Shown here piece after piece: positions 1 through 64,000 of a DNA stretch of 64,000 nt. This DNA comes from Myxococcus stipitatus (GTDB lineage Bacteria; Myxococcota; Myxococcia; Myxococcales; Myxococcaceae). The notes under the pieces are model-generated. The model saw only the letters and a list, made by a program, of their open reading frames with translations, ran no database searches and was not told where the DNA came from. The stretch spans positions 124,001 through 188,000 of the forward strand of contig NZ_JAKCFI010000005.1 of NCBI RefSeq assembly GCF_021412625.1. Direction: 5' to 3'. The position numbers and the translations under genes are program-made. Positions within the stretch are counted from its first letter, which is position 1, and each line of letters begins with the position of its first letter.

Positions 1-3000
1 GCCGATGAGCACCGTGCAGTCCTGGAAGAAGCCCGAGCCGAGCACCTCCACCACGTCGCCACCGGCCGCCAGGCCATAGCCCGGGACGACCGAAACGACC
101 TCCGGCCGCTCCTGCGACACATCCGCGCTCGTCTTGAACCGGACCCGCGCCTCCGTCTCCAGGGCCGCGCCACGCAGGTCCGCGAGCGCGGCGCCCACGC
201 GCAGCTCGTACTCCGTCCCGAGCGACAAGGGCGCGGAGGGCGTCAACACCACGTGCCCCCCTTCCGTGTCCGCGCGGACCTGCCGCCCCACGGGGACGGC
301 CTCGCCGTCCGACCGGCGAACCAGCGTCACCGCCCCCGCCGTCGCGGCATCGGGCAACGCGCTCAGCAGCACCTTCGCGACCGCGCCCGGGGGCACCACG
401 TCGCCCTCGGCGGGCTCCGTCCCACGAATCTCCAGGGTGTCCAGCGCCACGGAGGCCAGCGCTCCCGCGAGCGAAAGCTGGCGGTCGTCCGGATCGCTCA
501 GGGGCAGCTCGACCGGGGTCCCCTGCCCGTCCAGGAACAGCGTCCCCACCAGCAGGTAGTGGCCCATGAAGGCCATCGCACGGGCATCGCCCACGACGGA
601 TGCACGACCGATGCGCGACGGCGGCTCACCCACGGGGACGCGGAAGCGCTGAAGCTTCCCGCCACCCGCGGCCACATAGGCCACGCCCGCGGCGACACGC
701 GTCTGCTCCGCCGAGGCCCAGCCGCCCAGCAGCGCATCCACCACGAGCGTCCCGGCGGGAGCCGGGCTCGCGGGGACCGTCAGGTCATAGATGGCCACCT
801 GCTTCGCTCGTCCCAACGACAGGAAGGCTCGGCTCCCCTCCGCGGTGATGTGGACCGCGGGAGCCACCAGCTCCGTCGATCCCAGCTCTGCCAGGTCGCC
901 CGTGCGCGCATCGAGCACGAAGAAGCGAGCGGGGCTCTTGGCCGCACCCGACACGAGCAGCCGTGAGCCATGGAGCGCCAGTGCGCTCACGCCCCCTGGA
1001 ATGGCCCGCGCGCCCACGCGCAGCGGCCGGCGTGAAGTGTCCGACACGTCGAACACCTTGACGCCCTCGGAGTCGCCCACGAAGAGCAGCGGGCCTCCCA
1101 GGGCGATATCCGTGGCCGCACCCACGACGGAGAGCGCCTCGAGCACGTGCGCGTCCGCGACTGGCGCGACATCCACCCGCTGGACCCCCGCGAGACCCGC
1201 GGCGACGTACACCACCTCGCCCTGCTTCACCACCCGGCGGCTTCCCCCCTGCCCCGGGAAGGTCAACGTCTTGATCTGCGTGACGTGCGTGGGGTCACTG
1301 AGATTGGCGAGCAGCAGGCCGCCGCCAGGCGTCTGCCGGTTCGCCACGAGCAGGTTCCCATTGGCGTCGTGGATGTCCACCGTGGCGCCCAACGACGCGA
1401 ACGCCACGCCGTCCTCCACCACCACGTCCCGGATGGGCGGCGTATCCAGCCGGGCCACCGCGCCGGAGCCGTAGAGGAAGGAAGCCGCCAGCGTGTCCGG
1501 GGACGCGTCCATCGTCGCGGAGACATCGACGAGCCCCCCCGCGCCGACGTGCGGGGGCACGAGCACTTCCGCACGCTCGCTGCTCCGGACACGGACGTCG
1601 AAGGACTTCCCGCCGCCGAACATCACCTCGAGGCCCGGAGCGAATCCACGCCCGGTCAACGTCACCCAGACACCACCCTGCTGAGGCGCGCGATCAGGCG
1701 ACACGCTGACCAGCTTGAGCGGGTCCCGATAGACGAACCCTCCCAGCAAGCGCGCGGACAGGTGGCTCGGGTCGCGAACCTCGACCAGGGCGGCGCCTGA
1801 GAGCCGGATTCCATCTCGCATCGGAGCCGGGGGCACCACCACGGAGAGCGTTCGTCCATCCGCCCCCACCGCCAACACGTCGGCGGCCTGACCACCGACG
1901 AACACCTGGGTGCCCTCGCGGAAACCACTCCCGGTCAGCACCACGGGCGTCGCCAGGTCCGCGCGCCCCGACGACGGCGTCACCGCCGCGAGGCGCGGCT
2001 GATGGGCATCATCGGCCGCGACCTCGAAGCTCCCCAGGAACGGGGCGGCCTGCGGCCTCAGGTCGAAGGACACCAGCCCATCCACATACACCGTCACCAC
2101 GTCCCCGGCGGCGAACGGCGTCGTCGGAACGAAGATGACGGACGAGCCGCGTACCGCGTACTCCACCGAATACGTCCCGGGCACCGAAGGAGTGCTCGAG
2201 CCATCCTCATGCACGACGGAGACCTGCATCGTCTGAGCGGACAGCGACGACACCTGGACCGGCATCGTGAAATCGACCCGGACCTGCGCGCCCTGCGCCA
2301 CGAGTGAGCCGTCCTCCGGGGACATCCCCAGCGGCAGCAACTCGACGGGTGGCATGGACTGGAGGGTGCTCTCGCCCGCAGTGGCGACATAGAGCGTCCC
2401 GCCCACCCAGGAGATGCCCGACAGCCCCGCCCCCAGGTCCGTGGCCTGCACCCGCTCGGGCGCGGCCTCGTCCGTGAGGTCGAAGACGTGCAGCCGGTTT
2501 CCGGCGGTGACGTAGGCGCGGTTCGCGCGCACGACCACCCGGGAGCGAACGAGCGACTCGAAGCTCGTGAGCGTCGTGTCCACGGACACGCTCCCGCGTC
2601 GCACACCTTCGCGGGTGTAGATGGACAACGTGAGGCCGTTGCCCTGGCCCGCGACGACATTCGAAGTCAGCACATAGAAGCGCCCGGGCCCGAGGTCCAA
2701 CGCGAGCGCGTCCGCATCGAGCCCCACGGTGCTGACCTTGGGCAGCTCGGGTGACGACGCATCGAAGACCTGGACCTGTCCAGCGGCCGCCGTGACGTCC
2801 GTACTCGTCACATAGGCCAGCGAGCCCTCCAGTCGGACCCCCGTGGCGAGCCCCTGCGTCGAGACCCTGCGCACGACGAAGGGCGTTTCGGGACGCGACA
2901 CATCCACCGCCGCGAGCCCCGAGCGGTCGTTGGCGAGCAGCGCCAGCGCGCCACCCACGTCCAGGCCCCGAACAGGGTCCTGCGTCGCGAGGGTGCCGAG

Positions 3001-6000
3001 GCGAAGCGGCCGCTCCTCCAGGCGGACGTCGAAGATCTCCAGGCCCGAGGTTCCGGGAGAGGACACACCGACGTAGAGGCGATCCCCCACGAGCTTGATG
3101 TCCGAGGCCACCTTCGGCGGGAACCCCGGCAGGGCGACGGACGAGCCCACCGGCAGGTCGTACGCGAAGGTCCCGACCGCGACAGCGGCCTCGCCGGGCC
3201 GGGTCAGCTTGATGACCGCGAGCCCCGCGCCATCAGCCATCGGCGTGGTGAACTCCAGGGTCGTGAGGTCCAGGACGTCCACGTCCACGCCCTGCTGTGG
3301 CGACTGCCCGTCGTGCTCCACCGAGACCGTCGTCCCCGGCGCGATGGCTCGTCCCGCCACGGAGACGCGCACGCGCGTGCCACCCTCGACCGGGCCATGG
3401 CTCGGGGAGATCGTCGCCTTCACGCTGGCCAGCGGATCCAGCGCCAGCAGTCCCGCGGGGAAGAAGCCCTCCGGGCCCCCCTGGTCCGCGACCCACACAT
3501 CCACGGGCCCGGCTGGCAGTGCCGGCAACGTGAGCTGGAGAACCCCGCCCTCGTGTGCCACGGCAGCCGGAACGCCGCCCACGCGCGCCGCGTTCACGCC
3601 TTCGAGGCCCTGCCCGTGGACCGTCACGCGCTGGCCTCCGCCGGTCGACACCGTGGACGGCGTGAACGACGCGATGACTGGGGCCCGTGAGCCCGCTGTC
3701 GCGGTGTCGAAGGTGGTGCGCAGCGGCACCAGCAGCGCGCCGCCGCGCTGGTCGGTCACCGTGGTGTCCACCTCCAGCACGTACCGCGTGCCAGGGGCCA
3801 GGGGCACCTGGGGCTCCGCGACGATGGCGTAGTCGAGCTTCGACGCATCCGCGGTCACCGACAGCGACAGCGGCACTTCGCCCGTGGGACCTGTCAGGCG
3901 GACGGTCTCCTCGGAGACGCTCGCGGCGGCCAGGGGCCTGTTCATCCGGACCACCAGGCGCGACAACGACGGGGGCACGAGCTCCCCGCGAGCCGGCTCG
4001 TAGCCCGTCACCAACATGAACGGGAGCTCCAGCTCCGCCAGCCGCGTCCCTCCCGCCAGCATCAGCCGGTCACCCACCGGCAGGAGATCCAGGGCCCTCT
4101 CTTCGTTGCCGCCACTCAGCAGCCGGGGCTTGCGCAAGTCGGAGACGTCGACGAGCACGGCACCACCCTCGTTGGCGGCGACGAAGAGCACGTCGCCTAC
4201 CAGCCGCAGCCGCTGAGGCTGGCCCGGCGTGTTCGACAGCGACGCGTCGAATGCGATGCGCTGGATGAGCGCGGGGCTCGCCGGGTCCGAGACATCCACG
4301 AACGTCAAGCCATGCTCCGCCGAAGCCAGGATGGCCACTCCGTCCCGGACCACGACGTCCGTCAGGTTCCCGGGCTCGTTCCATTGCCCGACCACCTGGG
4401 CGTTCGCACCCGCCGACGAGTAGATGAGCAGCGTGCTCGCGGGGGCGATCGGCCCCTTCCCCGGATAGGTCGTGCGCTGGCCACCCCGCGCGCCGCCACT
4501 CTGCGAGTAGTACGGCACGGGAGGCGGAGGCTGCCCCACGTCGCACTTGTTGTACTTCACGCCCTGGTGGTTGCCCGTCACCACGAACAGGCGCCCCTCG
4601 GCCACGGTGGCGCCGTACGGCTCGAAGCCCTCGCCGCCCGAGCTCGCGACGATCAGCGGGTCCTCGGGGTTGCGCGCGTCGACGAGATAGATGGCGCCGT
4701 CGTCGCCCACCTGGTCCTCGACCGGCGGGCAGCCGGGCGGCGGACTGGTCTCGGGAGGCGTCGTGAGCGAGTTGGCGAGGACCCAGGCCCCCACGGGCGT
4801 CGGAACGACCCGCGACGCCATGAGGCTGTCTCGCGAGCTCATCAGCCGCGCGCGGCCCAGCAACGCCAGCTCCTCCCCGCCCGTTCCCACCGTTCCGCTG
4901 CCATCCAGCACGGTGAGACCACTGAGACCATTCGCGACGTAGAGCTGGCTCCCGGACACGGCGATGTCCAGCGAGTCGGGCATCACCTCCACGTCCGGCA
5001 TCGGCGTGTCCCGCGGGACGCGCCCTTCGAGGATGGCCATCAACAGGTCGACCTTGCCCGTGTTGCCGGGGTCGGCCACAACCTGCGCCGCACTGGTGGC
5101 CCGGGGGCGCCCGCGCAGTTGGACGTCCATCGCCGCCATGCGGAAGGACTGGGGAATCGTCCCCGCTCCCATGATGGGGCCGGAGAAGGGCTGCTGGAAC
5201 CTGTTGCCTGCGTGCGCCGCGCCTCCCGACGTGTAGACGTAGAGCGGCGACAACGGACTGGGGGCGAGCGCGCTCGGACGCACGGACAGCGCCCGCTCCT
5301 CGCCGAGGAACGGCAGGCCGTAGCCGACCTGGGAAGGCGCCACACTGCGCTCCACGCCATCGGGAGACACCACCATGACGGGCGCGTCACCGAACGAGCC
5401 AGGTGTCGCCGTCGCCGTGATTCGGGTGAGCGAGTGCACCGTCACGTTCGTCGCGGGGATTCCGCGAACGCGGACCTGCGTCGACCCGAGGCCATGCGCC
5501 CACTCGGGCAGGAAGCCCTCGCCAATCACCTCGACCGTGCTGCCACCTCGTGGGTTGAGGAAGCGAGGCGTGGCCGACGTCGCCACCAGCGGCAGCGTGT
5601 AGAAGTAGCCGCCCGCCCGACGCGCGCCCAACCCGCTGGAGGTGTTGACGACCACCACGTCCGCGAGCCCCGGAGCGCCCGGCGGGACCTCCACGCGAAG
5701 CCGCGTGGACGACCGCGCCAGCACCGTCGCCTGCGCGGTCCCCACGAACACCTCGGACGTCTCGTCGAAGTCCCAGCCCAGCACCTCGCTGAGCCCACCG
5801 CCCGCAACGGGCCCCACCCGGGGCTCGATCTGGCCAATCCTCGGCTGCCGCCCCGTGCCCAGCGCGGTGCGGAAGTTCACCTCGAACGGCGCGGTGAGCG
5901 CCTTCCCGTCGCGACTGACCAGCGCCTGACTGAGCGTGAGCCGCATGGCCGCGTCGGGCGGCAACATCACGGAGGGCCGGAACACAATCGTGCTCACGGC

Positions 6001-9000
6001 CTTCTCGGCGGTACCCGCCTCGAGGTCGCCGGGCACCGGGACTCCATCGGCGGTGAGCTGGAAGGCCGTCCGCGCCGAATCCGGCTCCACGGTGCTCGAC
6101 AGTGTGACGGTGATGGACTCGAGAGCCAGCCGGACGCGCTCGCCTCGCGTGACGCTGGCGCTCACCACGGACAGGTCCGTCGCGGGCCCGAAGTCAACCG
6201 ACCATCCCATGCCCGCGGTGCCTTCACGCAAGCTCACCAGCCGACCGCCTGCCGTCACCAGGGCGGCATGGGTGGTCCCGGAGCGGGTTCCCGTGACGTG
6301 GTAGAGCAGCTTCGGAGCAGCCAGGGTCGACAGGTCCACCACGGCGACCCCCGCGGCACCGGCCGCGACATAGGCGAGGCTCCCCGCGAGGCGGACATCG
6401 CTCGCGAAGCCGTGGACGTCGACGGTCGTCAGGAGGATGGGCGTCGCGGGATCGCTCACGTCCACCAGCACGAGCCCCGCGTCTCCCGCGGCCACTACGG
6501 CCACATCCCCCATCATGCGAATGCGCTGGGCATCCAGGGGCAGCTCCCCCAGCACCGCGAGGCCCCCCTCCACGGAGAGCGTCCTCAGCCGTCCGTTGCT
6601 CACGCGCCCCGTCGTCGTCCGGGTTCCCACGCCTGCTACCGCGAGCCCCTCCTGAACGGCCACGACCTGGGCCCCCGGTGTCGACGGGAAGCTCCTGATG
6701 GGGAACGGGGCATGGGAGATATCGAAGGTGTGGAAGCCCTGGCTTCCGGCGGCGGCCAGCAGCCGGTCCTCTCTCGCGTCCACGCCATAGACCGCATCCC
6801 CTGGGATCGTGCGCGTGGACAGCACCTGCGGCTCAGTGGGGTCCGAGATGTCGATCTCCACCACGGAGCCGGACACGACGTCGCCGTCCTCGTCGTAGGT
6901 GTGCACCCCGCCGACGAAGAGACGATCGCCTCCGGGGCGGCTCTCGTCCGCCGGAGGATAGGACACCGACCAGAAGTCGCCGCCCGCGACACGGCCGATG
7001 ATCCGGTCATCCTGGCCGTCGTGGTCCTCGTCGACGAGACCTGCCTGCGCCGCCGCCGGAATGGAGATGCCCTTTCCGGCATTCACTCCACGCGTGTAGA
7101 GGCCAGACAGGTCCACGATGTCGAGCCCGCGCTGTCCCACGACATAGGCGTAGTCACCAATCACGACCGCGTCGCGCAAGGCCCCCGAGAAAGCCACCGA
7201 GGCCCGCGCGGGCAAGTCGTAGGTGAACCCGTTCGCGAGCGTCTTCGCCACGCCATCCGGATTGATCACCGTCACATCCACGGCCCCCCGCTCGTGAAGC
7301 GGAGTGAGGACCTCGATCCGGTTGAGCCCCAGCACGCGGGGCTGCTCGCCCTCCTTGTCGCCGAAGAGCACGCGGACGTTCCCCGTGGGAGAGAAGCCCT
7401 TGCCCTGCACCACCACCCGCGTCCGTGCCGTCGTCGGACCGCGAGCAGGCGTCACGGCCGTCACCAACAACTCCTCCGTGTAGAGGAACGCACCCGGAAG
7501 GATCAGGCCCGCGCCAGACGGATTGCGCAGCGCCAGCGTCGCCGCACCCTCGACCCCCTTCGGGGTGCGCAGCGTCATGGAAGTGCCATCCGCGGAGACC
7601 ACCACGTTCGTCGCGGGCAGACCGTTGAACTCGACCTCCATCCCGGTCGCGGAGAAGCCGCTGCCGGTCAGGGTCACCAGCGAGTCGCCCGCGGTCGGAC
7701 CCTGTCGCGGCGAGATGGAGACGAGCGACAGCGGCACGACGTTGCGGTCGCTGGCCGTCTGGAACTCCAGCGTATAGGTCCCCGGCATCAAGGGCCCCTG
7801 TGCGCCGGACTCGGAGAGGACGCCTCGCACGCCGCTCACCTCGAGCCGATACCGAGCGGAGAGGTTCAGCTCCGCGTCCGCCGTCACGGTGAGCTCCGTC
7901 CCGGTGACGGACCTCGTCACGGGCACCTGCACTCCCGCCGAGGAACCACCGAGCCTGGTCAGCCGCACCAGGGCGGTCGGCTCGAGCGCGATGGGCATGT
8001 TGAAGGTCAGCCGGAGCGCATCCGTCGGACGGACGGCGGTGTCGCCAGGTCCAGGCGTCGCCGCCACGACCACCGGGAAGGGCAGCCGGACCACCGCGAG
8101 CGCGTCGAGGGCCTTGTTCCGCTCGGTCGTCGAGATGGTCGCGACCGCGATGTCCCCCTCGATGTCCACGTCCGACAGGCTGCGTCCCGGGTAGAGGTCG
8201 ATGGCGTCGATGCCTCGGGGCGACGTGGGCGAAGACACATCCACGAACTGCAGCCCGGCCGGGCCCCCCGTCTCGCCGATGGACGACAGGATGGCGGCGG
8301 CGATGTGCTGCGTCGGAGTGCTGGCCGTATCGACGAACACGCCCCTCGGGAGCAGCGGCGGAACCACGGCCTGGACGAACGGACGGCTCGCTGGCACCAG
8401 CGAGATGGAGCGCAGGGACCTCCAACCGGAGAAGGCATGCGTCTCACGCATCGAGACGCCTCCCAGCGCCTCGGGGAGCTCCCCGACGACGGCCATGACC
8501 GGCGACGTCAGGTCGACCAGGAGCGTCGAGACCGCGGAGGACCGGGACACCTGGACCAGCGCGTACTGCCCCGAGGACACCGCGACCCGCTCGACACTCA
8601 CCGGCCCCAGCACGCCTCGCATGAGGAACTGCGTCCGAGCCCCGATCAACATGGGGCGGTCCGGCTCCGCGATGGAGAAGACCGCCAGACCTCCAGGCCC
8701 CGCCGCCACCAGGGCGAGGTTTCCAGTCAGTGCAATGGCCCGCGCCTCACCATCGAACGGAATCGTCGCATCCAGGATCCGCGGCGCCCCCGGAGTCGAC
8801 ACATCGAACACCTGCAACGAGGGCCCGTTCTCGCCCACGACATCGATGAACGGCAGGTCAGGCGCGTTCGCCACCACGTAGGCGCGCTCGCCACGTACCG
8901 CCAGGGCGACCGGATTGTAGGGAGGAAGGATCGAGATGCCGCCTCGCACGAAGGCGTTCTCGGGTGTCGCGACATCCACGGCGGCCAGCCCGCCATACAC

Positions 9001-11010
9001 GCTGCGCTCCATGAGCTCCGCGGCGGTCTTCGCTTGCGTATGCACCTGCGCCGCCGACAGCACCCACGCCGTCTGGTTGCGCAGCGCGACCGCCATCGGC
9101 GTGCCACTCGCCAACCGCGGGCCTGACTGACCGTTGGCGGGCACGTCACGGCCCAGGATCGACGCGACCTCGAGCTGGCTGTAGAGGTACGCCCCAGGCG
9201 CGAAGGCCCTCTTCTCGTCCGGATTCTCGACCACGACGTCAGCGGGGCCGAAGGCCCCGGCGGGAGTCACCGCGGACAGCCGTCCCGGCGCGAGCACCCG
9301 CACCTGCGTCGCGGGAACACCATTGAAGGTCACCTTCGCGCCGCGCTGGAAGCCACCACCGGAGAGCTCCACGAGCGTGCCTCCCTCCACCGAGCCAGAG
9401 GCCGGCTCGAGGACGGAGATCTGGAGGAGCGGCAGATAGACGAAGCCACCCAGCAGCGCCCCTTCTCCGCCGTCCGGGTTGACCACCGTCACCACGACGG
9501 GCCCTTCCTGCTGCGCGGGAGTGACGACCGAGAGGCTCCGGCCCCCTTCCGCCACGACCACCGCCCGTCCCTCGCGCCCACCGAAGTAGACCTGGGCCCC
9601 TGGCTGGAAGAAGTCACCCGTGACGGTCACCCGCGTCTCGCCCTCGATAGGGCCCGACCCGGGCGACACGGCCGTGATCGTCGGTACAGGCTTGTCCGTC
9701 GCACGCGTGACGAAGCTCGCGAGGAAGGACTCGTCCATCGCCTGGACGTTGGCGCCCTGGAGGGGAAGAACGTCCTTCGTCACCGTGAGGAAGTACGGCG
9801 TCGAGACGGCCAGGGGCGACGCGGGCGTCACGACCACCGTGCGCCCCGCCGCGGAGACCTGCGCTGGAACGATTCGCCCCAGCACCGGGTCCGCCTCACG
9901 CAACCAGACGTTCTCCGACTTCGCCGAGGCCTCGTCGACAGCAGCGGAGAACTCGACCACCACCGGGCTGTCCACGGGCACCTGCACGGCACCCTCCGCC
10001 GGGCTCATCCCCGTGACGGCGAACCTGGGCAGGGCGAAGACGAACCCGCCCGCGTCACCCGCCTGCGCGACCGGTCCGCCCTGGGCGATGACCACGCTCC
10101 CCGCTCTCGGCAGGTTGGCATGGAGCGTCGAGCGCGTGCCGTCCGCCTTCAGCACGGAGGCGGACAGCAACCCCTTGATGGGGGTGTTCTCGGCGTCGTG
10201 GAGCGAGGCCACGGCAACGGCCAGCCGTCCATTGACAGCGATGTCCGACAGGCCCGTCGCCACCAGGTCCGCGCGCGCGGCGCGATGCGTCAGGAGTGAT
10301 TGGATCACCGGGCGCGAGGGGGCCGACACATCGACCACGGCCATCGTCGCGTTCGCGTCGCGACAGGCGACGTAGACGCGGGTCCCCTGGGCCACCACCC
10401 GCACCGCCTCGCCAGGCACCGCCACCGCGCCGAGCTCCCGGAAACCAGGGTCCCTCAGGTCATGGATCCGCAGACCTCCCGAGCCCGCGGCCACCAGCAG
10501 CAGCCCCTCATGCACCGCCACGTCGAGCGCGGGTCCCACCGTGGTGCGTGTCGCCAACCGCATGGGCGATGGCGACGAGGGATTCCCCAGGTCCACCACG
10601 GCCACACCCACGTCTCCGTTCGCGATGAATGCCAGGCGCCCGGAAGCGGCGAGGCCGTGGATGTCCTCGCCTGGCAGATCCACGGTCCCGACCTCGAGGA
10701 AGGGCGCCGAGACGACGTCCACCATGGACAAGCGTGGCGGAATGGAGATCGCGCCCGAGACCACCTGACGGCTCGTCCCCACGAGCACCCAGCGATCGAG
10801 GAATGCCGCCGCCCGCGGTGGGGCCTCGAGCGGCATGGCCCCCAGGAACGTCTGCGACGCCCCGTCCACCCTCGTCAGTGCGATCTGGTGCGGGCGACTT
10901 CCAGACTCCAGCCCCGTGACGCCTGTCACGACCCGCTCATTCCTTGCATCCACGCGGAGGAACGTGTGTGTGCCCCTCCCGGGGAACGGGTCGAAGGTCG
11001 CCAAGGGCGC
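1..11010 (-). repeat. Six tandem modules: LVIVD propeller-like block + Big_5 + two IPT/TIG domains
   Basis: The downstream part of the giant gene repeats one composite order. A 300-400 residue block of LVIVD-like strands (for example GVKVFDVSD and GVAVVDLS) is followed by a Big_5 Ig domain (for example TEPAEGDVVPPG), then two IPT/TIG domains (for example TPSSGRADLATPVVLTGSGF). Blocks start near 11010, 9177, 7219, 5320, 3154 and 1454, a spacing of about 1.7-2.2 kb. The sixth is cut by the left edge inside its first TIG domain. LVIVD repeats are thought to fold as beta-propeller blades and TIG domains as Ig-like folds; neither implies enzymatic activity. Confidence 0.8.
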
Positions 11011-14000
11011 CATGCCAATCTCGACAGAGCGGAGCTCGGAGGTTCCCCGATTGCCGCTCACGTCCGTCGCCGCCGCCTGGAGTTGCGGGAATCTCCCCGC
11101 CGAGCCCGAGGGCACCAACCACTCGCGCCGATAGTGCCGCGTACCCAGCGGGTCCGAGGACGGCGTCTGCTCGCCTGGGAACTCCTGCCCGTCGATCAGG
11201 AACGCCCCCGCGGCGACGGTCGCGTTGTCGGTGACCGCCGCAAGCAAGGGGACCGCCGTGCCTTCCGTGACGACATCGAAGGCGACGGGGTCGACGAGTC
11301 GGACCTCGGGCGCCACGGTGTCGCGGACCGTTCCCACGCGAACTTCCTCGGACCAGGTCTCCTGGCCAGCGGAGTCCACGGCCACCGCCGACAGCCGAAG
11401 CTCGCGATTGCCACTTCCCACGTCCGGCAGGAAGCTGGCCGCGAAGTGGGTCGGCTTGCCGGCATAGCCCGCCGGGGCGTCCGCCGTGGCCACCTTGAGG
11501 CCGTCCACGTAGAAGTGCACGGCGGCGACCGGCCCCTCCGTGTCACGCGCATCCGCCTCGAGCTTCACGCGGGTGCTCTCGAAGAGGGTGCTGCCGTTGA
11601 GCGGCTTGACGATGGCGACCGTCGGCGGCCGATCCTTGGCGACGACCGCGGACTGAGGACCGCTCCAGGCCGTCTGGCCCGCGAGGTCCACGACCTGGGC
11701 ACGGAAGACCAGCGTCTGCTCGGCCTCGCTCGGGGAGGGCGTGTAGATGAACTGGAACGGCAACTGGTTGCGCCGCCCCAGCGCCACTTCCTCACCGCCC
11801 GGGCGCGTGACGAAGAACTCCACGCTCGCCACTCCCTCCAGGTCATCCTCGGCGGTCGCGACCAGCACCGAGGGATGGCCCACGACCAGCCCGGAGACCG
11901 GATTCAGCACGACGGTGGGAGGCCGGTCCCTGATCACCTTCAACGACAAGGTCGCGGACCCCGTGTTGCCGGACGTGTCCGTCACCTTCGCGACGAGGGA
12001 GAGCGGCTTGTCGGAGACGTCCGCTCCGAGCTTGGGCACGCGATAGGTGAACGCGAACGGCGCGACCGGCATGGTGACATAGGGCACACCGTCGACGGAG
12101 AACTCCGCCCGCACCACGCCCACGTTGTCATCCGCGTCCGCCTCGATTCGCAGCACCTGTCCTTCGATGATTTCGGAGTGGTTCGCGGGCGACCGGAAGC
12201 TCACGGTGGGCGCGGACGTGTCCGGGACGATGGTGACGGTGCGCTCCGCGGCCAGCGTCTCCTTGCCCGTGGTGTCCCTGGCGCGGGCCTTCAGCGTCAG
12301 CGTGCGCGGGGCCGTCCCCTTGGGCAGCGACACCCGGAAGCGGTACGGCGCGGCGGTGCCCACGAAGGACCTCGTCCCTCCTTCGGCTCCTTCCACCGTC
12401 GCCTCGACGGAGGCGACGCCCACGTCGTCCTGCGCCGCCACGACGAACGCGAAGTCGCGACCCTCGGTAATCTGCTGTCCCTGGCTCGGCTCGGCGATGG
12501 CCACGGTCGGCGGACGGTCGACGACCACCGGCAGCCGCACGACCTGACTGCGCGTCTGATGCAGGAACGAATCCCCGGCGATCGCCTCCAGTTCCAGGGC
12601 CTGGGCACCCGCGGGAACCGGAACCGAGAAGACGAAGGGCGGCGCGCGCAGGATGACGTCCATCAGCGTGCCGTTCACGCGCAGGGCCATGCTGGTAACG
12701 GCGACATCGTCATCCGCGGCCACCGTGACCGTCACCCGCGTCTGCTCCACCACGGGGCTGCCGTCCCTCGGGGAGATGATGGACACCGTGGGAGCACGGT
12801 CCCGAACGATCTCCACCATCTGGATGGCCGGCTCGTCGCTGGCATTCCCCGCGGAGTCCCGTGCTCGGACCACGATGAAGTATGGAGCCATGTCCCCTGC
12901 CCCCAGCGTGTTGAGCAGCGGGGCCTCGAACACGGCGCTCACCACAGGGGTCGCATAGGAGTAGCCCACGCCCGGGATGCCGCTCTCCGTCGGGAAGCCT
13001 CCCGCGTGGTGGACGACGGTCAGGTTTCCAAGCGTCGGCCCCACGAGGATCTCCAGGTCCTGGACGAAGACGTCGTCCATCCCCATCACCTCGACGCGCA
13101 CCGCGCTGCCCTCCACCAAGGGCATGCCCAGCGTCGGACTGAGGATGTGGGCCACGGGATCCGTGGTATCCCGCACCACGACGACGGGCTGTTCCACCAC
13201 CGTGCCATGGCCTTCCAGGTCCGTGGCCACCGCGCGGAGCGTCAGCACCGTGGATGGACGAGACGGGTCCATCGCGACGAAGCCCGGAGGCAGCTTCACC
13301 CGTCCCCGGAACTCCTTGACCCGTGCCGCGTCCCGGAACTCCTCCATCTGGAGACGCGAGATTGCGTCAGCCAGCTCCGGCGCCACGGCCCGGGGAGCGC
13401 CCGCCTCTTCACTCCCATCCGTGGGGAGCGTCTCGATGGCGCGCGCCTCCCCGCGAGACACGGTCAGCGCGGGCTGGCCATTGATGAAGAACTGGACCCG
13501 GGCAATCTCCGTGTCGTCCCCCGCCACCGCCGAGAGCACGAGCGCGATGCTGCCTTCGGCCAGGGTGGCCCCCGGCTCGGGCGTAGCAATGGCCACCACG
13601 GGCGCGGACGGACGCCGCCCCTCGATCAAGAGCTGGGTGCTCCGAGTCGCGCCCAGCGAGTCCGTCGCGGTGATTCGCAGCACACTGGGTGCCCCATCCG
13701 CCTGGAACGGAGGCGTGAAGGAGACCGCGCGGCTCCATCGACCGGCATTCGGCCCCGGAGGGACCTGCTCCGAGACCAATGTCTCGCCTCGGTACGAAAC
13801 CTCCACGCGGGCCAGCGCGACATCGTCCGTCGCGGTCACCTCGATGGAGTGAGCGATGTTCTGCAGCAGGCGCACGTACCCCGTGCGCAGCTCCAACGCG
13901 GGCACCAGGCGATAGGCGCTCGGGGCATCCTCGGGCAGCCGGTACTTCAGCTGGGACAGCGCCACCGTCGGAGCCTGATCCTCGGTGATGTCCACGAACA

Positions 14001-17000
14001 CCGGAGGCGAAGCCGTGGCATTTCCAGAGCGGTCCTCCGCCAACGCCACCAACTGCACCGGAACGCCCGCTGTCATCGTGGACAGGCTGAGCGGGAACGT
14101 CACGGTCCCGAGGTGCAGCCCCTCCCGAACACCCGAGCTGACGCCATTCACCAACAACTCCACCCGGCGGACGTCCACCTCGTCAGCCGCGTGGACTTCG
14201 ACAGTGAAGCTCGTGTCCTTCACATACGAGGCCCCCGTTCGAGGCTTGATGATGGAGACCTGGGGCCCCACCCTGTCCGCGACCACCCGGACCTGCCGCC
14301 CTTGCGCCGTGACATGCGCGGGTTCGGCCTTGTCCTTCACCACCGCGGTCAGTCGCGCCAGTTCGGGAGCCCACCCGGCGGGCATTCGGAGTCCAGAGAC
14401 CGCCACCTGCTTCTGGCTCGGACTCACGACCATCGCCCAGGGCTGCACCGCGAGGCACTCCCCTCCTGCAACCGCTCGGACCTGGAACTTGTCCGCCTCG
14501 TAGCGAACCCCGACCTCGGACACGGCGGACACGGCCCCGACGACCGAAGACGACAGCATGGCCGTGACGTCCTCGACCTGCACTCCCGCCGGAAACGAGA
14601 GGACCGCCTCGTAGGCGGGGGCATCGAACGTGACGATGCGTCGGCCACCCGGGTTGGCCGCGAGGAAGCGCCGGACATCGGCGTTGTCCTCTTGTCCAGG
14701 GGCAATCGCATACCGATAGCGGACCTCGGCCCGCAGCCCCGCCGCCGCCTCCTCGGAAGCGGAGAGCACCAGCTGGTAGGGCTTGTTCCCTAGGCGTCCC
14801 GTGGCCGGTGGTTGAACGGTCAACGCCCCGGCCTGAGCCGTCAGCTCGAGGGCGTCGGTCTCTCCGACCTTCAGCCACACATGGCTTCCCAACACGCCCC
14901 CCACCGCGCCAGGCGCTGGGATGACGAATCGCCCGCTCGGGGTGAACTGCGCGGGGGCCTTCGTCGAAGCCACCAGCCAGGCCGCCGCCACGCCGGTATC
15001 CTCTTCGACCTCGACCCGGACCTGTTGCGCCGCCTCCTCGATGACCGTGGCGTTCTCCAGAGGCTCCAGCCAGCGAACCACCGGCGCCGCGTCCTCGACG
15101 AGCTCGCACGTCAGGCTCGCATGGGTGGTCCGCGACGCGCCGTCCGTCGCCTGCGCCGTCACCGTGTACCGGCGGGGCCCCAGCGCATCGAGGGCGGGCA
15201 ACGTCACGTTCCAGCTTCGAGAGACGGAGGCCGCGGGCACGAACTGCGGGATTGGCAGGGGCTCTCCATCCGCGCTCACCGACAGCGCCTGCACCAGGCC
15301 ATCGTCGTTGGCGTCGAGATGGAGGGTCACCTTCGAGCCAGCGACACACGTCTTCGCCGAGGGCGTGCCGTCCCACCGCAAGGCCAGACGCGGCGGCTCC
15401 TCGTCCCGAGCCGCCACAACCTTGACGGAGAAGGACCGGCTGGACGTGTTCCCAGCAGGGTCGTACGCGGTCAGCGTGACGACGTAGCTCTTGTCCTGGG
15501 CCTTCCCGACCAGGCTGAGCGTTCCCTCGAAGTTCGCGAGGAAGCGGCGGCTGGTGATGATCTCCCCAGGCGCCAGTGGATTGGGGGTCCGGGTCTCCTC
15601 GAAGCGGATGTCCTTGCCTACGAGGACGTCCTCCCCCGAGCCATTCACGACCGGCTGCTCATCCAGGGTCATCGCCACGCGCGAAACCCGGACGTCGTCA
15701 CTCACCTCGACGCGAACGCCCAGGGCGCCGCCCTGGGGGACGACGACCTCCGAGCCACTGAGCGCCAGCGCCGGCGTCAGCAGCGTCGTGGTGGGAGCCT
15801 CCGTATCCGGAAGGACCTGGAGGTGGACCTCCGCCTTGCCCGTCTGCCCCGAGGTGTCACGCGCCTCGATGCCCACCGACGCGGGCGCGCCCTTGCTCAC
15901 GATGGGCGCCCGCACGGTCACGAACTGCTGACCATTGAGCAGCAACGGCGCCCCTGTCTCGGGCAGTGGCGCCACGCGGGCTCCACCCGAGAGCCCCACG
16001 AAGGCGATGATGCCGTCGTCATCCCCCAGCGTGCCCGCCACGCGCACGTCTTCGCCTTCCTTGTACGGCGTCCCCGGGGCTGGCGCGACGATGCCCACGA
16101 CCGGGGCCGCGTCCTTCACGACGGGAATCTCCAACTCCCGCTCGGCGGTGAGGTTCGAGGAATCCGTGACGACCGCACGCAGCGTCAGCGAACCTCCAGG
16201 GACTTCCGCCTCCACGGGGACCGTCCAGCGGAACACCTCGTAGAGGCCCTCCCGCACGCCCGTGGTGAGGGCTCCCAGCGAAGAGGAGCCCCGGAACAGC
16301 TCGACCTTCGCTACGGCGACATCGTCGAACGCCACGACCTCGACCTGGAGCGGACGGCCAGCGAAGACAGGCGCCCCGGGTCGCGGCGCTCGGAACGACA
16401 GCAGCGGCGCGCTCTCGTCCGCGACGATGGACAGCAAGTGGTGGGCTGTGGCGACCCGCGTCCCGTCCGAGGCACGGGCCTCCAGCACCACCTCCCTGGG
16501 AGGCCCCTCGGCCTTGAAGGAGAAGCGATAGGGCGAGACATTGACCGTCGCAACGCTCACGCCATCCGCGCGGAGCTCCACCGCGTTCACGCCGACGTCA
16601 TCCCGCGCGTCGACCTCCACCTCCACCCACGTTCCGACGGTGGCCTTCAACGGTGGAGACTTGACGAACGCCACCGTGGGCGCCGCATCCTCCTGCGGCG
16701 TCACATCCACCGAAGGCGCGGTCCCCATGTTGCCCGACAGGTCCTTCACTTGCGCCGTCAGCCTGTGGGTATGACCCAGCACGAGATTCGACGCGGGCAG
16801 CACCACATGGGAGACGAAGGAGCCCCGGATGCCCTGGTTCTCCGCGGGAGCGGAATCGACATGGATCTCCCTGCCGTCGAGGAGGATCCGCACCGTCTCC
16901 ACGCCCACGTTGTCCAGCCCCGCGACCGTCACGAGGAGGTCCTGGGTCACCGGCACCCGCGCATTGGCGCGAGGCACGACGAACGACACCGAGGGCGGAG

Positions 17001-19569
17001 TCGTATCGGGGATGACGGAGACACTCACGGACGCCCGGGTCGTCAGCCCGGAGGCGTCACGCGCCTCGGCCGTCACGGTGAGCGCGGTCGAGGCACGGAC
17101 CGTGGGCAACGGATAGGGAACGAGGAACGGCGCTGCCGTGGAGAGCCCCACTGGCTTGCCTTCCACGAACCAACGCACCTCCACGGTCCCCGGCGTGTCG
17201 TCGATCACCCGGGCGGTGAGGTCGATGCTCCTGCCGCCGAGCAGCGTGCTGCCCGCTACCGGCCCGAGGATTGCGAGCTGTGGAGCCTGGTCGGCCTTGA
17301 CCGAGACCTCCACGGCGACACGTCGGGCCTTGCCCCCGCTATCGGTCGCCACGACCTCGAGGCGCCGCAGCTTCCCCGCATCCGCGGTGGGAGGCGTCCA
17401 CCGGAGGCTGAACGCCTCCGTCCCCATGGGCGACCCACCGATGCCACCGCGCGACAACCGGAGGGAGTCGACCGTCGTCCCGTCCACGAGGAGCGCCACC
17501 TGCGTGCCGAACGCCAGCGCGTCATCGCTGACCGTTCCGCTCACCAGGAAGGGCGTCCCCGCCACGGCGTTCGCAGTGGCGCCCACGGGCTGCTGGAGGA
17601 CGACCAGCGGCGGCGAGTCCCCGACCACCCGGACCAGCAAGGTGTCGGAGCGGACAGCGGCGCCCGCGCGGTCGGTGGCCTCCACCCGCATCGCCACACT
17701 CGTCCCCTCCGTCCCTCGACGAGGCGCGAAGCTCATCTCCCAGAGGGGGACCAGGAGCACGTCGCCCGAGACCGGGTGCTTCCGTGCCTCGATACGAGGC
17801 AAGTCCACGGTCCCGGCCAGCACGTCGTCGAAGAAGAAGCGGACGCTCCGGAAGTCCTCGGTGGAGAGACCTCCCGCCATCCAGTTGCCACTGGTGACGC
17901 GGAGCACCTGCGGCAGCCCCGCGACGAGCAGCGCCCCGGGTTCGGGAGTCTCGATGACGACCGGCTGGGTGCTCGGGGCGGGCGTGCCCACGACCTTCAC
18001 CTTGACCTCGTTGCCCACGACCCGATGACCACCGCTGTCCGTCACCGCGGCGGACAGCGTCATCGTGGCGCCACCATAGGGAGGGGCCTGGATGCGCGTC
18101 GCATAGGGCGACTCCGAATCCCTCCCCGCCGGGACGCCGTTCACGAGGAACTCCACGTGCGCGATGGCGATGTCATCCGTCGCGTTGGCGTGGAGGTCGA
18201 ACGCGGTCCCCGCGGTCACCGTCGAGGGAGCCACGATCTGGACCGAGGGTGCCCCATCGAGCACCTCGACCTCCACGGAGATTGGAGCCCATCCATCCCG
18301 CACGGCGCGGATGACGGCCACCCCGGGCCGGACTCCCGTGACGCGGCCGTCTGGCCCCACGGTCGCGATGTCCGGGCGCTCGGAGGACCACTTCGTGCCC
18401 AACGCCAAGGCCGTCAAGTCCACGAGCCGCTCGTCCGACAGCACGCCCATCAACTCGAGCTGGGTCGCCCCGCCCACGCGCTCCACCTTCGGCGCGGTCG
18501 GTTCGATCCGCATCGACGAGAGCACCACGTTCGAGTCGACGATGACGTCCACCTGGGTCGTGACGCCAGCGAACGCCACCGTCACCTGCCCGGTCCCATC
18601 CTCCCGCGCCTGGACGAGCCCGTCGGGCGAGACGACGAAGGCCTCCGGATTCGACGACGCGTAGACGACGCCCTGCCGCGCGCCGCTCAGGTCCACGTCG
18701 CCGCCCAGCGCGAAATGCCCGGTGACCTTCAGCGCCATCGTGGAGCCATAGCCCCCATCGAGCAGCAGCGGGTCGGGGCTCGCGGAGATATTGACCAATG
18801 GGTCGAAGGCACGACCGCTGGTGAACTCCACCGCGGAGGTGCTGACCACCCGGCCATAGGGGTCGTGCACGGTGACATCGGCGACGACCACGCCGTCCGC
18901 CGGCACCTTCACCCCTTCAGGAAGCGCGACCACGAAGTCCACCTGGCTCGAGCCCTGGCTCAGCGGACGCCCCACCTCGCGCCGGACACCCGCGAACGCC
19001 ACCGACTCGACATCACTGAGGCTCCCATGGACGCGACGCAGGGCCTCGACGGAGGCGCCCACGAGCGACAGCTCCGCGTGCGCCACCTGGCCCTGCGCGG
19101 TGACCCGGACCTCGAGTCGATCGAGCTCGTCAACCGCGCTCACCTTGATGGAGCCCGCCGGGAGCACCGGCGGAGCGCTGGACAAGTCATAGTGCGCCAC
19201 GAGGGGCGATCCATCCTCGTCCGCGGGTGAGACCTTCACCTCGATCTTCGCGTCCGCCGGCAGCTCGCGGCGCAGCGGAACCCGCAGGTGGAACGCGGTG
19301 GCGCCCACGCGGTCCCTGTCGACGAGCACGTCGCGCACGTCCACGACCGGAGCGCCTGACGACGCCGACGTGGCCTTCACCGCCACGCGCAGCTGGGTGA
19401 CATCGCTCTCGGCGGAGAAGCCCAGGTCGAGCGCGGTGATGCCCGCGCGCATGGGCGTCAGCGGGAACACCGTCGCCACGCGCGACTGGGCCTGGGCGGC
19501 ACCTCCCGCCAACAGACCCATCACCACGACCGCGATCACGAGGATGCGCTTCGAACTTTCAAGGAGCAC
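1..19569 (-). CDS. Giant secreted Ig-like / LVIVD beta-propeller / IPT-TIG repeat protein (C-terminus outside window)
   Basis: The frame is open from a GTG at 19569 to the left edge, at least 6,523 codons; the C-terminus is not in the window. GTG is chosen because an AGGGGGAG ribosome site lies just upstream and a signal peptide follows (basic SSKR, hydrophobic ILVIAVVVMGLLAGG, cleavage after AQA). Residues about 250-435 look like two Big_2 folds, 435-2850 like some twenty bacterial Ig-like repeats (A.DDvgV..Ve..vdG pattern), and 2850 to the edge like six propeller/Big_5/TIG modules. I see no catalytic motif. Such domains are usually adhesive or structural, so a surface, matrix or predation-related adhesin is the best guess. 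It follows a PPIase gene by 44 nt. The secretion route and cell attachment cannot be judged without the C-terminus. Confidence 0.93.
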   Translation of the reverse strand, partial: MLLESSKRILVIAVVVMGLLAGGAAQAQSRVATVFPLTPMRAGITALDLGFSAESDVTQLRVAVKATSASSGAPVVDVRDVLVDRDRVGATAFHLRVPLRRELPADAKIEVKVSPADEDGSPLVAHYDLSSAPPVLPAGSIKVSAVDELDRLEVRVTAQGQVAHAELSLVGASVEALRRVHGSLSDVESVAFAGVRREVGRPLSQGSSQVDFVVALPEGVKVPADGVVVADVTVHDPYGRVVSTSAVEFTSGRAFDPLVNISASPDPLLLDGGYGSTMALKVTGHFALGGDVDLSGARQGVVYASSNPEAFVVSPDGLVQAREDGTGQVTVAFAGVTTQVDVIVDSNVVLSSMRIEPTAPKVERVGGATQLELMGVLSDERLVDLTALALGTKWSSERPDIATVGPDGRVTGVRPGVAVIRAVRDGWAPISVEVEVLDGAPSVQIVAPSTVTAGTAFDLHANATDDIAIAHVEFLVNGVPAGRDSESPYATRIQAPPYGGATMTLSAAVTDSGGHRVVGNEVKVKVVGTPAPSTQPVVIETPEPGALLVAGLPQVLRVTSGNWMAGGLSTEDFRSVRFFFDDVLAGTVDLPRIEARKHPVSGDVLLVPLWEMSFAPRRGTEGTSVAMRVEATDRAGAAVRSDTLLVRVVGDSPPLVVLQQPVGATANAVAGTPFLVSGTVSDDALAFGTQVALLVDGTTVDSLRLSRGGIGGSPMGTEAFSLRWTPPTADAGKLRRLEVVATDSGGKARRVAVEVSVKADQAPQLAILGPVAGSTLLGGRSIDLTARVIDDTPGTVEVRWFVEGKPVGLSTAAPFLVPYPLPTVRASTALTVTAEARDASGLTTRASVSVSVIPDTTPPSVSFVVPRANARVPVTQDLLVTVAGLDNVGVETVRILLDGREIHVDSAPAENQGIRGSFVSHVVLPASNLVLGHTHRLTAQVKDLSGNMGTAPSVDVTPQEDAAPTVAFVKSPPLKATVGTWVEVEVDARDDVGVNAVELRADGVSVATVNVSPYRFSFKAEGPPREVVLEARASDGTRVATAHHLLSIVADESAPLLSFRAPRPGAPVFAGRPLQVEVVAFDDVAVAKVELFRGSSSLGALTTGVREGLYEVFRWTVPVEAEVPGGSLTLRAVVTDSSNLTAERELEIPVVKDAAPVVGIVAPAPGTPYKEGEDVRVAGTLGDDDGIIAFVGLSGGARVAPLPETGAPLLLNGQQFVTVRAPIVSKGAPASVGIEARDTSGQTGKAEVHLQVLPDTEAPTTTLLTPALALSGSEVVVPQGGALGVRVEVSDDVRVSRVAMTLDEQPVVNGSGEDVLVGKDIRFEETRTPNPLAPGEIITSRRFLANFEGTLSLVGKAQDKSYVVTLTAYDPAGNTSSRSFSVKVVAARDEEPPRLALRWDGTPSAKTCVAGSKVTLHLDANDDGLVQALSVSADGEPLPIPQFVPAASVSRSWNVTLPALDALGPRRYTVTAQATDGASRTTHASLTCELVEDAAPVVRWLEPLENATVIEEAAQQVRVEVEEDTGVAAAWLVASTKAPAQFTPSGRFVIPAPGAVGGVLGSHVWLKVGETDALELTAQAGALTVQPPATGRLGNKPYQLVLSASEEAAAGLRAEVRYRYAIAPGQEDNADVRRFLAANPGGRRIVTFDAPAYEAVLSFPAGVQVEDVTAMLSSSVVGAVSAVSEVGVRYEADKFQVRAVAGGECLAVQPWAMVVSPSQKQVAVSGLRMPAGWAPELARLTAVVKDKAEPAHVTAQGRQVRVVADRVGPQVSIIKPRTGASYVKDTSFTVEVHAADEVDVRRVELLVNGVSSGVREGLHLGTVTFPLSLSTMTAGVPVQLVALAEDRSGNATASPPVFVDITEDQAPTVALSQLKYRLPEDAPSAYRLVPALELRTGYVRLLQNIAHSIEVTATDDVALARVEVSYRGETLVSEQVPPGPNAGRWSRAVSFTPPFQADGAPSVLRITATDSLGATRSTQLLIEGRRPSAPVVAIATPEPGATLAEGSIALVLSAVAGDDTEIARVQFFINGQPALTVSRGEARAIETLPTDGSEEAGAPRAVAPELADAISRLQMEEFRDAARVKEFRGRVKLPPGFVAMDPSRPSTVLTLRAVATDLEGHGTVVEQPVVVVRDTTDPVAHILSPTLGMPLVEGSAVRVEVMGMDDVFVQDLEILVGPTLGNLTVVHHAGGFPTESGIPGVGYSYATPVVSAVFEAPLLNTLGAGDMAPYFIVVRARDSAGNASDEPAIQMVEIVRDRAPTVSIISPRDGSPVVEQTRVTVTVAADDDVAVTSMALRVNGTLMDVILRAPPFVFSVPVPAGAQALELEAIAGDSFLHQTRSQVVRLPVVVDRPPTVAIAEPSQGQQITEGRDFAFVVAAQDDVGVASVEATVEGAEGGTRSFVGTAAPYRFRVSLPKGTAPRTLTLKARARDTTGKETLAAERTVTIVPDTSAPTVSFRSPANHSEIIEGQVLRIEADADDNVGVVRAEFSVDGVPYVTMPVAPFAFTYRVPKLGADVSDKPLSLVAKVTDTSGNTGSATLSLKVIRDRPPTVVLNPVSGLVVGHPSVLVATAEDDLEGVASVEFFVTRPGGEEVALGRRNQLPFQFIYTPSPSEAEQTLVFRAQVVDLAGQTAWSGPQSAVVAKDRPPTVAIVKPLNGSTLFESTRVKLEADARDTEGPVAAVHFYVDGLKVATADAPAGYAGKPTHFAASFLPDVGSGNRELRLSAVAVDSAGQETWSEEVRVGTVRDTVAPEVRLVDPVAFDVVTEGTAVPLLAAVTDNATVAAGAFLIDGQEFPGEQTPSSDPLGTRHYRREWLVPSGSAGRFPQLQAAATDVSGNRGTSELRSVEIGMAPLATFDPFPGRGTHTFLRVDARNERVVTGVTGLESGSRPHQIALTRVDGASQTFLGAMPLEAPPRAAAFLDRWVLVGTSRQVVSGAISIPPRLSMVDVVSAPFLEVGTVDLPGEDIHGLAASGRLAFIANGDVGVAVVDLGNPSSPSPMRLATRTTVGPALDVAVHEGLLLVAAGSGGLRIHDLRDPGFRELGAVAVPGEAVRVVAQGTRVYVACRDANATMAVVDVSAPSRPVIQSLLTHRAARADLVATGLSDIAVNGRLAVAVASLHDAENTPIKGLLSASVLKADGTRSTLHANLPRAGSVVIAQGGPVAQAGDAGGFVFALPRFAVTGMSPAEGAVQVPVDSPVVVEFSAAVDEASAKSENVWLREADPVLGRIVPAQVSAAGRTVVVTPASPLAVSTPYFLTVTKDVLPLQGANVQAMDESFLASFVTRATDKPVPTITAVSPGSGPIEGETRVTVTGDFFQPGAQVYFGGREGRAVVVAEGGRSLSVVTPAQQEGPVVVTVVNPDGGEGALLGGFVYLPLLQISVLEPASGSVEGGTLVELSGGGFQRGAKVTFNGVPATQVRVLAPGRLSAVTPAGAFGPADVVVENPDEKRAFAPGAYLYSQLEVASILGRDVPANGQSGPRLASGTPMAVALRNQTAWVLSAAQVHTQAKTAAELMERSVYGGLAAVDVATPENAFVRGGISILPPYNPVALAVRGERAYVVANAPDLPFIDVVGENGPSLQVFDVSTPGAPRILDATIPFDGEARAIALTGNLALVAAGPGGLAVFSIAEPDRPMLIGARTQFLMRGVLGPVSVERVAVSSGQYALVQVSRSSAVSTLLVDLTSPVMAVVGELPEALGGVSMRETHAFSGWRSLRSISLVPASRPFVQAVVPPLLPRGVFVDTASTPTQHIAAAILSSIGETGGPAGLQFVDVSSPTSPRGIDAIDLYPGRSLSDVDIEGDIAVATISTTERNKALDALAVVRLPFPVVVAATPGPGDTAVRPTDALRLTFNMPIALEPTALVRLTRLGGSSAGVQVPVTRSVTGTELTVTADAELNLSARYRLEVSGVRGVLSESGAQGPLMPGTYTLEFQTASDRNVVPLSLVSISPRQGPTAGDSLVTLTGSGFSATGMEVEFNGLPATNVVVSADGTSMTLRTPKGVEGAATLALRNPSGAGLILPGAFLYTEELLVTAVTPARGPTTARTRVVVQGKGFSPTGNVRVLFGDKEGEQPRVLGLNRIEVLTPLHERGAVDVTVINPDGVAKTLANGFTYDLPARASVAFSGALRDAVVIGDYAYVVGQRGLDIVDLSGLYTRGVNAGKGISIPAAAQAGLVDEDHDGQDDRIIGRVAGGDFWSVSYPPADESRPGGDRLFVGGVHTYDEDGDVVSGSVVEIDISDPTEPQVLSTRTIPGDAVYGVDAREDRLLAAAGSQGFHTFDISHAPFPIRSFPSTPGAQVVAVQEGLAVAGVGTRTTTGRVSNGRLRTLSVEGGLAVLGELPLDAQRIRMMGDVAVVAAGDAGLVLVDVSDPATPILLTTVDVHGFASDVRLAGSLAYVAAGAAGVAVVDLSTLAAPKLLYHVTGTRSGTTHAALVTAGGRLVSLREGTAGMGWSVDFGPATDLSVVSASVTRGERVRLALESITVTLSSTVEPDSARTAFQLTADGVPVPGDLEAGTAEKAVSTIVFRPSVMLPPDAAMRLTLSQALVSRDGKALTAPFEVNFRTALGTGRQPRIGQIEPRVGPVAGGGLSEVLGWDFDETSEVFVGTAQATVLARSSTRLRVEVPPGAPGLADVVVVNTSSGLGARRAGGYFYTLPLVATSATPRFLNPRGGSTVEVIGEGFLPEWAHGLGSTQVRVRGIPATNVTVHSLTRITATATPGSFGDAPVMVVSPDGVERSVAPSQVGYGLPFLGEERALSVRPSALAPSPLSPLYVYTSGGAAHAGNRFQQPFSGPIMGAGTIPQSFRMAAMDVQLRGRPRATSAAQVVADPGNTGKVDLLMAILEGRVPRDTPMPDVEVMPDSLDIAVSGSQLYVANGLSGLTVLDGSGTVGTGGEELALLGRARLMSSRDSLMASRVVPTPVGAWVLANSLTTPPETSPPPGCPPVEDQVGDDGAIYLVDARNPEDPLIVASSGGEGFEPYGATVAEGRLFVVTGNHQGVKYNKCDVGQPPPPVPYYSQSGGARGGQRTTYPGKGPIAPASTLLIYSSAGANAQVVGQWNEPGNLTDVVVRDGVAILASAEHGLTFVDVSDPASPALIQRIAFDASLSNTPGQPQRLRLVGDVLFVAANEGGAVLVDVSDLRKPRLLSGGNEERALDLLPVGDRLMLAGGTRLAELELPFMLVTGYEPARGELVPPSLSRLVVRMNRPLAAASVSEETVRLTGPTGEVPLSLSVTADASKLDYAIVAEPQVPLAPGTRYVLEVDTTVTDQRGGALLVPLRTTFDTATAGSRAPVIASFTPSTVSTGGGQRVTVHGQGLEGVNAARVGGVPAAVAHEGGVLQLTLPALPAGPVDVWVADQGGPEGFFPAGLLALDPLASVKATISPSHGPVEGGTRVRVSVAGRAIAPGTTVSVEHDGQSPQQGVDVDVLDLTTLEFTTPMADGAGLAVIKLTRPGEAAVAVGTFAYDLPVGSSVALPGFPPKVASDIKLVGDRLYVGVSSPGTSGLEIFDVRLEERPLRLGTLATQDPVRGLDVGGALALLANDRSGLAAVDVSRPETPFVVRRVSTQGLATGVRLEGSLAYVTSTDVTAAAGQVQVFDASSPELPKVSTVGLDADALALDLGPGRFYVLTSNVVAGQGNGLTLSIYTREGVRRGSVSVDTTLTSFESLVRSRVVVRANRAYVTAGNRLHVFDLTDEAAPERVQATDLGAGLSGISWVGGTLYVATAGESTLQSMPPVELLPLGMSPEDGSLVAQGAQVRVDFTMPVQVSSLSAQTMQVSVVHEDGSSTPSVPGTYSVEYAVRGSSVIFVPTTPFAAGDVVTVYVDGLVSFDLRPQAAPFLGSFEVAADDAHQPRLAAVTPSSGRADLATPVVLTGSGFREGTQVFVGGQAADVLAVGADGRTLSVVVPPAPMRDGIRLSGAALVEVRDPSHLSARLLGGFVYRDPLKLVSVSPDRAPQQGGVWVTLTGRGFAPGLEVMFGGGKSFDVRVRSSERAEVLVPPHVGAGGLVDVSATMDASPDTLAASFLYGSGAVARLDTPPIRDVVVEDGVAFASLGATVDIHDANGNLLVANRQTPGGGLLLANLSDPTHVTQIKTLTFPGQGGSRRVVKQGEVVYVAAGLAGVQRVDVAPVADAHVLEALSVVGAATDIALGGPLLFVGDSEGVKVFDVSDTSRRPLRVGARAIPGGVSALALHGSRLLVSGAAKSPARFFVLDARTGDLAELGSTELVAPAVHITAEGSRAFLSLGRAKQVAIYDLTVPASPAPAGTLVVDALLGGWASAEQTRVAAGVAYVAAGGGKLQRFRVPVGEPPSRIGRASVVGDARAMAFMGHYLLVGTLFLDGQGTPVELPLSDPDDRQLSLAGALASVALDTLEIRGTEPAEGDVVPPGAVAKVLLSALPDAATAGAVTLVRRSDGEAVPVGRQVRADTEGGHVVLTPSAPLSLGTEYELRVGAALADLRGAALETEARVRFKTSADVSQERPEVVSVVPGYGLAAGGDVVEVLGSGFFQDCTVLIG
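11010..18260 (-). repeat. Array of about twenty bacterial Ig-like repeats inside the giant protein
   Basis: Translation of this part of the giant gene gives a unit of roughly 100-130 residues recurring about twenty times. Each unit starts with a (A/P)P.V.i..P strand, continues with a block of the form v.v.A.DDvgVa.VefyvdG, and ends with a D..GN or similar loop before the next proline-rich start. This matches the general pattern of bacterial Ig domains of the Big_7 kind. The units are clearly diverged from one another at the sequence level, so this is an old array rather than recent tandem DNA duplication. Boundaries are approximate because they were read by eye. Confidence 0.8.
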
Positions 19570-19613
19570 GGCTCCCCCTCAATTCCAGGACGGCAGACCG
19601 CTCGAGAACCGCT

Positions 19614-20531
19614 TCAGCGCCGCGTCGACGTCCCACCGTCGGGCGAACCGCGCTCTTCCAATCTCACCGAGCCCGCCGCCCGCAGGCGCTCGAGCAGCTG
19701 GTCCAGCACCTTGCGCTGAGCGCCGGGCTTCATCTGCCCCAGCACCGCGGCGCGGACCTCTTCGAACGGAGGAACACGCGCCGGCCTGCGCTCGAGCAGG
19801 ATCAAGACCGCGGCTCCGTCCCGGGTCTCCACGACGGGCGACACGGCGCCCGGCTTCGTCAGCGCGAGGATGGCCTTCTGCTGGGCGTCGTCTCCCAGCG
19901 CGTCCCGGGTCAACAGGCCCAGCTCGCCTCCGCGCAGGCGCTCGGGGCCCTCTCCCGCGGCGGCCACCTTCTCCACCGCCTCTTTGGCGCTCAGCCGCCG
20001 GTGGAACCCTTCCGCGCGCTGTCGGGCCTGGGCCCAGACAGACCGGGAGCTTCCCGCGGGCACCGCCGCCAGGACTCGGGCCACCCGGAGGCGCTCCGGC
20101 TCCGCGAACCGATCCACGTGCGACTCATAGAAGGCACGCGCCTCGGCTTCGGACGGAGGCGCGACCTTGCGCGCCTCGGCGGCCAGCAGCGCTTCGATGG
20201 AGAGCCGCTCCTCCAGCTCCCGCACCTGCCGACGAAGATCCTCGTCCCGGGTGAACCCCTGACGCTCGGCCTCCAGGACCAGGAGACGCTTGTCCACCAA
20301 GGACCGAACAAAGGACTGACGTCCCGGACCGGTCTCGAACTTCTCGCGCAGCTGAGGCGGGAGTCGCTGGCTCTCGCGGAGCACCTGCGCCTCGGTCAAC
20401 ACGCCGCCCTCGAAGCGCGCGACAATGGCACTGCCATCCGAGGGCGTGGGAGACGGCTCCACGCGCTGCTCACACCCACCACCGAGCAGAGCGCACGCGG
20501 CGACCCACCCAGTCCACACCCATCGTGCCAT
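19614..20531 (-). CDS. Lipoprotein SurA/PpiC-like peptidyl-prolyl cis-trans isomerase
   Basis: 305 residues. The N-terminus has a hydrophobic segment ending in LLGGGC, a slightly weak lipobox, so the mature protein is probably a periplasm-facing lipoprotein. Residues about 30-130 form a SurA-N-like helical region (ARFEGGVLTEAQVLRESQRL, then a charged helix). Residues about 145-255 match a parvulin (PpiC) domain, including the GGELGLL turn and a closing ILLLERRPARVPPFEEVR-like tail. The histidine that normally opens the parvulin fold (HIL) reads RVL here, so catalysis may be weak and a chaperone role is possible. It ends 44 nt before the giant protein gene on the same strand, which suggests co-transcription and a role in folding that protein. 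The function assignment by family is firm; the client is inference. Confidence 0.85.
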   Translation of the reverse strand: MARWVWTGWVAACALLGGGCEQRVEPSPTPSDGSAIVARFEGGVLTEAQVLRESQRLPPQLREKFETGPGRQSFVRSLVDKRLLVLEAERQGFTRDEDLRRQVRELEERLSIEALLAAEARKVAPPSEAEARAFYESHVDRFAEPERLRVARVLAAVPAGSSRSVWAQARQRAEGFHRRLSAKEAVEKVAAAGEGPERLRGGELGLLTRDALGDDAQQKAILALTKPGAVSPVVETRDGAAVLILLERRPARVPPFEEVRAAVLGQMKPGAQRKVLDQLLERLRAAGSVRLEERGSPDGGTSTRR

Positions 20532-20831
20532 GTGCCCCTGCCCGCGAAGACGCCGGTCTCCCGAGTATCGGGAAATACCCTAACGGCGCGAGGACGTGCA
20601 AGACATTGAGGATCTGACATTCCGTCAGGCTTCACCGCGCAAGCACTGTGCAGGGAGAGTGCGCGCCCAGGTGAGCCATCAGGCCCGATAGTCTGCTTTG
20701 TCTGGATTTAGAGTCGCGCGGCGCGGTGCGATTCCGTGCCGATTTATCGGCCCTGGCGCGGATCTTGCGCCGCGGCGCCGGGCCCGGGGCACCTGCCAGC
20801 CGATGGCGGGCAGGTGGTGACCACGGGCTCC
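20532..20831. other. Noncoding stretch between sppA and the PPIase-giant protein operon
   Basis: About 300 bases without a convincing gene. It should carry the promoter of the minus-strand PPIase/giant protein operon at its left end and the 3' end of sppA at its right end. A short dyad CCCGAGTATCGGG lies at 20560-20572, about 30 bases upstream of the PPIase start. A sigma-54-like string at about 20639-20653 (minus strand CTGCAC, five bases, TTGC) matches the -12 box but only part of the -24 box, so I do not call it a promoter. Confidence 0.5.
20790..20816 (-). terminator. Candidate terminator hairpin after sppA
   Basis: CACCTGCC at 20790-20797 and GGCAGGTG at 20809-20816 form a perfect 8-bp stem with an 11-nt loop, 16 nt past the sppA stop codon. 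There is no run of T after it, which is common for GC-rich genomes. Confidence 0.5.
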
Positions 20832-22589
20832 CTACTCTTCTCCGCGCTTCTCGAAGAGCCCCCGCATCCAAGGCTCCACGCGCTGGTCGAGCGCCTCCAG
20901 CGCCTCCCGCTCCCCACCCATCAGGCTCCAGGACCAGGGACAGAAGACATACGTCTGGGGATGGGCGGCGCCCATGAGCAATTTGAGCAAGGAAATGCGC
21001 CGCGCCGCGCCGCCATAGGTCTTCAGCTCGAAGTCACCGGCCGGGACCTTCGCCAGCGACAGCGCATGACGGCAGGCTTCCTCGAAGGAGCCGATCCGAT
21101 CCACCAGGCCCGCGTCCCGGGCGCGCAGCCCCGAGTACACCCGGCCCTCCGCCAGGGCATGGATCTCCTCCTTCGTCCGCCCTCGCGCCTTCGCCACGTG
21201 CCCCAGGAAGGACTGGTACATCTCCTCGACATCTGCCTCCAACGCGGCGCGCTCTCCCTCCGTGAACCCTCGCGAGAAGGACAACAGCCCCGCGTTCGCC
21301 CCGCGCGTCAGCAGCGTCCGGCGGATGCCCAGCTTCGCCAGCAGCCCCGAGACGTCGAACTTCCCCGCGAACACGCCGATGGAGCCCACCACCGCGTGCG
21401 GCGCGCTCCACAGCTCCTTCGCCCCCAGCGCCACCATGTACCCCGCGCTCGCGCAGACCTGGTCCATGTACGCCAGCACCGGCTTCTTGCGCGCCACCCG
21501 CTGCACCACCTCCAGCATCTCCTCGGAGGCAATCGCCGCGCCGCCGGGGCTCGTCACATGCAACACGATGGCCTTGGCCCGCTTGTCCCGCCCCGCCGCG
21601 CGCAGCGCCTTCACCACCGCCTCCGACGTCGCCATCCGCCCACCCGGGTTCCCCTTCCCCGGCACGATGATGCCCGTCACGGGCACCAGGGCCAGCCGGG
21701 GACGGCGCCAAAGCCGCTTCCAACGCACCGGCGGGAAGGGCAGCGTGCCCAGGTACGTCTCCAGCGGCTCCAGCTCCGTCTCGTCGTCCGCGTCCGCGTC
21801 CGCCTTCACCAACCCCAGGTGCCTGGGCAGGTCCGACTCGCTCACCAGGCCGTCCACCAGCCCCGCGGCGAGCGCCCGCTGGGCGCTATAGGGCCCCTGG
21901 TCGATGAGCGTCCGGACGACCTCGGGCGTCTTGCCCCGCCCCTTCGCCACCGCGTCCACCAGCGCCCCGTAGCGCTCGTCCAGGAACGACTCCACCGTGC
22001 GCCGCTGGATGTCCGACAGCTCCGGGAGCGTGAACAGCTCCGGCGCCGTCTTGTAGTCGCCCCGCCGCACGAACTGCGGCCGGATGCCCAGGCGCGAAAG
22101 CCCCTCCCCCAGCGAAGAGGACTCCGCCGCGTAGCCCACCAGCTCCAACCGGCCCATGGGCGGCAGGAGCACCTCGTCCGCCGCGCACATCACCGCGTAG
22201 GTGTCCGAGTCCACCATCACCGCCCAGGCCACCACCCGCTTGCCCCGGGCCCGGAAGTCCGCCAGCAGCGCCACCAGCGCCTCGCGCTTCGCGGCCGACA
22301 TCCCCAGCCCCTCGAACTCCAGGAAGATGCCCTTCACCTTCGGGTCCTTCGCCAGGAGCGCCAACGCCTCCGAGAAGCGCTCCAGCGAGGTGACATCGGC
22401 CGGCTCCGGGCGCTCGCCCCCCAGGGAGAACCGGGGCCGGCGCCGCTCCCGGTACGTGGGCTCCCCCGTCAGCCGGAACCGCACGTAGGCGGGGCGGTCG
22501 CGGGCGGCGAGCATCCGGAAGGGCGCGCCCAGCAGGGTGCGCAGCAGCAACAGGAGGTTGGCGAGGGCGATGAAGGGCAGGCGCAGCAT
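20832..22589 (-). CDS. sppA: Signal peptide peptidase SppA, 67K-type
   Basis: 585 residues from the ATG at 22589, chosen because an AGGGA site precedes it and the N-terminus becomes a membrane anchor (FIALANLLLLLRTLLG). The protein has the long-form SppA layout of two S49 protease domains. The Lys of the catalytic dyad is Lys180 in GDYKTAPE (E. coli GTYKSAVE), and the nucleophile is Ser381 in DQVCASAGYMVALGA, so the enzyme looks active. SppA is membrane-bound with its active site outside the cytoplasmic membrane and degrades cleaved signal peptides. An in-frame ATG at 22664 would add 25 unlikely residues. It is transcribed divergently from the small membrane protein gene starting at 22695. 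Confidence 0.93.
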   Translation of the reverse strand: MLRLPFIALANLLLLLRTLLGAPFRMLAARDRPAYVRFRLTGEPTYRERRRPRFSLGGERPEPADVTSLERFSEALALLAKDPKVKGIFLEFEGLGMSAAKREALVALLADFRARGKRVVAWAVMVDSDTYAVMCAADEVLLPPMGRLELVGYAAESSSLGEGLSRLGIRPQFVRRGDYKTAPELFTLPELSDIQRRTVESFLDERYGALVDAVAKGRGKTPEVVRTLIDQGPYSAQRALAAGLVDGLVSESDLPRHLGLVKADADADDETELEPLETYLGTLPFPPVRWKRLWRRPRLALVPVTGIIVPGKGNPGGRMATSEAVVKALRAAGRDKRAKAIVLHVTSPGGAAIASEEMLEVVQRVARKKPVLAYMDQVCASAGYMVALGAKELWSAPHAVVGSIGVFAGKFDVSGLLAKLGIRRTLLTRGANAGLLSFSRGFTEGERAALEADVEEMYQSFLGHVAKARGRTKEEIHALAEGRVYSGLRARDAGLVDRIGSFEEACRHALSLAKVPAGDFELKTYGGAARRISLLKLLMGAAHPQTYVFCPWSWSLMGGEREALEALDQRVEPWMRGLFEKRGEE

Positions 22590-22694
22590 GGCGTCCCTGG
22601 GCGGATGTGGGCGTCCTGGCGCCGTACTGGACAACGCTCCGCTCACGCAAGCCCTGTTCAGCACCCCCGTTGGGTCGTGATAGCCTCCCCCTCC

Positions 22695-23048
22695 ATGCGA
22701 AACCTCCCCCTTGCCCGACTCCTCCTGGCCCTCGCGCTCGCGACGGGCGGCGCGGCGTTGGCCCAGCCCCGCAAGAAGGTCCAGGACTTCCAGACGCCCC
22801 AGGAGTTGACGCCCGAGGAGCGCGAGGCGGCCAAGCAGCGCGCCATGGGCAACAACCTCACGTCCTACGGCAAGGACGTCGAGACCAAGACCAAGCCCTT
22901 CCCCTGGAAGGCCACGGGCCTCGCGGGGCTGGTGTTCCTCGCCACCGTCCCCTTCGCGTTCCGCGCCTACCGGAACACCACGAAGGAGATCAGCGACTCG
23001 AACACCTTCGGCAACAACTCCGCGCGCGGCGGCGACGAGGAGGCCTGA
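22695..23048 (+). CDS. Small secreted/membrane protein of unknown function
   Basis: 117 residues. The N-terminus is a clear signal peptide (MRNLPLARLLLALALATGG, cleavage near ALA). A polar, charged middle (QPRKKVQDFQTPQELTPEER) follows, then a transmembrane helix GLAGLVFLATVPFAFRAY at about residues 75-93 and a polar tail. I do not recognise the family. The mature protein is probably anchored in the inner membrane with the charged middle in the periplasm. It is divergent from sppA across about 105 nt and converges on rtcA with only 9 nt between the stop codons. No good ribosome site is visible, but the signal peptide and helix make it a convincing gene. Confidence 0.8.
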   Translation: MRNLPLARLLLALALATGGAALAQPRKKVQDFQTPQELTPEEREAAKQRAMGNNLTSYGKDVETKTKPFPWKATGLAGLVFLATVPFAFRAYRNTTKEISDSNTFGNNSARGGDEEA

Positions 23049-23057
23049 CCCCGCGCC

Positions 23058-24131
23058 TCAGGCCGGGGTGACCTCGATGGCGCCCGCCGCGTCGACCCGG
23101 ATGCGCACCGGCAGGAAGCGCTCCAGGACCCGAGCGTGCGTCGTCAGGTGGTCGGTGACACGGGCCGCCGTGAAGCGCGTGGTGCCCGGCGTAGCCGCCC
23201 CCAGTCGCCCCGAAGCCAGCAGCGCCGCGGGCAACAGGATCTGATCCGCGAGGTGCTCGTCCAGCGCCCCTCCGGTCTCCATGAACCGCGCCAGCGCCTC
23301 CCCCGCCTCTCGCCCCACGTCCTCGGCCGGCCGCCCCCGCTCGCCCAGCGAGGTGAAGCCCGCGATGGTGTGCTCGAACTGCGCCAGCACGAACGTCACC
23401 GTGCCCATCGAGCGGCCGACCGGCAGGGGCCGATTCTCCGCCTCGGCCAGCACGCCCCGCTCCCGCAGCGCCAGCACCGCCGCGCGAGACTGCCGCTCGG
23501 CGATGCCGAAGGGCAGCCCCCCCACGAACGACGCGACGTGGACCTCGCGCAGCATGCCTCGCGCGGGCAGCTCCACCAGGCGAGGCGGCTCCTGGGGCGC
23601 CCCCACGTCCGCGACGATCTCCCCCGCGCCCTCCGGATAGAAGCCCGCCTGCGGCATCGTGAGTTGCACCGGCAGGCCATACGCCCGGGCCACCGGCTGC
23701 CACACCGTGGCGAGGTAATGGAAGCTGGGGCTGTGCGGCAGGTGGGTGCCGCCCCGGAGCGTGAGCCGCCCCCCGCCCGCGAGCGCCAGCGGATAGACGA
23801 GGCATTGGAACAACAACGGCGTGCTGCCGGCGGTCCCCACCTCCAGCAGGTAGTCCCCGGCGCGCACCGGCTGCGGCGTGAAGGAGAGCTCGGAAGCCCC
23901 CACGCTCGCGCCCTCGCTGAGGCCGCCCAGCGCCTCCGCGCCCCGCACGCAGGCCAGGTGCTGCGGCCGCAAGCCGCTCGGCTGGCGGCGCGCCCGCAGG
24001 TGGGAGAGGTGGAATGGCCGGCCGGTGATGAGCGACAGCGAGAGCGCCGAGCGGAGGATCTGCCCTCCCCCCTCGCCCTCGCTGCCATCGAGCCGAACCA
24101 GCCCGTCCCCGGGCTCCTGCTTGCCGCTCAT
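23058..24131 (-). CDS. rtcA: RNA 3'-terminal phosphate cyclase RtcA
   Basis: 357 residues from the ATG at 24131, which has GGGAGGG seven bases upstream; an in-frame start at 24173 would add 14 residues. RtcA converts RNA 3'-phosphate ends to 2',3'-cyclic phosphates with ATP through an AMP-enzyme intermediate. Family motifs are present: GEGGGQILR near residue 20, GFYPEGAGEIV in the middle, and the C-terminal TDHLTTHARVLERFLP segment with the histidines around the adenylylation site. Length is normal for the family. The usual RNA-repair partners RtcB and the sigma-54 activator RtcR are not next to it, so regulation is unclear. Confidence 0.92.
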   Translation of the reverse strand: MSGKQEPGDGLVRLDGSEGEGGGQILRSALSLSLITGRPFHLSHLRARRQPSGLRPQHLACVRGAEALGGLSEGASVGASELSFTPQPVRAGDYLLEVGTAGSTPLLFQCLVYPLALAGGGRLTLRGGTHLPHSPSFHYLATVWQPVARAYGLPVQLTMPQAGFYPEGAGEIVADVGAPQEPPRLVELPARGMLREVHVASFVGGLPFGIAERQSRAAVLALRERGVLAEAENRPLPVGRSMGTVTFVLAQFEHTIAGFTSLGERGRPAEDVGREAGEALARFMETGGALDEHLADQILLPAALLASGRLGAATPGTTRFTAARVTDHLTTHARVLERFLPVRIRVDAAGAIEVTPA

Positions 24132-24216
24132 GTCCCTCCCATCCACCCCTGCTGTCCCGCGCCGGGAGGACAAAGCCTAACAGCAACCCGCGGACATCTC
24201 CCGTCCGAGTGCCTGC

Positions 24217-26166
24217 TCACCCGCCTTGCGTGTCCAGCGGGGGCAACACGCCCACCTGGATGAAGCTCGGGTGCGCCGAGGAGTGGTACACGCGGTGGAA
24301 CGCGCGCGTGAAGTCCGTCTCCTTCGCCTCGAAGATGTTGGGCACGAACGTCTGCGGGTTGCGGTCGATGAAGGGGAACCAGCTCGACTGGACCTGGATC
24401 ATCACCCGGTGCCCCCGCAGGAAGGTGTGGAAGACGTCGTTGATGGTGAAGCGCACCTTCGTCGCCTCGCCCGGCTTGAAGGGCTTGGGCTCGCTGAAGC
24501 TGTCGCGGAACCGGCCACGGAACGGCTCGCCACGAACCAGCGTCTGCTGGTGGCCGCGGTTCGGCTTGCCCTTGTCCCCGAAGCCCTTCTTCGCCCCCGG
24601 GAGCGTGCCCGGGTTGACGTCCACCAGCTTCACCACCCAGTCCGCGTCCGACCCCGTGGTGGACACCCACAGCTCGGCCTCGAGGGGCCCCGCCACCGTC
24701 AGGTCCTCCTCCAGGGGCTCGGTCTGGAACACCACCACGTCCGGACGGCTGGAGGCGAAGCGCTGGTCCTCGGCCATGTAGCTCGAGCTCCAGTGGGTGG
24801 AGATCTCCTTCGTGTACGGCACGGGCTTGGCCGGGTCGCTGACGTACTCGGCGAAGGACTCCGCGCTCCCCGTGGGCGCCTGGGTGGACAGGCCGCCCTT
24901 CGGCTGGAAGTACAGCTTCGTCGGCCGCGCGGCCTTCGGCGGCCACGCGTCGAGCTGACGCCAGCGATTGGCGCCCGTCTCGAACACCAGCGCCTCCGGC
25001 AGGGCCGGCTTGTCGCCGTCCTTCAGGTGGTGCTTGAAGAAGGCCAGCGCCAGGTCCGCGTACGTGTCGCTGGTCCGGAAGCCGAACTCCGCGTCACCGA
25101 GCGAGGAGCCCTCGGTGCGAATCCAGCCGCCATGGGACCACGGCCCCATGATGATCGAATTCGAGATGCCGGGGTTCTGCTTCTCGATGGCGGCGTACGT
25201 GCGCAGCGGACCGTAGAGGTCCTCCGTGTCGAACCACCCGCCCACCACCAGCACCGCGGCCTTGATGTTCTTCAGGTGCGGCAGCAGGTTGCGCGCCTGC
25301 CAGAAGGCGTCGTAGTTGGGGTGCGCGACGATGTCCTTCCAGAAGGCCACCTTGCCCTCCAGGTGCTTCGACTCGGCGTTGGGCAGGGGCCCCAGGTCCA
25401 GGAAGAACTGGTAGCCGTCCGGCGTGCCGTGCTCGAAGAACGCCCACTCCTCGCTGTCGGTGGGCTTCGGGCGAGGCTGGCCGAAGGTCGAGAAGAAGTT
25501 GAACGCCATGTTCAGGTTGAACGCGCCGTTGCGGTGCATGTCGTCGCCGATGAACCAGTCGGCGATGGGCGCCTGCGGCGACACGGCCTTGAGCGCGGGG
25601 TGCGAGTCGATGGCGCCCGCGGACGTGTAGAAGCCGGGGTAGGAGCCGCCCATCTGCCCCACGCGCCCGTTGTTGTAGGGCACCCGCTTCACCAGCCAGT
25701 CAATGGTGTCGTACGTGTCCGTGCTCTCGTCCGTGTCCTTGGGCCCGCGCTTCTTCGGGTTGTGGGGACGGACGTTGACGAACTCGCCTTCGGACATGTG
25801 CGCGCCGCGCACGTCCTGGAAGACGAAGATGAACCCCTCCTTCTCGAACCCCTCCGTCTGCCCCAGCAGCGTCTTGTACCGGTCCGGTCCGTACGGGGCG
25901 ACGCTGTAGGGCGTGCGCTCCATCAGGATGGGGTAGCGCCGGGTCGGCGACGCATCCACGGGGACATACACGGAGGTGAACAGCTTCACGCCATCCCGCA
26001 TCGGGATGCGGAACTCATACTTCGCGTATCGGGAACGAATCCGCTCGGTGCGCTCCGGCGACGAGGCGCCCGGTGCCTTCGAGGGGGATGGATTCGCCTG
26101 CGCCCGCGCCGTGCCGGCGAGGGACAGCATCAGGAGTGCCGCGAGAAGACGGGACACGGAGGACAT
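24217..26166 (-). CDS. Secreted CocE/NonD-family acyl hydrolase
   Basis: 649 residues from the ATG at 26166, with AAGGAG upstream and a signal peptide after it (RLLAALLMLSLAGTARAQA). The catalytic alpha/beta hydrolase domain carries the nucleophile elbow GGSYPG, the acid in GGWFDTED and the histidine in GPWSHGGW. The C-terminal third is the jelly-roll domain of the X-Pro dipeptidyl-peptidase/CocE family (FLRGHRVMIQVQSSWFP). Relatives include alpha-amino-acid ester hydrolases, glutaryl-7-ACA acylases and cocaine esterase; the exact ester or amide substrate cannot be read from sequence. Export suggests it acts in the periplasm or outside, in line with the scavenging life of myxobacteria. It lies 129 nt downstream of the NtrC-type regulator gene, same strand. 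Confidence 0.9.
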   Translation of the reverse strand: MSSVSRLLAALLMLSLAGTARAQANPSPSKAPGASSPERTERIRSRYAKYEFRIPMRDGVKLFTSVYVPVDASPTRRYPILMERTPYSVAPYGPDRYKTLLGQTEGFEKEGFIFVFQDVRGAHMSEGEFVNVRPHNPKKRGPKDTDESTDTYDTIDWLVKRVPYNNGRVGQMGGSYPGFYTSAGAIDSHPALKAVSPQAPIADWFIGDDMHRNGAFNLNMAFNFFSTFGQPRPKPTDSEEWAFFEHGTPDGYQFFLDLGPLPNAESKHLEGKVAFWKDIVAHPNYDAFWQARNLLPHLKNIKAAVLVVGGWFDTEDLYGPLRTYAAIEKQNPGISNSIIMGPWSHGGWIRTEGSSLGDAEFGFRTSDTYADLALAFFKHHLKDGDKPALPEALVFETGANRWRQLDAWPPKAARPTKLYFQPKGGLSTQAPTGSAESFAEYVSDPAKPVPYTKEISTHWSSSYMAEDQRFASSRPDVVVFQTEPLEEDLTVAGPLEAELWVSTTGSDADWVVKLVDVNPGTLPGAKKGFGDKGKPNRGHQQTLVRGEPFRGRFRDSFSEPKPFKPGEATKVRFTINDVFHTFLRGHRVMIQVQSSWFPFIDRNPQTFVPNIFEAKETDFTRAFHRVYHSSAHPSFIQVGVLPPLDTQGG

Positions 26167-26295
26167 GCACGCTCCTTCGAGGGAGGGCGACATCGTGGGG
26201 GACGGCGGACCCCGGAGGAAGACACCGGGAATCCGCGTGCGCAACCCCCGAGGTCGCCGTTTCTTCCCGGAACCCTCGATCCACCCCTCCGGCGC

Positions 26296-27702
26296 TCAGC
26301 CCCGCCCGTCCCCGCCCTCGTCCGGCGTCGTGTCCAGCCCATATTTGCGCAGCTTGTCGTGCAGCGTGGCCCGGCCGATGCCCAGCCGCCGCGCGGCGCC
26401 GCTGCGGTTGCCGCCCTCGATGCGCAGCGCGTCCAGGACGAGGCCCCGCTCATAGGCCTCCACGCGCTCCTTGAGCCCCAGCGACGCGGACGCGTCGCTC
26501 GTCGGGACGGGCTCCGCGCGCGGAGCGTCCTGGCCCGGCAGCAACGCCACGTCCAGCGCCCCATCGCTGGAGAGGGCCACCACGCTCTCCAGGGTGTTCT
26601 CCAGCTCGCGCACGTTGCCTGGCCATGACCAGGCCCCCAACCGCTCCACGAAGCCCTCGGGAATCTTCAGGGGGCCGGTGTGGAACCGGTCGCTGAAGCG
26701 GTCCAGGAACATGCGCGCCAGCACGGGGATGTCCTCGGGGCGCTCTCGCAACGCAGGCACCCGCAGCTGCACGACGTTGAGCCGATAGTAGAGGTCCTCG
26801 CGGAAGGCCCCCTCCGCCGCGCGCTTGCGCAGGTCCCGGTGCGTCGCGGCGAGGATGCGGACGTCCACCTTCACCGGCCGGTCCTCCCCCACGGGGCGGA
26901 CCTCTCCCTCCTGGAGCACGCGCAAGAGCTTGGCCTGGAGCGGCAGCGCCAGCTCCCCCACCTCGTCCAGCAGCAGCGTCCCGCCATCCGCCTCGCGGAA
27001 CAGCCCCTGGCGGACGCGGTGGGCGCCAGTGAAGGCCCCCTTGGCGTGTCCGAACAGCTCCGCCTCCGCCAGCTCCTCGGTGAGGGCCGCGCAGTTGAAC
27101 CGCAGATAGGGACGCGAGGCGCGAGGCGAGGCGCGAACCAGGGCCTCCGCCACCCGCTCCTTGCCCGTGCCGCTCTCGCCGGTGATGAGCACCGTGACGT
27201 CGCGCGAGCCCGCGCGCTGGACCAGCTGCGCCAGCCGCCCCATGGCGTCCGAGACGAAGACGAGCGAGCGGGAGAGGTTCAGCTCCCCCTGGAGCCGCTC
27301 GTTCTCGCGACGCAGCCGCACCGCCTCGAGCGCCCGGGTGACGACCGCGAGCAGCTCGTCCACGTCGAAGGGCTTGCGGAAGTAGTCATGGGCCCCGGCC
27401 TTCACCGCCTCCACCGCGAACCGCTCGGAGCCGTGCGCGGTGATGACGATGACGCGCGGCGCGTGAGGCAGGGCCTGGATGCGGCGCACCAGCTCCATGC
27501 CATCCATGCGAGGCATGCGCAGGTCGGTGATGACCAGCTCGCACGGGCGGGCCGCGAGCTTCTCCAGCGCGGCCGCGCCATCCTCCGCCAGCTCCACCTC
27601 CACGCCCGCGAGGCTCCGCAGCGTCTCCTTCAGCGTGAAGCGCACGCCCGCGTCGTCGTCCACCACCAGCACCCGCGAGCCCGTCGCGACCTCACCCTGC
27701 AC
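26296..27702 (-). CDS. NtrC-type sigma-54-dependent response regulator
   Basis: 468 residues from a GTG at 27702 (GAGGTGG upstream) that overlaps the end of the kinase gene by 11 nt. The receiver domain has the acidic pocket DDD at 15-17, phosphoacceptor Asp60 (VITDLRMPRMDG), Thr88 and Lys110. The AAA+ domain has Walker A GESGTGKE (175-182), an intact sigma-54 contact loop GAFTGA (222-227) and Walker B GTLLLDEVGE (241-250). A Fis-type helix-turn-helix closes the protein (SGAARRLGIGRATLHDKLRK). It should bind enhancer sites and activate sigma-54 promoters when phosphorylated by the kinase encoded just upstream. Targets are unknown; a sigma-54 promoter match lies about 3.5 kb away at 31220-31236. 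Confidence 0.95.
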   Translation of the reverse strand: MQGEVATGSRVLVVDDDAGVRFTLKETLRSLAGVEVELAEDGAAALEKLAARPCELVITDLRMPRMDGMELVRRIQALPHAPRVIVITAHGSERFAVEAVKAGAHDYFRKPFDVDELLAVVTRALEAVRLRRENERLQGELNLSRSLVFVSDAMGRLAQLVQRAGSRDVTVLITGESGTGKERVAEALVRASPRASRPYLRFNCAALTEELAEAELFGHAKGAFTGAHRVRQGLFREADGGTLLLDEVGELALPLQAKLLRVLQEGEVRPVGEDRPVKVDVRILAATHRDLRKRAAEGAFREDLYYRLNVVQLRVPALRERPEDIPVLARMFLDRFSDRFHTGPLKIPEGFVERLGAWSWPGNVRELENTLESVVALSSDGALDVALLPGQDAPRAEPVPTSDASASLGLKERVEAYERGLVLDALRIEGGNRSGAARRLGIGRATLHDKLRKYGLDTTPDEGGDGRG

Positions 27703-29035
27703 GCGCCACCTCGCGCTCCCGCACCGGGACCAGGGCCTCCGAGGGGGGCTCTCGCGGCAGCAGCAGCTCCGCCACGCAGCCTCCCCCCTCCGCGTCACGC
27801 AGCGTCACGTCGCCTCCATGTTGCCGGGCCAGGGCCCGGGCCACGGTGAGCCCCAGCCCGGAGCCCTTGGACTTCGTGGTGACGCCCGCCTCGAAGACCC
27901 GCGCGCCCAACCCGGGCGCGAGCCCGGGGCCCGTGTCGCGGATGGAGACCCGCGCCTCCCCGAGGCTGTTCATGTCCACCTTCACCTCCACGCGCCCCTC
28001 CCGGGGGCTCGCGTCGATGGCGTTGAGCAGCAGGTTCATCACCACCTGCTTCACCTTGCGGCGGTCGCACCGCGCCAGCACCGGCCCCTCTCCGACGCGG
28101 ACCAGCCGCACGACGTGCTCCGCGGCGACGCCCTCGTGGAGCACCAGGGCCTCGTCGCACAGCGCGGCCAGGTCCTCCTCGCCGATGGACAGCGGCACCA
28201 GGGGACGGGAGAAGTCGAGGAACTCCTCCAGGATGCCCTGCATGCGCGTCACCTCGGACTGGAGGACCTCCAGTCGCTCCGAGGGCTGCGCCTTGCCGGC
28301 CTCCCGGGCCATGAGCTGCGAGAGCCCCTTCACGGTGGCCAGCGGGTTCTTCAGCTCGTGGGCGATCTCCGCCGACAGGGCCTCCAGCGTCCGCGCATGG
28401 ACGCGGTGGGTGGCCAGCAGCTCGTCGCGCTGGGAGAAGGCCTCGGAGAGCATGTCGTCGAACGTACCGCGAATCGCCGCGCCGATGACGTTGGCCGCGA
28501 TGACCAGCAACGGCATGCAGATGGCCGCCGCGATGAGCATCGCGCGAGGGGGCTCGCCCAGGAAGGACAGGTGCAGGTCCGGAATCCAGCCACACAGGTG
28601 CGTCGCGGACAGCAGCGCCAGCAGCAGCAGCTCCTTGACCAGGAGGATGTTGCGCTGACGCGCCGGCAGCACGGCGGCCCCCACGAAGGCCAGCGGGATG
28701 ATGAGCGGCAACAGCGGACTGGCGAGCCCTCCCGTCCCCAGCGTCAGGCTCTGCTCCAGGAGGATGCCCACGCCCAGGTTGACCGGGACGCTGCGGGACG
28801 TGAAGCCATGGCGCTTGAAGCGCTTGAGCTCGATGAAGAAGAACTTCAGCCCGATGAAGACCTGCGCGACCATCCAGTAGTAGCGCCACCGGGCACCGTC
28901 GACCACCGTGGCCCCGGCGACCCCCATCATCAACAGCACGCCCCCATAGGCCCGCAGCCGCACCATGCGGCCGAAGACGCGGCCGATGTGCTTCATCTGG
29001 AGGTCGTTGAAACTCCGGCGCGCTCGCGCGTCCAT
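27692..29035 (-). CDS. Multi-pass membrane sensor histidine kinase
   Basis: 447 residues from the ATG at 29035 (GAGGGAG upstream). Residues about 30-190 hold several hydrophobic helices with short loops, so the input domain is embedded in the membrane and has no large periplasmic part. The kinase core follows: H-box AEIAHELKNPLA with His226, N-box VVMNLLLNAIDAS, and ATP-lid motifs DTGPGLAPG and GSGLGLTVARALARQHGG. It is the NtrB/AtoS-like partner of the sigma-54 regulator whose gene overlaps its 3' end. The signal is unknown; membrane-embedded sensors often read the membrane state or small hydrophobic molecules. An upstream in-frame start at 29089 is less likely because it would run into the neighbouring stop codon. 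Confidence 0.92.
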   Translation of the reverse strand: MDARARRSFNDLQMKHIGRVFGRMVRLRAYGGVLLMMGVAGATVVDGARWRYYWMVAQVFIGLKFFFIELKRFKRHGFTSRSVPVNLGVGILLEQSLTLGTGGLASPLLPLIIPLAFVGAAVLPARQRNILLVKELLLLALLSATHLCGWIPDLHLSFLGEPPRAMLIAAAICMPLLVIAANVIGAAIRGTFDDMLSEAFSQRDELLATHRVHARTLEALSAEIAHELKNPLATVKGLSQLMAREAGKAQPSERLEVLQSEVTRMQGILEEFLDFSRPLVPLSIGEEDLAALCDEALVLHEGVAAEHVVRLVRVGEGPVLARCDRRKVKQVVMNLLLNAIDASPREGRVEVKVDMNSLGEARVSIRDTGPGLAPGLGARVFEAGVTTKSKGSGLGLTVARALARQHGGDVTLRDAEGGGCVAELLLPREPPSEALVPVREREVARAG

Positions 29036-29089
29036 GGCTCCCTCGCTACACGCTTCGCCGCGCCGCCCACCGTTCCACGGGCCCCGCAT

Positions 29090-30289
29090 TCATGGCTGGC
29101 CTCCCGGCTTCGTGAGCACGACGCCCTCCATCCCCGTCGACTCCACGGGGTGTTGCTCGGCCGTCTCCCACGACAGGGCGGGCCACCACTTCGCGCCGAG
29201 CTCCACGGCTCCCGGCTCGAAGCTCTGCCCCGGCTGGGGCAAAACCAGCTTCACGCCGGACTTCTCCGCCGCGGCGAGCACACGCTCCCCCGGCTCGGTC
29301 CAGCCGTGGTACGCGAGTCCGAACAAGGCCCAGTGCACGGGAAGCATCACCCTGCCGCGTAGCATCTGGTGTGCCAACACGGCCTGCTCGGGGCCGATGT
29401 GCCAGTCCGGCCACGCGCGGTGATACTGGCCCGTCTCGATCATCGTCAGGTCGAACGGCCCCAGCCGCTCGCCGATGTCCTGCATGGCGGGGAACAGGCC
29501 GGTGTCGCCGGAGAAGTACACCCGGTGGGCGGGGCCCACGAAGGCATAGCTGGCCCAGAGCGTCCGGTCCTTGTCGAAGAGAAACCGGCCGGAGGCATGT
29601 CGCGCGGGTGTGGCGACGACCTCCAGCGCCCCCACCCGGGCGCGCTCCCACCAGTCGAGCTCCGCGATGCGCTCGGGCGGAATGCCCCAGGACTCGAGGT
29701 GGGCGCCGATGCCCAGCGGCACGATGAAGGTCGTCTTCCAGTCCTTCATCGCCATCAAGGTCCGGTGGTCCAGGTGGTCGTAGTGGTCATGCGAGATGAC
29801 CACCGCGTCGATGGCGGGGAGCTCCTCCAGGGGGATGGGGACGGGGAACCAGCGGCGGGGGCCAACCCAGTCGAAGGGTGACACGCGCTCGCTCCACACC
29901 GGGTCGGTGAGGATGCGGTGCCCATCGAGCTCCACCAGCATCGTCGAGTGTCCCAGCCACGTCACCCGCAGCCCCGAGGGAGGCGGCGTCGAGAAGCGAC
30001 CGCGCTCGATGGGCGCCACGGCGAGCGGTTGCTCGGGGCTCGTGTGGGGGCTCGCCCGCGCCATGCCCGCGAACATGTCCCACACGTGATTGACCAGGGG
30101 TTGGGGGTTGTGGAAGCTCCCGTCCCTCCATTGTGGCGAGCGCTCCATGCGCTCCCGCCGCGCCCCCTGGGCGGCCTTTCCGAACGCCGTGTATCCATCG
30201 ACGACGGCGAAGAGCACCAGCGCCACCACCATACCGCCCAACGCCAGCGCGCCTCGGCGCACCACACGACGCCAACCCTGCTGCTTCAT
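29090..30289 (-). CDS. Membrane-anchored metallo-beta-lactamase-fold hydrolase (NAPE-PLD/UlaG-like)
   Basis: 399 residues. An N-terminal transmembrane anchor (ALALGGMVVALVLFAVVDGY) follows basic residues. The metallo-beta-lactamase domain begins at LRVTWLGHSTMLVEL and contains the metal-binding HxHxDH motif as SHDHYDHLDH, then HASGRF, SGDTG and LPVHWALFGLAYH with the later metal ligands. This pattern is typical of the NAPE-PLD/UlaG-type subfamily, which includes phosphodiesterases and lactonases, so the substrate is open. Its ATG at 30289 overlaps the TetR stop codon as ATGA, so the two genes are translationally coupled and the TetR protein probably controls it. Confidence 0.9.
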   Translation of the reverse strand: MKQQGWRRVVRRGALALGGMVVALVLFAVVDGYTAFGKAAQGARRERMERSPQWRDGSFHNPQPLVNHVWDMFAGMARASPHTSPEQPLAVAPIERGRFSTPPPSGLRVTWLGHSTMLVELDGHRILTDPVWSERVSPFDWVGPRRWFPVPIPLEELPAIDAVVISHDHYDHLDHRTLMAMKDWKTTFIVPLGIGAHLESWGIPPERIAELDWWERARVGALEVVATPARHASGRFLFDKDRTLWASYAFVGPAHRVYFSGDTGLFPAMQDIGERLGPFDLTMIETGQYHRAWPDWHIGPEQAVLAHQMLRGRVMLPVHWALFGLAYHGWTEPGERVLAAAEKSGVKLVLPQPGQSFEPGAVELGAKWWPALSWETAEQHPVESTGMEGVVLTKPGGQP

Positions 30290-30885
30290 CGGGATGCTCC
30301 CAGGGGCATGCAGAGGGCGCGCGCGGCGACCTCCATCCCCTCCTTGAAGGCCTCTCGCGACGCGCTGGCGTACTTCAGCCCTCGCGCCGTCGCATGCAAC
30401 GTCTCCGCGAGCTGACGGGCGCCGAGCCCCGCTGGCTTGTAGGCGGCCACCAGCCCGGCGGCGCGGAGCGACTTCGTCACCGCGTCGAGGAACAGGGCCT
30501 CGTACCGGGGTACCAGGTCCTTCAGGGCCCCCTCCGCGGCCTCGCCCAGGTCGGACGCGTCCGCCCCCAGCGTGCCCACGAACCGCCCCACCCACGCATC
30601 GAAGGCCCCGACCAGCCGCGCCTCCAAGGGGAGCGAATCATCCCCCAGGCTCGCCTCCGCTTGACGCGCGGACGTCTCCAGCACGTGCGTCAACGTGGCG
30701 CGGAAGAGGAGCTCCTTCGTCGCGAAGTGCAGGTAGAGCCCCTGGCGCGAGACGTCGGCGGCGCGGGCCACTTCGTCCATCGACGCCTTCCGGAACCCGT
30801 ACCGCAGGAAGACGGCGGTCGCCGCCTCCAACAACCGCTGGCGCCTCGCGTCCTCCGCGGGTCGCGCGCCCGGCTTCGTTCGCAT
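30286..30885 (-). CDS. TetR-family transcriptional regulator
   Basis: About 199 residues from the ATG at 30885 (an upstream ATG at 30912 lies inside an operator-like dyad and is less likely). The N-terminal TetR helix-turn-helix is typical: LLEAATAVFLRYGFRKASMD, then VARAADVSRQGLYLHFATKE. The C-terminal part is an all-helical ligand domain of the usual size. The stop codon overlaps the start of the metallo-hydrolase gene. A perfect 8-bp inverted repeat just upstream is a likely autoregulatory site. In E. coli a TetR protein (CecR) controls the YbhGFSR exporter; a similar exporter operon starts 0.7 kb away here, so control of that operon is possible but unproven. Confidence 0.93.
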   Translation of the reverse strand: MRTKPGARPAEDARRQRLLEAATAVFLRYGFRKASMDEVARAADVSRQGLYLHFATKELLFRATLTHVLETSARQAEASLGDDSLPLEARLVGAFDAWVGRFVGTLGADASDLGEAAEGALKDLVPRYEALFLDAVTKSLRAAGLVAAYKPAGLGARQLAETLHATARGLKYASASREAFKEGMEVAARALCMPLGASR

Positions 30886-30895
30886 GATGGACAGG

Positions 30896-30923
30896 TTTGA
30901 CAATCTGGGCATAGCTTGTCAAA
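30896..30923. promoter_or_regulatory. Inverted repeat, probable TetR operator
   Basis: TTTGACAA (30896-30903) and TTGTCAAA (30916-30923) form a perfect 8-bp inverted repeat with a 12-nt spacer, ending 11 nt upstream of the TetR start codon. Each arm contains TTGACA, which resembles a -35 element. TetR proteins commonly bind such dyads next to their own gene. Confidence 0.65.
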
Positions 30924-30949
30924 GCCATCCACGACACGGACTCCAGCGC

Positions 30950-31168
30950 TCAGCGCGGCTGGGCCCTGCCGCCCTCGATGACGCGCAGGGCCCCGCGCCC
31001 GCCGGTGCGCCGGGTCGACGCGCGCCGCTTGCCCGCCTTCGCCCCCTGGCGGGAGCCCGGCCCGGCGCGGCCCTTGGCGCCCTTGCGTGTGCCGGCGTCC
31101 CCATTGGAGGCGCGGCGCTTCGGCGTGGGAAGCGGCAGGCAGAAGAACAAGTACATGTCGAGCAGCAT
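30950..31168 (-). CDS. Small basic protein, unknown function, behind a sigma-54 promoter match
   Basis: 72 residues. The first 16 are hydrophobic (MLLDMYLFFCLPLPTP); the rest is strongly basic and low in complexity, rich in Arg, Lys, Gly and Ala (for example KAGKRRASTRRTGGRG), like a nucleic-acid-binding or histone-like tail. GAAGAGG stands just before the ATG. A near-consensus sigma-54 promoter at 31220-31236 points at it and would give a leader of about 40 nt, which supports it as a real gene. I do not recognise a family. Arg/Gly-rich frames also arise by chance in GC-rich DNA, so confidence is moderate. Confidence 0.5.
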   Translation of the reverse strand: MLLDMYLFFCLPLPTPKRRASNGDAGTRKGAKGRAGPGSRQGAKAGKRRASTRRTGGRGALRVIEGGRAQPR

Positions 31169-31219
31169 GGGGCCTCTTCGCCTTCATCGGGGCGCACGGG
31201 AATGTGCGCGGGAGTCCTG

Positions 31220-31236
31220 AGCAATGACGGTGCCAC
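31220..31236 (-). promoter_or_regulatory. Sigma-54 (-24/-12) promoter
   Basis: Read on the minus strand: TGGCAC (31235-31230), five bases (CGTCA), TTGC (31224-31221), then T. This matches the TGGCAC-N5-TTGC consensus with exact GG-to-GC spacing. The start site would fall near 31210 and transcription would run leftward into the small basic ORF and possibly the TetR/hydrolase genes beyond. Confidence 0.65.
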
Positions 31237-31589
31237 CCGACGACCGGCCCGCCCTTCACCCGCCTCCAGGACCAGGAGACGAACGCAAGGTGCCACGGTG
31301 TGACATGCGCCACCCGTGAAGAAGCATGAAGAAGCCGTGGCGAAAGGCCCTCCGCTCCTCGCATGGGAGGCCGTCGCCAGGAGCGTGCGCACCTTCCCCT
31401 GGGGACGCCTCATCCCACATCGTGCGGGTGCCGGGCTTCCGGCGGGGTGCCGGATATCCGGCAGGGGGTGGCGCATGGACCTCCGACATCAGCGGAGGAG
31501 CCCCGACTCGGTGGCGGTCCGTGGCATGGGCCTTGCCAACCAGGCAGCCGGTGCCTCGGGGGGAGCCCGCGGCATCGAGGAGAGACTCC
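31237..31589. other. Noncoding region upstream of the HlyD/ABC exporter operon
   Basis: About 350 bases without a convincing gene. A plus-strand frame starting at 31326 is continuous with the HlyD gene, but its first 88 codons lack a domain and the proper ribosome site lies at 31578-31583, so I treat it as leader. The region must hold the exporter promoter. Its one striking element is the 16-bp palindrome at 31448-31463, listed separately. Confidence 0.5.
31448..31463. promoter_or_regulatory. 16-bp perfect palindrome upstream of the exporter operon
   Basis: TGCCGGATATCCGGCA is a perfect palindrome about 125 nt upstream of the HlyD start. Its symmetry and place suggest an operator for a dimeric repressor. 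It does not resemble the TTTGACAA arms near the TetR gene. Confidence 0.45.
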
Positions 31590-32654
31590 ATGCGACGAGC
31601 CGTCGTCCTTTTCGTGGTGCTGGTGGTGGCGCTCGCCACCCTGCTGGGTGTGCGAATCCTCAAGGAGCGCCGGGCCGCGGAGGGGCCGCCTGGGGGTTCG
31701 GGCGTGGTGGAGGGGACGGCCGTGGACATCCGCTCGCGCCTCAATGCCCGGGTGCTGTCGCGGCGGGTGGAGGAAGGCGCGCGCGTCCAGAAGGACGCGG
31801 TGCTCGTCACGCTGGATTGCACCGAACCGGAGGCGGGGCTGAGCGAGGCCACGGCGCGGCTGGCGGTGGCCCAGGCCCAGGCGGAGTCGGCCCGGGCGAC
31901 GGCCACGGCGGCGGGACGCAGCAGCGAGGCAGTGGCGGCGCAGGCCGAGGGCAGCGCCGCGCAGATCGCCTCCCTGGCGGACCAGCACGGCCTGGCGCAG
32001 CGACAGGCGGAGCGACTCAAGCAGATGGGCGAGGCCACGACGGAGGCCGCCCTGGACCAGGCGCGCGCGCAGGCGGAGTCCCTGGCGCAGCAGCTGGCGG
32101 CGGCGCGCCACGCGGGCACCGCGGCCAGCCGACAGGCCCGCGCCGCCACCGAGCAACAGCAGGCCAGCCTCCAGGCGGCCGAGGCCGCGCTCCGGGCCAT
32201 CCAGGCGGCCGAGGCCGCCGTCCGCCGCGCCCAGGTCTCCGTGGCGGAGTGCGAGCTTCGCGCCCCCATCACCGGCACCGTGGAGACGCTCGCGCTGGAG
32301 GTCGGAGAGCTGGCGCTCCCCGGGGGCGTCGTGGCCCGGCTGGTGGATACGCACGACCCCAAGGCCATCTTCTACCTGCCCAACGCGGAGCTGGCGGCGG
32401 CGAAGCCGGGGCAGTCCGCCACGGTGCGCGCGGATGCCTACCCCGACCGCACCTTCCCGGCCCGGGTCGTCACCGTGGCGCGAGAGGCCGCCTTCACGCC
32501 TCGCAACGTGCAGACCCGCAGCGACCGGGATCGACTCGTCTACCCCGTGGAGGTCCGCATCGAGGCCCCCGCGGACGTGCTGCTGCCCGGAATGCCCGTG
32601 GACATCACCCTGGCTCCCACGAGCGACACGGCGGTGGCGGAGCAGCGCCCGTGA
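31590..32654 (+). CDS. HlyD-family periplasmic adaptor (YbhG-like)
   Basis: 354 residues from the ATG at 31590 (GAGGAGAG upstream). A single N-terminal membrane anchor (VVLFVVLVVALATLLGV) is followed by the first half of a lipoyl-like domain (DIRSRLNARVLSRRVEEGA), a long alanine/glutamine-rich coiled coil at about residues 80-215, then the second lipoyl half (CELRAPITGTVETLALEVGE) and a beta-barrel domain. This is the membrane-fusion layout that joins an inner-membrane ABC pump to an outer-membrane channel. It is the first gene of a five-gene operon; its stop codon overlaps the next gene as GTGA. No outer-membrane channel gene is adjacent. Confidence 0.92.
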   Translation: MRRAVVLFVVLVVALATLLGVRILKERRAAEGPPGGSGVVEGTAVDIRSRLNARVLSRRVEEGARVQKDAVLVTLDCTEPEAGLSEATARLAVAQAQAESARATATAAGRSSEAVAAQAEGSAAQIASLADQHGLAQRQAERLKQMGEATTEAALDQARAQAESLAQQLAAARHAGTAASRQARAATEQQQASLQAAEAALRAIQAAEAAVRRAQVSVAECELRAPITGTVETLALEVGELALPGGVVARLVDTHDPKAIFYLPNAELAAAKPGQSATVRADAYPDRTFPARVVTVAREAAFTPRNVQTRSDRDRLVYPVEVRIEAPADVLLPGMPVDITLAPTSDTAVAEQRP

Positions 32655-33412
32655 GCACGGGGGACACCGTGGACGTGGCGATGAAGGACGTGCGCCGCGC
32701 GTTCGGCTCCACCCAGGCCTTGCGCGGCGTGTCGCTGGCGGTCCACCCCGGCGAGGTCTACGGCCTGGTGGGTCCGGATGGCGCGGGGAAGACGACGAGC
32801 ATCCGGCTGATGGCGGGGCTGCTCCTCCCGGATTCGGGACAGGTGAGGACGCTGGGGGAGGACCCCTCGGCGCCGCGCTCCCACGTGCGCGAAGCGCTGG
32901 GGCTCGTCCCTCAGCGGAACACGCTCTACGGCGACCTGAGCGTCGACGAGAACCTCCACTTCTTCGCGCGCCTCTTCGGGCTGTCGAAGGAGGACTTCGC
33001 CCAGCGGCGCGAGCGCCTGCTCGACATCACCCGCCTGGGGCGGTTCACGGGCCGCCGCGCGGACGCGCTGTCGGGAGGCATGTACAAGAAGCTGGCGCTC
33101 GCGTGCGCCCTGCTCCACCACCCCCGCGTGCTGCTGCTGGACGAGCCCACCAACGGCGTGGACCCCGTGAGCCGCCGCGAGCTGTGGGAGCTGCTGTATG
33201 GCCTGGTGCACGAAGGCATGACGCTCATCGTCTCCACGCCCTACATGGACGAGGCGGCGCGCTGTCACCGCGTGGGGTTGCTCTACGCGGGTGAAATCAT
33301 CGCCGAGGGAGCGCCCCGGGAGCTGGCGCGCGCGCACGGCGTCGCGGCGTCCAACTTCGAGGCCGTGTTCCTGGCGCTGGTGGAGAAGCGCAATGGGGGG
33401 AGGGCCGCATGA
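32651..33412 (+). CDS. ABC exporter ATPase, first of two (N-half of YbhF-like)
   Basis: 253 residues from a GTG at 32651 that overlaps the adaptor stop codon by 4 nt. Nucleotide-binding motifs are intact: Walker A GPDGAGKT (41-48, with Asp where Asn is usual), Q-loop LVPQRN, signature LSGGM (140-144) and Walker B LLLDEPTNGVD. It corresponds to the first half of the fused E. coli YbhF ATPase, and the second half is the next gene. The two proteins are expected to form a heterodimer driving the two permeases encoded downstream. Confidence 0.93.
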   Translation: MSTGDTVDVAMKDVRRAFGSTQALRGVSLAVHPGEVYGLVGPDGAGKTTSIRLMAGLLLPDSGQVRTLGEDPSAPRSHVREALGLVPQRNTLYGDLSVDENLHFFARLFGLSKEDFAQRRERLLDITRLGRFTGRRADALSGGMYKKLALACALLHHPRVLLLDEPTNGVDPVSRRELWELLYGLVHEGMTLIVSTPYMDEAARCHRVGLLYAGEIIAEGAPRELARAHGVAASNFEAVFLALVEKRNGGRAA

Positions 33413-34347
33413 CGCCGGCCATCGAGGTGCGCCACCTGACCCGCCGCTTCGGGAGCTTCGTCGCGGTGGACGACGTGAGCTTCGACGTGGGCGCGGGGGA
33501 GATCTTCGGCTACCTGGGCGCCAACGGCGCGGGCAAGTCGACCACCATCCGGATGTTGTGCGGCCTGCTGACGCCGTCCGGTGGGGACGCGCGCGTCGCG
33601 GGCTTCGACGTGGGGCGGGAGCCGGAGCGGGTCAAGGCCGGCATCGGGTACATGTCCCAGAAGTTCTCGCTGTACCTCGACCTGACGGTGCGGGCGAACC
33701 TGGAGTTCTTCGCCTCCGCCTATGGCGCCCAGGGCCGGGCGCTGCGCACGCGCATCGAGGAGATGGTGGAGCGGATGGGCCTCGGGGCCGTGGAGGACGC
33801 GGTGACGGGCTCGCTCCCCGGCGGCCTCCAGCAGCGCGTGGCGCTCGCGAGCGCCGTGCTGCATCGCCCCCGCATCGTGTTCCTCGACGAACCCACGGCG
33901 GGCGTCGACCCCGTCCAGCGGCGCACGTTCTGGGCGCTGATTCGCGACCTCGCCGCGCAGGGCACCACCGTCTTCGTCACCACGCACTACATGGACGAAG
34001 CGGAGAACTGTGCCCGCATCGGCATCATGGTGGACGGGAAGCTGGTGGCGCTGGACACGCCGACCGGACTGAAGCGGACCCATGCGCCCGGGCGCGTGCT
34101 CGAGGTGCGCGGGCCGGGGCTGTCCACCGCGCTCGATTCGCTGAAGGGCACGCCGGGGGTGCTGGACGTGAGCCGGTTCGGCGCGGGCGCGACCGTGCGG
34201 GTGGACCCGGAGCGGATGCCGGCCGAGTCGCTCGCCGCGTGGCTGCGCGCGCGGGGGGTGGAGCCGCTGGAGCTGGAGGAGTCCGCGCCGACGCTGGATG
34301 ACGTCTTCCTGGCGCTCACCGCCCGGGCCCAGCGAGGAGACGACTGA
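33409..34347 (+). CDS. ABC exporter ATPase, second of two (C-half of YbhF-like)
   Basis: 312 residues; its ATG overlaps the previous stop codon as ATGA. Walker A is GANGAGKST (about 37-45), the signature reads LPGGLQQR rather than LSGG, and Walker B is IVFLDEPTAGVDP. A C-terminal extension of about 90 residues after the nucleotide domain is typical of drug-type (DrrA-like) ATPases. It pairs with the preceding ATPase and overlaps the first permease gene by 1 nt (TGATG), so the stoichiometry is probably set by translational coupling. Confidence 0.93.
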   Translation: MTPAIEVRHLTRRFGSFVAVDDVSFDVGAGEIFGYLGANGAGKSTTIRMLCGLLTPSGGDARVAGFDVGREPERVKAGIGYMSQKFSLYLDLTVRANLEFFASAYGAQGRALRTRIEEMVERMGLGAVEDAVTGSLPGGLQQRVALASAVLHRPRIVFLDEPTAGVDPVQRRTFWALIRDLAAQGTTVFVTTHYMDEAENCARIGIMVDGKLVALDTPTGLKRTHAPGRVLEVRGPGLSTALDSLKGTPGVLDVSRFGAGATVRVDPERMPAESLAAWLRARGVEPLELEESAPTLDDVFLALTARAQRGDD

Positions 34348-35489
34348 TGGCGACGAACACCCGCCGCACCTCCGCGACGTTCGGGCGCATCCTCGCCATG
34401 GCGGGCAAGGAGGTCCTCCACATCCGCCGAGACATCCGCACGCTCTACCTGGCCCTGGCCATGCCCGTGCTGCTGCTGGTGCTGTTCGGCTTCGGCATCA
34501 GCTTCGACGTGGACCACGTGGAGCTGGCGGTGGTGGACCAGGACCGGACGGACCTGTCCCGCGAACTGGTCCGGCGCGTCACCGCGTCCGGGGAGTTCGT
34601 CACCCTCCAGGACGGCACCTCGCCGGAGGCCGCGCTCCAGCAGTTGCGGCGTGGACGCGCGGCCGGCGTGCTCCTGCTGCCACACGGCTTCGCCAGGGAC
34701 GCGCAGCGCGGCCAGGCCCAGGTCCAGTTCCTCGTCGATGGCGCCGACGGGAACACCGCCACCCAGGCGCTCGCGAAGGCGCAGGCGCTGGTGGAGATGG
34801 CGAGCCGACAGCTGCCGGGCACGGACCTGGCGGCGCGGGCGCCTCCGCTCGAGGTGAGGATCCGGACGTTGTTCAACCCCGCGGCGCGGTCGGCCATGTT
34901 CCTGGTGCCGGGGCTGGCCGCGTACCTGCTGGCCATCGTCGCGGTCATCATCACCGCGCTGACGGTGGCGCGCGAATGGGAGCGCGGCTCCATGGAGCAG
35001 TTGTTCGCGACGCCGGTGGGGCGCTTCGAAATCGTGGTCGGCAAGCTGCTGCCGTACCTGGGCATCGGCGTGCTCCAGGTGATGCTGGTGCTGACGGTGG
35101 GCGCGTGGCTCTTCGACGTGCCGGTCCGGGGAAGCCTCGTGGCGCTGGGGCTGGCCGCCCTGCTCTTCCTGATCGGCATGCTGGGCCAGGGGCTGCTCAT
35201 CTCGGTGGTGACGCGCAACCAGATGGTGGCGACGCAGGTGGCGACCATCTCCTCGGTGCTGCCGGCGATGCTGCTGTCGGGATTCATCTTCCCCATCGAG
35301 AACCTGCCGCCTCCGCTCAAGGTCATCAGCGCGGTGATTCCGGCGCGGTACTTCGTGGCGACCCTGCGCGGGGTCCTCCTGCGCGGCAACGGCCTGGACG
35401 TCCTGTGGCCCCAGCTGCTGGCCCTGGCGGCGTTCGCGTTCCTGGTGCTGGCCCTGGCCACGCGGCGATTCCAACGGCGACTGGACTGA
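34347..35489 (+). CDS. ABC-2 type exporter permease, first of two (YbhS-like)
   Basis: 380 residues with the ABC-2 permease layout: an N-terminal helix (LYLALAMPVLLLVLFGFGIS), a periplasmic domain of about 150 residues, then five C-terminal helices. The segment AREWERGSMEQLFATPVGR is the usual ABC-2 coupling motif near the start of the helix bundle, and SGFIFPIENLPPPLK matches the family. It should form a heterodimeric membrane channel with the next gene product. E. coli YbhFSR has been linked to export of cefoperazone and chloramphenicol and to sodium extrusion; the substrate here is unknown. Confidence 0.93.
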   Translation: MATNTRRTSATFGRILAMAGKEVLHIRRDIRTLYLALAMPVLLLVLFGFGISFDVDHVELAVVDQDRTDLSRELVRRVTASGEFVTLQDGTSPEAALQQLRRGRAAGVLLLPHGFARDAQRGQAQVQFLVDGADGNTATQALAKAQALVEMASRQLPGTDLAARAPPLEVRIRTLFNPAARSAMFLVPGLAAYLLAIVAVIITALTVAREWERGSMEQLFATPVGRFEIVVGKLLPYLGIGVLQVMLVLTVGAWLFDVPVRGSLVALGLAALLFLIGMLGQGLLISVVTRNQMVATQVATISSVLPAMLLSGFIFPIENLPPPLKVISAVIPARYFVATLRGVLLRGNGLDVLWPQLLALAAFAFLVLALATRRFQRRLD

Positions 35490-35496
35490 GGAAACC

Positions 35497-36633
35497 ATGC
35501 ATCCGCTCCTGGTGCAGTACCGCGCGGTCGTCGTGAAGGAGGTCCGGCAGACGGTGCGGGACCGACGGCTCATGGCGCTGCTCACCATCGCGCCGCTCAT
35601 GCAGCTCTTCGTCCTGGGCTTCGCGGTGAACTTCGATGTCCGCCACGTCCCCACCGTGGTCGTCGACCGCGACCGGACGATGGAGAGCCGCGAGTACGCC
35701 CGCGAGCAGCTCGCGGGGGACACGCTCGACCTGGAGGCGGAGTTGCCGGACGAGCACGCCGCCGTGGAGGCCCTGGAGGATGGCCAGGCGTCGGTGGCGC
35801 TCATCCTCCCCCAGGACTTCCAGAAGGACGTCCTGCGTGGACAGGGGGCCCAGGTCCAGGCGCTGGTGGACGGCTCGGACCCGACGCGCTCCGGCGTGGC
35901 CTCCGACGCCGTGGCGCGCTTCGCCGCGTCGCGCGCATCGCGGCTCCTCCAGGCCCAGGCCCGAGCCCGGGGCGCCCCCCTGTCCCAGGCCCCCGTCGAG
36001 CTCGTCCCGCGCGTGCTCTTCAACCCGGAGCTGTCCACGGCGGTCTACGTGGTGCCGGGCATCGCCGCGATGCTCCTGCTCATCGTCACCACGGTCATCA
36101 TGGCCATGGGCCTGTCGCGCGAGCGGGAGACCGGCACGCTCGAGCAGCTCCAGGTGACGCCGCTGCGGCCCGGCATCCTCATGGCGGGCAAGGTGACACC
36201 GTTCCTCGTCATCGGGCTCGTGGACGTGGGGCTCGCCCTGAGCGTGGGCGCGTGGGTGTTCGGCGTTCCGCTGCGGGGCAGCCTCGCGCTCGTCGCCGTG
36301 GCCACCCTCTTCTACCTGCTGTCCACGCTCGGCGTGGGGCTGCTCATCGCCACGGTGAGCCGGACCCAGCAGCAGGCCTTCGTGGGAGGCTTCCTCTTCG
36401 TCCTCCCCGCCGTCCTGCTGTCCGGCGTGATGAGCCCCATCCGGGCCATGCCGGACTGGCTCGCGAGCGTCACCTACGCGAACCCGGTCCGCTACTACGT
36501 CGAGGTCCTCCGGGGCTCGCTGCTCAAGGACGCGGGGCTGCCGGACCTGTGGACCCAGCTCGTCATGCTGGCCGTCTTCGGGATGCTGGTGATGACCGTG
36601 GCGGCCCGCCGCTTCCACAAGACGTCGGCGTGA
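35497..36633 (+). CDS. ABC-2 type exporter permease, second of two (YbhR-like)
   Basis: 378 residues, paralogous to the preceding permease and starting 7 nt after it. It has the same plan: an N-terminal helix (LLTIAPLMQLFVLGFAVNFD), a periplasmic domain to about residue 170, then a helix bundle with the coupling motif SRERETGTLEQLQVTPLRPG and the MSPIRAMPDWL loop. It is the last gene of the exporter operon and converges with a hydrolase gene 10 nt later, leaving almost no room for a separate terminator. Confidence 0.93.
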   Translation: MHPLLVQYRAVVVKEVRQTVRDRRLMALLTIAPLMQLFVLGFAVNFDVRHVPTVVVDRDRTMESREYAREQLAGDTLDLEAELPDEHAAVEALEDGQASVALILPQDFQKDVLRGQGAQVQALVDGSDPTRSGVASDAVARFAASRASRLLQAQARARGAPLSQAPVELVPRVLFNPELSTAVYVVPGIAAMLLLIVTTVIMAMGLSRERETGTLEQLQVTPLRPGILMAGKVTPFLVIGLVDVGLALSVGAWVFGVPLRGSLALVAVATLFYLLSTLGVGLLIATVSRTQQQAFVGGFLFVLPAVLLSGVMSPIRAMPDWLASVTYANPVRYYVEVLRGSLLKDAGLPDLWTQLVMLAVFGMLVMTVAARRFHKTSA

Positions 36634-36643
36634 GGCGCCGTGC

Positions 36644-38059
36644 TCATTCCCCCGGCAGCGTCGCGACCACGCCCCGCGCCTCCGGGAGCGACTGCGTCTT
36701 CCACCAGAAGGTGGCCGCGTGCTTGTTGCCGCTGTCGTGCCGCTGGGTCCACTTGAAGGAGCCGGTGCAGTCGGGCCCGTCCGTCACGGTCAGCTCGCTG
36801 GCGGCGATGGCGTGGTCGTCTCCGTCGAAGAACCCGGGATGCTTGCAGAGGCCCACGACCTGGAGCCCCTCGTCCACCCGCCCCGCGGCGCAGGCGGTCC
36901 CCACCGCGTACGTCGGCGTGGACGCGTTGTAGGCGATGGAGGAGGACGTCGTGACACTGCCGCTCGCCGCGACCGCGGGCGCATTCGCGAAGAGCCAGTC
37001 CAGGACGCGGTCCCTCGCGGCCGACACCGCCTGGGCATGTCCCGAGGCGCTCGCGCTCGTGATGGTGCCATGGCAGAACGACCCGTACTTGATGCCGTGG
37101 GAAGGACGCCACGTCTGCCCCGGAGCAGGCGTCATCGCGGTCCCCACCGCCATCCCGCTGCCCTGGGCATCGAACGGCAAGGAGCCATCGCTGTACCCCG
37201 TCCACAGCGAGGGCGAGCAGCTGGCCCACGACGTGAGCATCAGCGCGTGCTTGTTGCGCGCCACCCAGTCCGCCGCGGGGAAGGCGCCGACGTTGCCCGC
37301 GTACTCACACCACCCGTTGCCCGGCGCGCACGAGTCCCCATAACCGAGGATGACCTCCCCCTTCTTGCAGGTGGTGACGAAGCTGGCCGCGCCCACGACG
37401 TTGTACTTGCTGGTGCCGAGCGAATCGATCATCCCCTGGATGGAGACCACGCCGGCGATGCGCCCCTGGACGCCCCAATCCTGGGAACCCACGCCGCCAG
37501 CGCCGACATTGGCGGCGACCTCGAAGGCCGCCCTGGCGCCCGTGCTGTGGCCCACGAGCACGACGTTCGTCCCGCCCGGGAACAGGCGGTCGACCTCCTT
37601 CGCCAACCGATAGCGCCATTCGTAGGCCGTGGTGCAGGGCTCTCCCTGCCGCGTCGCCTGACAGCCCGGGTCCCCCGCCTCCCAGTCGTCCATGTTCAGC
37701 GGGTTGGGTGAATCCGAGGGTTGGATGCCGGAACCCGGCGCCGTGTAGAGGTTCGTGCGCGCCGTGCGCACCACCACCGTGGTGCCCGGGTGGCTCGCCT
37801 CGTATGCCGCGACGCGCGCGGGGAGCGCCGCGGCCACGGCGGCCTCGAGCTCATCGAGCGCGCCTCCAGCCCGCTCGCGCGAGCCCTGGCACCCCTGAAC
37901 GCCGTGGACGAAGAGGAGGTCCAGCCGCACCGTGCCCACCTGGGCGAGCGGACGGGAGTCGGAACGCCAGGCCTCCGGGGCCGGAGGGGTATCGAGGGGA
38001 CCACAACCGGACAACAGCCCGACCACGCAGGACAGCATCAACCCGTGACGCGGTGCCAT
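36644..38059 (-). CDS. Secreted lipoprotein alpha/beta hydrolase
   Basis: 471 residues from the ATG at 38059 (GGAG upstream), where a lipoprotein signal follows: LSCVVGLLSGCG with Cys19. The alpha/beta hydrolase core shows the oxyanion segment LLFVHGVQG and a lipase-like nucleophile elbow VLVGHSTGARAAFE with Ser172. Several cysteines (for example CQATRQGEPC) suggest disulfides in the mature protein. The C-terminal 100 residues look like a separate beta-rich domain ending in KHAATFWWKTQ. The substrate is unknown; a surface lipase or esterase is the safest reading. It is transcribed toward the exporter operon and divergently from the MFS gene. Confidence 0.82.
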   Translation of the reverse strand: MAPRHGLMLSCVVGLLSGCGPLDTPPAPEAWRSDSRPLAQVGTVRLDLLFVHGVQGCQGSRERAGGALDELEAAVAAALPARVAAYEASHPGTTVVVRTARTNLYTAPGSGIQPSDSPNPLNMDDWEAGDPGCQATRQGEPCTTAYEWRYRLAKEVDRLFPGGTNVVLVGHSTGARAAFEVAANVGAGGVGSQDWGVQGRIAGVVSIQGMIDSLGTSKYNVVGAASFVTTCKKGEVILGYGDSCAPGNGWCEYAGNVGAFPAADWVARNKHALMLTSWASCSPSLWTGYSDGSLPFDAQGSGMAVGTAMTPAPGQTWRPSHGIKYGSFCHGTITSASASGHAQAVSAARDRVLDWLFANAPAVAASGSVTTSSSIAYNASTPTYAVGTACAAGRVDEGLQVVGLCKHPGFFDGDDHAIAASELTVTDGPDCTGSFKWTQRHDSGNKHAATFWWKTQSLPEARGVVATLPGE

Positions 38060-38225
38060 CGTGACAGCTCCATGTGCCGTGAGGGGGACACACAACCTAG
38101 TCCAGGTCGGTCCCACCGGGCGAGCGCCCGACCTCCGCGAGCCCGGGTGTCCATCCACGAGGGCCCTCGCTCCCTCCCACTGTGACTGGAAAGCCCGACG
38201 GCGCTGCGTTACAGCCCCGCCCAGC

Positions 38226-39524
38226 ATGGGTCAAACCGCAGACGCCGCCCCCGCCTCGCCCTCCGTCTTCCGACACCGAGATTTCCGCCTCTACCAGATC
38301 GCCCGTCTGTGCGCGGTGCTGGCCATGCAGATCGAATCGGTGGCCATCGGCTGGCAGGTCTACGAGGTGACGGGGAGCGCGCTCGCGCTCGGCTACACCG
38401 GCCTGTCGCAGTTCGTGCCGTTCCTCGCCTTCTGTCTGGTGGGAGGCCAGGTCGCGGACCGGTTCGACCGCCGGAAGATATTGGCCATCTGCCAGGCGGT
38501 GATGCTGCTGTGCAGCCTGGCGCTGCTGGCCTTCGCGTGGGGCCACGTGCGCGACGTGCGGTTCGTCTACGGCGTCCTCGTCGTGTTCGGTACCGCGCGA
38601 GCGTTCTACGCACCCGCGGGGTCCGCGCTCACTCCGCACCTGGTCCCCAAGGACGAGCTGACGCGCGCGGTCGCGGTGAACTCGACGACGTGGCAGGTGG
38701 CCACCATCGCGGGGCCCGCCGTCGGTGGCGTCCTCTACGGGTGGGCCGGCGCCACCGGCGCGTACGTGGGCTCCGCCTCGCTGTGCGCGTTGACGGTGGT
38801 GTGGATCCTCTCCCTGAAGGTGCGCACGGGGCGGGCGTCGTCGCAGCCCCTCTCCTTCTCCACGCTCGTCGCGGGGCTGCGCTTCGTGCGCCGCCAGCGG
38901 ATGCTGCTGGGGAGCATCACCCTGGACCTGTTCGCGGTGCTCCTGGGCGGAGCGGTGGCGCTGCTCCCCATCTACGCGCGGGACGTGCTCCACACCGGCC
39001 CCTGGGGCCTGGGGCTCTTGCGGTGCGCTCCGGCCGCGGGCGCCGCCGCGGTGGCCGTCCTCCTCGCCATGCGTCCCATGGGAGGCCGCGCCGGGTGGAA
39101 GATGTTCGCGGCGGTGGCCGTCTTCGGGGCCGCCACCTGCGTATTCGGCGTGAGCCGCTCCCTGCCCCTGTCCCTCGTGGCGCTGGCCGTCGCGGGCGCC
39201 GCCGACATGGTCAGCGTGGTGGTCCGCCACACCCTGGAGCTGATGTCCACACCCGACGAGATGCGGGGCCGGGTGGGCGCGGTGAACATGATGTGCATCG
39301 GCGCCTCGAACGAGCTGGGTGAGTTCCGCGCGGGCTGGCTCGCGGAGCACGTGGGCGCCGTGCCCGCCGTGGTGACGGGCGCGCTGGGGACGCTGCTGGT
39401 CGTGGCCATCTGGGCCTGGGGCTTCCCGGAGCTGCGCGACGTGGACCGCCTGGAGACGGCCGCGCCCACGCCCCAGCCCGACCCCGCCTCGACGGAGACG
39501 ACCCCTACCCAGGCCGTGGGCTGA
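38226..39524 (+). CDS. MFS exporter (EntS/MFS_3-like)
   Basis: 432 residues from the ATG at 38226, about twelve transmembrane helices. The start FRHRDFRLYQIARLCAVLAMQIESVAIGWQVYEV and loops such as ADRFDRRKILA after helix 2 and STPDEMRGRVGAVNMM late in the protein are typical of the EntS/TetV-like exporter group (MFS_3). Members export siderophores, macrolides or other small molecules by proton antiport; the substrate here is unknown. No siderophore genes lie nearby. No strong ribosome site is visible before the ATG. The upstream in-frame extension to 38061 overlaps the divergent hydrolase leader and is unlikely. Confidence 0.9.
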   Translation: MGQTADAAPASPSVFRHRDFRLYQIARLCAVLAMQIESVAIGWQVYEVTGSALALGYTGLSQFVPFLAFCLVGGQVADRFDRRKILAICQAVMLLCSLALLAFAWGHVRDVRFVYGVLVVFGTARAFYAPAGSALTPHLVPKDELTRAVAVNSTTWQVATIAGPAVGGVLYGWAGATGAYVGSASLCALTVVWILSLKVRTGRASSQPLSFSTLVAGLRFVRRQRMLLGSITLDLFAVLLGGAVALLPIYARDVLHTGPWGLGLLRCAPAAGAAAVAVLLAMRPMGGRAGWKMFAAVAVFGAATCVFGVSRSLPLSLVALAVAGAADMVSVVVRHTLELMSTPDEMRGRVGAVNMMCIGASNELGEFRAGWLAEHVGAVPAVVTGALGTLLVVAIWAWGFPELRDVDRLETAAPTPQPDPASTETTPTQAVG

Positions 39525-39610
39525 AGCCTCCACGCCCGACCTCTGGAGCGGCGTGCCCGGTGTCACGCAATACGTGTACACTGGCAATCCCCCTACTGGA
39601 GGTCACCACG

Positions 39611-39868
39611 ATGCGGAAGCTGCTGCTGACGTTGTGCCTGTCGTTGGGTTTGACGGCGTGTGGTCCCCAGGCGCCCGAGGAGTCCCCCGCGCCCTCGACG
39701 GAGAGCGCCACGCAGTCCCTCGAGCTCCCCCCCGGCCCCGCGGTCTGTGACATGGACGGTTGCCCCGCGGGCATGTGCGCCACGCGCGTCGAGCCCCGGT
39801 CCACGTGTCAGGGCGGCTACGTGTATTACTGCTCGACCATCGTCCCGGGACAGACCCGCTGCATCTGA
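39611..39868 (+). CDS. Small six-cysteine lipoprotein
   Basis: 85 residues from the ATG at 39611, with GGAGGT upstream. The signal MRKLLLTLCLSLGLTACG has a perfect lipobox (LTAC). A Ser/Pro/Glu-rich linker follows, then a compact C-terminal domain of about 40 residues with six cysteines (CDMDGC, GMC, STC, YYC, TRC), most likely held by three disulfides. I do not recognise a family. The build, a lipid anchor, flexible linker and small disulfide-rich head, resembles many surface lipoproteins of myxobacteria. It stands alone between the MFS gene and the convergent zinc-ribbon gene. Confidence 0.8.
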   Translation: MRKLLLTLCLSLGLTACGPQAPEESPAPSTESATQSLELPPGPAVCDMDGCPAGMCATRVEPRSTCQGGYVYYCSTIVPGQTRCI

Positions 39869-39878
39869 CGCGAAGCCA

Positions 39879-39919
39879 AGCCCGCTCGGGCGGCGCCTCG
39901 ACGCCGACCGGGCCGGGCT
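39879..39919. terminator. Candidate bidirectional terminator
   Basis: Between convergent genes. AGCCCG at 39879-39884 can pair with CGGGCT at 39914-39919 around shorter internal hairpins (for example CCCGCTCGGG and CGGCGCCTCGACGCCG). No T-run is seen. Confidence 0.35.
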
Positions 39920-39923
39920 GTCC

Positions 39924-40118
39924 TCAGGCTCGGGCGCCCTGGTAGCTGACGCGCAGCCCCTGGTGGGTCACGGTGATGAGGGGCCGGCCCAGCCATCCAC
40001 AGTGTTTGCAGACGCCGGCCGGTCCCGCCGCCGTGACACGCACGGACAGGTCCGCCGCGCAGAGGGGGCAGCCCTCGGGAATCATGTAGTCGCGAGTCGC
40101 GGTGAGTGGCTCGGTCAT
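39924..40118 (-). CDS. Small zinc-ribbon protein
   Basis: 64 residues from the ATG at 40118. Two CxxC knuckles, CPLC (17-20) and CKHC (37-40), make a zinc ribbon; the rest is a short beta-rich tail (GRPLITVTHQGLRVSYQG). No catalytic motif is present, and I do not recognise a named family. It is cytoplasmic with no signal peptide. It may bind nucleic acid or a protein partner. It is downstream of the aldolase-like gene on the same strand (89 nt gap), so they may be co-transcribed. Confidence 0.72.
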   Translation of the reverse strand: MTEPLTATRDYMIPEGCPLCAADLSVRVTAAGPAGVCKHCGWLGRPLITVTHQGLRVSYQGARA

Positions 40119-40207
40119 GCATTCGACGTAACGCAGGATGGCCCCCGCGCAACGCGGGCGCGGAGGCGGCGGCCAGTCGACCGAGCCATCGCCCGCGCGG
40201 CACCAGC

Positions 40208-41419
40208 TCAAGTCCCGTCCAGCAACCGGCGGAAGGCGCGGGTGATCTCCGCGTCCGTCAGCGCGTCCACGCCGTGGTCCAAGGAGAACTCCGACTCCAG
40301 GACGCCGGGCACCCGCGTCGGCGCGAAGCCTCCCGTCAGCCAGATCCGGTCCTCGCGCGCGATGCGGAACAGCTGCCGGCGGAGCGCGTCCGGGTCGCCG
40401 CGCACGAAGACACGGAACATGTTGGTCGGCACGGGGCGCGGCAGCACGGTGAGCCGGCTGTCCGCCGCGAGGGCCTCGGAGAGCGCCTTCGCGCGGCGCA
40501 CGGAGGCGGGGATGCGCTCCAGCGCCACATCCAGGCGCATGGCGGCGGACGCGACGTAGGGATACAGGTGGAAGATGTCGCCGCCGTGGCGGTGACGCCA
40601 GATGCGCGCCTCGCGGATGAAGTCCCGGCCGCCGACCAGCATCGCCCCGCCCAGGGCCCCCACCCGCTTGTAGAAGGACACGTAGACGGAGTCGACCCCC
40701 TTGCAGATGTCCGCCAGGGGGCGGCCGTAGTACGGCTGGCACTCCCACAGCCGCGCGCCGTCCATGTGCAGCTTCACCCCCTTCTCGCGGCACGTCTGCT
40801 TGAGCTCCTCGAGCTGCTCCCAGGTCTGGAGCTGACCGCCCAACCAGCGCACGGGCAGCTCCACGCTGACGCTCCCCAGGGGCTCGCGCGCCTCCCGCAC
40901 GTCACCGGCGAGCAGCGGCCGGGTCCACGGAGAGATGAGGACGTCGTGGAGCTGATGGAGCACCACGTGGCTGCTGTCCTCGTGCAGCACATGGTGCGAG
41001 GACGGGTGGAGTCCCACGTTCCGGTTGCGCCCCGCGTCCGCGTAGATGCGCAGCGCGATGAGCTGCCCCATCGTGCCGGTGGGCATGAAGCAGCCGGCCT
41101 CGAAGCCCAGCAGCGCCGCGACCTTCTTCTCGAAGGACTGCACCAGCTCGCCGTTGCCGTAGTAGTCCTCGCGCTGCCCCTGCCGCTGCATCCACTCTCC
41201 GATGCGGACCAGCTCCGGCCCAGGGTCGGGCTGAGGCGCGCCGGACACGAAGCCCCGGCACGCGCGGCGGACCTCCTCCACCTGCTCCCGCGTGGGCGGA
41301 GCGGCCTGTGGCGCCGCGACGGGAGGCGTCGCGCGCGCGTCACCGCCGAGGAGGGCGCTGCCCGCGAGGAGACTGGACAGGGACAGGAACTCGCTCCGAC
41401 TGAATCGCTGAGAGGACAT
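40208..41419 (-). CDS. Threonine-aldolase-like PLP enzyme with an export-type N-terminus
   Basis: 403 residues from the ATG at 41419 (GGAG upstream). The body is a fold-type I beta-eliminating lyase/threonine aldolase: PTGTMGQ (113-119) for cofactor phosphate, HMDGARLWE with Asp220, and the Schiff-base Lys251 in VSFYKRVGALGGAM. Threonine aldolases split threonine or allo-threonine into glycine and acetaldehyde; the specificity here is open. Unusually, residues 1-30 look like a Tat signal (SRSEFLSLSSLLAGSALLGG), but the second arginine of the twin-arginine pair is Ser. PLP proteins fold with cofactor in the cytoplasm, so Tat would be the logical route if it is exported. Family call firm; export uncertain. 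Confidence 0.87.
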   Translation of the reverse strand: MSSQRFSRSEFLSLSSLLAGSALLGGDARATPPVAAPQAAPPTREQVEEVRRACRGFVSGAPQPDPGPELVRIGEWMQRQGQREDYYGNGELVQSFEKKVAALLGFEAGCFMPTGTMGQLIALRIYADAGRNRNVGLHPSSHHVLHEDSSHVVLHQLHDVLISPWTRPLLAGDVREAREPLGSVSVELPVRWLGGQLQTWEQLEELKQTCREKGVKLHMDGARLWECQPYYGRPLADICKGVDSVYVSFYKRVGALGGAMLVGGRDFIREARIWRHRHGGDIFHLYPYVASAAMRLDVALERIPASVRRAKALSEALAADSRLTVLPRPVPTNMFRVFVRGDPDALRRQLFRIAREDRIWLTGGFAPTRVPGVLESEFSLDHGVDALTDAEITRAFRRLLDGT

Positions 41420-41613
41420 GGGCACTCGCTCCGAAGGCAACCCGCGACGCACGACCGTAGTATGGCGTCGCGCACCCGCGCAGGGATTCCCACATCCGGA
41501 CGGACGTTCCCACGAGCGGACTCTTCGAGTGGGCGCCTCGCCGTCCGCGCGACTCCGCAATCCCTGACGCGCCGCGATATCGAAGAAAATAGCCAGACAT
41601 GACGCACCGCAAT

Positions 41614-41658
41614 GGTGAATCAGGCTTCATGTTCTGGAGTCCGGAAACCTGAATCACC
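41614..41658. promoter_or_regulatory. Nested inverted repeat in the divergent intergenic region
   Basis: GGTGAATCAGG (41614-41624) and CCTGAATCACC (41648-41658) pair over 11 positions with one central A-A mismatch. Inside, TTCTGG and CCGGAA form a second stem around AGT with one G-T wobble. It could be an operator or a folded RNA element. Confidence 0.5.
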
Positions 41659-41706
41659 CTTCAACTCCATTTGCGGCCCACACCGCGCGTTTGGTACGTA
41701 TCGCGC

Positions 41707-41733
41707 ACTTGCGACACGGTTGTGTTCGCAAGT
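41707..41733. promoter_or_regulatory. Hairpin upstream of the secreted lipase-like gene
   Basis: ACTTGCG (41707-41713) pairs with CGCAAGT (41727-41733), and the inner ACAC pairs with GTGT around a GGTT loop, leaving one bulged T. It starts about 110 nt upstream of the lipase-like start codon, so it may lie in the leader RNA or act as an operator. Confidence 0.5.
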
Positions 41734-41815
41734 CGGGGCCTCTTCCGCCGTGGTGTCGCGGAGGGCGTGCTCGCTATCCCCACAGCATCAGCTAGCGATT
41801 GCATCGGAGCTACAC

Positions 41816-43264
41816 ATGGCAACGCGTCGCATGGATATCCGCGCGGTGGTGGCTGTCGTCGGCATGGTCGGAGTGGCGTGCTCGAACCAGGACCCCGGAG
41901 GGGAGAAGCCCGGGCCGGGTGTGCAGGTCCCCGCGGCGGTGAAGGCGTGTCGCGAGCGCATCGCCGCGAAGACGGCGGAGCTCCAGGCGGACAGGGAGAA
42001 CCCGGTCGACATCGCGACCTGGTCCATCCAGGACGCCCCGGAGATGAAGGAGATCACCACCTCCGTGCCGCAGAACCAGGACAACTACCTGTCCTATGAC
42101 GGCAAGTACCGCCCCCTGACCAACCACCCCGGCTGCTCCGTGGCCAACCTCTACTACGACAAATCGAACGAGGCTGGCGCCACGCCGTACATCGACGGGA
42201 ACAACGACGGGAAGTGGACGGGCAACTCCGCCTTCGGCGGTCCCAACGCCGCCACGGGCTTCATCGACGGGAACAAGGCCGTGATTCCCGGCTACCCGTG
42301 CGCCGCCAAGGAGTACACGCAGACCAACGAGGACAAGACCAAGCCCATCGTCATCCTCGTCCACGGGAACTCCACGCGGCCGCACACCTGGGAGAAGTTC
42401 ATGCTGACCCCGGGCACGCCGCCCACCACCGCGTATGAGCAGGTCCAGTTCACCGCGGACACCACCGCCCGGGAGCAGCTCGCGGAGAAGCTGATCGCCG
42501 CGCGCTACCGCGTCATCGCGGTGGACTTCCGCACGGACGTCGTGACGAGCATCGACCCGTCCGCCAACAGCACCACGCAGAACGCGTCGGGCAACATCGA
42601 CCATGGCTGGGCGACCCCCATCCTCCAGTCGCTGCTCAAGGCGGTGATGCAGGACCAGCCCGACCGGAAGGTGGCGCTCATCGCGCACTCGCTCGGCGTG
42701 ACGGTGGCGCGCGACGCCCTGCGCCGCATGTACGTGGAGTGGCAGTCTGGCAGGGCGGGCGCCATCAACCCCTTCCCCCAGGTGAGCCACGTCATCCTCG
42801 GCTCGGGCGCCAACCACGGCGTGTCCACCTACGACCCGAGCGGAGGGAATCTGTGCGCCACGAACACGACCATGCGCGGGACCATCGTCTGCGAGATGGG
42901 CAGCCGGTCCAACTACAAGGAGACCTACTTCCACAAGCCGCTCAACGGGCCTCGCGACCTGTTCGCCACGCCCTGCGCGGACGGTGACTACGCGTTCGGC
43001 AAGACGGGCCAGTGCGGCGAGAACGTCGTGAAGTACTACACCATCACGATGACGGACAAGGAGAAGGGCACCAACTACCAGGACCTCTATGTCTCCGAGG
43101 CCGCGTCGCGCATCGACATGGACGGCTGCGTGACGAACACGCTCACCACGCTGAGCGACTACGACACCAGCGGCTACTTCAACAAGGGCTTCATCGCGAA
43201 CCACTTCGGCTCGCTGCGCTCGCCCGCGGGGCTCGACCTGGCGCTGCGCTACCTCGCCGAGTAG
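41816..43264 (+). CDS. Secreted alpha/beta hydrolase, lipase or PHA-depolymerase-like
   Basis: 482 residues from the ATG at 41816 (GGAG upstream). A hydrophobic leader with basic start ends in GVACSN, so it may be a lipoprotein (Cys22), though the lipobox is not ideal. The hydrolase core has the oxyanion loop VILVHGNSTRPHTWE, the lipase box ALIAHSLGVTVARD with Ser292, and GSGANHG with a likely structural role. Cysteines in pairs suggest disulfides. The order and motifs resemble secreted lipases and the PhaZ7 type of extracellular polyhydroxybutyrate depolymerase (lipase box AHSMG), but this is recall of motifs and not an alignment. A 3-hydroxybutyrate dehydrogenase gene lies 3 kb downstream. 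Confidence 0.82.
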   Translation: MATRRMDIRAVVAVVGMVGVACSNQDPGGEKPGPGVQVPAAVKACRERIAAKTAELQADRENPVDIATWSIQDAPEMKEITTSVPQNQDNYLSYDGKYRPLTNHPGCSVANLYYDKSNEAGATPYIDGNNDGKWTGNSAFGGPNAATGFIDGNKAVIPGYPCAAKEYTQTNEDKTKPIVILVHGNSTRPHTWEKFMLTPGTPPTTAYEQVQFTADTTAREQLAEKLIAARYRVIAVDFRTDVVTSIDPSANSTTQNASGNIDHGWATPILQSLLKAVMQDQPDRKVALIAHSLGVTVARDALRRMYVEWQSGRAGAINPFPQVSHVILGSGANHGVSTYDPSGGNLCATNTTMRGTIVCEMGSRSNYKETYFHKPLNGPRDLFATPCADGDYAFGKTGQCGENVVKYYTITMTDKEKGTNYQDLYVSEAASRIDMDGCVTNTLTTLSDYDTSGYFNKGFIANHFGSLRSPAGLDLALRYLAE

Positions 43265-43299
43265 CCCCGCCCACCCCACCCGCTCCGCGCCTCCCGAGA

Positions 43300-43330
43300 A
43301 GCCGGCCCGCCATCCCCGTGCGGGCCGGCT
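43300..43330 (+). terminator. Terminator hairpin after the secreted lipase-like gene
   Basis: AGCCGGCCCGC (43300-43310) and GCGGGCCGGCT (43320-43330) form a perfect 11-bp stem with a 9-nt loop, 35 nt after the stop codon. The tail is C/T-rich without a T-run. Confidence 0.7.
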
Positions 43331-43360
43331 CGCGCTCTCCTCCTACATCCCGAGTCCTCC

Positions 43361-44770
43361 ATGAAGCGATTCCCGTTCGCCGCGTCCCTCTGCGCGCTGG
43401 CCCTGGGCTCCACGCCCGCGACCTGGGCGCAGGCCCCCGACTCCACGCCCGCCTCCCCCGCTCCCGCCGACGCGCCCCAGGCCGCGGCCTCCCCCGAAAC
43501 CACGGAAGGTCCCTCCGCGCCCAAGCCCACGGAGCAGGAGGCCGCGGCCACGCCCGAGGAGATGGCGGGCACCAGCGAGGTCATCGACAACCGTCCGCCG
43601 CCGGTGGTCCGCCCCCGCATCGCGGTGGGCAACGAGACGTTCTACGTGAAGCCCGTGCTCGCGCTCGCGGGCGGCATCCACGTCGAGAACCTCATCCAGA
43701 CACTCAACCGCAACCGGGAGAGCCGAGCGACGACGGTGGCGCTCACCCGCTTCGGCTTCGAGGGCCGGCTGGGCCAGTACGTCTCGTTCCGCAGCGAGTT
43801 CGAGCGCAACATCCGCGCCCACGGCTCCGGCGTGTGGGAGGGCACCGCGTCCTTCAGCGTGAGAGATCAGGTCATCCGGCTCCAGCGCTGGGGCGTCACG
43901 CTCGAGGCGGGCATCGTCGTGGACCCGGCCAGCGTCGACTACATCTCCACGCACGTCGCGGACACGCTGCTGGCGGACAAGTACACGAGAGATCCACTGC
44001 TCTACAGCGGGTTCAACCGCGGCCAGGGCGCCCAGGCGGCCTATGACTGGAAGGGCTTCCGGATCGGCATGGGCTACACCGCCGCCAATCCGCTGAGCAC
44101 CTCCAGCTCCTACCAGGTGGGCGGCACGTTCGGCGGAGGCAGCCGCTTCTGGGAGCGCCCCCTGGCCAACTACCGCAATGGCCAGCCCGACGACGACCTG
44201 CACTTCCAGGTCTTCAGCCCCTCGCTGACGTACACGCACGAGCTGTTCGAAGTGAAGGCGATGGCGCAGATCTTCGACGTGAACTACCAGACCAGTTCGC
44301 GGACGGACCCGCTGCTGCACGGCAACAACCTGCGCGGCAACGCGCTGCTCAAGCTGCACGCGGACGTGGGCATCCCGCTGTTCATCACCCCGTTCTTCAA
44401 CATCGCCCGCGTCCAGAACGACGTGGCCAACAGCACCGCGGGCTTCGCGGACACGCTGCTGGGGACGCGGTACAGCGCGACGTCGATTGGCGCGGGCATG
44501 GACATCAACTTCGAGGGCCGCTCCGGCATCGGCGTCCAGTTCAACCGCATCGCGGACCGCTCCCCCACCTATGTCGCCGCGACCGGCGAGCTGCCCGCCA
44601 GCGAGCCCATCACCCGCGGCACCCAGTTCTACCTCAACGTCGGAGGCACCTACTGGTTCACCGAGGACGTGGCCCTTGGCGGCCGGTACGCGCGCTACCA
44701 GAAGAAGCAGGACGGCAGCGAGGACGAGATCGACGCCTCGTACTTCGTCACCCTGCGCCTGCTCCTCTGA
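43361..44770 (+). CDS. Outer-membrane beta-barrel, phosphate-selective porin-like
   Basis: 469 residues. A signal peptide (FPFAASLCALALGSTPATWAQA) leads into a 60-residue Pro/Ala/Glu-rich linker. From about residue 85 the sequence alternates amphipathic strands: GIHVENLIQTL, GFEGRLGQYVSFRSEFERN, VTLEAGIVVDPASVDY, and so on to a final DASYFVTLRLLL. A C-terminal strand with alternating hydrophobic residues is typical of barrels, although it ends in Leu rather than Phe. Porin-O/P-like is my best family guess. It sits 59 nt upstream of an MHS-type symporter gene on the same strand, which suggests paired transport across both membranes. Confidence 0.82.
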   Translation: MKRFPFAASLCALALGSTPATWAQAPDSTPASPAPADAPQAAASPETTEGPSAPKPTEQEAAATPEEMAGTSEVIDNRPPPVVRPRIAVGNETFYVKPVLALAGGIHVENLIQTLNRNRESRATTVALTRFGFEGRLGQYVSFRSEFERNIRAHGSGVWEGTASFSVRDQVIRLQRWGVTLEAGIVVDPASVDYISTHVADTLLADKYTRDPLLYSGFNRGQGAQAAYDWKGFRIGMGYTAANPLSTSSSYQVGGTFGGGSRFWERPLANYRNGQPDDDLHFQVFSPSLTYTHELFEVKAMAQIFDVNYQTSSRTDPLLHGNNLRGNALLKLHADVGIPLFITPFFNIARVQNDVANSTAGFADTLLGTRYSATSIGAGMDINFEGRSGIGVQFNRIADRSPTYVAATGELPASEPITRGTQFYLNVGGTYWFTEDVALGGRYARYQKKQDGSEDEIDASYFVTLRLLL

Positions 44771-44829
44771 CCCGGGGCGGGAGTGGACCAGCCGGGCGAC
44801 GCGCGCGACATCCAGACGGAGGGGAAGCC

Positions 44830-46197
44830 ATGGAAGCAACGGCACACGAGCAGCGGGACTCCATCCTGAAGGTGGCGGTGGCGAGCTTCATCGGCACCGC
44901 CATCGAGTGGTACGACTTCTTCCTCTATGGGACGGCCGCGGCGCTGGTGTTCAACCGACTGTTCTTCCCGTCCTTCGACCCGCTCACCGGGACGATGGCC
45001 GCCTTCGGCACGTTCGCGGTGGGGTTCGTCGCGCGCCCCCTGGGGGGCGTCGTCTTCGGGCACTACGGAGACCGCCTGGGCCGCAAGGCCATGCTGAGCG
45101 CCACGTTGATGTTGATGGGCGTGGCCACCTTCGCGGTGGGGCTGCTGCCCACGTACGAGCACGTGGGCGCCTGGGCCCCCGCCCTGCTCGTCCTGCTGCG
45201 GCTCGTCCAGGGCTTCGGCCTGGGCGGCGAATGGGGTGGCGCGGTGTTGATGGCCGTGGAGCACGCGCCCGCGCACCGGCGCGGCTTCTACGGGAGCTGG
45301 CCGCAGATGGGGGCCCCCGCGGGCCTGCTGGTGGCCACGGCCGTGTTCAATGTCTTCTCGCGACTGCCGGAGGCGGACTTCATCGCCTGGGGCTGGCGCG
45401 TGCCCTTCCTCCTCAGCGCGGTGCTCATCGGCATGGGCGTCTTCATCCGCCTGAAGGTGGCCGAGTCCCCCGTCTTCCGGGCGCGCCCCAAGCAGGAGGA
45501 GCAGGCGTCCCTGCCGGTGCTGGACGCGCTGCGCCAGTACCCCCGGCAGATCCTCCTCGCGATGGGCGCGCGCTTCGCGGAGAACGGCTTCTTCTACATC
45601 ATCACCACGTTCGTCCTGTCCTACGGCACCGAGCGCCTCGGGCTCCCCCGGACGACCATCCTGAATGGCGTGCTGGTGGCCACGGCCGTCCACCTCGTCG
45701 CCATCCCCACGTTCGGCGCCGCGTCGGATCGCTTCGGGCGACGCCCCATCTACCTCGCGGGAGCGCTGGGCTGTGGGCTGATGGCCTTTCCCTTCTTCTG
45801 GCTCGTCGACACGCGGGAGGCGGCGCTCATCACCTCGGCCATCACCCTGGGCATCGTGGCGCACGCGGCGATGTACGGCCCTCAGGCCAGCTTCTTCTCG
45901 GAGCTGTTCGGGACGCGGGTGCGTTACAGCGCGGCGTCACTCGGCTACCAGCTCGCCTCGGTGTTCGCCGGGGGCCTGTCGCCGTTCATCGCCACCGCGC
46001 TGCTGGCCCGCTCCGGTGGACAGTCCTGGCCCGTGTCGCTGTACATGGTCGTCCTGGCCGCCATCACCCTCGTGTCCGTCTGGCTCTCCGCGGAGACCTT
46101 CCGCGCCCGCCTCACGGAGGAGGCGCCCGGGAACGCCCCCGGGACACCGGTCAGCGAGCCGTCCAGCCACAGTCCATCACCTGCGCGGACCCCGTGA
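44830..46197 (+). CDS. MHS-family (metabolite:H+ symporter) MFS transporter
   Basis: 455 residues, about twelve membrane helices, with GGAGGGGAAG before the ATG. The start ASFIGTAIEWYDFFLYGTAAAL and the helix 2-3 loop GHYGDRLGRKAML are hallmarks of the MHS family (ShiA, KgtP, ProP-like), as are GFGLGGEWGGAVLM and GAASDRFGRRPIYLAG. Members import organic acids, shikimate, proline or betaine with protons. The family call is firm and the substrate is not visible. It follows the porin gene by 59 nt, and its last 47 nt overlap the convergent 3-hydroxybutyrate dehydrogenase gene, so a hydroxy-acid substrate is a reasonable hypothesis. Confidence 0.93.
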   Translation: MEATAHEQRDSILKVAVASFIGTAIEWYDFFLYGTAAALVFNRLFFPSFDPLTGTMAAFGTFAVGFVARPLGGVVFGHYGDRLGRKAMLSATLMLMGVATFAVGLLPTYEHVGAWAPALLVLLRLVQGFGLGGEWGGAVLMAVEHAPAHRRGFYGSWPQMGAPAGLLVATAVFNVFSRLPEADFIAWGWRVPFLLSAVLIGMGVFIRLKVAESPVFRARPKQEEQASLPVLDALRQYPRQILLAMGARFAENGFFYIITTFVLSYGTERLGLPRTTILNGVLVATAVHLVAIPTFGAASDRFGRRPIYLAGALGCGLMAFPFFWLVDTREAALITSAITLGIVAHAAMYGPQASFFSELFGTRVRYSAASLGYQLASVFAGGLSPFIATALLARSGGQSWPVSLYMVVLAAITLVSVWLSAETFRARLTEEAPGNAPGTPVSEPSSHSPSPARTP

Positions 46198-46927
46198 TGC
46201 CCCCGGCGGCGTCGGAGCAGAGGAACGCGACGTAGGCGGCGACCTCCGAGGGCTCCAACAGCCGCTTCACCGCCGCCGGGGCGAGCATGACCTTCTCCAC
46301 GACCTCCGCCTCCGTGAGCCCATGGACCCGCGCCTGGTCGGCGATCTGCTTCTCCACCAGGGGCGTGCGCACGTAGCTCGGGCAGACCGCGTTCGCGGTG
46401 ACGCCCTTGTCGGCGGCCTCCAGCGCCACCGTCTTGGTCAGCCCCATGAGCCCGTGCTTGGCGGACACATAGGCGGACTTGTACGGCGACGCCACCAGCC
46501 CATGGAGCGAGGACACGTTGATGATGCGCCCCCACCCGCGCGCGTACATGAGCGGCAGCGCGTGGCGCGTCAGCACGAAGGGCCCCACGAGCATGATGCG
46601 GATGAGCTGCTCCCACCGCTCCTCCGGAAACTCCTCCACCGGCGCCACGTGCTGCACGCCCGCGTTGTTGACGAGGATGTCCAGCCGTCCCCACTCCCGC
46701 TCCGCCCTCGCGACGAGGGCCCGGCACTCCTCCCGGGAGGACACATCCGCGCGCTGGAACCGCGCGCCGGGCAGCCGCGCCGCGGCCGCCGCTCCCGCCA
46801 CCTCGTCGAGGTCCGCGAGCAGCACCCGGACGCCCTGGCTCGCCAGCACCTCCGCCACCGCGAGGCCGATGCCGTTCGCCGCCCCTGTCACGAGCGCGCA
46901 TCGACCTGAATGTGAATTCATGTTCAT
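46151..46927 (-). CDS. bdhA: 3-hydroxybutyrate dehydrogenase (SDR family)
   Basis: 258 residues, classical short-chain dehydrogenase. NAD-binding TGAANGIG (14-21), NNAG (87-90), catalytic Ser140 and the YVSAK motif with Tyr153 and Lys157 are all present. The segment VCPSYVRTPLVEKQIADQA and the C-terminal GSAQVMDCGWTAR are typical of D-3-hydroxybutyrate dehydrogenases, which oxidise 3-hydroxybutyrate to acetoacetate; this points to BdhA rather than a generic SDR. Two ATGs (46927 and 46921) are possible starts and neither has a clear ribosome site. The gene converges on and overlaps the end of the MHS transporter gene. Confidence 0.88.
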   Translation of the reverse strand: MNMNSHSGRCALVTGAANGIGLAVAEVLASQGVRVLLADLDEVAGAAAAARLPGARFQRADVSSREECRALVARAEREWGRLDILVNNAGVQHVAPVEEFPEERWEQLIRIMLVGPFVLTRHALPLMYARGWGRIINVSSLHGLVASPYKSAYVSAKHGLMGLTKTVALEAADKGVTANAVCPSYVRTPLVEKQIADQARVHGLTEAEVVEKVMLAPAAVKRLLEPSEVAAYVAFLCSDAAGGITGSAQVMDCGWTAR

Positions 46928-47014
46928 GTCGATATCGTGGAGGAAGCGAGGCGCGGGGGCAATCCCACCGGCGCGTGCCGCACCACGCCTTGAAGTCCTG
47001 GGAGGAGCCGCGCG

Positions 47015-48802
47015 ATGGTGTCCGCACCCATGTCGCAGAACGCCTCACCCGCGCGCCCGTGGTGGCGGTGGCCGCGCTCGCTCGCTCTGGCGTTGGCGCT
47101 CGGCACCGTGCTGTCACTGCCCTCGCTGCGCGTGGGGTTGCTGCTCGACGACCTCGTCCACAGGCTGGCGCTCTCCGGCCGGCTCTCGGAGGCGGGCGAC
47201 TGGGGTCCGCTGACGCTCTACGAGTTCGTGGGCGCGCCGCGCGCCGAGCCGGTCCGGTTGAGGGACGCGGGGTTGCTGCCGTGGTGGGCGTCGGACGGGC
47301 TGGCGGTGCGCTTCTTCCGGCCCGTGCCCAGCGCGCTGCTCAGCGTGGATGCGTGGCTCTTCGGCGAGGCGCCCTTCCCCGCCCACGTCCACAGCCTCGC
47401 GTGGTACCTCGCGCTCGTCACCCTGGTGGGCTGGCTGCACCGGAGGTGGCTCCCCGAGGGCGTGGCCGCGCTGGCGACGCTCCTCTACGCGGTCGCCGCC
47501 GCGCACCTGTTCCCGCTGGCCTGGCTCGCGTCCCGCCATCCGCTCGTCTCGGGCGTCTTCTGTCTGCTCTGCCTCGGAGCGCACCTGCGCGCGCGTGAGG
47601 ACGGCTGGCGCCCCGGGCGCGTCCTCTCGCCGCTCGCCCTGGGGGTCGCGCTGCTCTCCGGCGAGGTGGCGCTGGGCGTGGTCGCGGTGCTGGGGATGTA
47701 CGAGGTCCTCGGCCGCCGCGAGGGGTGGCGCGTGGCCTGCGTGAATCTGGCGCCCCATGGGCTCCTCGTCGTCGCCTATCTCGCCTGGTATCTGGGCCAG
47801 GGCTATGGGGCGCATGGCAGTGGCGGTTACCTGGATCCGCTCGCCGCCCCGGGCGCGTTCGTGCTCACGCTCCTCCAGCGCGTGCTCATCCTCACCGGCG
47901 AGCTGGTCATCGGCACGCCCTCCGACGTCGCCGCGGGCACCCCGGCGGTCCAGGTGGGGTTCGCGGCCTGGGGCGCGCTGACGGCGGCGGGAGCCCTGCT
48001 GCTGCTCCGTCACCTCGCGGAGCGGCTGCGCCCGCTGGAGCGGCGCACGCTGACGTGGCTGCTGCCGGCGGGGCTCGCGGCCACCCTCCCTGGCGCCGCG
48101 GGCATCGTCGGAGGCCGGGTGTTGATGCTCCCGCTGGTCGCGGGCAGCGCGCTGGTGGCCGTCCTGCTGGCCCGGGCCCGGGACGTCGTCCGCGACGACA
48201 CCGCCCGACGCGGCTCGCGGCGGCTCGCGTCCATCGCGGCGGCGGTGCTCGCGCTGACCCACCTGGGGCTGGGGCCGCTGTATCGCCTGGGCATGGGGTT
48301 CGGACTCGCCCGCCTCTCGGACGCGCAGTGGCGCATCGCCCGCGAGGCGCCCCCTTGCGCTGGGACGCTCGTGCTGGTGGCCGCGTCGGATCCCAGCATC
48401 GGCTTCTACGTACCGGCGGCCATGGTGATGCTGGGGCGCGAGCCCCGCGACTTCCGCCTGCTGAGCGCGGCGCCACACGGCCATGTCCTGGAGCGGACCT
48501 CGGCCGCGTCCTTCGACCTGGTCGTCCGCGCCGCCCCCAGGCATCCGGGGTTCTGGGAGCAGGTCAACCGGGCCTCCGCGCCACCCGCCGGGACACGGCT
48601 GACCCAGGGCGACCTGCGCGTCACCGTGAAGGAGGCGGACGAAGGCGGCTTCACGCGCGCGCACTTCGACTTCGGGCGACCGCTGGAGTCGAAGGACCTC
48701 TGCTTCGTCACGTGGCGCGGAGACGGGCTCCACGTGCTCGAGCTTCCACCCACCGGCGGACACCTCGAGCTGCCATACCAACGAGGTCCCGCAGGGCTCT
48801 GA
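47015..48802 (+). CDS. Multi-pass membrane protein, GT-C glycosyltransferase-like
   Basis: 595 residues from the ATG at 47015 (GGGAGGAG upstream). About ten hydrophobic helices lie between residues 25 and 430, followed by a soluble C-terminal domain of about 165 residues. The first loop contains LLLDDLVHRL, with the acidic pair often seen in the first extracytoplasmic loop of GT-C transferases (ArnT/PMT-like), which use lipid-linked sugar donors. This is a weak assignment: no other GT-C motif was recognised, and the protein may be of a family without known function. It stands alone, divergent from bdhA and followed by a terminator-like hairpin. Confidence 0.78.
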   Translation: MVSAPMSQNASPARPWWRWPRSLALALALGTVLSLPSLRVGLLLDDLVHRLALSGRLSEAGDWGPLTLYEFVGAPRAEPVRLRDAGLLPWWASDGLAVRFFRPVPSALLSVDAWLFGEAPFPAHVHSLAWYLALVTLVGWLHRRWLPEGVAALATLLYAVAAAHLFPLAWLASRHPLVSGVFCLLCLGAHLRAREDGWRPGRVLSPLALGVALLSGEVALGVVAVLGMYEVLGRREGWRVACVNLAPHGLLVVAYLAWYLGQGYGAHGSGGYLDPLAAPGAFVLTLLQRVLILTGELVIGTPSDVAAGTPAVQVGFAAWGALTAAGALLLLRHLAERLRPLERRTLTWLLPAGLAATLPGAAGIVGGRVLMLPLVAGSALVAVLLARARDVVRDDTARRGSRRLASIAAAVLALTHLGLGPLYRLGMGFGLARLSDAQWRIAREAPPCAGTLVLVAASDPSIGFYVPAAMVMLGREPRDFRLLSAAPHGHVLERTSAASFDLVVRAAPRHPGFWEQVNRASAPPAGTRLTQGDLRVTVKEADEGGFTRAHFDFGRPLESKDLCFVTWRGDGLHVLELPPTGGHLELPYQRGPAGL

Positions 48803-48846
48803 ACAATCCGGGCGAGCGGCTGTGCATGAGCCGACGTGGGCCCCGC

Positions 48847-48867
48847 GGGGCCGTTGAGGACGGCCCC
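48847..48867 (+). terminator. Terminator hairpin after the GT-C-like gene
   Basis: GGGGCCGT (48847-48854) and ACGGCCCC (48860-48867) make a perfect 8-bp stem with a 5-nt loop, followed by CCTT. It overlaps a second possible fold, the palindrome GGCCCCGCGGGGCC at 48839-48852. Confidence 0.6.
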
Positions 48868-48919
48868 CCTTCCGCGACGGAATCAGGGCTTCCCACGACC
48901 CCTAGCCCCACTCACGCCC

Positions 48920-50020
48920 ATGACGCCCTTCCACACGCTTCGACCCTTCCTCGCCTCGCTGCTCGCCTTCGCCCCCCTGTGCATCGTCGCGTGCAACGAC
49001 GACGATGACGACGACGCCAACGACGACACCACGACCGAGGCCGTGGTGATGACACGCAACATCTACCTCGGAGGCGACATCTTCCGGCTCGCCGCGGCCC
49101 AGACGCCGGAGCAGGTTCCAGCCGTCGCCGCGCAGCTGTACCAGACGGTCCAGGCCACCAACTTCCCCGAGCGGGCCAAGGCGCTCGCGGACGAAATCCA
49201 GGCGGCCAACCCGGCGTTGGTCGGTCTCCAGGAGGTCTCCCTCTACCGGACGCAGCACCCGAGCGACGGCTCGCCGCCGGAGTCGCCCAACGCCACCAAC
49301 GTGACGTATGACTTCCTCGCCGTGCTGCTGACGGAGCTGCAGGCGCGCGGGCTCAACTACCGGGTGGCGGCGAAGGTGCAGAACGCCGACGCGGAGCTCC
49401 CCGCCGCGCTGTCCGGCAGCGCCACCGACCTCACCGACGTCCGCCTCACGGACCACGACGTCATCCTCACCCGGGGGGACGTCCAGGTCGCCAACGTGGT
49501 GACGGCGAACTACGACTTCGTCCAGGAAGTGCCCGCCGGAGGCACGACCGTCGGCTTCAAGCGGGGCTACACCAAGCTCGACGCGACGCTGAACGGCGCG
49601 CGCTTCACGTTCGTGAACACCCACCTGGAGGACCTGATGCCAGGAAACGACACCCAGGCCGCGCAGTTGGGCGGCCTCGTGGCGGGCTTCGAGCGCCCCC
49701 TCATCGTCGTGGGAGACCTCAACACGGGGCCGGGCACGCGCCAGGGCGCGTATGACAGCCTCACCAGCGCCTCGACGGGCCTCGTCGACGCGTGGACCCA
49801 GGTGGGCTCCGGCGAGGGCTTCACCTGCTGCCTGAGCGAGACCCTCAAGGACGCCGCGCCCCACTTCACCGAGCGCATCGACCTGGTGCTCTACACCGGG
49901 GACGGCATCAAGCCGGTGTCCGCCGAGATCGTGGGCAACGACGCCGCCAAGCGCACCCCCTCCGGGCTGTGGCCCTCCGACCACGCGGGGCTGGTGGTGA
50001 CGTTCCGCCTGAACCGCTGA
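48920..50020 (+). CDS. Lipoprotein of the endonuclease/exonuclease/phosphatase (EEP) family
   Basis: 366 residues from the ATG at 48920. The signal (FLASLLAFAPLCIVACN) has a good lipobox with Cys25, and an acidic stretch of six consecutive Asp follows almost at once. The EEP fold motifs are present in order: VMTRNIYLG, LVGLQEVSLYR with the metal-binding Glu, FVNTHLEDL, VVGDLNTGPG and the C-terminal PSDHAGLVV. Family members are DNases, sphingomyelinases and inositol phosphatases; I cannot choose between them. Anchoring suggests action at the cell surface or in the periplasm, for example DNA or phosphate scavenging. Confidence 0.88.
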   Translation: MTPFHTLRPFLASLLAFAPLCIVACNDDDDDDANDDTTTEAVVMTRNIYLGGDIFRLAAAQTPEQVPAVAAQLYQTVQATNFPERAKALADEIQAANPALVGLQEVSLYRTQHPSDGSPPESPNATNVTYDFLAVLLTELQARGLNYRVAAKVQNADAELPAALSGSATDLTDVRLTDHDVILTRGDVQVANVVTANYDFVQEVPAGGTTVGFKRGYTKLDATLNGARFTFVNTHLEDLMPGNDTQAAQLGGLVAGFERPLIVVGDLNTGPGTRQGAYDSLTSASTGLVDAWTQVGSGEGFTCCLSETLKDAAPHFTERIDLVLYTGDGIKPVSAEIVGNDAAKRTPSGLWPSDHAGLVVTFRLNR

Positions 50021-50078
50021 CGACGGCGGAGGCGGGGGACTTGGAGGACTCCCCGGGCAGGGAGTATTCAGCCCTCAC

Positions 50079-51083
50079 ATGCCTCTTCGCCTCCTCCAGC
50101 GGCTCGGCCGGGACTGGTTCCTGCTGGGCATGCTCAGCGCCGTCGGGCTCGCCCTCCTCTTCCCGGACTTCGGGCGGCAGGGGGGCGCGATGCACGCCGA
50201 CGTCGTCACCAACGTGGGCATCTTCCTCGTGTTCTTCCTCCACGGGCTGGGGATGCCCCCCGCGAACCTCAAGGCCGGGGCCATGCAGTGGCGGCTGCAC
50301 CTGCTGGTGCAGTCGTTCACCTTCCTCGTCTTCCCGCTGCTCTGGGTCGTCCTGAACCTGCTGTTCGGCGCCGTGGTCCCCCAGGACCTGTCGCTCGGCT
50401 TCCTGTTCCTGTGCGCCGTCCCCTCCACCATCTCCTCCTCGGTGGCCATGACGGGCGTCGCCCGGGGGAACGTGGCGGGCGCCATCTTCAACGCCAGCCT
50501 CTCCAGCCTGCTCGGCATCGTCCTCACGCCGGTCATCATCGGGCTGCTCGCGCACACCACCGGCGAGTCGCTGTCGCTGGGGGATGCCATCCTCAAGCTG
50601 TCCGTGCTCCTGCTGCTGCCCATCGCCCTGGGCCAGGCGCTGAGGCCGCTGCTGGGAGGGACGTTCGCCCGCTACCGCAAGTACACCAACGGCATCGACC
50701 GGCTCTTCATCCTCGTCCTCGTCTATGCCTCGTTCTGCGACTCCGTGGCCTCCGGAATCTTCCGTGCGCACGGGGCCAGCGTCGTGGCGCTCACGCTGGC
50801 GGGGGCGGCGCTCATCCTCGCGCTGGTGCTCACGCTGAGCACCCTGACGGCGCGGCGGCTGCGGTTCTCCAAGGAGGATGAGATCGCCGCGGTCTTCTGC
50901 GGCTCCAAGAAGACGCTGGCGTCGGGCGTGCCCATGGCGCGGCTGCTCTTCGGGGCCCACCCGGCGCTGGGGCTCGTCGTCCTGCCGCTGATGTTCTATC
51001 ACCAGCTCCAGTTGCTGGTCTGTTCGGTGCTCGCGGAGCGCTACGCCGCGAGGCCCCAGGCCACGGGAGCAGGCGTCCCGTAG
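50079..51083 (+). CDS. SBF-like (bile acid:sodium symporter fold) transporter, YfeH-type
   Basis: 334 residues with about ten hydrophobic helices. The start RLGRDWFLLGMLSAVGLALLFPDFG and the motif FLCAVPSTISSSVAMTGVARGN are characteristic of the SBF-like group (PF13593 type) rather than the shorter BASS type found at 60127. The late motif VFCGSKKTLASGVPMARLLF, which lies in the crossing-helix region of this fold, is also present. The substrate is unknown; characterised relatives move organic anions with sodium. The MarR-GNAT regulator gene starts 42 nt downstream on the same strand. Confidence 0.9.
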   Translation: MPLRLLQRLGRDWFLLGMLSAVGLALLFPDFGRQGGAMHADVVTNVGIFLVFFLHGLGMPPANLKAGAMQWRLHLLVQSFTFLVFPLLWVVLNLLFGAVVPQDLSLGFLFLCAVPSTISSSVAMTGVARGNVAGAIFNASLSSLLGIVLTPVIIGLLAHTTGESLSLGDAILKLSVLLLLPIALGQALRPLLGGTFARYRKYTNGIDRLFILVLVYASFCDSVASGIFRAHGASVVALTLAGAALILALVLTLSTLTARRLRFSKEDEIAAVFCGSKKTLASGVPMARLLFGAHPALGLVVLPLMFYHQLQLLVCSVLAERYAARPQATGAGVP

Positions 51084-51125
51084 TCGCACCCGAGTCAACC
51101 GATGGCGCGTCGTGGAGGCATCGAC

Positions 51126-52073
51126 ATGGCGAAGACGCGGTATGAACAGAACGTCGCGGCATTCCGTCACTTCAACCGTTTCTACACGCGCAAGATCGGC
51201 ATCCTGGACAAGGAGTTCCTCCACAGCGAGTTCTCCCTTACCGAGGCGCGCGTCCTCTTCGAGCTCTCCGACCGGAGGCAGCCGACGGCCGCCGAGCTGA
51301 GCCGGGACCTGGGGTTGGACCCGGGCTACCTGAGCCGCCTGCTGCGCCGGTTGAGCACGCTCGGGCTGGTGGAGAAGGAGACGTCCGCGACGGACGGACG
51401 GCAGCAGCTGATGAAGTTGAGCCGCAAGGGCGAGGCGGCGCTCGCGAGGCTCAACCACAACTCCAACGAGGAGATCGGCGCGCTGCTCGTCCCGCTGAAA
51501 CCGCCGGACCAGCAGCGGCTGCTGGCGGCGATGCACACCATCGAGGGCCTGCTCGGGGGCGAGCCCCCCCGGGATGGCGCCGCGACGTATCAGCTGCGCT
51601 CCCACCGCCCGGGGGACATCGGCTGGGTCGTCCACCGCCACGGCGTGCTGTACGCCCAGGAGTACGGCTGGGACGAGAGCTTCGAGGCCCTGGTCGCGGA
51701 CATCGCCTCGAAGTTCATCCGCGACTTCGACCCCCAGCGCGAGCGCTGCTGGATCGCCGAGAAGGACGGCCAGAACGTCGGCTCCATCTTCCTGGTCAAG
51801 GAGTCGAAGACGGTGGCGAAGCTGCGCATGCTCATCGTCGAGCCCTCGGCGCGAGGGCTGGGGATCGGCAAGCGGCTGGTGGACGAGTGCGTCGCCTTCG
51901 CCCGGAACGCGGGCTACCGCAAGGTGCGCCTGTGGACGGACCCGCAGCTGCATGCCGCGAGGAAGCTCTACCAGGAGGCGGGCTTCGTCCTCGTCAAGAC
52001 CGAACCGCACGACGAGTTCGGCAAGGGGCTCATCGGGCAGACGTGGGAGCTGGTGTTCCGAGGCGCCCCGTGA
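51126..52073 (+). CDS. MarR-type regulator fused to a GNAT acetyltransferase
   Basis: 315 residues from the ATG at 51126, with GGAGG in the right place; an upstream ATG at 51102 lacks one. Residues about 1-145 are a MarR winged helix (FSLTEARVLFELSDR, LSRDLGLDPGYLSRLLRRLS, TDGRQQLMKLSRKGEA). Residues about 155-315 are a GNAT domain with the acetyl-CoA loop VEPSARGLGIGKRLVDECV and the AARKLYQEAGFVLV strand-helix. This two-domain arrangement is a known bacterial family, but its acetyl acceptor and DNA targets are mostly unknown. Its closeness to the SBF-like transporter suggests it may regulate that gene. Confidence 0.93.
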   Translation: MAKTRYEQNVAAFRHFNRFYTRKIGILDKEFLHSEFSLTEARVLFELSDRRQPTAAELSRDLGLDPGYLSRLLRRLSTLGLVEKETSATDGRQQLMKLSRKGEAALARLNHNSNEEIGALLVPLKPPDQQRLLAAMHTIEGLLGGEPPRDGAATYQLRSHRPGDIGWVVHRHGVLYAQEYGWDESFEALVADIASKFIRDFDPQRERCWIAEKDGQNVGSIFLVKESKTVAKLRMLIVEPSARGLGIGKRLVDECVAFARNAGYRKVRLWTDPQLHAARKLYQEAGFVLVKTEPHDEFGKGLIGQTWELVFRGAP

Positions 52074-52089
52074 GTGTCCCGAGAGACGA

Positions 52090-52122
52090 CGGCGCGACCG
52101 CCCATGTCGGACGGTCGCGCCG
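52090..52122. terminator. Bidirectional terminator between convergent genes
   Basis: CGGCGCGACCG (52090-52100) pairs perfectly with CGGTCGCGCCG (52112-52122), an 11-bp stem with an 11-nt loop, between the stop codons of the MarR-GNAT and metalloprotease genes. Confidence 0.75.
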
Positions 52123-52147
52123 CGCCCTTCACTTCAGCTGACGCGCA

Positions 52148-54496
52148 TCAGTTGATGCAGGTGATGACGCTCGCCTTGCCGAAGCACGCGTTGCTGCTGG
52201 CGGGGATGACGGTGTAGCAGGTGCGGCGGCCCGTGCGGACCTCGGGGTCCGTGTACGCCGTCGTGGTGACGGTGGCGATGCGGACCTTGCCGTAGCTCTC
52301 CGCGTTGACACCGTCCGACTTCATCACCCAGTACTGGGTCGCGCCCGTGACGGCGCCCCAGCTGAGGGCGGCGGAGTTGGTCCCCGGCGTCACGATGAGG
52401 CCCGTCGGAGCGGCCGTCGGACCACCCGCGCATCCGCTGTTGACCGCGGCCGGCGTGGAGCAGGCGATGCCGTGGCGGTTGAAGGCCGCGTAGATGGCCG
52501 CCATGTGCGGCGTGCCGTTGTTGATGTTGCCGTCGTCGTCGTCCGCGGCCAGCCACTGCTTGTAGCCGTTCGTCGCCGCACAGCCGTCCGCCGTGCCCGC
52601 CGAGCAGCTACATGCGTGCCACGAGCCGATGTTGCCGCTGCCCTGGTAGAACAGCTTGTTGCCGATGTTCAGCGACGTGTTCGCGTCGTAGCCAGCGGCC
52701 GGCAGGTCACGCTTGATGAAGTCCCAGGCGGCCTGACGCACCGGGGAGGCGGCGCAGTGCACCTGGCGGCCACATGGACCCGTGCCGGTGCCGCAGTGGC
52801 TGCAGACGAAGTTCTGCGGCGTGGTGGGGGTGGGCGGGGTGTGGAGCGCGTAGTCCGCGTCACGCACACCGGAGCAGTTGGTCGCGCACCACGAGCCCGT
52901 CTGCGACTCGTTCACGTTGTAGCCCGTGCCGTCCGCCGTCATGCCGCAGCCGTTGTTGACGGTCTGGAAGAAGCCGTAGCCCACGCACGAGGCCGGCAGG
53001 CGGTAGATGGCGGCGATGTCCGCGTAGGCCTCGCTGGAGTTGCTCAGCGTGCCCGCCACGTCGTTGTCGTCCATGCCGTGGCCCCACTCGTGGTCGAACA
53101 CCGCGGCGATCTCACCCGTGTTCCGGCAGCCACCGCCGCTGCGGTAGAAGTTCACCGTCGAGCCGTTCCAGAAGGCGTTGCAGGTGCTGACGATGTTCAC
53201 GTTGGCCGTCATCTGCCCGTTGAGCCACGTGTTCGTCGGCAGCCAGCCGCGCGCCAGGTGGGCGATGCGGTTGAGCTCGTAGAACGCGCTGCGGGCCGCG
53301 GGCGTGTTCGCGGGGGCCGGGGTGCAGTTGGTGTCACCGTTCGTGCCACCCATGTTGATGTTGGGCGAGCCCGTGAAGTTCAAGGCGCCGCAATTGTCCG
53401 AGATGCGGATGTACTTGCCGTTGAGCGTGGTGGTGATGGACGCGCCGGAGTAGCCGGCGTAGTTGCCGGCGCTGTTCGTGTAGACGCCCGTGGCGATGTT
53501 GGCCCACGGCATCGGCGTGTTGCTCTGCATGACGCCGCAGGTCGCGGGGTTGGTGCAGGAGGTCGCCAGCGCCGTATTGGTGAGCGGGTACACGCCACCC
53601 ACGATGTTGCCGTCGAGGTAGTGGTTGTCGTCCTCCAGCGCGAGCACCTCGCCGGAGATGGCGTCCACCGTCACCTTCCAGCGCTCGTGCTCACCGTCGA
53701 GCTGGATGCCGTAGCTCCACACGAGCTGGTGCGCCTGGCCCTTGCCGAAGCCGGCGTTGGGCACGGCCACCGGGGTGATCTCCAGCGTCGCGTCCTTCCA
53801 CAGTGTCGGAGGGCTCTCATAGAGACCGAAGCGCTCGTTGCCGAGGACCATGGCGCGGTCCCCGTCCACCAGCGGGTGCGCGGAGATCTCCACGTTGCTC
53901 CACGACTCGGTGCCCAGCAGCACGAGGTTGCCGTGGCTGATGGTCGCCGCGATGCGGCCGAAGCGCACCGGCACGCCCCGGAACTCCTGCGGGAACGACA
54001 GCTGCCACAGGTCCTCATGGATCTGCTCCACCCGGGCCGAGCCGATCTGCAGCGTGTCCACGCCGAGCGCCGCGCGGTTGGCGTCGATGAACTTCAGGAC
54101 GAGGTCCGCCACCACCGCCTCGTCCACCCTGGACACCGAGCGGCCCAGGGACTGACCCACGCTCGACAGGGTCAGCTTGTTGCCCACGCCATTGCCCGGG
54201 ATGATGGGCACGGCGCCCTGGATGTTGGTCGTCGTGCCGGTGACGACATCGACGTAGACCTCGAAGTCCTTGCCGTTTCGAGCGAAGAAGTCCTGCCAGA
54301 CCTTCGCCGCGTCAGGCCCCAGCTTGGGCAGGGCCTCGTTCAGGGTGACCTGCCCACTGGGCAGGGTCAGCTCCGGCTTGAAGAACGCCTGGCTCGCCAG
54401 GACGCTCTTGCTGTTTGAGTCGGTGGGCGTGAGTGCCCACGCGTGGGACGTCGCCATCACAGCCATACAGACAGCGGTTTTCACGACGCTGCGCAT
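52148..54496 (-). CDS. Secreted zinc metalloprotease (HEWGH) with C-terminal FN3-like domain
   Basis: 782 residues from the ATG at 54496 (AAGGAG upstream). A signal peptide (VVKTAVCMAVMATSHAWA) is followed by a propeptide with an FTP/PepSY-like stretch to about residue 290 (WKVTVDAISGEVLALEDD). The catalytic zinc motif is HEWGH (469-473), with the third ligand probably Glu489 in SSEAYADIAA, a thermolysin/fungalysin-like (gluzincin) arrangement. A DDDDGNINNGTPH segment near the end of the catalytic region may bind calcium. Many cysteines suggest disulfides. Residues about 700-782 look like one fibronectin type III domain. Such enzymes are typical secreted or predatory proteases. An upstream in-frame start at 54655 has no support. 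Confidence 0.9.
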   Translation of the reverse strand: MRSVVKTAVCMAVMATSHAWALTPTDSNSKSVLASQAFFKPELTLPSGQVTLNEALPKLGPDAAKVWQDFFARNGKDFEVYVDVVTGTTTNIQGAVPIIPGNGVGNKLTLSSVGQSLGRSVSRVDEAVVADLVLKFIDANRAALGVDTLQIGSARVEQIHEDLWQLSFPQEFRGVPVRFGRIAATISHGNLVLLGTESWSNVEISAHPLVDGDRAMVLGNERFGLYESPPTLWKDATLEITPVAVPNAGFGKGQAHQLVWSYGIQLDGEHERWKVTVDAISGEVLALEDDNHYLDGNIVGGVYPLTNTALATSCTNPATCGVMQSNTPMPWANIATGVYTNSAGNYAGYSGASITTTLNGKYIRISDNCGALNFTGSPNINMGGTNGDTNCTPAPANTPAARSAFYELNRIAHLARGWLPTNTWLNGQMTANVNIVSTCNAFWNGSTVNFYRSGGGCRNTGEIAAVFDHEWGHGMDDNDVAGTLSNSSEAYADIAAIYRLPASCVGYGFFQTVNNGCGMTADGTGYNVNESQTGSWCATNCSGVRDADYALHTPPTPTTPQNFVCSHCGTGTGPCGRQVHCAASPVRQAAWDFIKRDLPAAGYDANTSLNIGNKLFYQGSGNIGSWHACSCSAGTADGCAATNGYKQWLAADDDDGNINNGTPHMAAIYAAFNRHGIACSTPAAVNSGCAGGPTAAPTGLIVTPGTNSAALSWGAVTGATQYWVMKSDGVNAESYGKVRIATVTTTAYTDPEVRTGRRTCYTVIPASSNACFGKASVITCIN

Positions 54497-54597
54497 GCGG
54501 TGCTCCTTCACGGGGAGAAGGACCAACGAACCGGGGACCCCCTCCCAGCTCCTCAATGGAGCCGGGAATCCCCGGGTTGCGCATAATTCAGTTTTAC

Positions 54598-54614
54598 TCT
54601 GAGTGCACCTCAGA
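54598..54614. promoter_or_regulatory. Small inverted repeat upstream of the metalloprotease gene
   Basis: TCTGAG (54598-54603) and CTCAGA (54609-54614) flank TGCAC, about 100 nt upstream of the protease start codon in an AT-richer stretch. A possible operator; I see no standard promoter boxes that settle the point. Confidence 0.35.
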
Positions 54615-54724
54615 ATCTCACGGAGAGTGGCGCAAATCGAACAAAGCCCGTCCACGCCGCGGCGCGGCGCCCTTTTCGGCGATTCCCTTCACCGGAAGGT
54701 GACATCCTAGGGGGTTTCCCTCGG

Positions 54725-56617
54725 TCAGACACGGTAGGTGGCGGCGACCTTCTCCATGCGAGCGGCCACTTCACGCAGCGCGGCGGTCATCTGCTGCGCA
54801 CCGCGCAAGCCGCTCATCGTCTCCTCCATCATCCGGGACAGGTCCGTCACCGCGGTGAAGATCTGCGAGACGCCAGCGCTCTGTTGGGTGACGGCGGCGG
54901 CGATCTGCTTCGCGGCGGCGACGTTGTCGTGGACGATGCCGACGAGTTCCCGCAGGCTCTCGCCGCTGGCGTGGACCTGGGACAAGCCTGTCTCCGCGCC
55001 CTCCTGGCTCTCCTCGGCCAGCTTGACGGAGCCCTGGATGGACACGCGGATGTCGTCGAGGATCTCCTTCACGCGGCTGGTGGAGGAGATGGACTGGTCG
55101 GCGAGGCTGCGGATCTCCCGGGCCACGACGCCAAAGCCCTTGCCGTGCTCACCGGAGCGCGCGGACTCGATGGCGGCGTTGAGCGCGAGCATGTTGGACT
55201 GGTCCGCGAGGTCCTTCACCGTCTGGGTGATGCCGCCAATCTGACGCGTGCGCTCGTTGAGGGCGGAGATGCTGGCGACCATCCTCCCCACCTGCTCGCG
55301 CAGCTGCTCGAAGCCCTGGAGGCTGGCGGCCACCGTCGCCTCGCCGGCGCGGCCCACCTCCTGGGAGCGCTCCGCCACGCCGAGCACGGCCTGGGAGCGC
55401 TCGGCGGCCATCCGCGACGTCTGTTCGATCTCCCGCGCCGTCTCCTGCGTCTCGTGGAGGGCCGCGGCCTGACGGGAGAGGTTGCCCTCCTGCTGGGCGG
55501 CGGCCGCGGTCAGGTCCGCCACCGTCCGCCCGAGCACCCGCGTGCCCTCCTGCAGCTCGCGGTTGGACTCCCGCAGGTGGTCCATCATCTGGGAGAACGC
55601 GAGCGCCAGCTGCCCCACCTCGTCCCGTCGGTCGGGGACCTCCACGCGCTGGGTGAGGTCCCCCTCGCGCACGACGCGGGAGACCACCTCGCTCAGCCGG
55701 GAGATGGGGCGCGTCGTCCCCCGGGCCAGCAGCCACGCGCCGACGCAGGCGACGAGGAGCGACATCGCGGTGAGTCCGAGCGAGAGGGACTCCGCCGTGT
55801 CCAGCGGCGCGTAGGCGTCCTCCGGCGCCACGGTGGCCACGAAGTGCCAGCCGTCGCCCACGTCCTTGGAGGTGGCTTCGTTGACGGACTCCACCTGGAC
55901 CACGTCCGCGCCGCGCTCGGCGCCGGCCTCCAGCGTGTCGTAGAGCTTCGCGCCGTCCGCCCCGCGCACCTCCAGGGCGAAGCTGCGCAGGCCGCGCGAC
56001 TGGGCGCGCTCCAGCGCGGGCGCGACCACCTGCCCCACCTGGCTCCACGCGTAGGGCGCCAGCAGCACGCCCAGCCGCGCGCCGCTGACGGGGCTGAGCA
56101 CGGGCACCGCGAGCGGCAGCACCACCTCTCCGAAGTAGGGGTCCTTCCGGGTGAAGTCGGTGATGTCCTGCGTCCCCTTCAGCGCGGCGCGGAACCAGGG
56201 CGTCGCGAGGACGTCCTTCCCATGGCCGGCGAACGCCTCGAGCAGGCGGGGGTCGCTGGCCGACACGGCCTGCCCTTCCTCGGTGAAGAGGACGAGGCCC
56301 GCGAAGGAGGGATGACGCTTCTCCAGCCCGGCCAGCACCTGGTCGCTCTTCTCGTAGGTGTCGAACAGCAGGGCGCCGCGGATGATGGAGTCCTCCGCCC
56401 AGCCGCGCACGTTCGCCTCGCGCTCGGCGAGCGAGGTCTCCACCAGGTCCCGCAGCCCCTGCGCCTCCGCGCGCAGCGAGGCGTGGATCTGCTCCTCGAT
56501 GAGGTCGAAGATGAAGACGCGCCCCAGGACGTTGAGCGGCAGCAGGGTGCACAGCGTGAGGGCGCAGACCGCCACCGTGAGGCGGGTCCGAAGCGTGAAG
56601 CGATCCAGGATGCGCAT
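54725..56617 (-). CDS. Methyl-accepting chemotaxis protein
   Basis: About 630 residues from the ATG at 56617; a TTG at 56641 overlapping the previous stop codon (TTGA) is an alternative that adds 8 residues. Layout: TM1 ([20 protein letters not shown]), a periplasmic double-Cache-like domain of about 240 residues, TM2 ([19 protein letters not shown]), HAMP ([19 protein letters not shown]) and a cytoplasmic coiled coil. The conserved hairpin tip reads [20 protein letters not shown] then [15 protein letters not shown], the CheA/CheW contact region. No C-terminal CheR/CheB tether pentapeptide is seen. It should form receptor arrays controlling motility or a Che-like pathway, with ligand unknown. 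The coupled upstream gene encodes a separate Cache sensor. Confidence 0.93.
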
Positions 56618-56637
56618 GGAGTTGGCGGACAGGGTGT

Positions 56638-57174
56638 TCAAAGGTCCAGCAAGGAAAGGCTGAAGGTGACGGCGCCGATGACGCGACCCGCGTCACGGAT
56701 GGGCAGGGAGACCTGGACGACGTAGGACAGGGACGAGTCGTCGAAGAAGGGCTTCTCCGTGAGCACCACGCCCTGGGTGAACGGGACCTGGAACTTCGCC
56801 TCGTCGCCCTGCCAGTAGTCGGATGTGCGGCGCGTGGCGCCGACCAGCGCGCCGTTCCTGTCCATCACGAAGGATTCGGCCACGCGCCGCCCCAGCGACT
56901 CGCGGTGGCGCCCGAGCACGCGCGCGCACTCCGAGCCGAGGACCTCCTTCTTCAAGGCCGTCAGCTGCTGGGTCGCCTGCCACGCGTCGTCCCACTGACG
57001 CACCGTCGACAGCGAGACGCCCCGCGCGTTCTGCGCGCGCACGGCCTCGACGATCCTCGGGTCCGCCGCCAGCCGGGTCAGCGCCGGGACCAGACGCTCG
57101 ACCTTCGCGAGCTGCGCGGCCCCATCCGGAGGCAGCCCCGCGAACAACGTGATTACGACACCTGCCCAATGCAT
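56638..57174 (-). CDS. Stand-alone secreted Cache/PDC sensor domain protein
   Basis: 178 residues. A short N-terminal hydrophobic leader ([19 protein letters not shown]) suggests export. The remainder is a single Cache (PDC) domain, with the hallmark [20 protein letters not shown] and the closing [21 protein letters not shown]. There is no transmembrane helix or output domain, so it must work as a soluble periplasmic binding subunit. Its stop codon overlaps a possible TTG start of the chemoreceptor gene, implying coupled expression. A periplasmic sensor paired with a receptor that has its own Cache domain is the most likely reading. The ligand is unknown. Confidence 0.85.
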
Positions 57175-57352
57175 CCAGACCTCGTCACATCCGCGATGAC
57201 TCGGCGGGACGTTCCCCCTCCCCCGCCAGCGGACTCAGGCCGGACCATACATGAATGAAACATCAGCTGTGAGCAGGCGGAGCGCGGAGCCCCTGCCACC
57301 CACACGGCCGCCTGCATCGATTCGATACATCCAGGGTCGCCGATGACACAGA

Positions 57353-57379
57353 CATCGCGCGCGTGAAACACGCGCGATG
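57353..57379 (-). terminator. Terminator hairpin after the glutamine amidotransferase gene
   Basis: CATCGCGCGCGTG (57353-57365) pairs with CACGCGCGATG (57369-57379) around AAA with a two-base bulge, about 10 nt past the stop codon on the minus strand. Confidence 0.6.
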
Positions 57380-57389
57380 AAAACAGGAT

Positions 57390-58085
57390 TCAACGCGCAA
57401 GCCGCGCGAAGTGATGCGCCAGTCGCTGGAGCAGCGCGGTGTTTTCCTGCTCGGCGGCCTTCAGCTTGGGGAGCTGTCCCTTGAGGTCGGCGAGGTCCTT
57501 GCCGCGTTGCTTCAGGTCGTCGGCGCCCAGGTCCAGCCATCGCCCCAGCTCGAGCGCGGTCAACTCCAGGTGGAACTGGAAGCCGTACGAGCTGCCCAGA
57601 CGGAAGGCCTGCTGGACGTAACGGTCGGTGGAGGCGAGCAGCGTCGCGCCGGGCACGGGCTTGAAGGTGTCACCGTGCCAGTGGGCCACCACCGTCTTCG
57701 CGCGCGCGCCGGCGATGACCGGGTCGGTCAGCCCATCCTGCGTCCAGCGCACGGGCGCGGCGCCCACCTCGAAGCCATTCTTGCCGGGGAATACCTCCGC
57801 GCCCGCGGCGGCGGCGAGCATCTGCGCGCCCAGGCAGAAGCCCACGCACGGGCGCTCGTTGGCGAGCCGCTCCAGGAGGATGGCCAGCTCGTCCCGGAGG
57901 AAGGGGTGCTGGTCGGCCTCGTAGACGCCCATGGGGCCTCCCATCACCACGACCAGTTCGGCGTCCACGTCCTCGCGGCGCACCGCGCGGAAGCGGTGGA
58001 CGAGCGTGAAGCCGACCTCCTCCAGCGCCGGCCCCAGCAGCCCCACGCCCTCGTGCTCCTCGTGCTGATACACCACGGCTCGCAT
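57390..58085 (-). CDS. Class I glutamine amidotransferase (GMP-synthase-like domain)
   Basis: 231 residues from the ATG at 58085, with GGAGG about ten bases upstream; a GTG at 58091 is too close to that site. The catalytic triad of class I amidotransferases is present: nucleophile Cys84 in GFCLGAQML, and His172/Glu174 in FQFHLE. MGGPMGVYE gives the oxyanion region. There is no synthetase domain, so it belongs to the stand-alone GMP-synthase-like amidotransferase group, whose members include gamma-glutamyl hydrolases of small metabolites. The C-terminal 45 residues form a charged helix beyond the domain. Substrate unknown. Confidence 0.9.
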   Translation of the reverse strand: MRAVVYQHEEHEGVGLLGPALEEVGFTLVHRFRAVRREDVDAELVVVMGGPMGVYEADQHPFLRDELAILLERLANERPCVGFCLGAQMLAAAAGAEVFPGKNGFEVGAAPVRWTQDGLTDPVIAGARAKTVVAHWHGDTFKPVPGATLLASTDRYVQQAFRLGSSYGFQFHLELTALELGRWLDLGADDLKQRGKDLADLKGQLPKLKAAEQENTALLQRLAHHFARLAR

Positions 58086-58142
58086 CGTCACGACCTCCCT
58101 GCTCGCGTTCCACGCCGCAGCCTAGCGGAAAGACGGCGCGCG

Positions 58143-58859
58143 TCAGTCCTCGGACTTCAAGCCGAGCCGCTGGCGAAGGATGTCCGCGACCCACCGCGCG
58201 TCACTCTCGCTGGCCAGGTTGTCCGCGAGCTGGAAGGCGCGGCCGTCCTCGTCGCGCAGGAGCACCCCGTGTCGCGTGTACGCGACCCACCCGCGACGCA
58301 ACCGCACCTCGTGGGAGCGCACGAACACGCTCCGCAGGGACGTCACGGGGATGGGAGTCGCGGCGGGCATGGGCAGGGGCGAGTTGACCACCCGGAGCTC
58401 TCGCGCGCCCACCTCCACCCAGGTCGTGTTGATGAAGGTGGCGACGAGGGGATAGAGCAGCGCCAGGCCCACGCCGCCCGCGACGGTGGCCACGACCGGG
58501 CCGAGCCGAGACACCTCCGATTGGTGGACCACGAAGTAGAGGCACACGCCGCCCAGTCCCAGCGCGCACGTCAGGGCCACCTCCGTGGAGGGATTGCTCC
58601 AGCCCACGCGGAGCACGCCGTCGCGCTCCTCGACGAGGAACCCGGTGGGCGCCGCGTGCAGCGCGCCCTCCTCCCAGGCTTCGGAGGCCCGTGGCGGTGA
58701 CGCGCCCGGGTCGACCGTGTCATCGCCCTCCGTCACGCGCCGCACCTGTCCCCGCGCGTTGACGTGGTGGGTGGCGCGGCATCGCCGGCAGGTGGACAGG
58801 ACATAGCCTGGCGCCAGCGGCGGCAGGGGTGCCTCACACTGCTGACAGCGAAGCATCAT
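58143..58859 (-). CDS. Zinc-ribbon membrane protein of unknown function
   Basis: 238 residues from the ATG at 58859. The N-terminus is a zinc ribbon with CQQC (5-8) and CRRC (24-27). A variable acidic linker follows, then two transmembrane helices (EVALTCALGLGGVCLYFVV and VVATVAGGVGLALLYPLVA). The C-terminal domain of about 100 residues (WVEVGARELRVVNSPLP, then VRLRRGWVAYTRHGVLLRDE) is beta-rich, like a PH-type membrane-associated domain. I do not recognise the family. It is on the same strand as the amidotransferase gene, 57 nt away, and may share its transcript. Confidence 0.78.
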   Translation of the reverse strand: MMLRCQQCEAPLPPLAPGYVLSTCRRCRATHHVNARGQVRRVTEGDDTVDPGASPPRASEAWEEGALHAAPTGFLVEERDGVLRVGWSNPSTEVALTCALGLGGVCLYFVVHQSEVSRLGPVVATVAGGVGLALLYPLVATFINTTWVEVGARELRVVNSPLPMPAATPIPVTSLRSVFVRSHEVRLRRGWVAYTRHGVLLRDEDGRAFQLADNLASESDARWVADILRQRLGLKSED

Positions 58860-58946
58860 CTCGGGAGCCCTCGCCCGCGTGCCGGGGTGCCTGCGGGGCG
58901 AGCGTGCCACAAGCCAGGAAGGGAAGCCCATCCCCCCCAAGGCGGC

Positions 58947-59825
58947 TCAGCTTCGGCGCCGCGCCGGGTCGACGATGCGCACGAGGCCCTCCTGGGCCAC
59001 GGAGGCGACGAGCCGCCCGTCCCGCGTGTAGATGGAGCCACGCGCCAGCCCCCGGGCATTGCCGGCCCAGGGGCTGTCCATCACATAGAGCAGCCAGTCG
59101 TTGACGCGCAGGTCTCCGTGGAACCACAGCGCGTGGTCCAGGCTGGCGCCGATGACGTCCGGCTTGAAGAAGCTGGTGGCGTGCGGCAGCAGCGCGGTGC
59201 TGATGAGGTTGAAGTCGGACGCGTACGCGAGCACGTACTTGTGCACCTGCGGATCATCCGGGAGCTGTCCGTCCGCCCTGAACCAGACGGCCTTGGACGG
59301 CGCGTGGGGCGTGGGAGCGAACGGGTCCACGTAGGCCACCGGCCGCATCTCGATGGGCTTGCCGCACAGGAACTTGTCGCGCAGCCGCTCGGGGATGCGA
59401 TGCGCCTGGCGGCGCAGCAGGTCCATCTCCGACTCCAACCCCTCCGGGCCCGGCACGTCGGGCATGGGCGACTGGTGCGCGAAGCCCGGCTCGTCTCCCT
59501 GGAAGGAGGCCATCATCGTGAAGATGGGCTGCCCCTTCTGGATGGCGACGATGCGCCGCGTGGTGAAGCTGCCGCCGTCACGCACCCGGTCCACGGTGTA
59601 GACCACGGGCACGCTCGCGTCCCCGGCGCGCAGGAAGTAGCCGTGCAGCGAGTGCACGTGCCGGTGGGCCTCCACCGTCTGGCTCGCCGCCGACAGCGCC
59701 TGCCCGAGCACCTGCCCGCCGAACAGCTGACGAAAACCCAAGTCCTGGCTCTTCCCGCGAAACAGGTTCTCTTCGATGACTTCCAGCTTGAGGAGCGCCA
59801 GCAGCTCGTCCAGGACACGGCTCAT
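58947..59825 (-). CDS. tesB: Acyl-CoA thioesterase II (TesB)
   Basis: 292 residues from the ATG at 59825, preceded by GAGGAGG. The double-hotdog TesB layout is clear: LFRGKSQDLGFRQLFGGQVL at the start of the first hotdog, then HSLHGYFLRAGDASVPVVY, and the second hotdog with SLDHALWFHGDLRVNDWLLY and ARGSIYTRDGRLVASVAQEG. Catalytic Asp, Thr and Gln positions fall in these blocks. The enzyme hydrolyses medium- to long-chain acyl-CoA in the cytoplasm. Divergent from the BASS transporter gene across about 300 nt. Confidence 0.93.
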   Translation of the reverse strand: MSRVLDELLALLKLEVIEENLFRGKSQDLGFRQLFGGQVLGQALSAASQTVEAHRHVHSLHGYFLRAGDASVPVVYTVDRVRDGGSFTTRRIVAIQKGQPIFTMMASFQGDEPGFAHQSPMPDVPGPEGLESEMDLLRRQAHRIPERLRDKFLCGKPIEMRPVAYVDPFAPTPHAPSKAVWFRADGQLPDDPQVHKYVLAYASDFNLISTALLPHATSFFKPDVIGASLDHALWFHGDLRVNDWLLYVMDSPWAGNARGLARGSIYTRDGRLVASVAQEGLVRIVDPARRRS

Positions 59826-60126
59826 GGGGCCTCCTCTATCCGACCCCCGGAGCCCTGTCTCGCGGACAGTGCGCCGCCGGGCGGCGCGATGGGAATGCGA
59901 CAGGGCGCCCGCTCGGGAACCGACGTTCCCACGCCCGATGGGCGACCCCACGGTGGACACATGCCTCGTGGGCACCCTGAAACACGATGACGCCCGGCGT
60001 CACGCGCATGTCAGGCAAATCGCAACAGGATGGCTTGAAGCGGAGCGTCGACCTGCGCGACGCTGGCGGTGATTCCCGACAACACGAACAGGGGCGGCGG
60101 GTGACCCGACCAACCATGGGGGGAGC
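59826..60126. other. Divergent intergenic region between tesB and the BASS transporter gene
   Basis: About 300 bases without a convincing ORF. It holds a hairpin GCGCCGC-CGG-GCGGCGC at 59871-59887 and an operator-like dyad at 59915-59930. The BASS gene has GGGGGGAG just upstream of its ATG. Confidence 0.5.
59915..59930. promoter_or_regulatory. Inverted repeat, possible operator between tesB and the BASS gene
   Basis: GGGAAC-CGAC-GTTCCC is a perfect 6-bp dyad about 90 nt upstream of the tesB start. It could be bound by a dimeric regulator controlling one or both divergent genes. On the minus strand it contains GGGAAC, which also resembles ECF-sigma -35 boxes. Confidence 0.4.
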
Positions 60127-61029
60127 ATGCAGTCCAATGTCCTCACCGCAGTGCTGATACCGCTGTCCCTGGCCGTCATCATGCTGGGCCTGGGGCTGTC
60201 GCTGACGTTGGAGGACTTCAAGCGCGTCATCCAGTTCCCTCGCCCGGTGCTGCTGGGGCTGGTCATCCAGATGCTGGTGCTGCCGCTGGTCTGCGCGCTC
60301 ATCGCGCACGCCTTCGAGCTGAGGCCGGAGCTGGCGGTGGGGTTGATGCTGCTGGCGGCGTCACCGGGTGGCGCCACCGCGAACCTCTTCAGTCACCTGG
60401 CGCGGGGAGACGTCGCGCTCAACATCACGCTGACGGCGGTCAACAGCGCGCTGACCATCGTCAGCCTGCCCCTCATCGTCAACCTGTCGATGATGCACTT
60501 CATGGGCGAGGGCCGAGCGGTGCCGATGCAGTTCGACAAGATGGTCCAGGTGATGGCCATCGTGCTCGTGCCGGTGAGCCTTGGCATGGTGGTCCGCTCG
60601 AGGAAGCCCACCATCGCCCTGCGCCTGGACAAGCCCATCCGCGTGTTGTCGGCGGCGTTCCTCGCGCTCATCGTCGCGGCGGCCGTGTACAAGGAGCGCC
60701 AGGAGATGGGCTCCTACTTCCAGCAGGTGGGGCTGGCGGCCCTGGCGTTCAACCTGGCCAGCCTGGCCTTCGGGTACCTGGCGCCGCTGCTGTTCAGGCT
60801 GCCCCGGCGGCAGGCCATCGCCATCGGCATGGAGATCGGCATCCACAACGGCATCCTGGCGATGACCATCGCGATGAGCCCGCTGCTGCTGAACAACGCG
60901 ACCATGGCCATCCCGCCTGCCATCTACAGCATCATCATGTACTTCACGGCGGCGGCGTTCGGTTACGCGGTCTCCCGGCTCCAGGCGCCCGAGCCCGACG
61001 CCGCCGACGCCACGCCCAGCCGCACCTGA
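60127..61029 (+). CDS. BASS-family (bile acid:Na+ symporter) transporter
   Basis: 300 residues, nine to ten membrane helices. The start LIPLSLAVIMLGLGLSLTLEDF and the motif LLAASPGGATANLFSHLARGD are diagnostic of bacterial BASS proteins, as is EIGIHNGILAMTIAMS near the end. These regions form the crossing helices that hold sodium and substrate in structures of ASBT-type homologues. Substrates of bacterial members include pantoate and other organic anions as well as bile acids. The gene is followed 50 nt later by an outer-membrane protein gene on the same strand. Confidence 0.93.
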   Translation: MQSNVLTAVLIPLSLAVIMLGLGLSLTLEDFKRVIQFPRPVLLGLVIQMLVLPLVCALIAHAFELRPELAVGLMLLAASPGGATANLFSHLARGDVALNITLTAVNSALTIVSLPLIVNLSMMHFMGEGRAVPMQFDKMVQVMAIVLVPVSLGMVVRSRKPTIALRLDKPIRVLSAAFLALIVAAAVYKERQEMGSYFQQVGLAALAFNLASLAFGYLAPLLFRLPRRQAIAIGMEIGIHNGILAMTIAMSPLLLNNATMAIPPAIYSIIMYFTAAAFGYAVSRLQAPEPDAADATPSRT

Positions 61030-61079
61030 GCCTCGCGGCTCCACCGTCGTCCCCCTCCCCGCCCCGAGGTCGTCCCGAG

Positions 61080-62072
61080 ATGATGTCTTCGCGCCTGTCC
61101 CCGTGTCTGCGCTCCCTGTGGCTCGCCCTCGGACTGTCGCTGCCCGCCGCGGCCCAGACGTCCGCCGCGTCGCCGGACGTCCCTCCCGCCGCGCCCACCG
61201 CGGCCCCGGAGGTGACGCCGGCCAGCGAGCCGCCCCCGCCCGCGCCCCGCCCCATTCCCAACGTGAGGGTCTACCTCTCGAGCCTCAACGTCGTGCGCTA
61301 CAACCCGCTGGGCCTGGAGTCCCAGAACCGGCTGGTGGCGCAGAAGCGGCTGTTCGACAGCCCGTCGGTGTTGCTGCGCGACACCTTCGTCAACGCGGCG
61401 GTGAGCCTGAAGCTCAGCCCGGCCTCGTACAAGATCGGCCCCACGGTGGACATCCAGCCGCTCGCGGTGTTCAACCTGCGCGCCGGCTACGAGTACATGC
61501 AGTTCTTCGGCACCATGGGCTTCCTCCAGTCGTATCCGGACGCCTTCCGGGACTTCTCCGACGACATCCGCGAGGACGGGGAGGACGGCGCCTACAGCAC
61601 CACGGGCCACCACTTCTTCGTCGAGCCCACGCTCCAGGCGAAGGTGCGGTCCATCGCGCTGCGCACCAAGTTCGCCATCGAGTACTGGGACGTCGCGCTG
61701 CGCGACGGCGAGACGACCTTCTACGAGGCCACGCCCGACACGCTCGTGCCGGGCAAGGGCTGGCTCTTCTCCAACGACACGGACCTCATCTGGCTGGGTA
61801 CGCAGTGGACGGTGGGCCTGCGCTACAGCGCGGTCTGGCCCCGCTACGACGAAGCCCAGGGCGTCACGGGTGGCGCGTCCGCGAACAACAGCCACATGCG
61901 GGTGGGCCCGCTCGTCGCCTATTCGTTCAACATGGACGAGGGGACGCGCTTCAACCGCCCCACGGTCCTCGCCAACGTCGCGTGGTACCTGAAGCACCCG
62001 AACCGGGAGGAGGCCATGCCGTACCTGCTCGTCGGCTTCGCGTTCAATTCGGACCTCGTGAGCAGCCGCTAG
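61080..62072 (+). CDS. Outer-membrane beta-barrel protein of unknown function
   Basis: 330 residues. A signal peptide (RSLWLALGLSLPAAAQT) precedes a Pro/Ala-rich linker to about residue 60. The rest alternates amphipathic strands rich in aromatic residues (YKIGPTVDIQPLAVFNLRAG, HHFFVEPTLQAKVRSIALRT, WTVGLRYSAVWPRYDEAQG, MRVGPLVAYSFN), the pattern of an outer-membrane barrel of about ten to twelve strands. It resembles no enzyme I know. It lies 50 nt downstream of the BASS symporter gene and is probably co-transcribed, so an outer-membrane channel for the same substrate is plausible. Confidence 0.8.
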   Translation: MMSSRLSPCLRSLWLALGLSLPAAAQTSAASPDVPPAAPTAAPEVTPASEPPPPAPRPIPNVRVYLSSLNVVRYNPLGLESQNRLVAQKRLFDSPSVLLRDTFVNAAVSLKLSPASYKIGPTVDIQPLAVFNLRAGYEYMQFFGTMGFLQSYPDAFRDFSDDIREDGEDGAYSTTGHHFFVEPTLQAKVRSIALRTKFAIEYWDVALRDGETTFYEATPDTLVPGKGWLFSNDTDLIWLGTQWTVGLRYSAVWPRYDEAQGVTGGASANNSHMRVGPLVAYSFNMDEGTRFNRPTVLANVAWYLKHPNREEAMPYLLVGFAFNSDLVSSR

Positions 62073-62138
62073 GTCCGCGACGGAGGGACGCGCCTGGGCC
62101 CCGTCCGAGACTCCGCTCCCGGGGCGCTGAAGGGCCCA

Positions 62139-62168
62139 CGGGCGCCACCTGGAAAGGGCTGGCGCCCG
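62139..62168. terminator. Bidirectional terminator between convergent genes
   Basis: CGGGCGCCA (62139-62147) pairs perfectly with TGGCGCCCG (62160-62168), a 9-bp stem with a 12-nt loop, between the barrel gene and slyD. Confidence 0.7.
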
Positions 62169-62202
62169 AGGACGCGCTCCGTCCGGGCTTCCTGGACCGA
62201 CC

Positions 62203-62700
62203 TCAGTGGTCGTGGTCGTGCCCGTGGCCTTCCGGACCGTGCGCGTGGCCGTGCTCCAGTTCCTCGGCGGTGGCGGCGCGTACGTCGCGCACGGTGACGT
62301 CGAAGTGGAGCGTCTTGCCCGCGAGCGGGTGGTTGAAGTCCACCATCACCGTCTTCTCGCGGATCTCCCGGACGGTGACCTCCATCTCGTTGCCGTCGTC
62401 GTCGCTGGCGAACAGCTCCCCGCCCACCTCGAGCGTCAGGTCCTCGGGGAAGGAGTCGCGGGGGACCTCCTCGATGCCGTCGGGGTCGTAGGCGCCGTAG
62501 CCCTCCTCGGGCGTGATGACGACCTGCAGGGAGTCGCCCTTCGCCTTGCCTTCCAGGGCCTTCTCCAGACCCGGGACGATCTCCTCGTGGCCCTGCAGGT
62601 AGACGAGCGGCTCGCTGCCTTCGCTCTCGTCCACCACCTTGCCGTCGCCCAGGTGCAGTTTGAAGTCGAGGGTGACGACACTGTCCTTCGTGATTTTCAT
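62203..62700 (-). CDS. slyD: FKBP-type peptidyl-prolyl isomerase SlyD
   Basis: 165 residues from the ATG at 62700. SlyD layout: FKBP core (VTLDFKLHLGDGKVVDESEG, EPLVYLQGHEEIVPGLEKAL), inserted-in-flap chaperone domain (PEEGYGAYDP, then EEVPRDSFPEDLTLEVGGEL), return to the FKBP core (MVDFNHPLAGKTLHFDVTV), and a histidine-rich C-terminal tail (HGHAHGPEGHGHDHDH) that binds nickel or zinc in relatives. It acts in the cytoplasm as an isomerase and chaperone. A start at 62748 would add 16 unsupported residues. Confidence 0.95.
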   Translation of the reverse strand: MKITKDSVVTLDFKLHLGDGKVVDESEGSEPLVYLQGHEEIVPGLEKALEGKAKGDSLQVVITPEEGYGAYDPDGIEEVPRDSFPEDLTLEVGGELFASDDDGNEMEVTVREIREKTVMVDFNHPLAGKTLHFDVTVRDVRAATAEELEHGHAHGPEGHGHDHDH

Positions 62701-62774
62701 GGCGCCCTCATAGCTCAGGCGGGTGGCGAGCGCCCTCAACATCTGCACCAGCGCTCGAAACCCGACGCAAGTGC

Positions 62775-64000
62775 TCAGGGGCGTGGGGCCCGGGGCCTCG
62801 AGCCCCGCTCGATGCGGCCCTCGAGGCGGACGATGCGGCGCCGGTGGTCCTCTGGCAACTCCGCGGCGGCGGACTTCCTCGCGTGCTCCAGCGCCCGGCC
62901 GAGGTCCTTGAGTGCGTGCTCGAACAGCTTGGCGAGCTCCAGGTGGAGCGTGGCGGCCTGGACGCCCCGGGCGGCCCCGAGCGCCTGGAGCAGGTGGTTC
63001 GCCGCCGCCTGGGGCTCCCCGGCCATGCGCGCCAGCCGGGAGGCCAGGGCCAGGGCCTCGACGCCGACGGTGCCGGACCCGCGGGCCGCCGCGTGCGCGA
63101 AGGCTCGGGCCCGGGCATGGTCTCCCGCGCGGAGCGCCACGCCCGCGAAGCCCAGCAGGTCCCGAGGGTCCTCGCTCGAGAAGCCGGCGCCCGCGTCCGC
63201 GCCCGCCCGGAAGCGGCGGCCCAGTTCGCCGAGCAGCGCCGCGAGCAGGAGCAGATCGTTGGCGTTGTGCTCCAGCACGGGCGTCAGCGCCGAGCCGTCC
63301 CCGCCGCGCAGGTAGCGGAAGTACAGCTCCGGGATGAGCGAGCCGTCCACGTCGTCCACGCGACGGTAGCCGAGGACCTGCTCCTCCATGTGGACCAGCC
63401 GCGTGCCCGCGCCCCGGTGCTTGAAGACGCGGCGCGCGCAGTGGAGCAGGTCCAGGTGCGGCAGCTCCCGGGGCGTGGGGACGCGGTTGAGCACGAAGCG
63501 GGTGCGCAACAGCGGCCAGTCGAAGCTCTTGCCGTTGAACGTCACGAGGCAGGACGAGCGCGCCATGCGCGCCGCCAGCCAGCGCAGCATGGGCGCCTCC
63601 TCGCCCAGCTTGCGCAGGAAGAGCTGGCGCACCCGCAGCGAGCGCCCCTCGAACCAGGCGAGCCCCACCAGGAAGGGCACCGTGCCCGTGCCTCCCGCCA
63701 GCCCCGTGGTCTCCGTGTCGAGGAAGAGCATCCGCTGGAAGTCCACGGTCGCCAGGTCCTCGTGCAGCGCGAGGCTGGCGATGAGAGGCGCCTCCACGTC
63801 CAGCGCCCCCGCGACGGGCGCCGAGCCATGGTGGTGGTCGGCGGAGAGCAGGTGCTCGCAGACGTGGATGAGCCCCTGCGGCGTCTCCTCGGGCACCACC
63901 GGCAGGGGCCCCGGAGGTGGACGCGCGGGCGTGGCGCGGCGCGCCTGCGTCTGGCCCTGGCGCTGCGACCAGTCCGCGAGCATCCGTCGGAGGGACTCGA
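62775..64000 (-). CDS. YprB-like RNase H-fold (DEDD exonuclease-like) protein, start near or beyond window edge
   Basis: At least 402 residues. An ATG at 63983 is possible, but the frame stays open to the right edge with ESLRR just before it, so the true start may lie outside. The core is the YprB ribonuclease-H-like fold: LFLDTETTGLAGGTGTVPFL (Asp and Glu of a DEDD site), LVTFNGKSFDWPLLRTRF with a third Asp, and LEHNANDLLLLAALL with the last. Metal-dependent 3'-5' exonuclease activity is expected from the fold but unproven for the family. The C-terminal 130 residues are Ala-rich and TPR-like. On the same strand as slyD, 74 nt upstream. Confidence 0.88.
   Translation of the reverse strand, partial: ESLRRMLADWSQRQGQTQARRATPARPPPGPLPVVPEETPQGLIHVCEHLLSADHHHGSAPVAGALDVEAPLIASLALHEDLATVDFQRMLFLDTETTGLAGGTGTVPFLVGLAWFEGRSLRVRQLFLRKLGEEAPMLRWLAARMARSSCLVTFNGKSFDWPLLRTRFVLNRVPTPRELPHLDLLHCARRVFKHRGAGTRLVHMEEQVLGYRRVDDVDGSLIPELYFRYLRGGDGSALTPVLEHNANDLLLLAALLGELGRRFRAGADAGAGFSSEDPRDLLGFAGVALRAGDHARARAFAHAAARGSGTVGVEALALASRLARMAGEPQAAANHLLQALGAARGVQAATLHLELAKLFEHALKDLGRALEHARKSAAAELPEDHRRRIVRLEGRIERGSRPRAPRP

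What the first reader, a model, noticed from the sequence alone, without database searches (positions are those of the whole stretch)
1..19569. A secreted protein of at least 6,523 residues built almost entirely from Ig-like and propeller-like repeats
One uninterrupted minus-strand frame covers 19.6 kb with a clean signal peptide and no stop to the window edge. It combines Big_2, some twenty Big_7-like units, LVIVD blocks, Big_5 and IPT/TIG domains. I see no catalytic motif, so a huge surface or matrix structure is likely. A gene this size is costly to keep intact, which suggests a real role, for example adhesion, predation, kin recognition or fruiting-body matrix.
Basis: partly seen in the sequence, partly recalled or inferred. 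Interest (0 to 1): 0.72.

Follow-up and report, generated by a model that had tools for sequence, protein, structure and literature searches.

The report
Giant secreted partner of Rhs toxins
The huge bacterial gene is real and even longer than reported (10,713 amino acids), and across myxobacteria it is nearly always paired with a second huge gene encoding a variable-tipped Rhs toxin, so it is most likely the long surface partner that lets a toxin weapon reach or recognise neighbouring cells.

Summary
The minus-strand frame continues past the window edge to 10,713 residues, with a Sec-type signal peptide. It is under purifying selection (dN/dS about 0.24-0.44 against a 63%-identical second copy). 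Its plan is: N-terminal region with Big_2; about 23 Big_7 Ig units; seven [LVIVD propeller-Big_5-TIG-TIG] super-repeats; more Ig; variable tail. Residues 1-9,620 are colinear and almost gap-free across several families (14 TIGs in all 8 giants compared), and each super-repeat matches its positional counterpart better than its neighbours. So this is not a freely varying repeat stalk.

The giant sits beside PpiC parvulin lipoproteins and a 4,200-6,200-residue Rhs lipoprotein whose C-terminus is swapped between genomes (two are deaminase-like here), i.e. a polymorphic toxin, with small candidate immunity ORFs. Giant and Rhs co-occur in 35 of 37 giant-bearing genomes; 0 of 158 others have the Rhs. 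Both exceptions end at contig edges. Their trees agree, and the host carries two full cassettes. The likeliest role is presentation, recognition or delivery partner of a large Rhs toxin in kin or competitor killing. Pairing is shown; delivery is inferred. I found no prior description in the literature I could search.

The parts
1..19569 (-). Giant secreted protein G1, residues 1-6523 of 10,713 (gene continues to C5:111428, about 12.6 kb left of the window)
19489..19569 (-). Sec signal peptide (residues 1-27), GTG start with an upstream GGGGGAG
   Evidence: by inspection; no signal-peptide program was available
18250..19488 (-). Conserved N-terminal region (residues 28-440), includes the Big_2-like stretch
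11095..18249 (-). Array of about 23 Big_7 Ig-like domains (residues 441-2825)
9217..11049 (-). Super-repeat 1: LVIVD propeller-Big_5-TIG-TIG (residues 2841-3451)
7252..9216 (-). Super-repeat 2 (residues 3452-4106); structure predicted (pLDDT 85.7), Foldseek best matches plexin/MET propeller+IPT
5356..7251 (-). Super-repeat 3 (residues 4107-4738)
3193..5355 (-). Super-repeat 4 (residues 4739-5459)
1519..3192 (-). Super-repeat 5 (residues 5460-6017)
1..1518 (-). Super-repeat 6, cut by the window edge (residues 6018-6523 of 6018-6644); super-repeat 7, further Ig domains and the variable tail lie outside the window
19614..20531 (-). PpiC-type (parvulin) peptidyl-prolyl isomerase lipoprotein, 44 nt upstream of the giant; a relative lies directly upstream of the giant or at the head of the operon in the related loci mapped

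Best explanation
G1 is the giant, non-toxic partner of a two-giant polymorphic toxin system of myxobacteria. (1, shown) The cassette is PpiC parvulin lipoprotein(s) + a ~10.7-kaa secreted Ig/propeller/TIG protein + a ~5-kaa Rhs lipoprotein with a swappable C-terminal toxin region; small ORFs that may encode immunity follow Rhs genes. The host has two such cassettes in tandem. (2, inferred from families) Parvulins help fold the proline-rich beta proteins in the periplasm; the Rhs shell encloses the toxin, and the lipid anchor holds the Rhs protein on the cell surface. (3, inferred) The giant forms a very long extracellular rod, roughly 0.3 micrometre if fully extended, whose conserved 9,620-residue trunk carries seven propeller-TIG modules and whose tail differs between clades. 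It recognises or bridges to neighbouring cells and presents or docks the Rhs toxin for delivery.
For: Pairing: giant and Rhs partner were found together in 35 of 37 giant-bearing genomes, and the Rhs in 0 of 158 other genomes of the phylum sample (Fisher p about 1e-36 before phylogenetic correction). Out-of-sample test: 11 of 12 giant-bearing genomes, 0 of 21 giant-free family members. Copy numbers match 2/2 in four genomes. Neighbours on one strand in all 27 loci whose flanks or coordinates show it, in two gene orders. Giant and Rhs trees share 15 of 19 splits (at most 2 in shuffles; Mantel r 0.865). Rhs identity falls from 0.47 to 0.07 beyond residue ~4,700; only 3 pairs of C-terminal regions show any similarity. 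Rhs_assc_core, RHS repeats and DUF6531 present; deaminase families or motifs at some tips. Ordered trunk and variable tail. Related myxobacterial surface Rhs proteins kill kin without the T6SS (PMC10433427).
Against: No physical interaction, secretion or killing assay exists here. Which route takes the giant across the outer membrane is unknown, and no surface anchor was found at its C-terminus. Ten other Rhs genes in this genome (1,714-2,408 codons) have no giant partner, so a giant is not needed for Rhs delivery in general. The toxin call for the first cassette rests on a motif and a weak alignment; the second is a sub-threshold Pfam match. Immunity genes are only positional candidates. Two giant-bearing genomes show no Rhs, though the giant runs to a contig edge in both.
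Confidence: 0.62

Rival explanations
1. Released toxin complex for predation: giant and Rhs are secreted together, as in Tc-like toxins, and the giant is the cell-binding subunit acting on prey or eukaryotes rather than on neighbours of the same kind.
For: Two-part logic (large binding partner plus Rhs shell with swappable C-terminus); predatory hosts; the giant has no lipobox.
Against: No SpvB, TcdB-midN or TcA family in any part scanned; the Rhs protein has an apparent lipoprotein signal, arguing for surface retention; toxin variety with small adjacent ORFs is typical of conflict between relatives.
Confidence: 0.18
2. Adhesin or matrix protein that merely shares regulation with the Rhs gene: it brings cells together, and the toxin acts on its own.
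For: The domain set is that of adhesins; other Rhs genes in the genome lack a giant.
Against: No Rhs partner of this type was found without a giant, copy numbers match, trees agree and both are absent together.
Confidence: 0.14
3. Self-protection or shield: the giant sequesters or caps the surface Rhs toxin so that it does not harm the producer, or acts as a decoy receptor for incoming Rhs toxins.
For: Obligate pairing would also fit a protective partner.
Against: Small ORFs next to Rhs genes fit the usual immunity role; the giant trunk is conserved while toxin regions vary, so it cannot be toxin-specific.
Confidence: 0.05
4. Artefact or decaying gene.
For: One relative (G017) has a broken frame and G008 keeps only a relic.
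Against: Two intact copies in the host, many intact homologues, dN/dS about 0.24-0.44.
Confidence: 0.01

Closest known systems
Large signal-peptide Rhs proteins of Myxococcus xanthus (Rhs4/Rhs5, kin discrimination; PMC10433427, PMC10047993)
   Same: Myxobacterial, about 4,000 aa, signal sequence, surface, variable C-terminal toxin; recognition is stated as unknown for this very large class.
   Different: No giant partner is mentioned in the passages of the two reviews read; Rhs4/5 lie on Mx-alpha prophages. I could not read the primary paper, so whether they belong to this subfamily is untested.
Bacterial Teneurin-like proteins (PMC13018210; PDB 9ifo, 9pt5)
   Same: SPII lipoproteins in Myxococcota with a YD shell, polymorphic C-terminal toxin and adjacent immunity gene.
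   Different: Defined by FN-plug + NHL + YD shell; no NHL match in the Rhs partner here, and its PDB matches are Rhs proteins, not teneurins. The giant matches 9ifo only through its Big_2-like Ig stretch. No giant partner was found in the parts of that paper read.
Tc toxins (TcA + TcB/TcC)
   Same: Works-like only: a large partner plus an Rhs shell with variable C-terminus.
   Different: No SpvB, TcdB-midN or TcA domain found; the giant is all Ig/TIG/propeller with a Sec signal.
CdiA/CdiB contact-dependent inhibition
   Same: Works-like only: a long extracellular stick that recognises targets, with a C-terminal toxin and immunity.
   Different: Stick and toxin are separate genes here; no haemagglutinin repeat or CdiB-type family in the proteins scanned.
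Giant Ig adhesins (SiiE, PMC6272769; Mobiluncus 7,651-aa adhesin, PMC10619420)
   Same: Thousands of residues of Ig-like domains at the surface.
   Different: SiiE is a T1SS substrate, whereas this protein has an N-terminal Sec signal; here there are propeller-TIG modules in fixed number and obligate linkage to an Rhs toxin.
VARTIG modules of Thermococcales (PMC8416519)
   Same: Large Ig-domain protein in a locus organised like a polymorphic toxin system.
   Different: Archaeal; there the Ig protein's own C-terminal Ig domain is hypervariable, and the gene content is different.

Membership tests
Rhs polymorphic toxin system (the locus) | RHS/YD repeats with Rhs-associated core before the C-terminus | tested here: met
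Rhs polymorphic toxin system (the locus) | Conserved body with exchanged C-terminal toxin domains | tested here: met
   most C-terminal regions match no Pfam family
Rhs polymorphic toxin system (the locus) | Adjacent cognate immunity gene | tested here: inconclusive
   ORFs of 242 aa (C5:95671-96399) and 148 aa (C5:44347-44793, MORN_2) directly after the two Rhs genes; weak family matches only
Rhs polymorphic toxin system (the locus) | Toxin active and neutralised by its immunity protein | not testable with these tools
   needs expression assays
Teneurin-like protein | FN-plug + NHL propeller + YD shell | tested here: not met
   YD repeats present, NHL not detected by Pfam; PDB matches are Rhs proteins, not teneurins. 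The fold model of the middle region is too poor (pLDDT 57.6) to exclude a hidden plug
Tc toxin | TcA subunit, SpvB and TcdB-midN domains | tested here: not met
CdiA/CdiB two-partner secretion | Haemagglutinin repeats/TPS domain and CdiB beta-barrel | tested here: not met
   no such family in the giant, the Rhs protein or the neighbours scanned
T1SS giant Ig adhesin (SiiE type) | C-terminal type I secretion signal, no N-terminal Sec signal | tested here: not met
   Sec-type signal peptide by inspection
Bacterial Ig/TIG/LVIVD surface proteins (domain families) | Big_7, Big_5, TIG, LVIVD Pfam matches above cut-off | tested here: met

The most novel reading that the evidence does not exclude
A single 1.1-MDa polypeptide with a fixed order of more than 60 domains, including seven plexin/MET-like propeller-TIG modules and an exchangeable tail, is the dedicated recognition and delivery arm of a contact-dependent Rhs toxin: a new delivery route for polymorphic toxins, distinct from T6SS, CDI, outer membrane exchange and Tc.
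Probability: 0.35. Interest if true: 0.9.

Novelty: new variant of a known kind. Interest (0 to 1): 0.74.

Why it matters
How the very large signal-peptide Rhs toxins of myxobacteria recognise target cells is stated to be unknown (PMC10047993). An obligate, co-inherited giant partner with its own parvulins offers a concrete, deletable candidate. It also gives a rare case of a >10,000-residue bacterial protein whose domain count and order are held fixed across families, and a bacterial parallel to the propeller + IPT/TIG build of plexin and MET receptors.

Tried and rejected
Structure prediction of the Rhs middle region gave pLDDT 57.6, and its fold matches are not used. A profile of that region found no solved relative. 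Pfam on most C-terminal toxin regions gave nothing. 'Class B' loci first looked as if they lacked the Rhs gene; it lies upstream of the giant there. One Rhs row (G025) was extracted wrongly and left out of the tree comparison. Weak matches outside the order are to the Big_2-like stretch only and were not counted as giants. 'No partner' in G132 and G061 was traced to contig edges. Teneurin, Tc and CDI membership were considered and not adopted.

Full report
WHAT IS THERE. The window lies at G000:C5:124001-188000. The frame reported at 1-19569 (minus) is open for 6,523 codons from a GTG and goes on for about 12.6 kb more to a stop at C5:111428: 10,716 codons stop to stop, 10,713 aa from the GTG. 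Only three codons separate the upstream stop from the GTG, and GGGGGAG lies just before it. The N-terminus reads as a Sec signal peptide with cleavage after AQA (inspection). Pfam finds Big_7, TIG, LVIVD, Big_5 and Big_2, and no enzyme.

IT IS REAL AND SELECTED. A paralogue of 11,397 codons lies 49 kb to the left in the same orientation (63% identical over 10,626 aligned residues). Between the two, dN/dS is about 0.24 (N-terminus) to 0.44 (7331-9620); against a homologue in a sister genus it is of the same order. Homologues are single frames of mostly 9,682-12,712 codons in several families.

ARCHITECTURE. Own profiles seeded on the Pfam matches give: about 23 Big_7 units (441-2825); seven copies of [LVIVD propeller-Big_5-TIG-TIG] (2841-7218); a further Big_5; four Big_7; an unassigned stretch (7704-8216); three Big_7; a second LVIVD region (8553-9035); five Big_7; and the tail. 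TIG number is 14 in all eight giants compared, and Big_5 is 8 (10 in one). Residues 1-9,620 align with few gaps at about 45% mean identity, while the tail drops to about 0.12. Tails are of three kinds: Gly-rich repeats of about 330 aa; beta-domain plus DDDGDG/Cys repeats (about ten in one genome); or plain Ig repeats. Each of the seven super-repeats is 38-54% identical to the unit at the same position in four distant homologues, but about 26-36% identical to the other units. The order is therefore old and there is no sign of repeat homogenisation. AlphaFold2 on super-repeat 2 gives pLDDT 85.7 and pTM 0.87, nearly all beta; Foldseek ranks plexin and MET ectodomains (propeller followed by IPT/TIG) first. 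Whole-chain TM-scores there are low (domain orientation differs), so this is likeness of build, not proof of kinship.

NEIGHBOURS. Immediately upstream (window 19614-20531, 44 nt away) is a PpiC parvulin lipoprotein. Immediately downstream is a 5,061-codon Rhs gene (G4, C5:96396-111581) with an apparent lipoprotein signal, Glucodextran_B/Big_13 Ig domains, DUF6531, RHS repeats and the Rhs-associated core. Then come a 242-aa ORF that abuts the Rhs stop, a second parvulin, the second giant (G2), a second Rhs lipoprotein (G3, 64% identical to G4 up to its C-terminal region) and a 148-aa MORN_2 protein. The C-terminal region of G3 matches YwqJ-deaminase below the cut-off. That of G4 has CAE...CxxC and aligns weakly (31%) with a similar tip in another genome. 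So the host carries two full cassettes in tandem.

THE PAIR IS OBLIGATE. In 100 relatives the giant was found in 26 genomes and the Rhs middle region in 24, all 24 among the 26, with copy numbers matching in the four genomes with two each. In the phylum sample of 195 genomes: 37 with a giant, 35 with the Rhs, none with Rhs alone (Fisher p 1e-36, which ignores shared ancestry). An out-of-sample test on genomes first seen gave 11 of 12 with and 0 of 21 without a giant. The two giant-only genomes (G061, G132) have the giant running to a contig edge, so they do not count as counter-examples. Wherever both genes can be placed on one contig (27 loci) they are neighbours on one strand. The order is parvulin-giant-parvulin-Rhs in most, and parvulin-parvulin-Rhs-small ORF-giant in one subclade. 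Giant and Rhs trees share 15 of 19 splits against at most 2 in label shuffles, Mantel r 0.865. Outside the order only the Big_2-like stretch matches, and a separate scan of 84,980 species found relatives only in myxobacteria (that scan uses short conserved peptides, so distant relatives could be missed).

THE RHS PARTNER IS A POLYMORPHIC TOXIN. Mean identity along the Rhs alignment is 0.33-0.56 over most of the body, 0.47 at 4,501-4,650, and 0.07-0.09 after about 4,800. Among the C-terminal regions compared, three pairs show any similarity. Small ORFs follow several Rhs genes. The genome has ten further Rhs core genes of 1,714-2,408 codons without a giant, so the giant belongs to one special Rhs subfamily.

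MECHANISM. Shown: gene pairing, co-inheritance, fixed trunk, variable tail, swapped toxin regions. Inferred from families: periplasmic folding by parvulins, an Rhs shell around the toxin, surface lipid anchoring. Inferred only: that the giant is a long extracellular rod that recognises neighbours and presents the Rhs toxin. With about 4 nm per Ig-like domain and 5 nm per propeller (general knowledge), the trunk would be roughly 0.3 micrometre. Delivery without T6SS by large surface Rhs proteins is reported for M. xanthus Rhs4/5, and target recognition is stated to be unknown for this very large class (PMC10433427, PMC10047993). The giant is a natural candidate for that step.

PLACE AMONG KNOWN SYSTEMS. 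The locus meets the sequence criteria for an Rhs polymorphic toxin system; immunity is positional only. It does not meet the teneurin criterion (NHL), the Tc criteria or the CDI criteria in the parts scanned. The giant itself is a new kind of accessory partner as far as the literature searches and reading show; the library lacks most subscription journals, and preprints.

Noticed in passing
L146 (G008:C1:9096000-9112000), about 6418-6755: Only a short relic of the giant's N-terminus remains and no Rhs partner: the whole cassette seems to have been lost, leaving a scar.
   Followed up: partly
L031 (G017:C1:3890000-3909999), near position 1000: The giant's frame is broken (6,143 codons) in this single-contig genome while its Rhs gene is intact; sequencing error or a decaying copy not resolved.
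   Followed up: no
L029:2735-6898 (similar ORFs in L030, L031, L068): An extra ORF of about 1,390 aa with RHS repeats (Pfam run on the L029 copy) sits between the second parvulin and the full Rhs gene in a Myxococcus subclade; possibly a displaced Rhs module.
   Followed up: partly
G000:C5:44347-44793 and 95671-96399: The MORN_2 follower of the second Rhs gene and the 242-aa follower of the first: two candidate immunity proteins of unknown type.
   Followed up: partly
related loci mapped, divergently transcribed ORF next to the first parvulin: A third PpiC-like gene, 25-30% identical, faces away from the cassette in most mapped genomes; whether it serves the same system is unknown.
   Followed up: no
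window 23058-24173: RNA 3'-terminal phosphate cyclase gene (RTC + RTC_insert), beside S49 and S15 peptidase genes and a sigma-54 response regulator.
   Followed up: no
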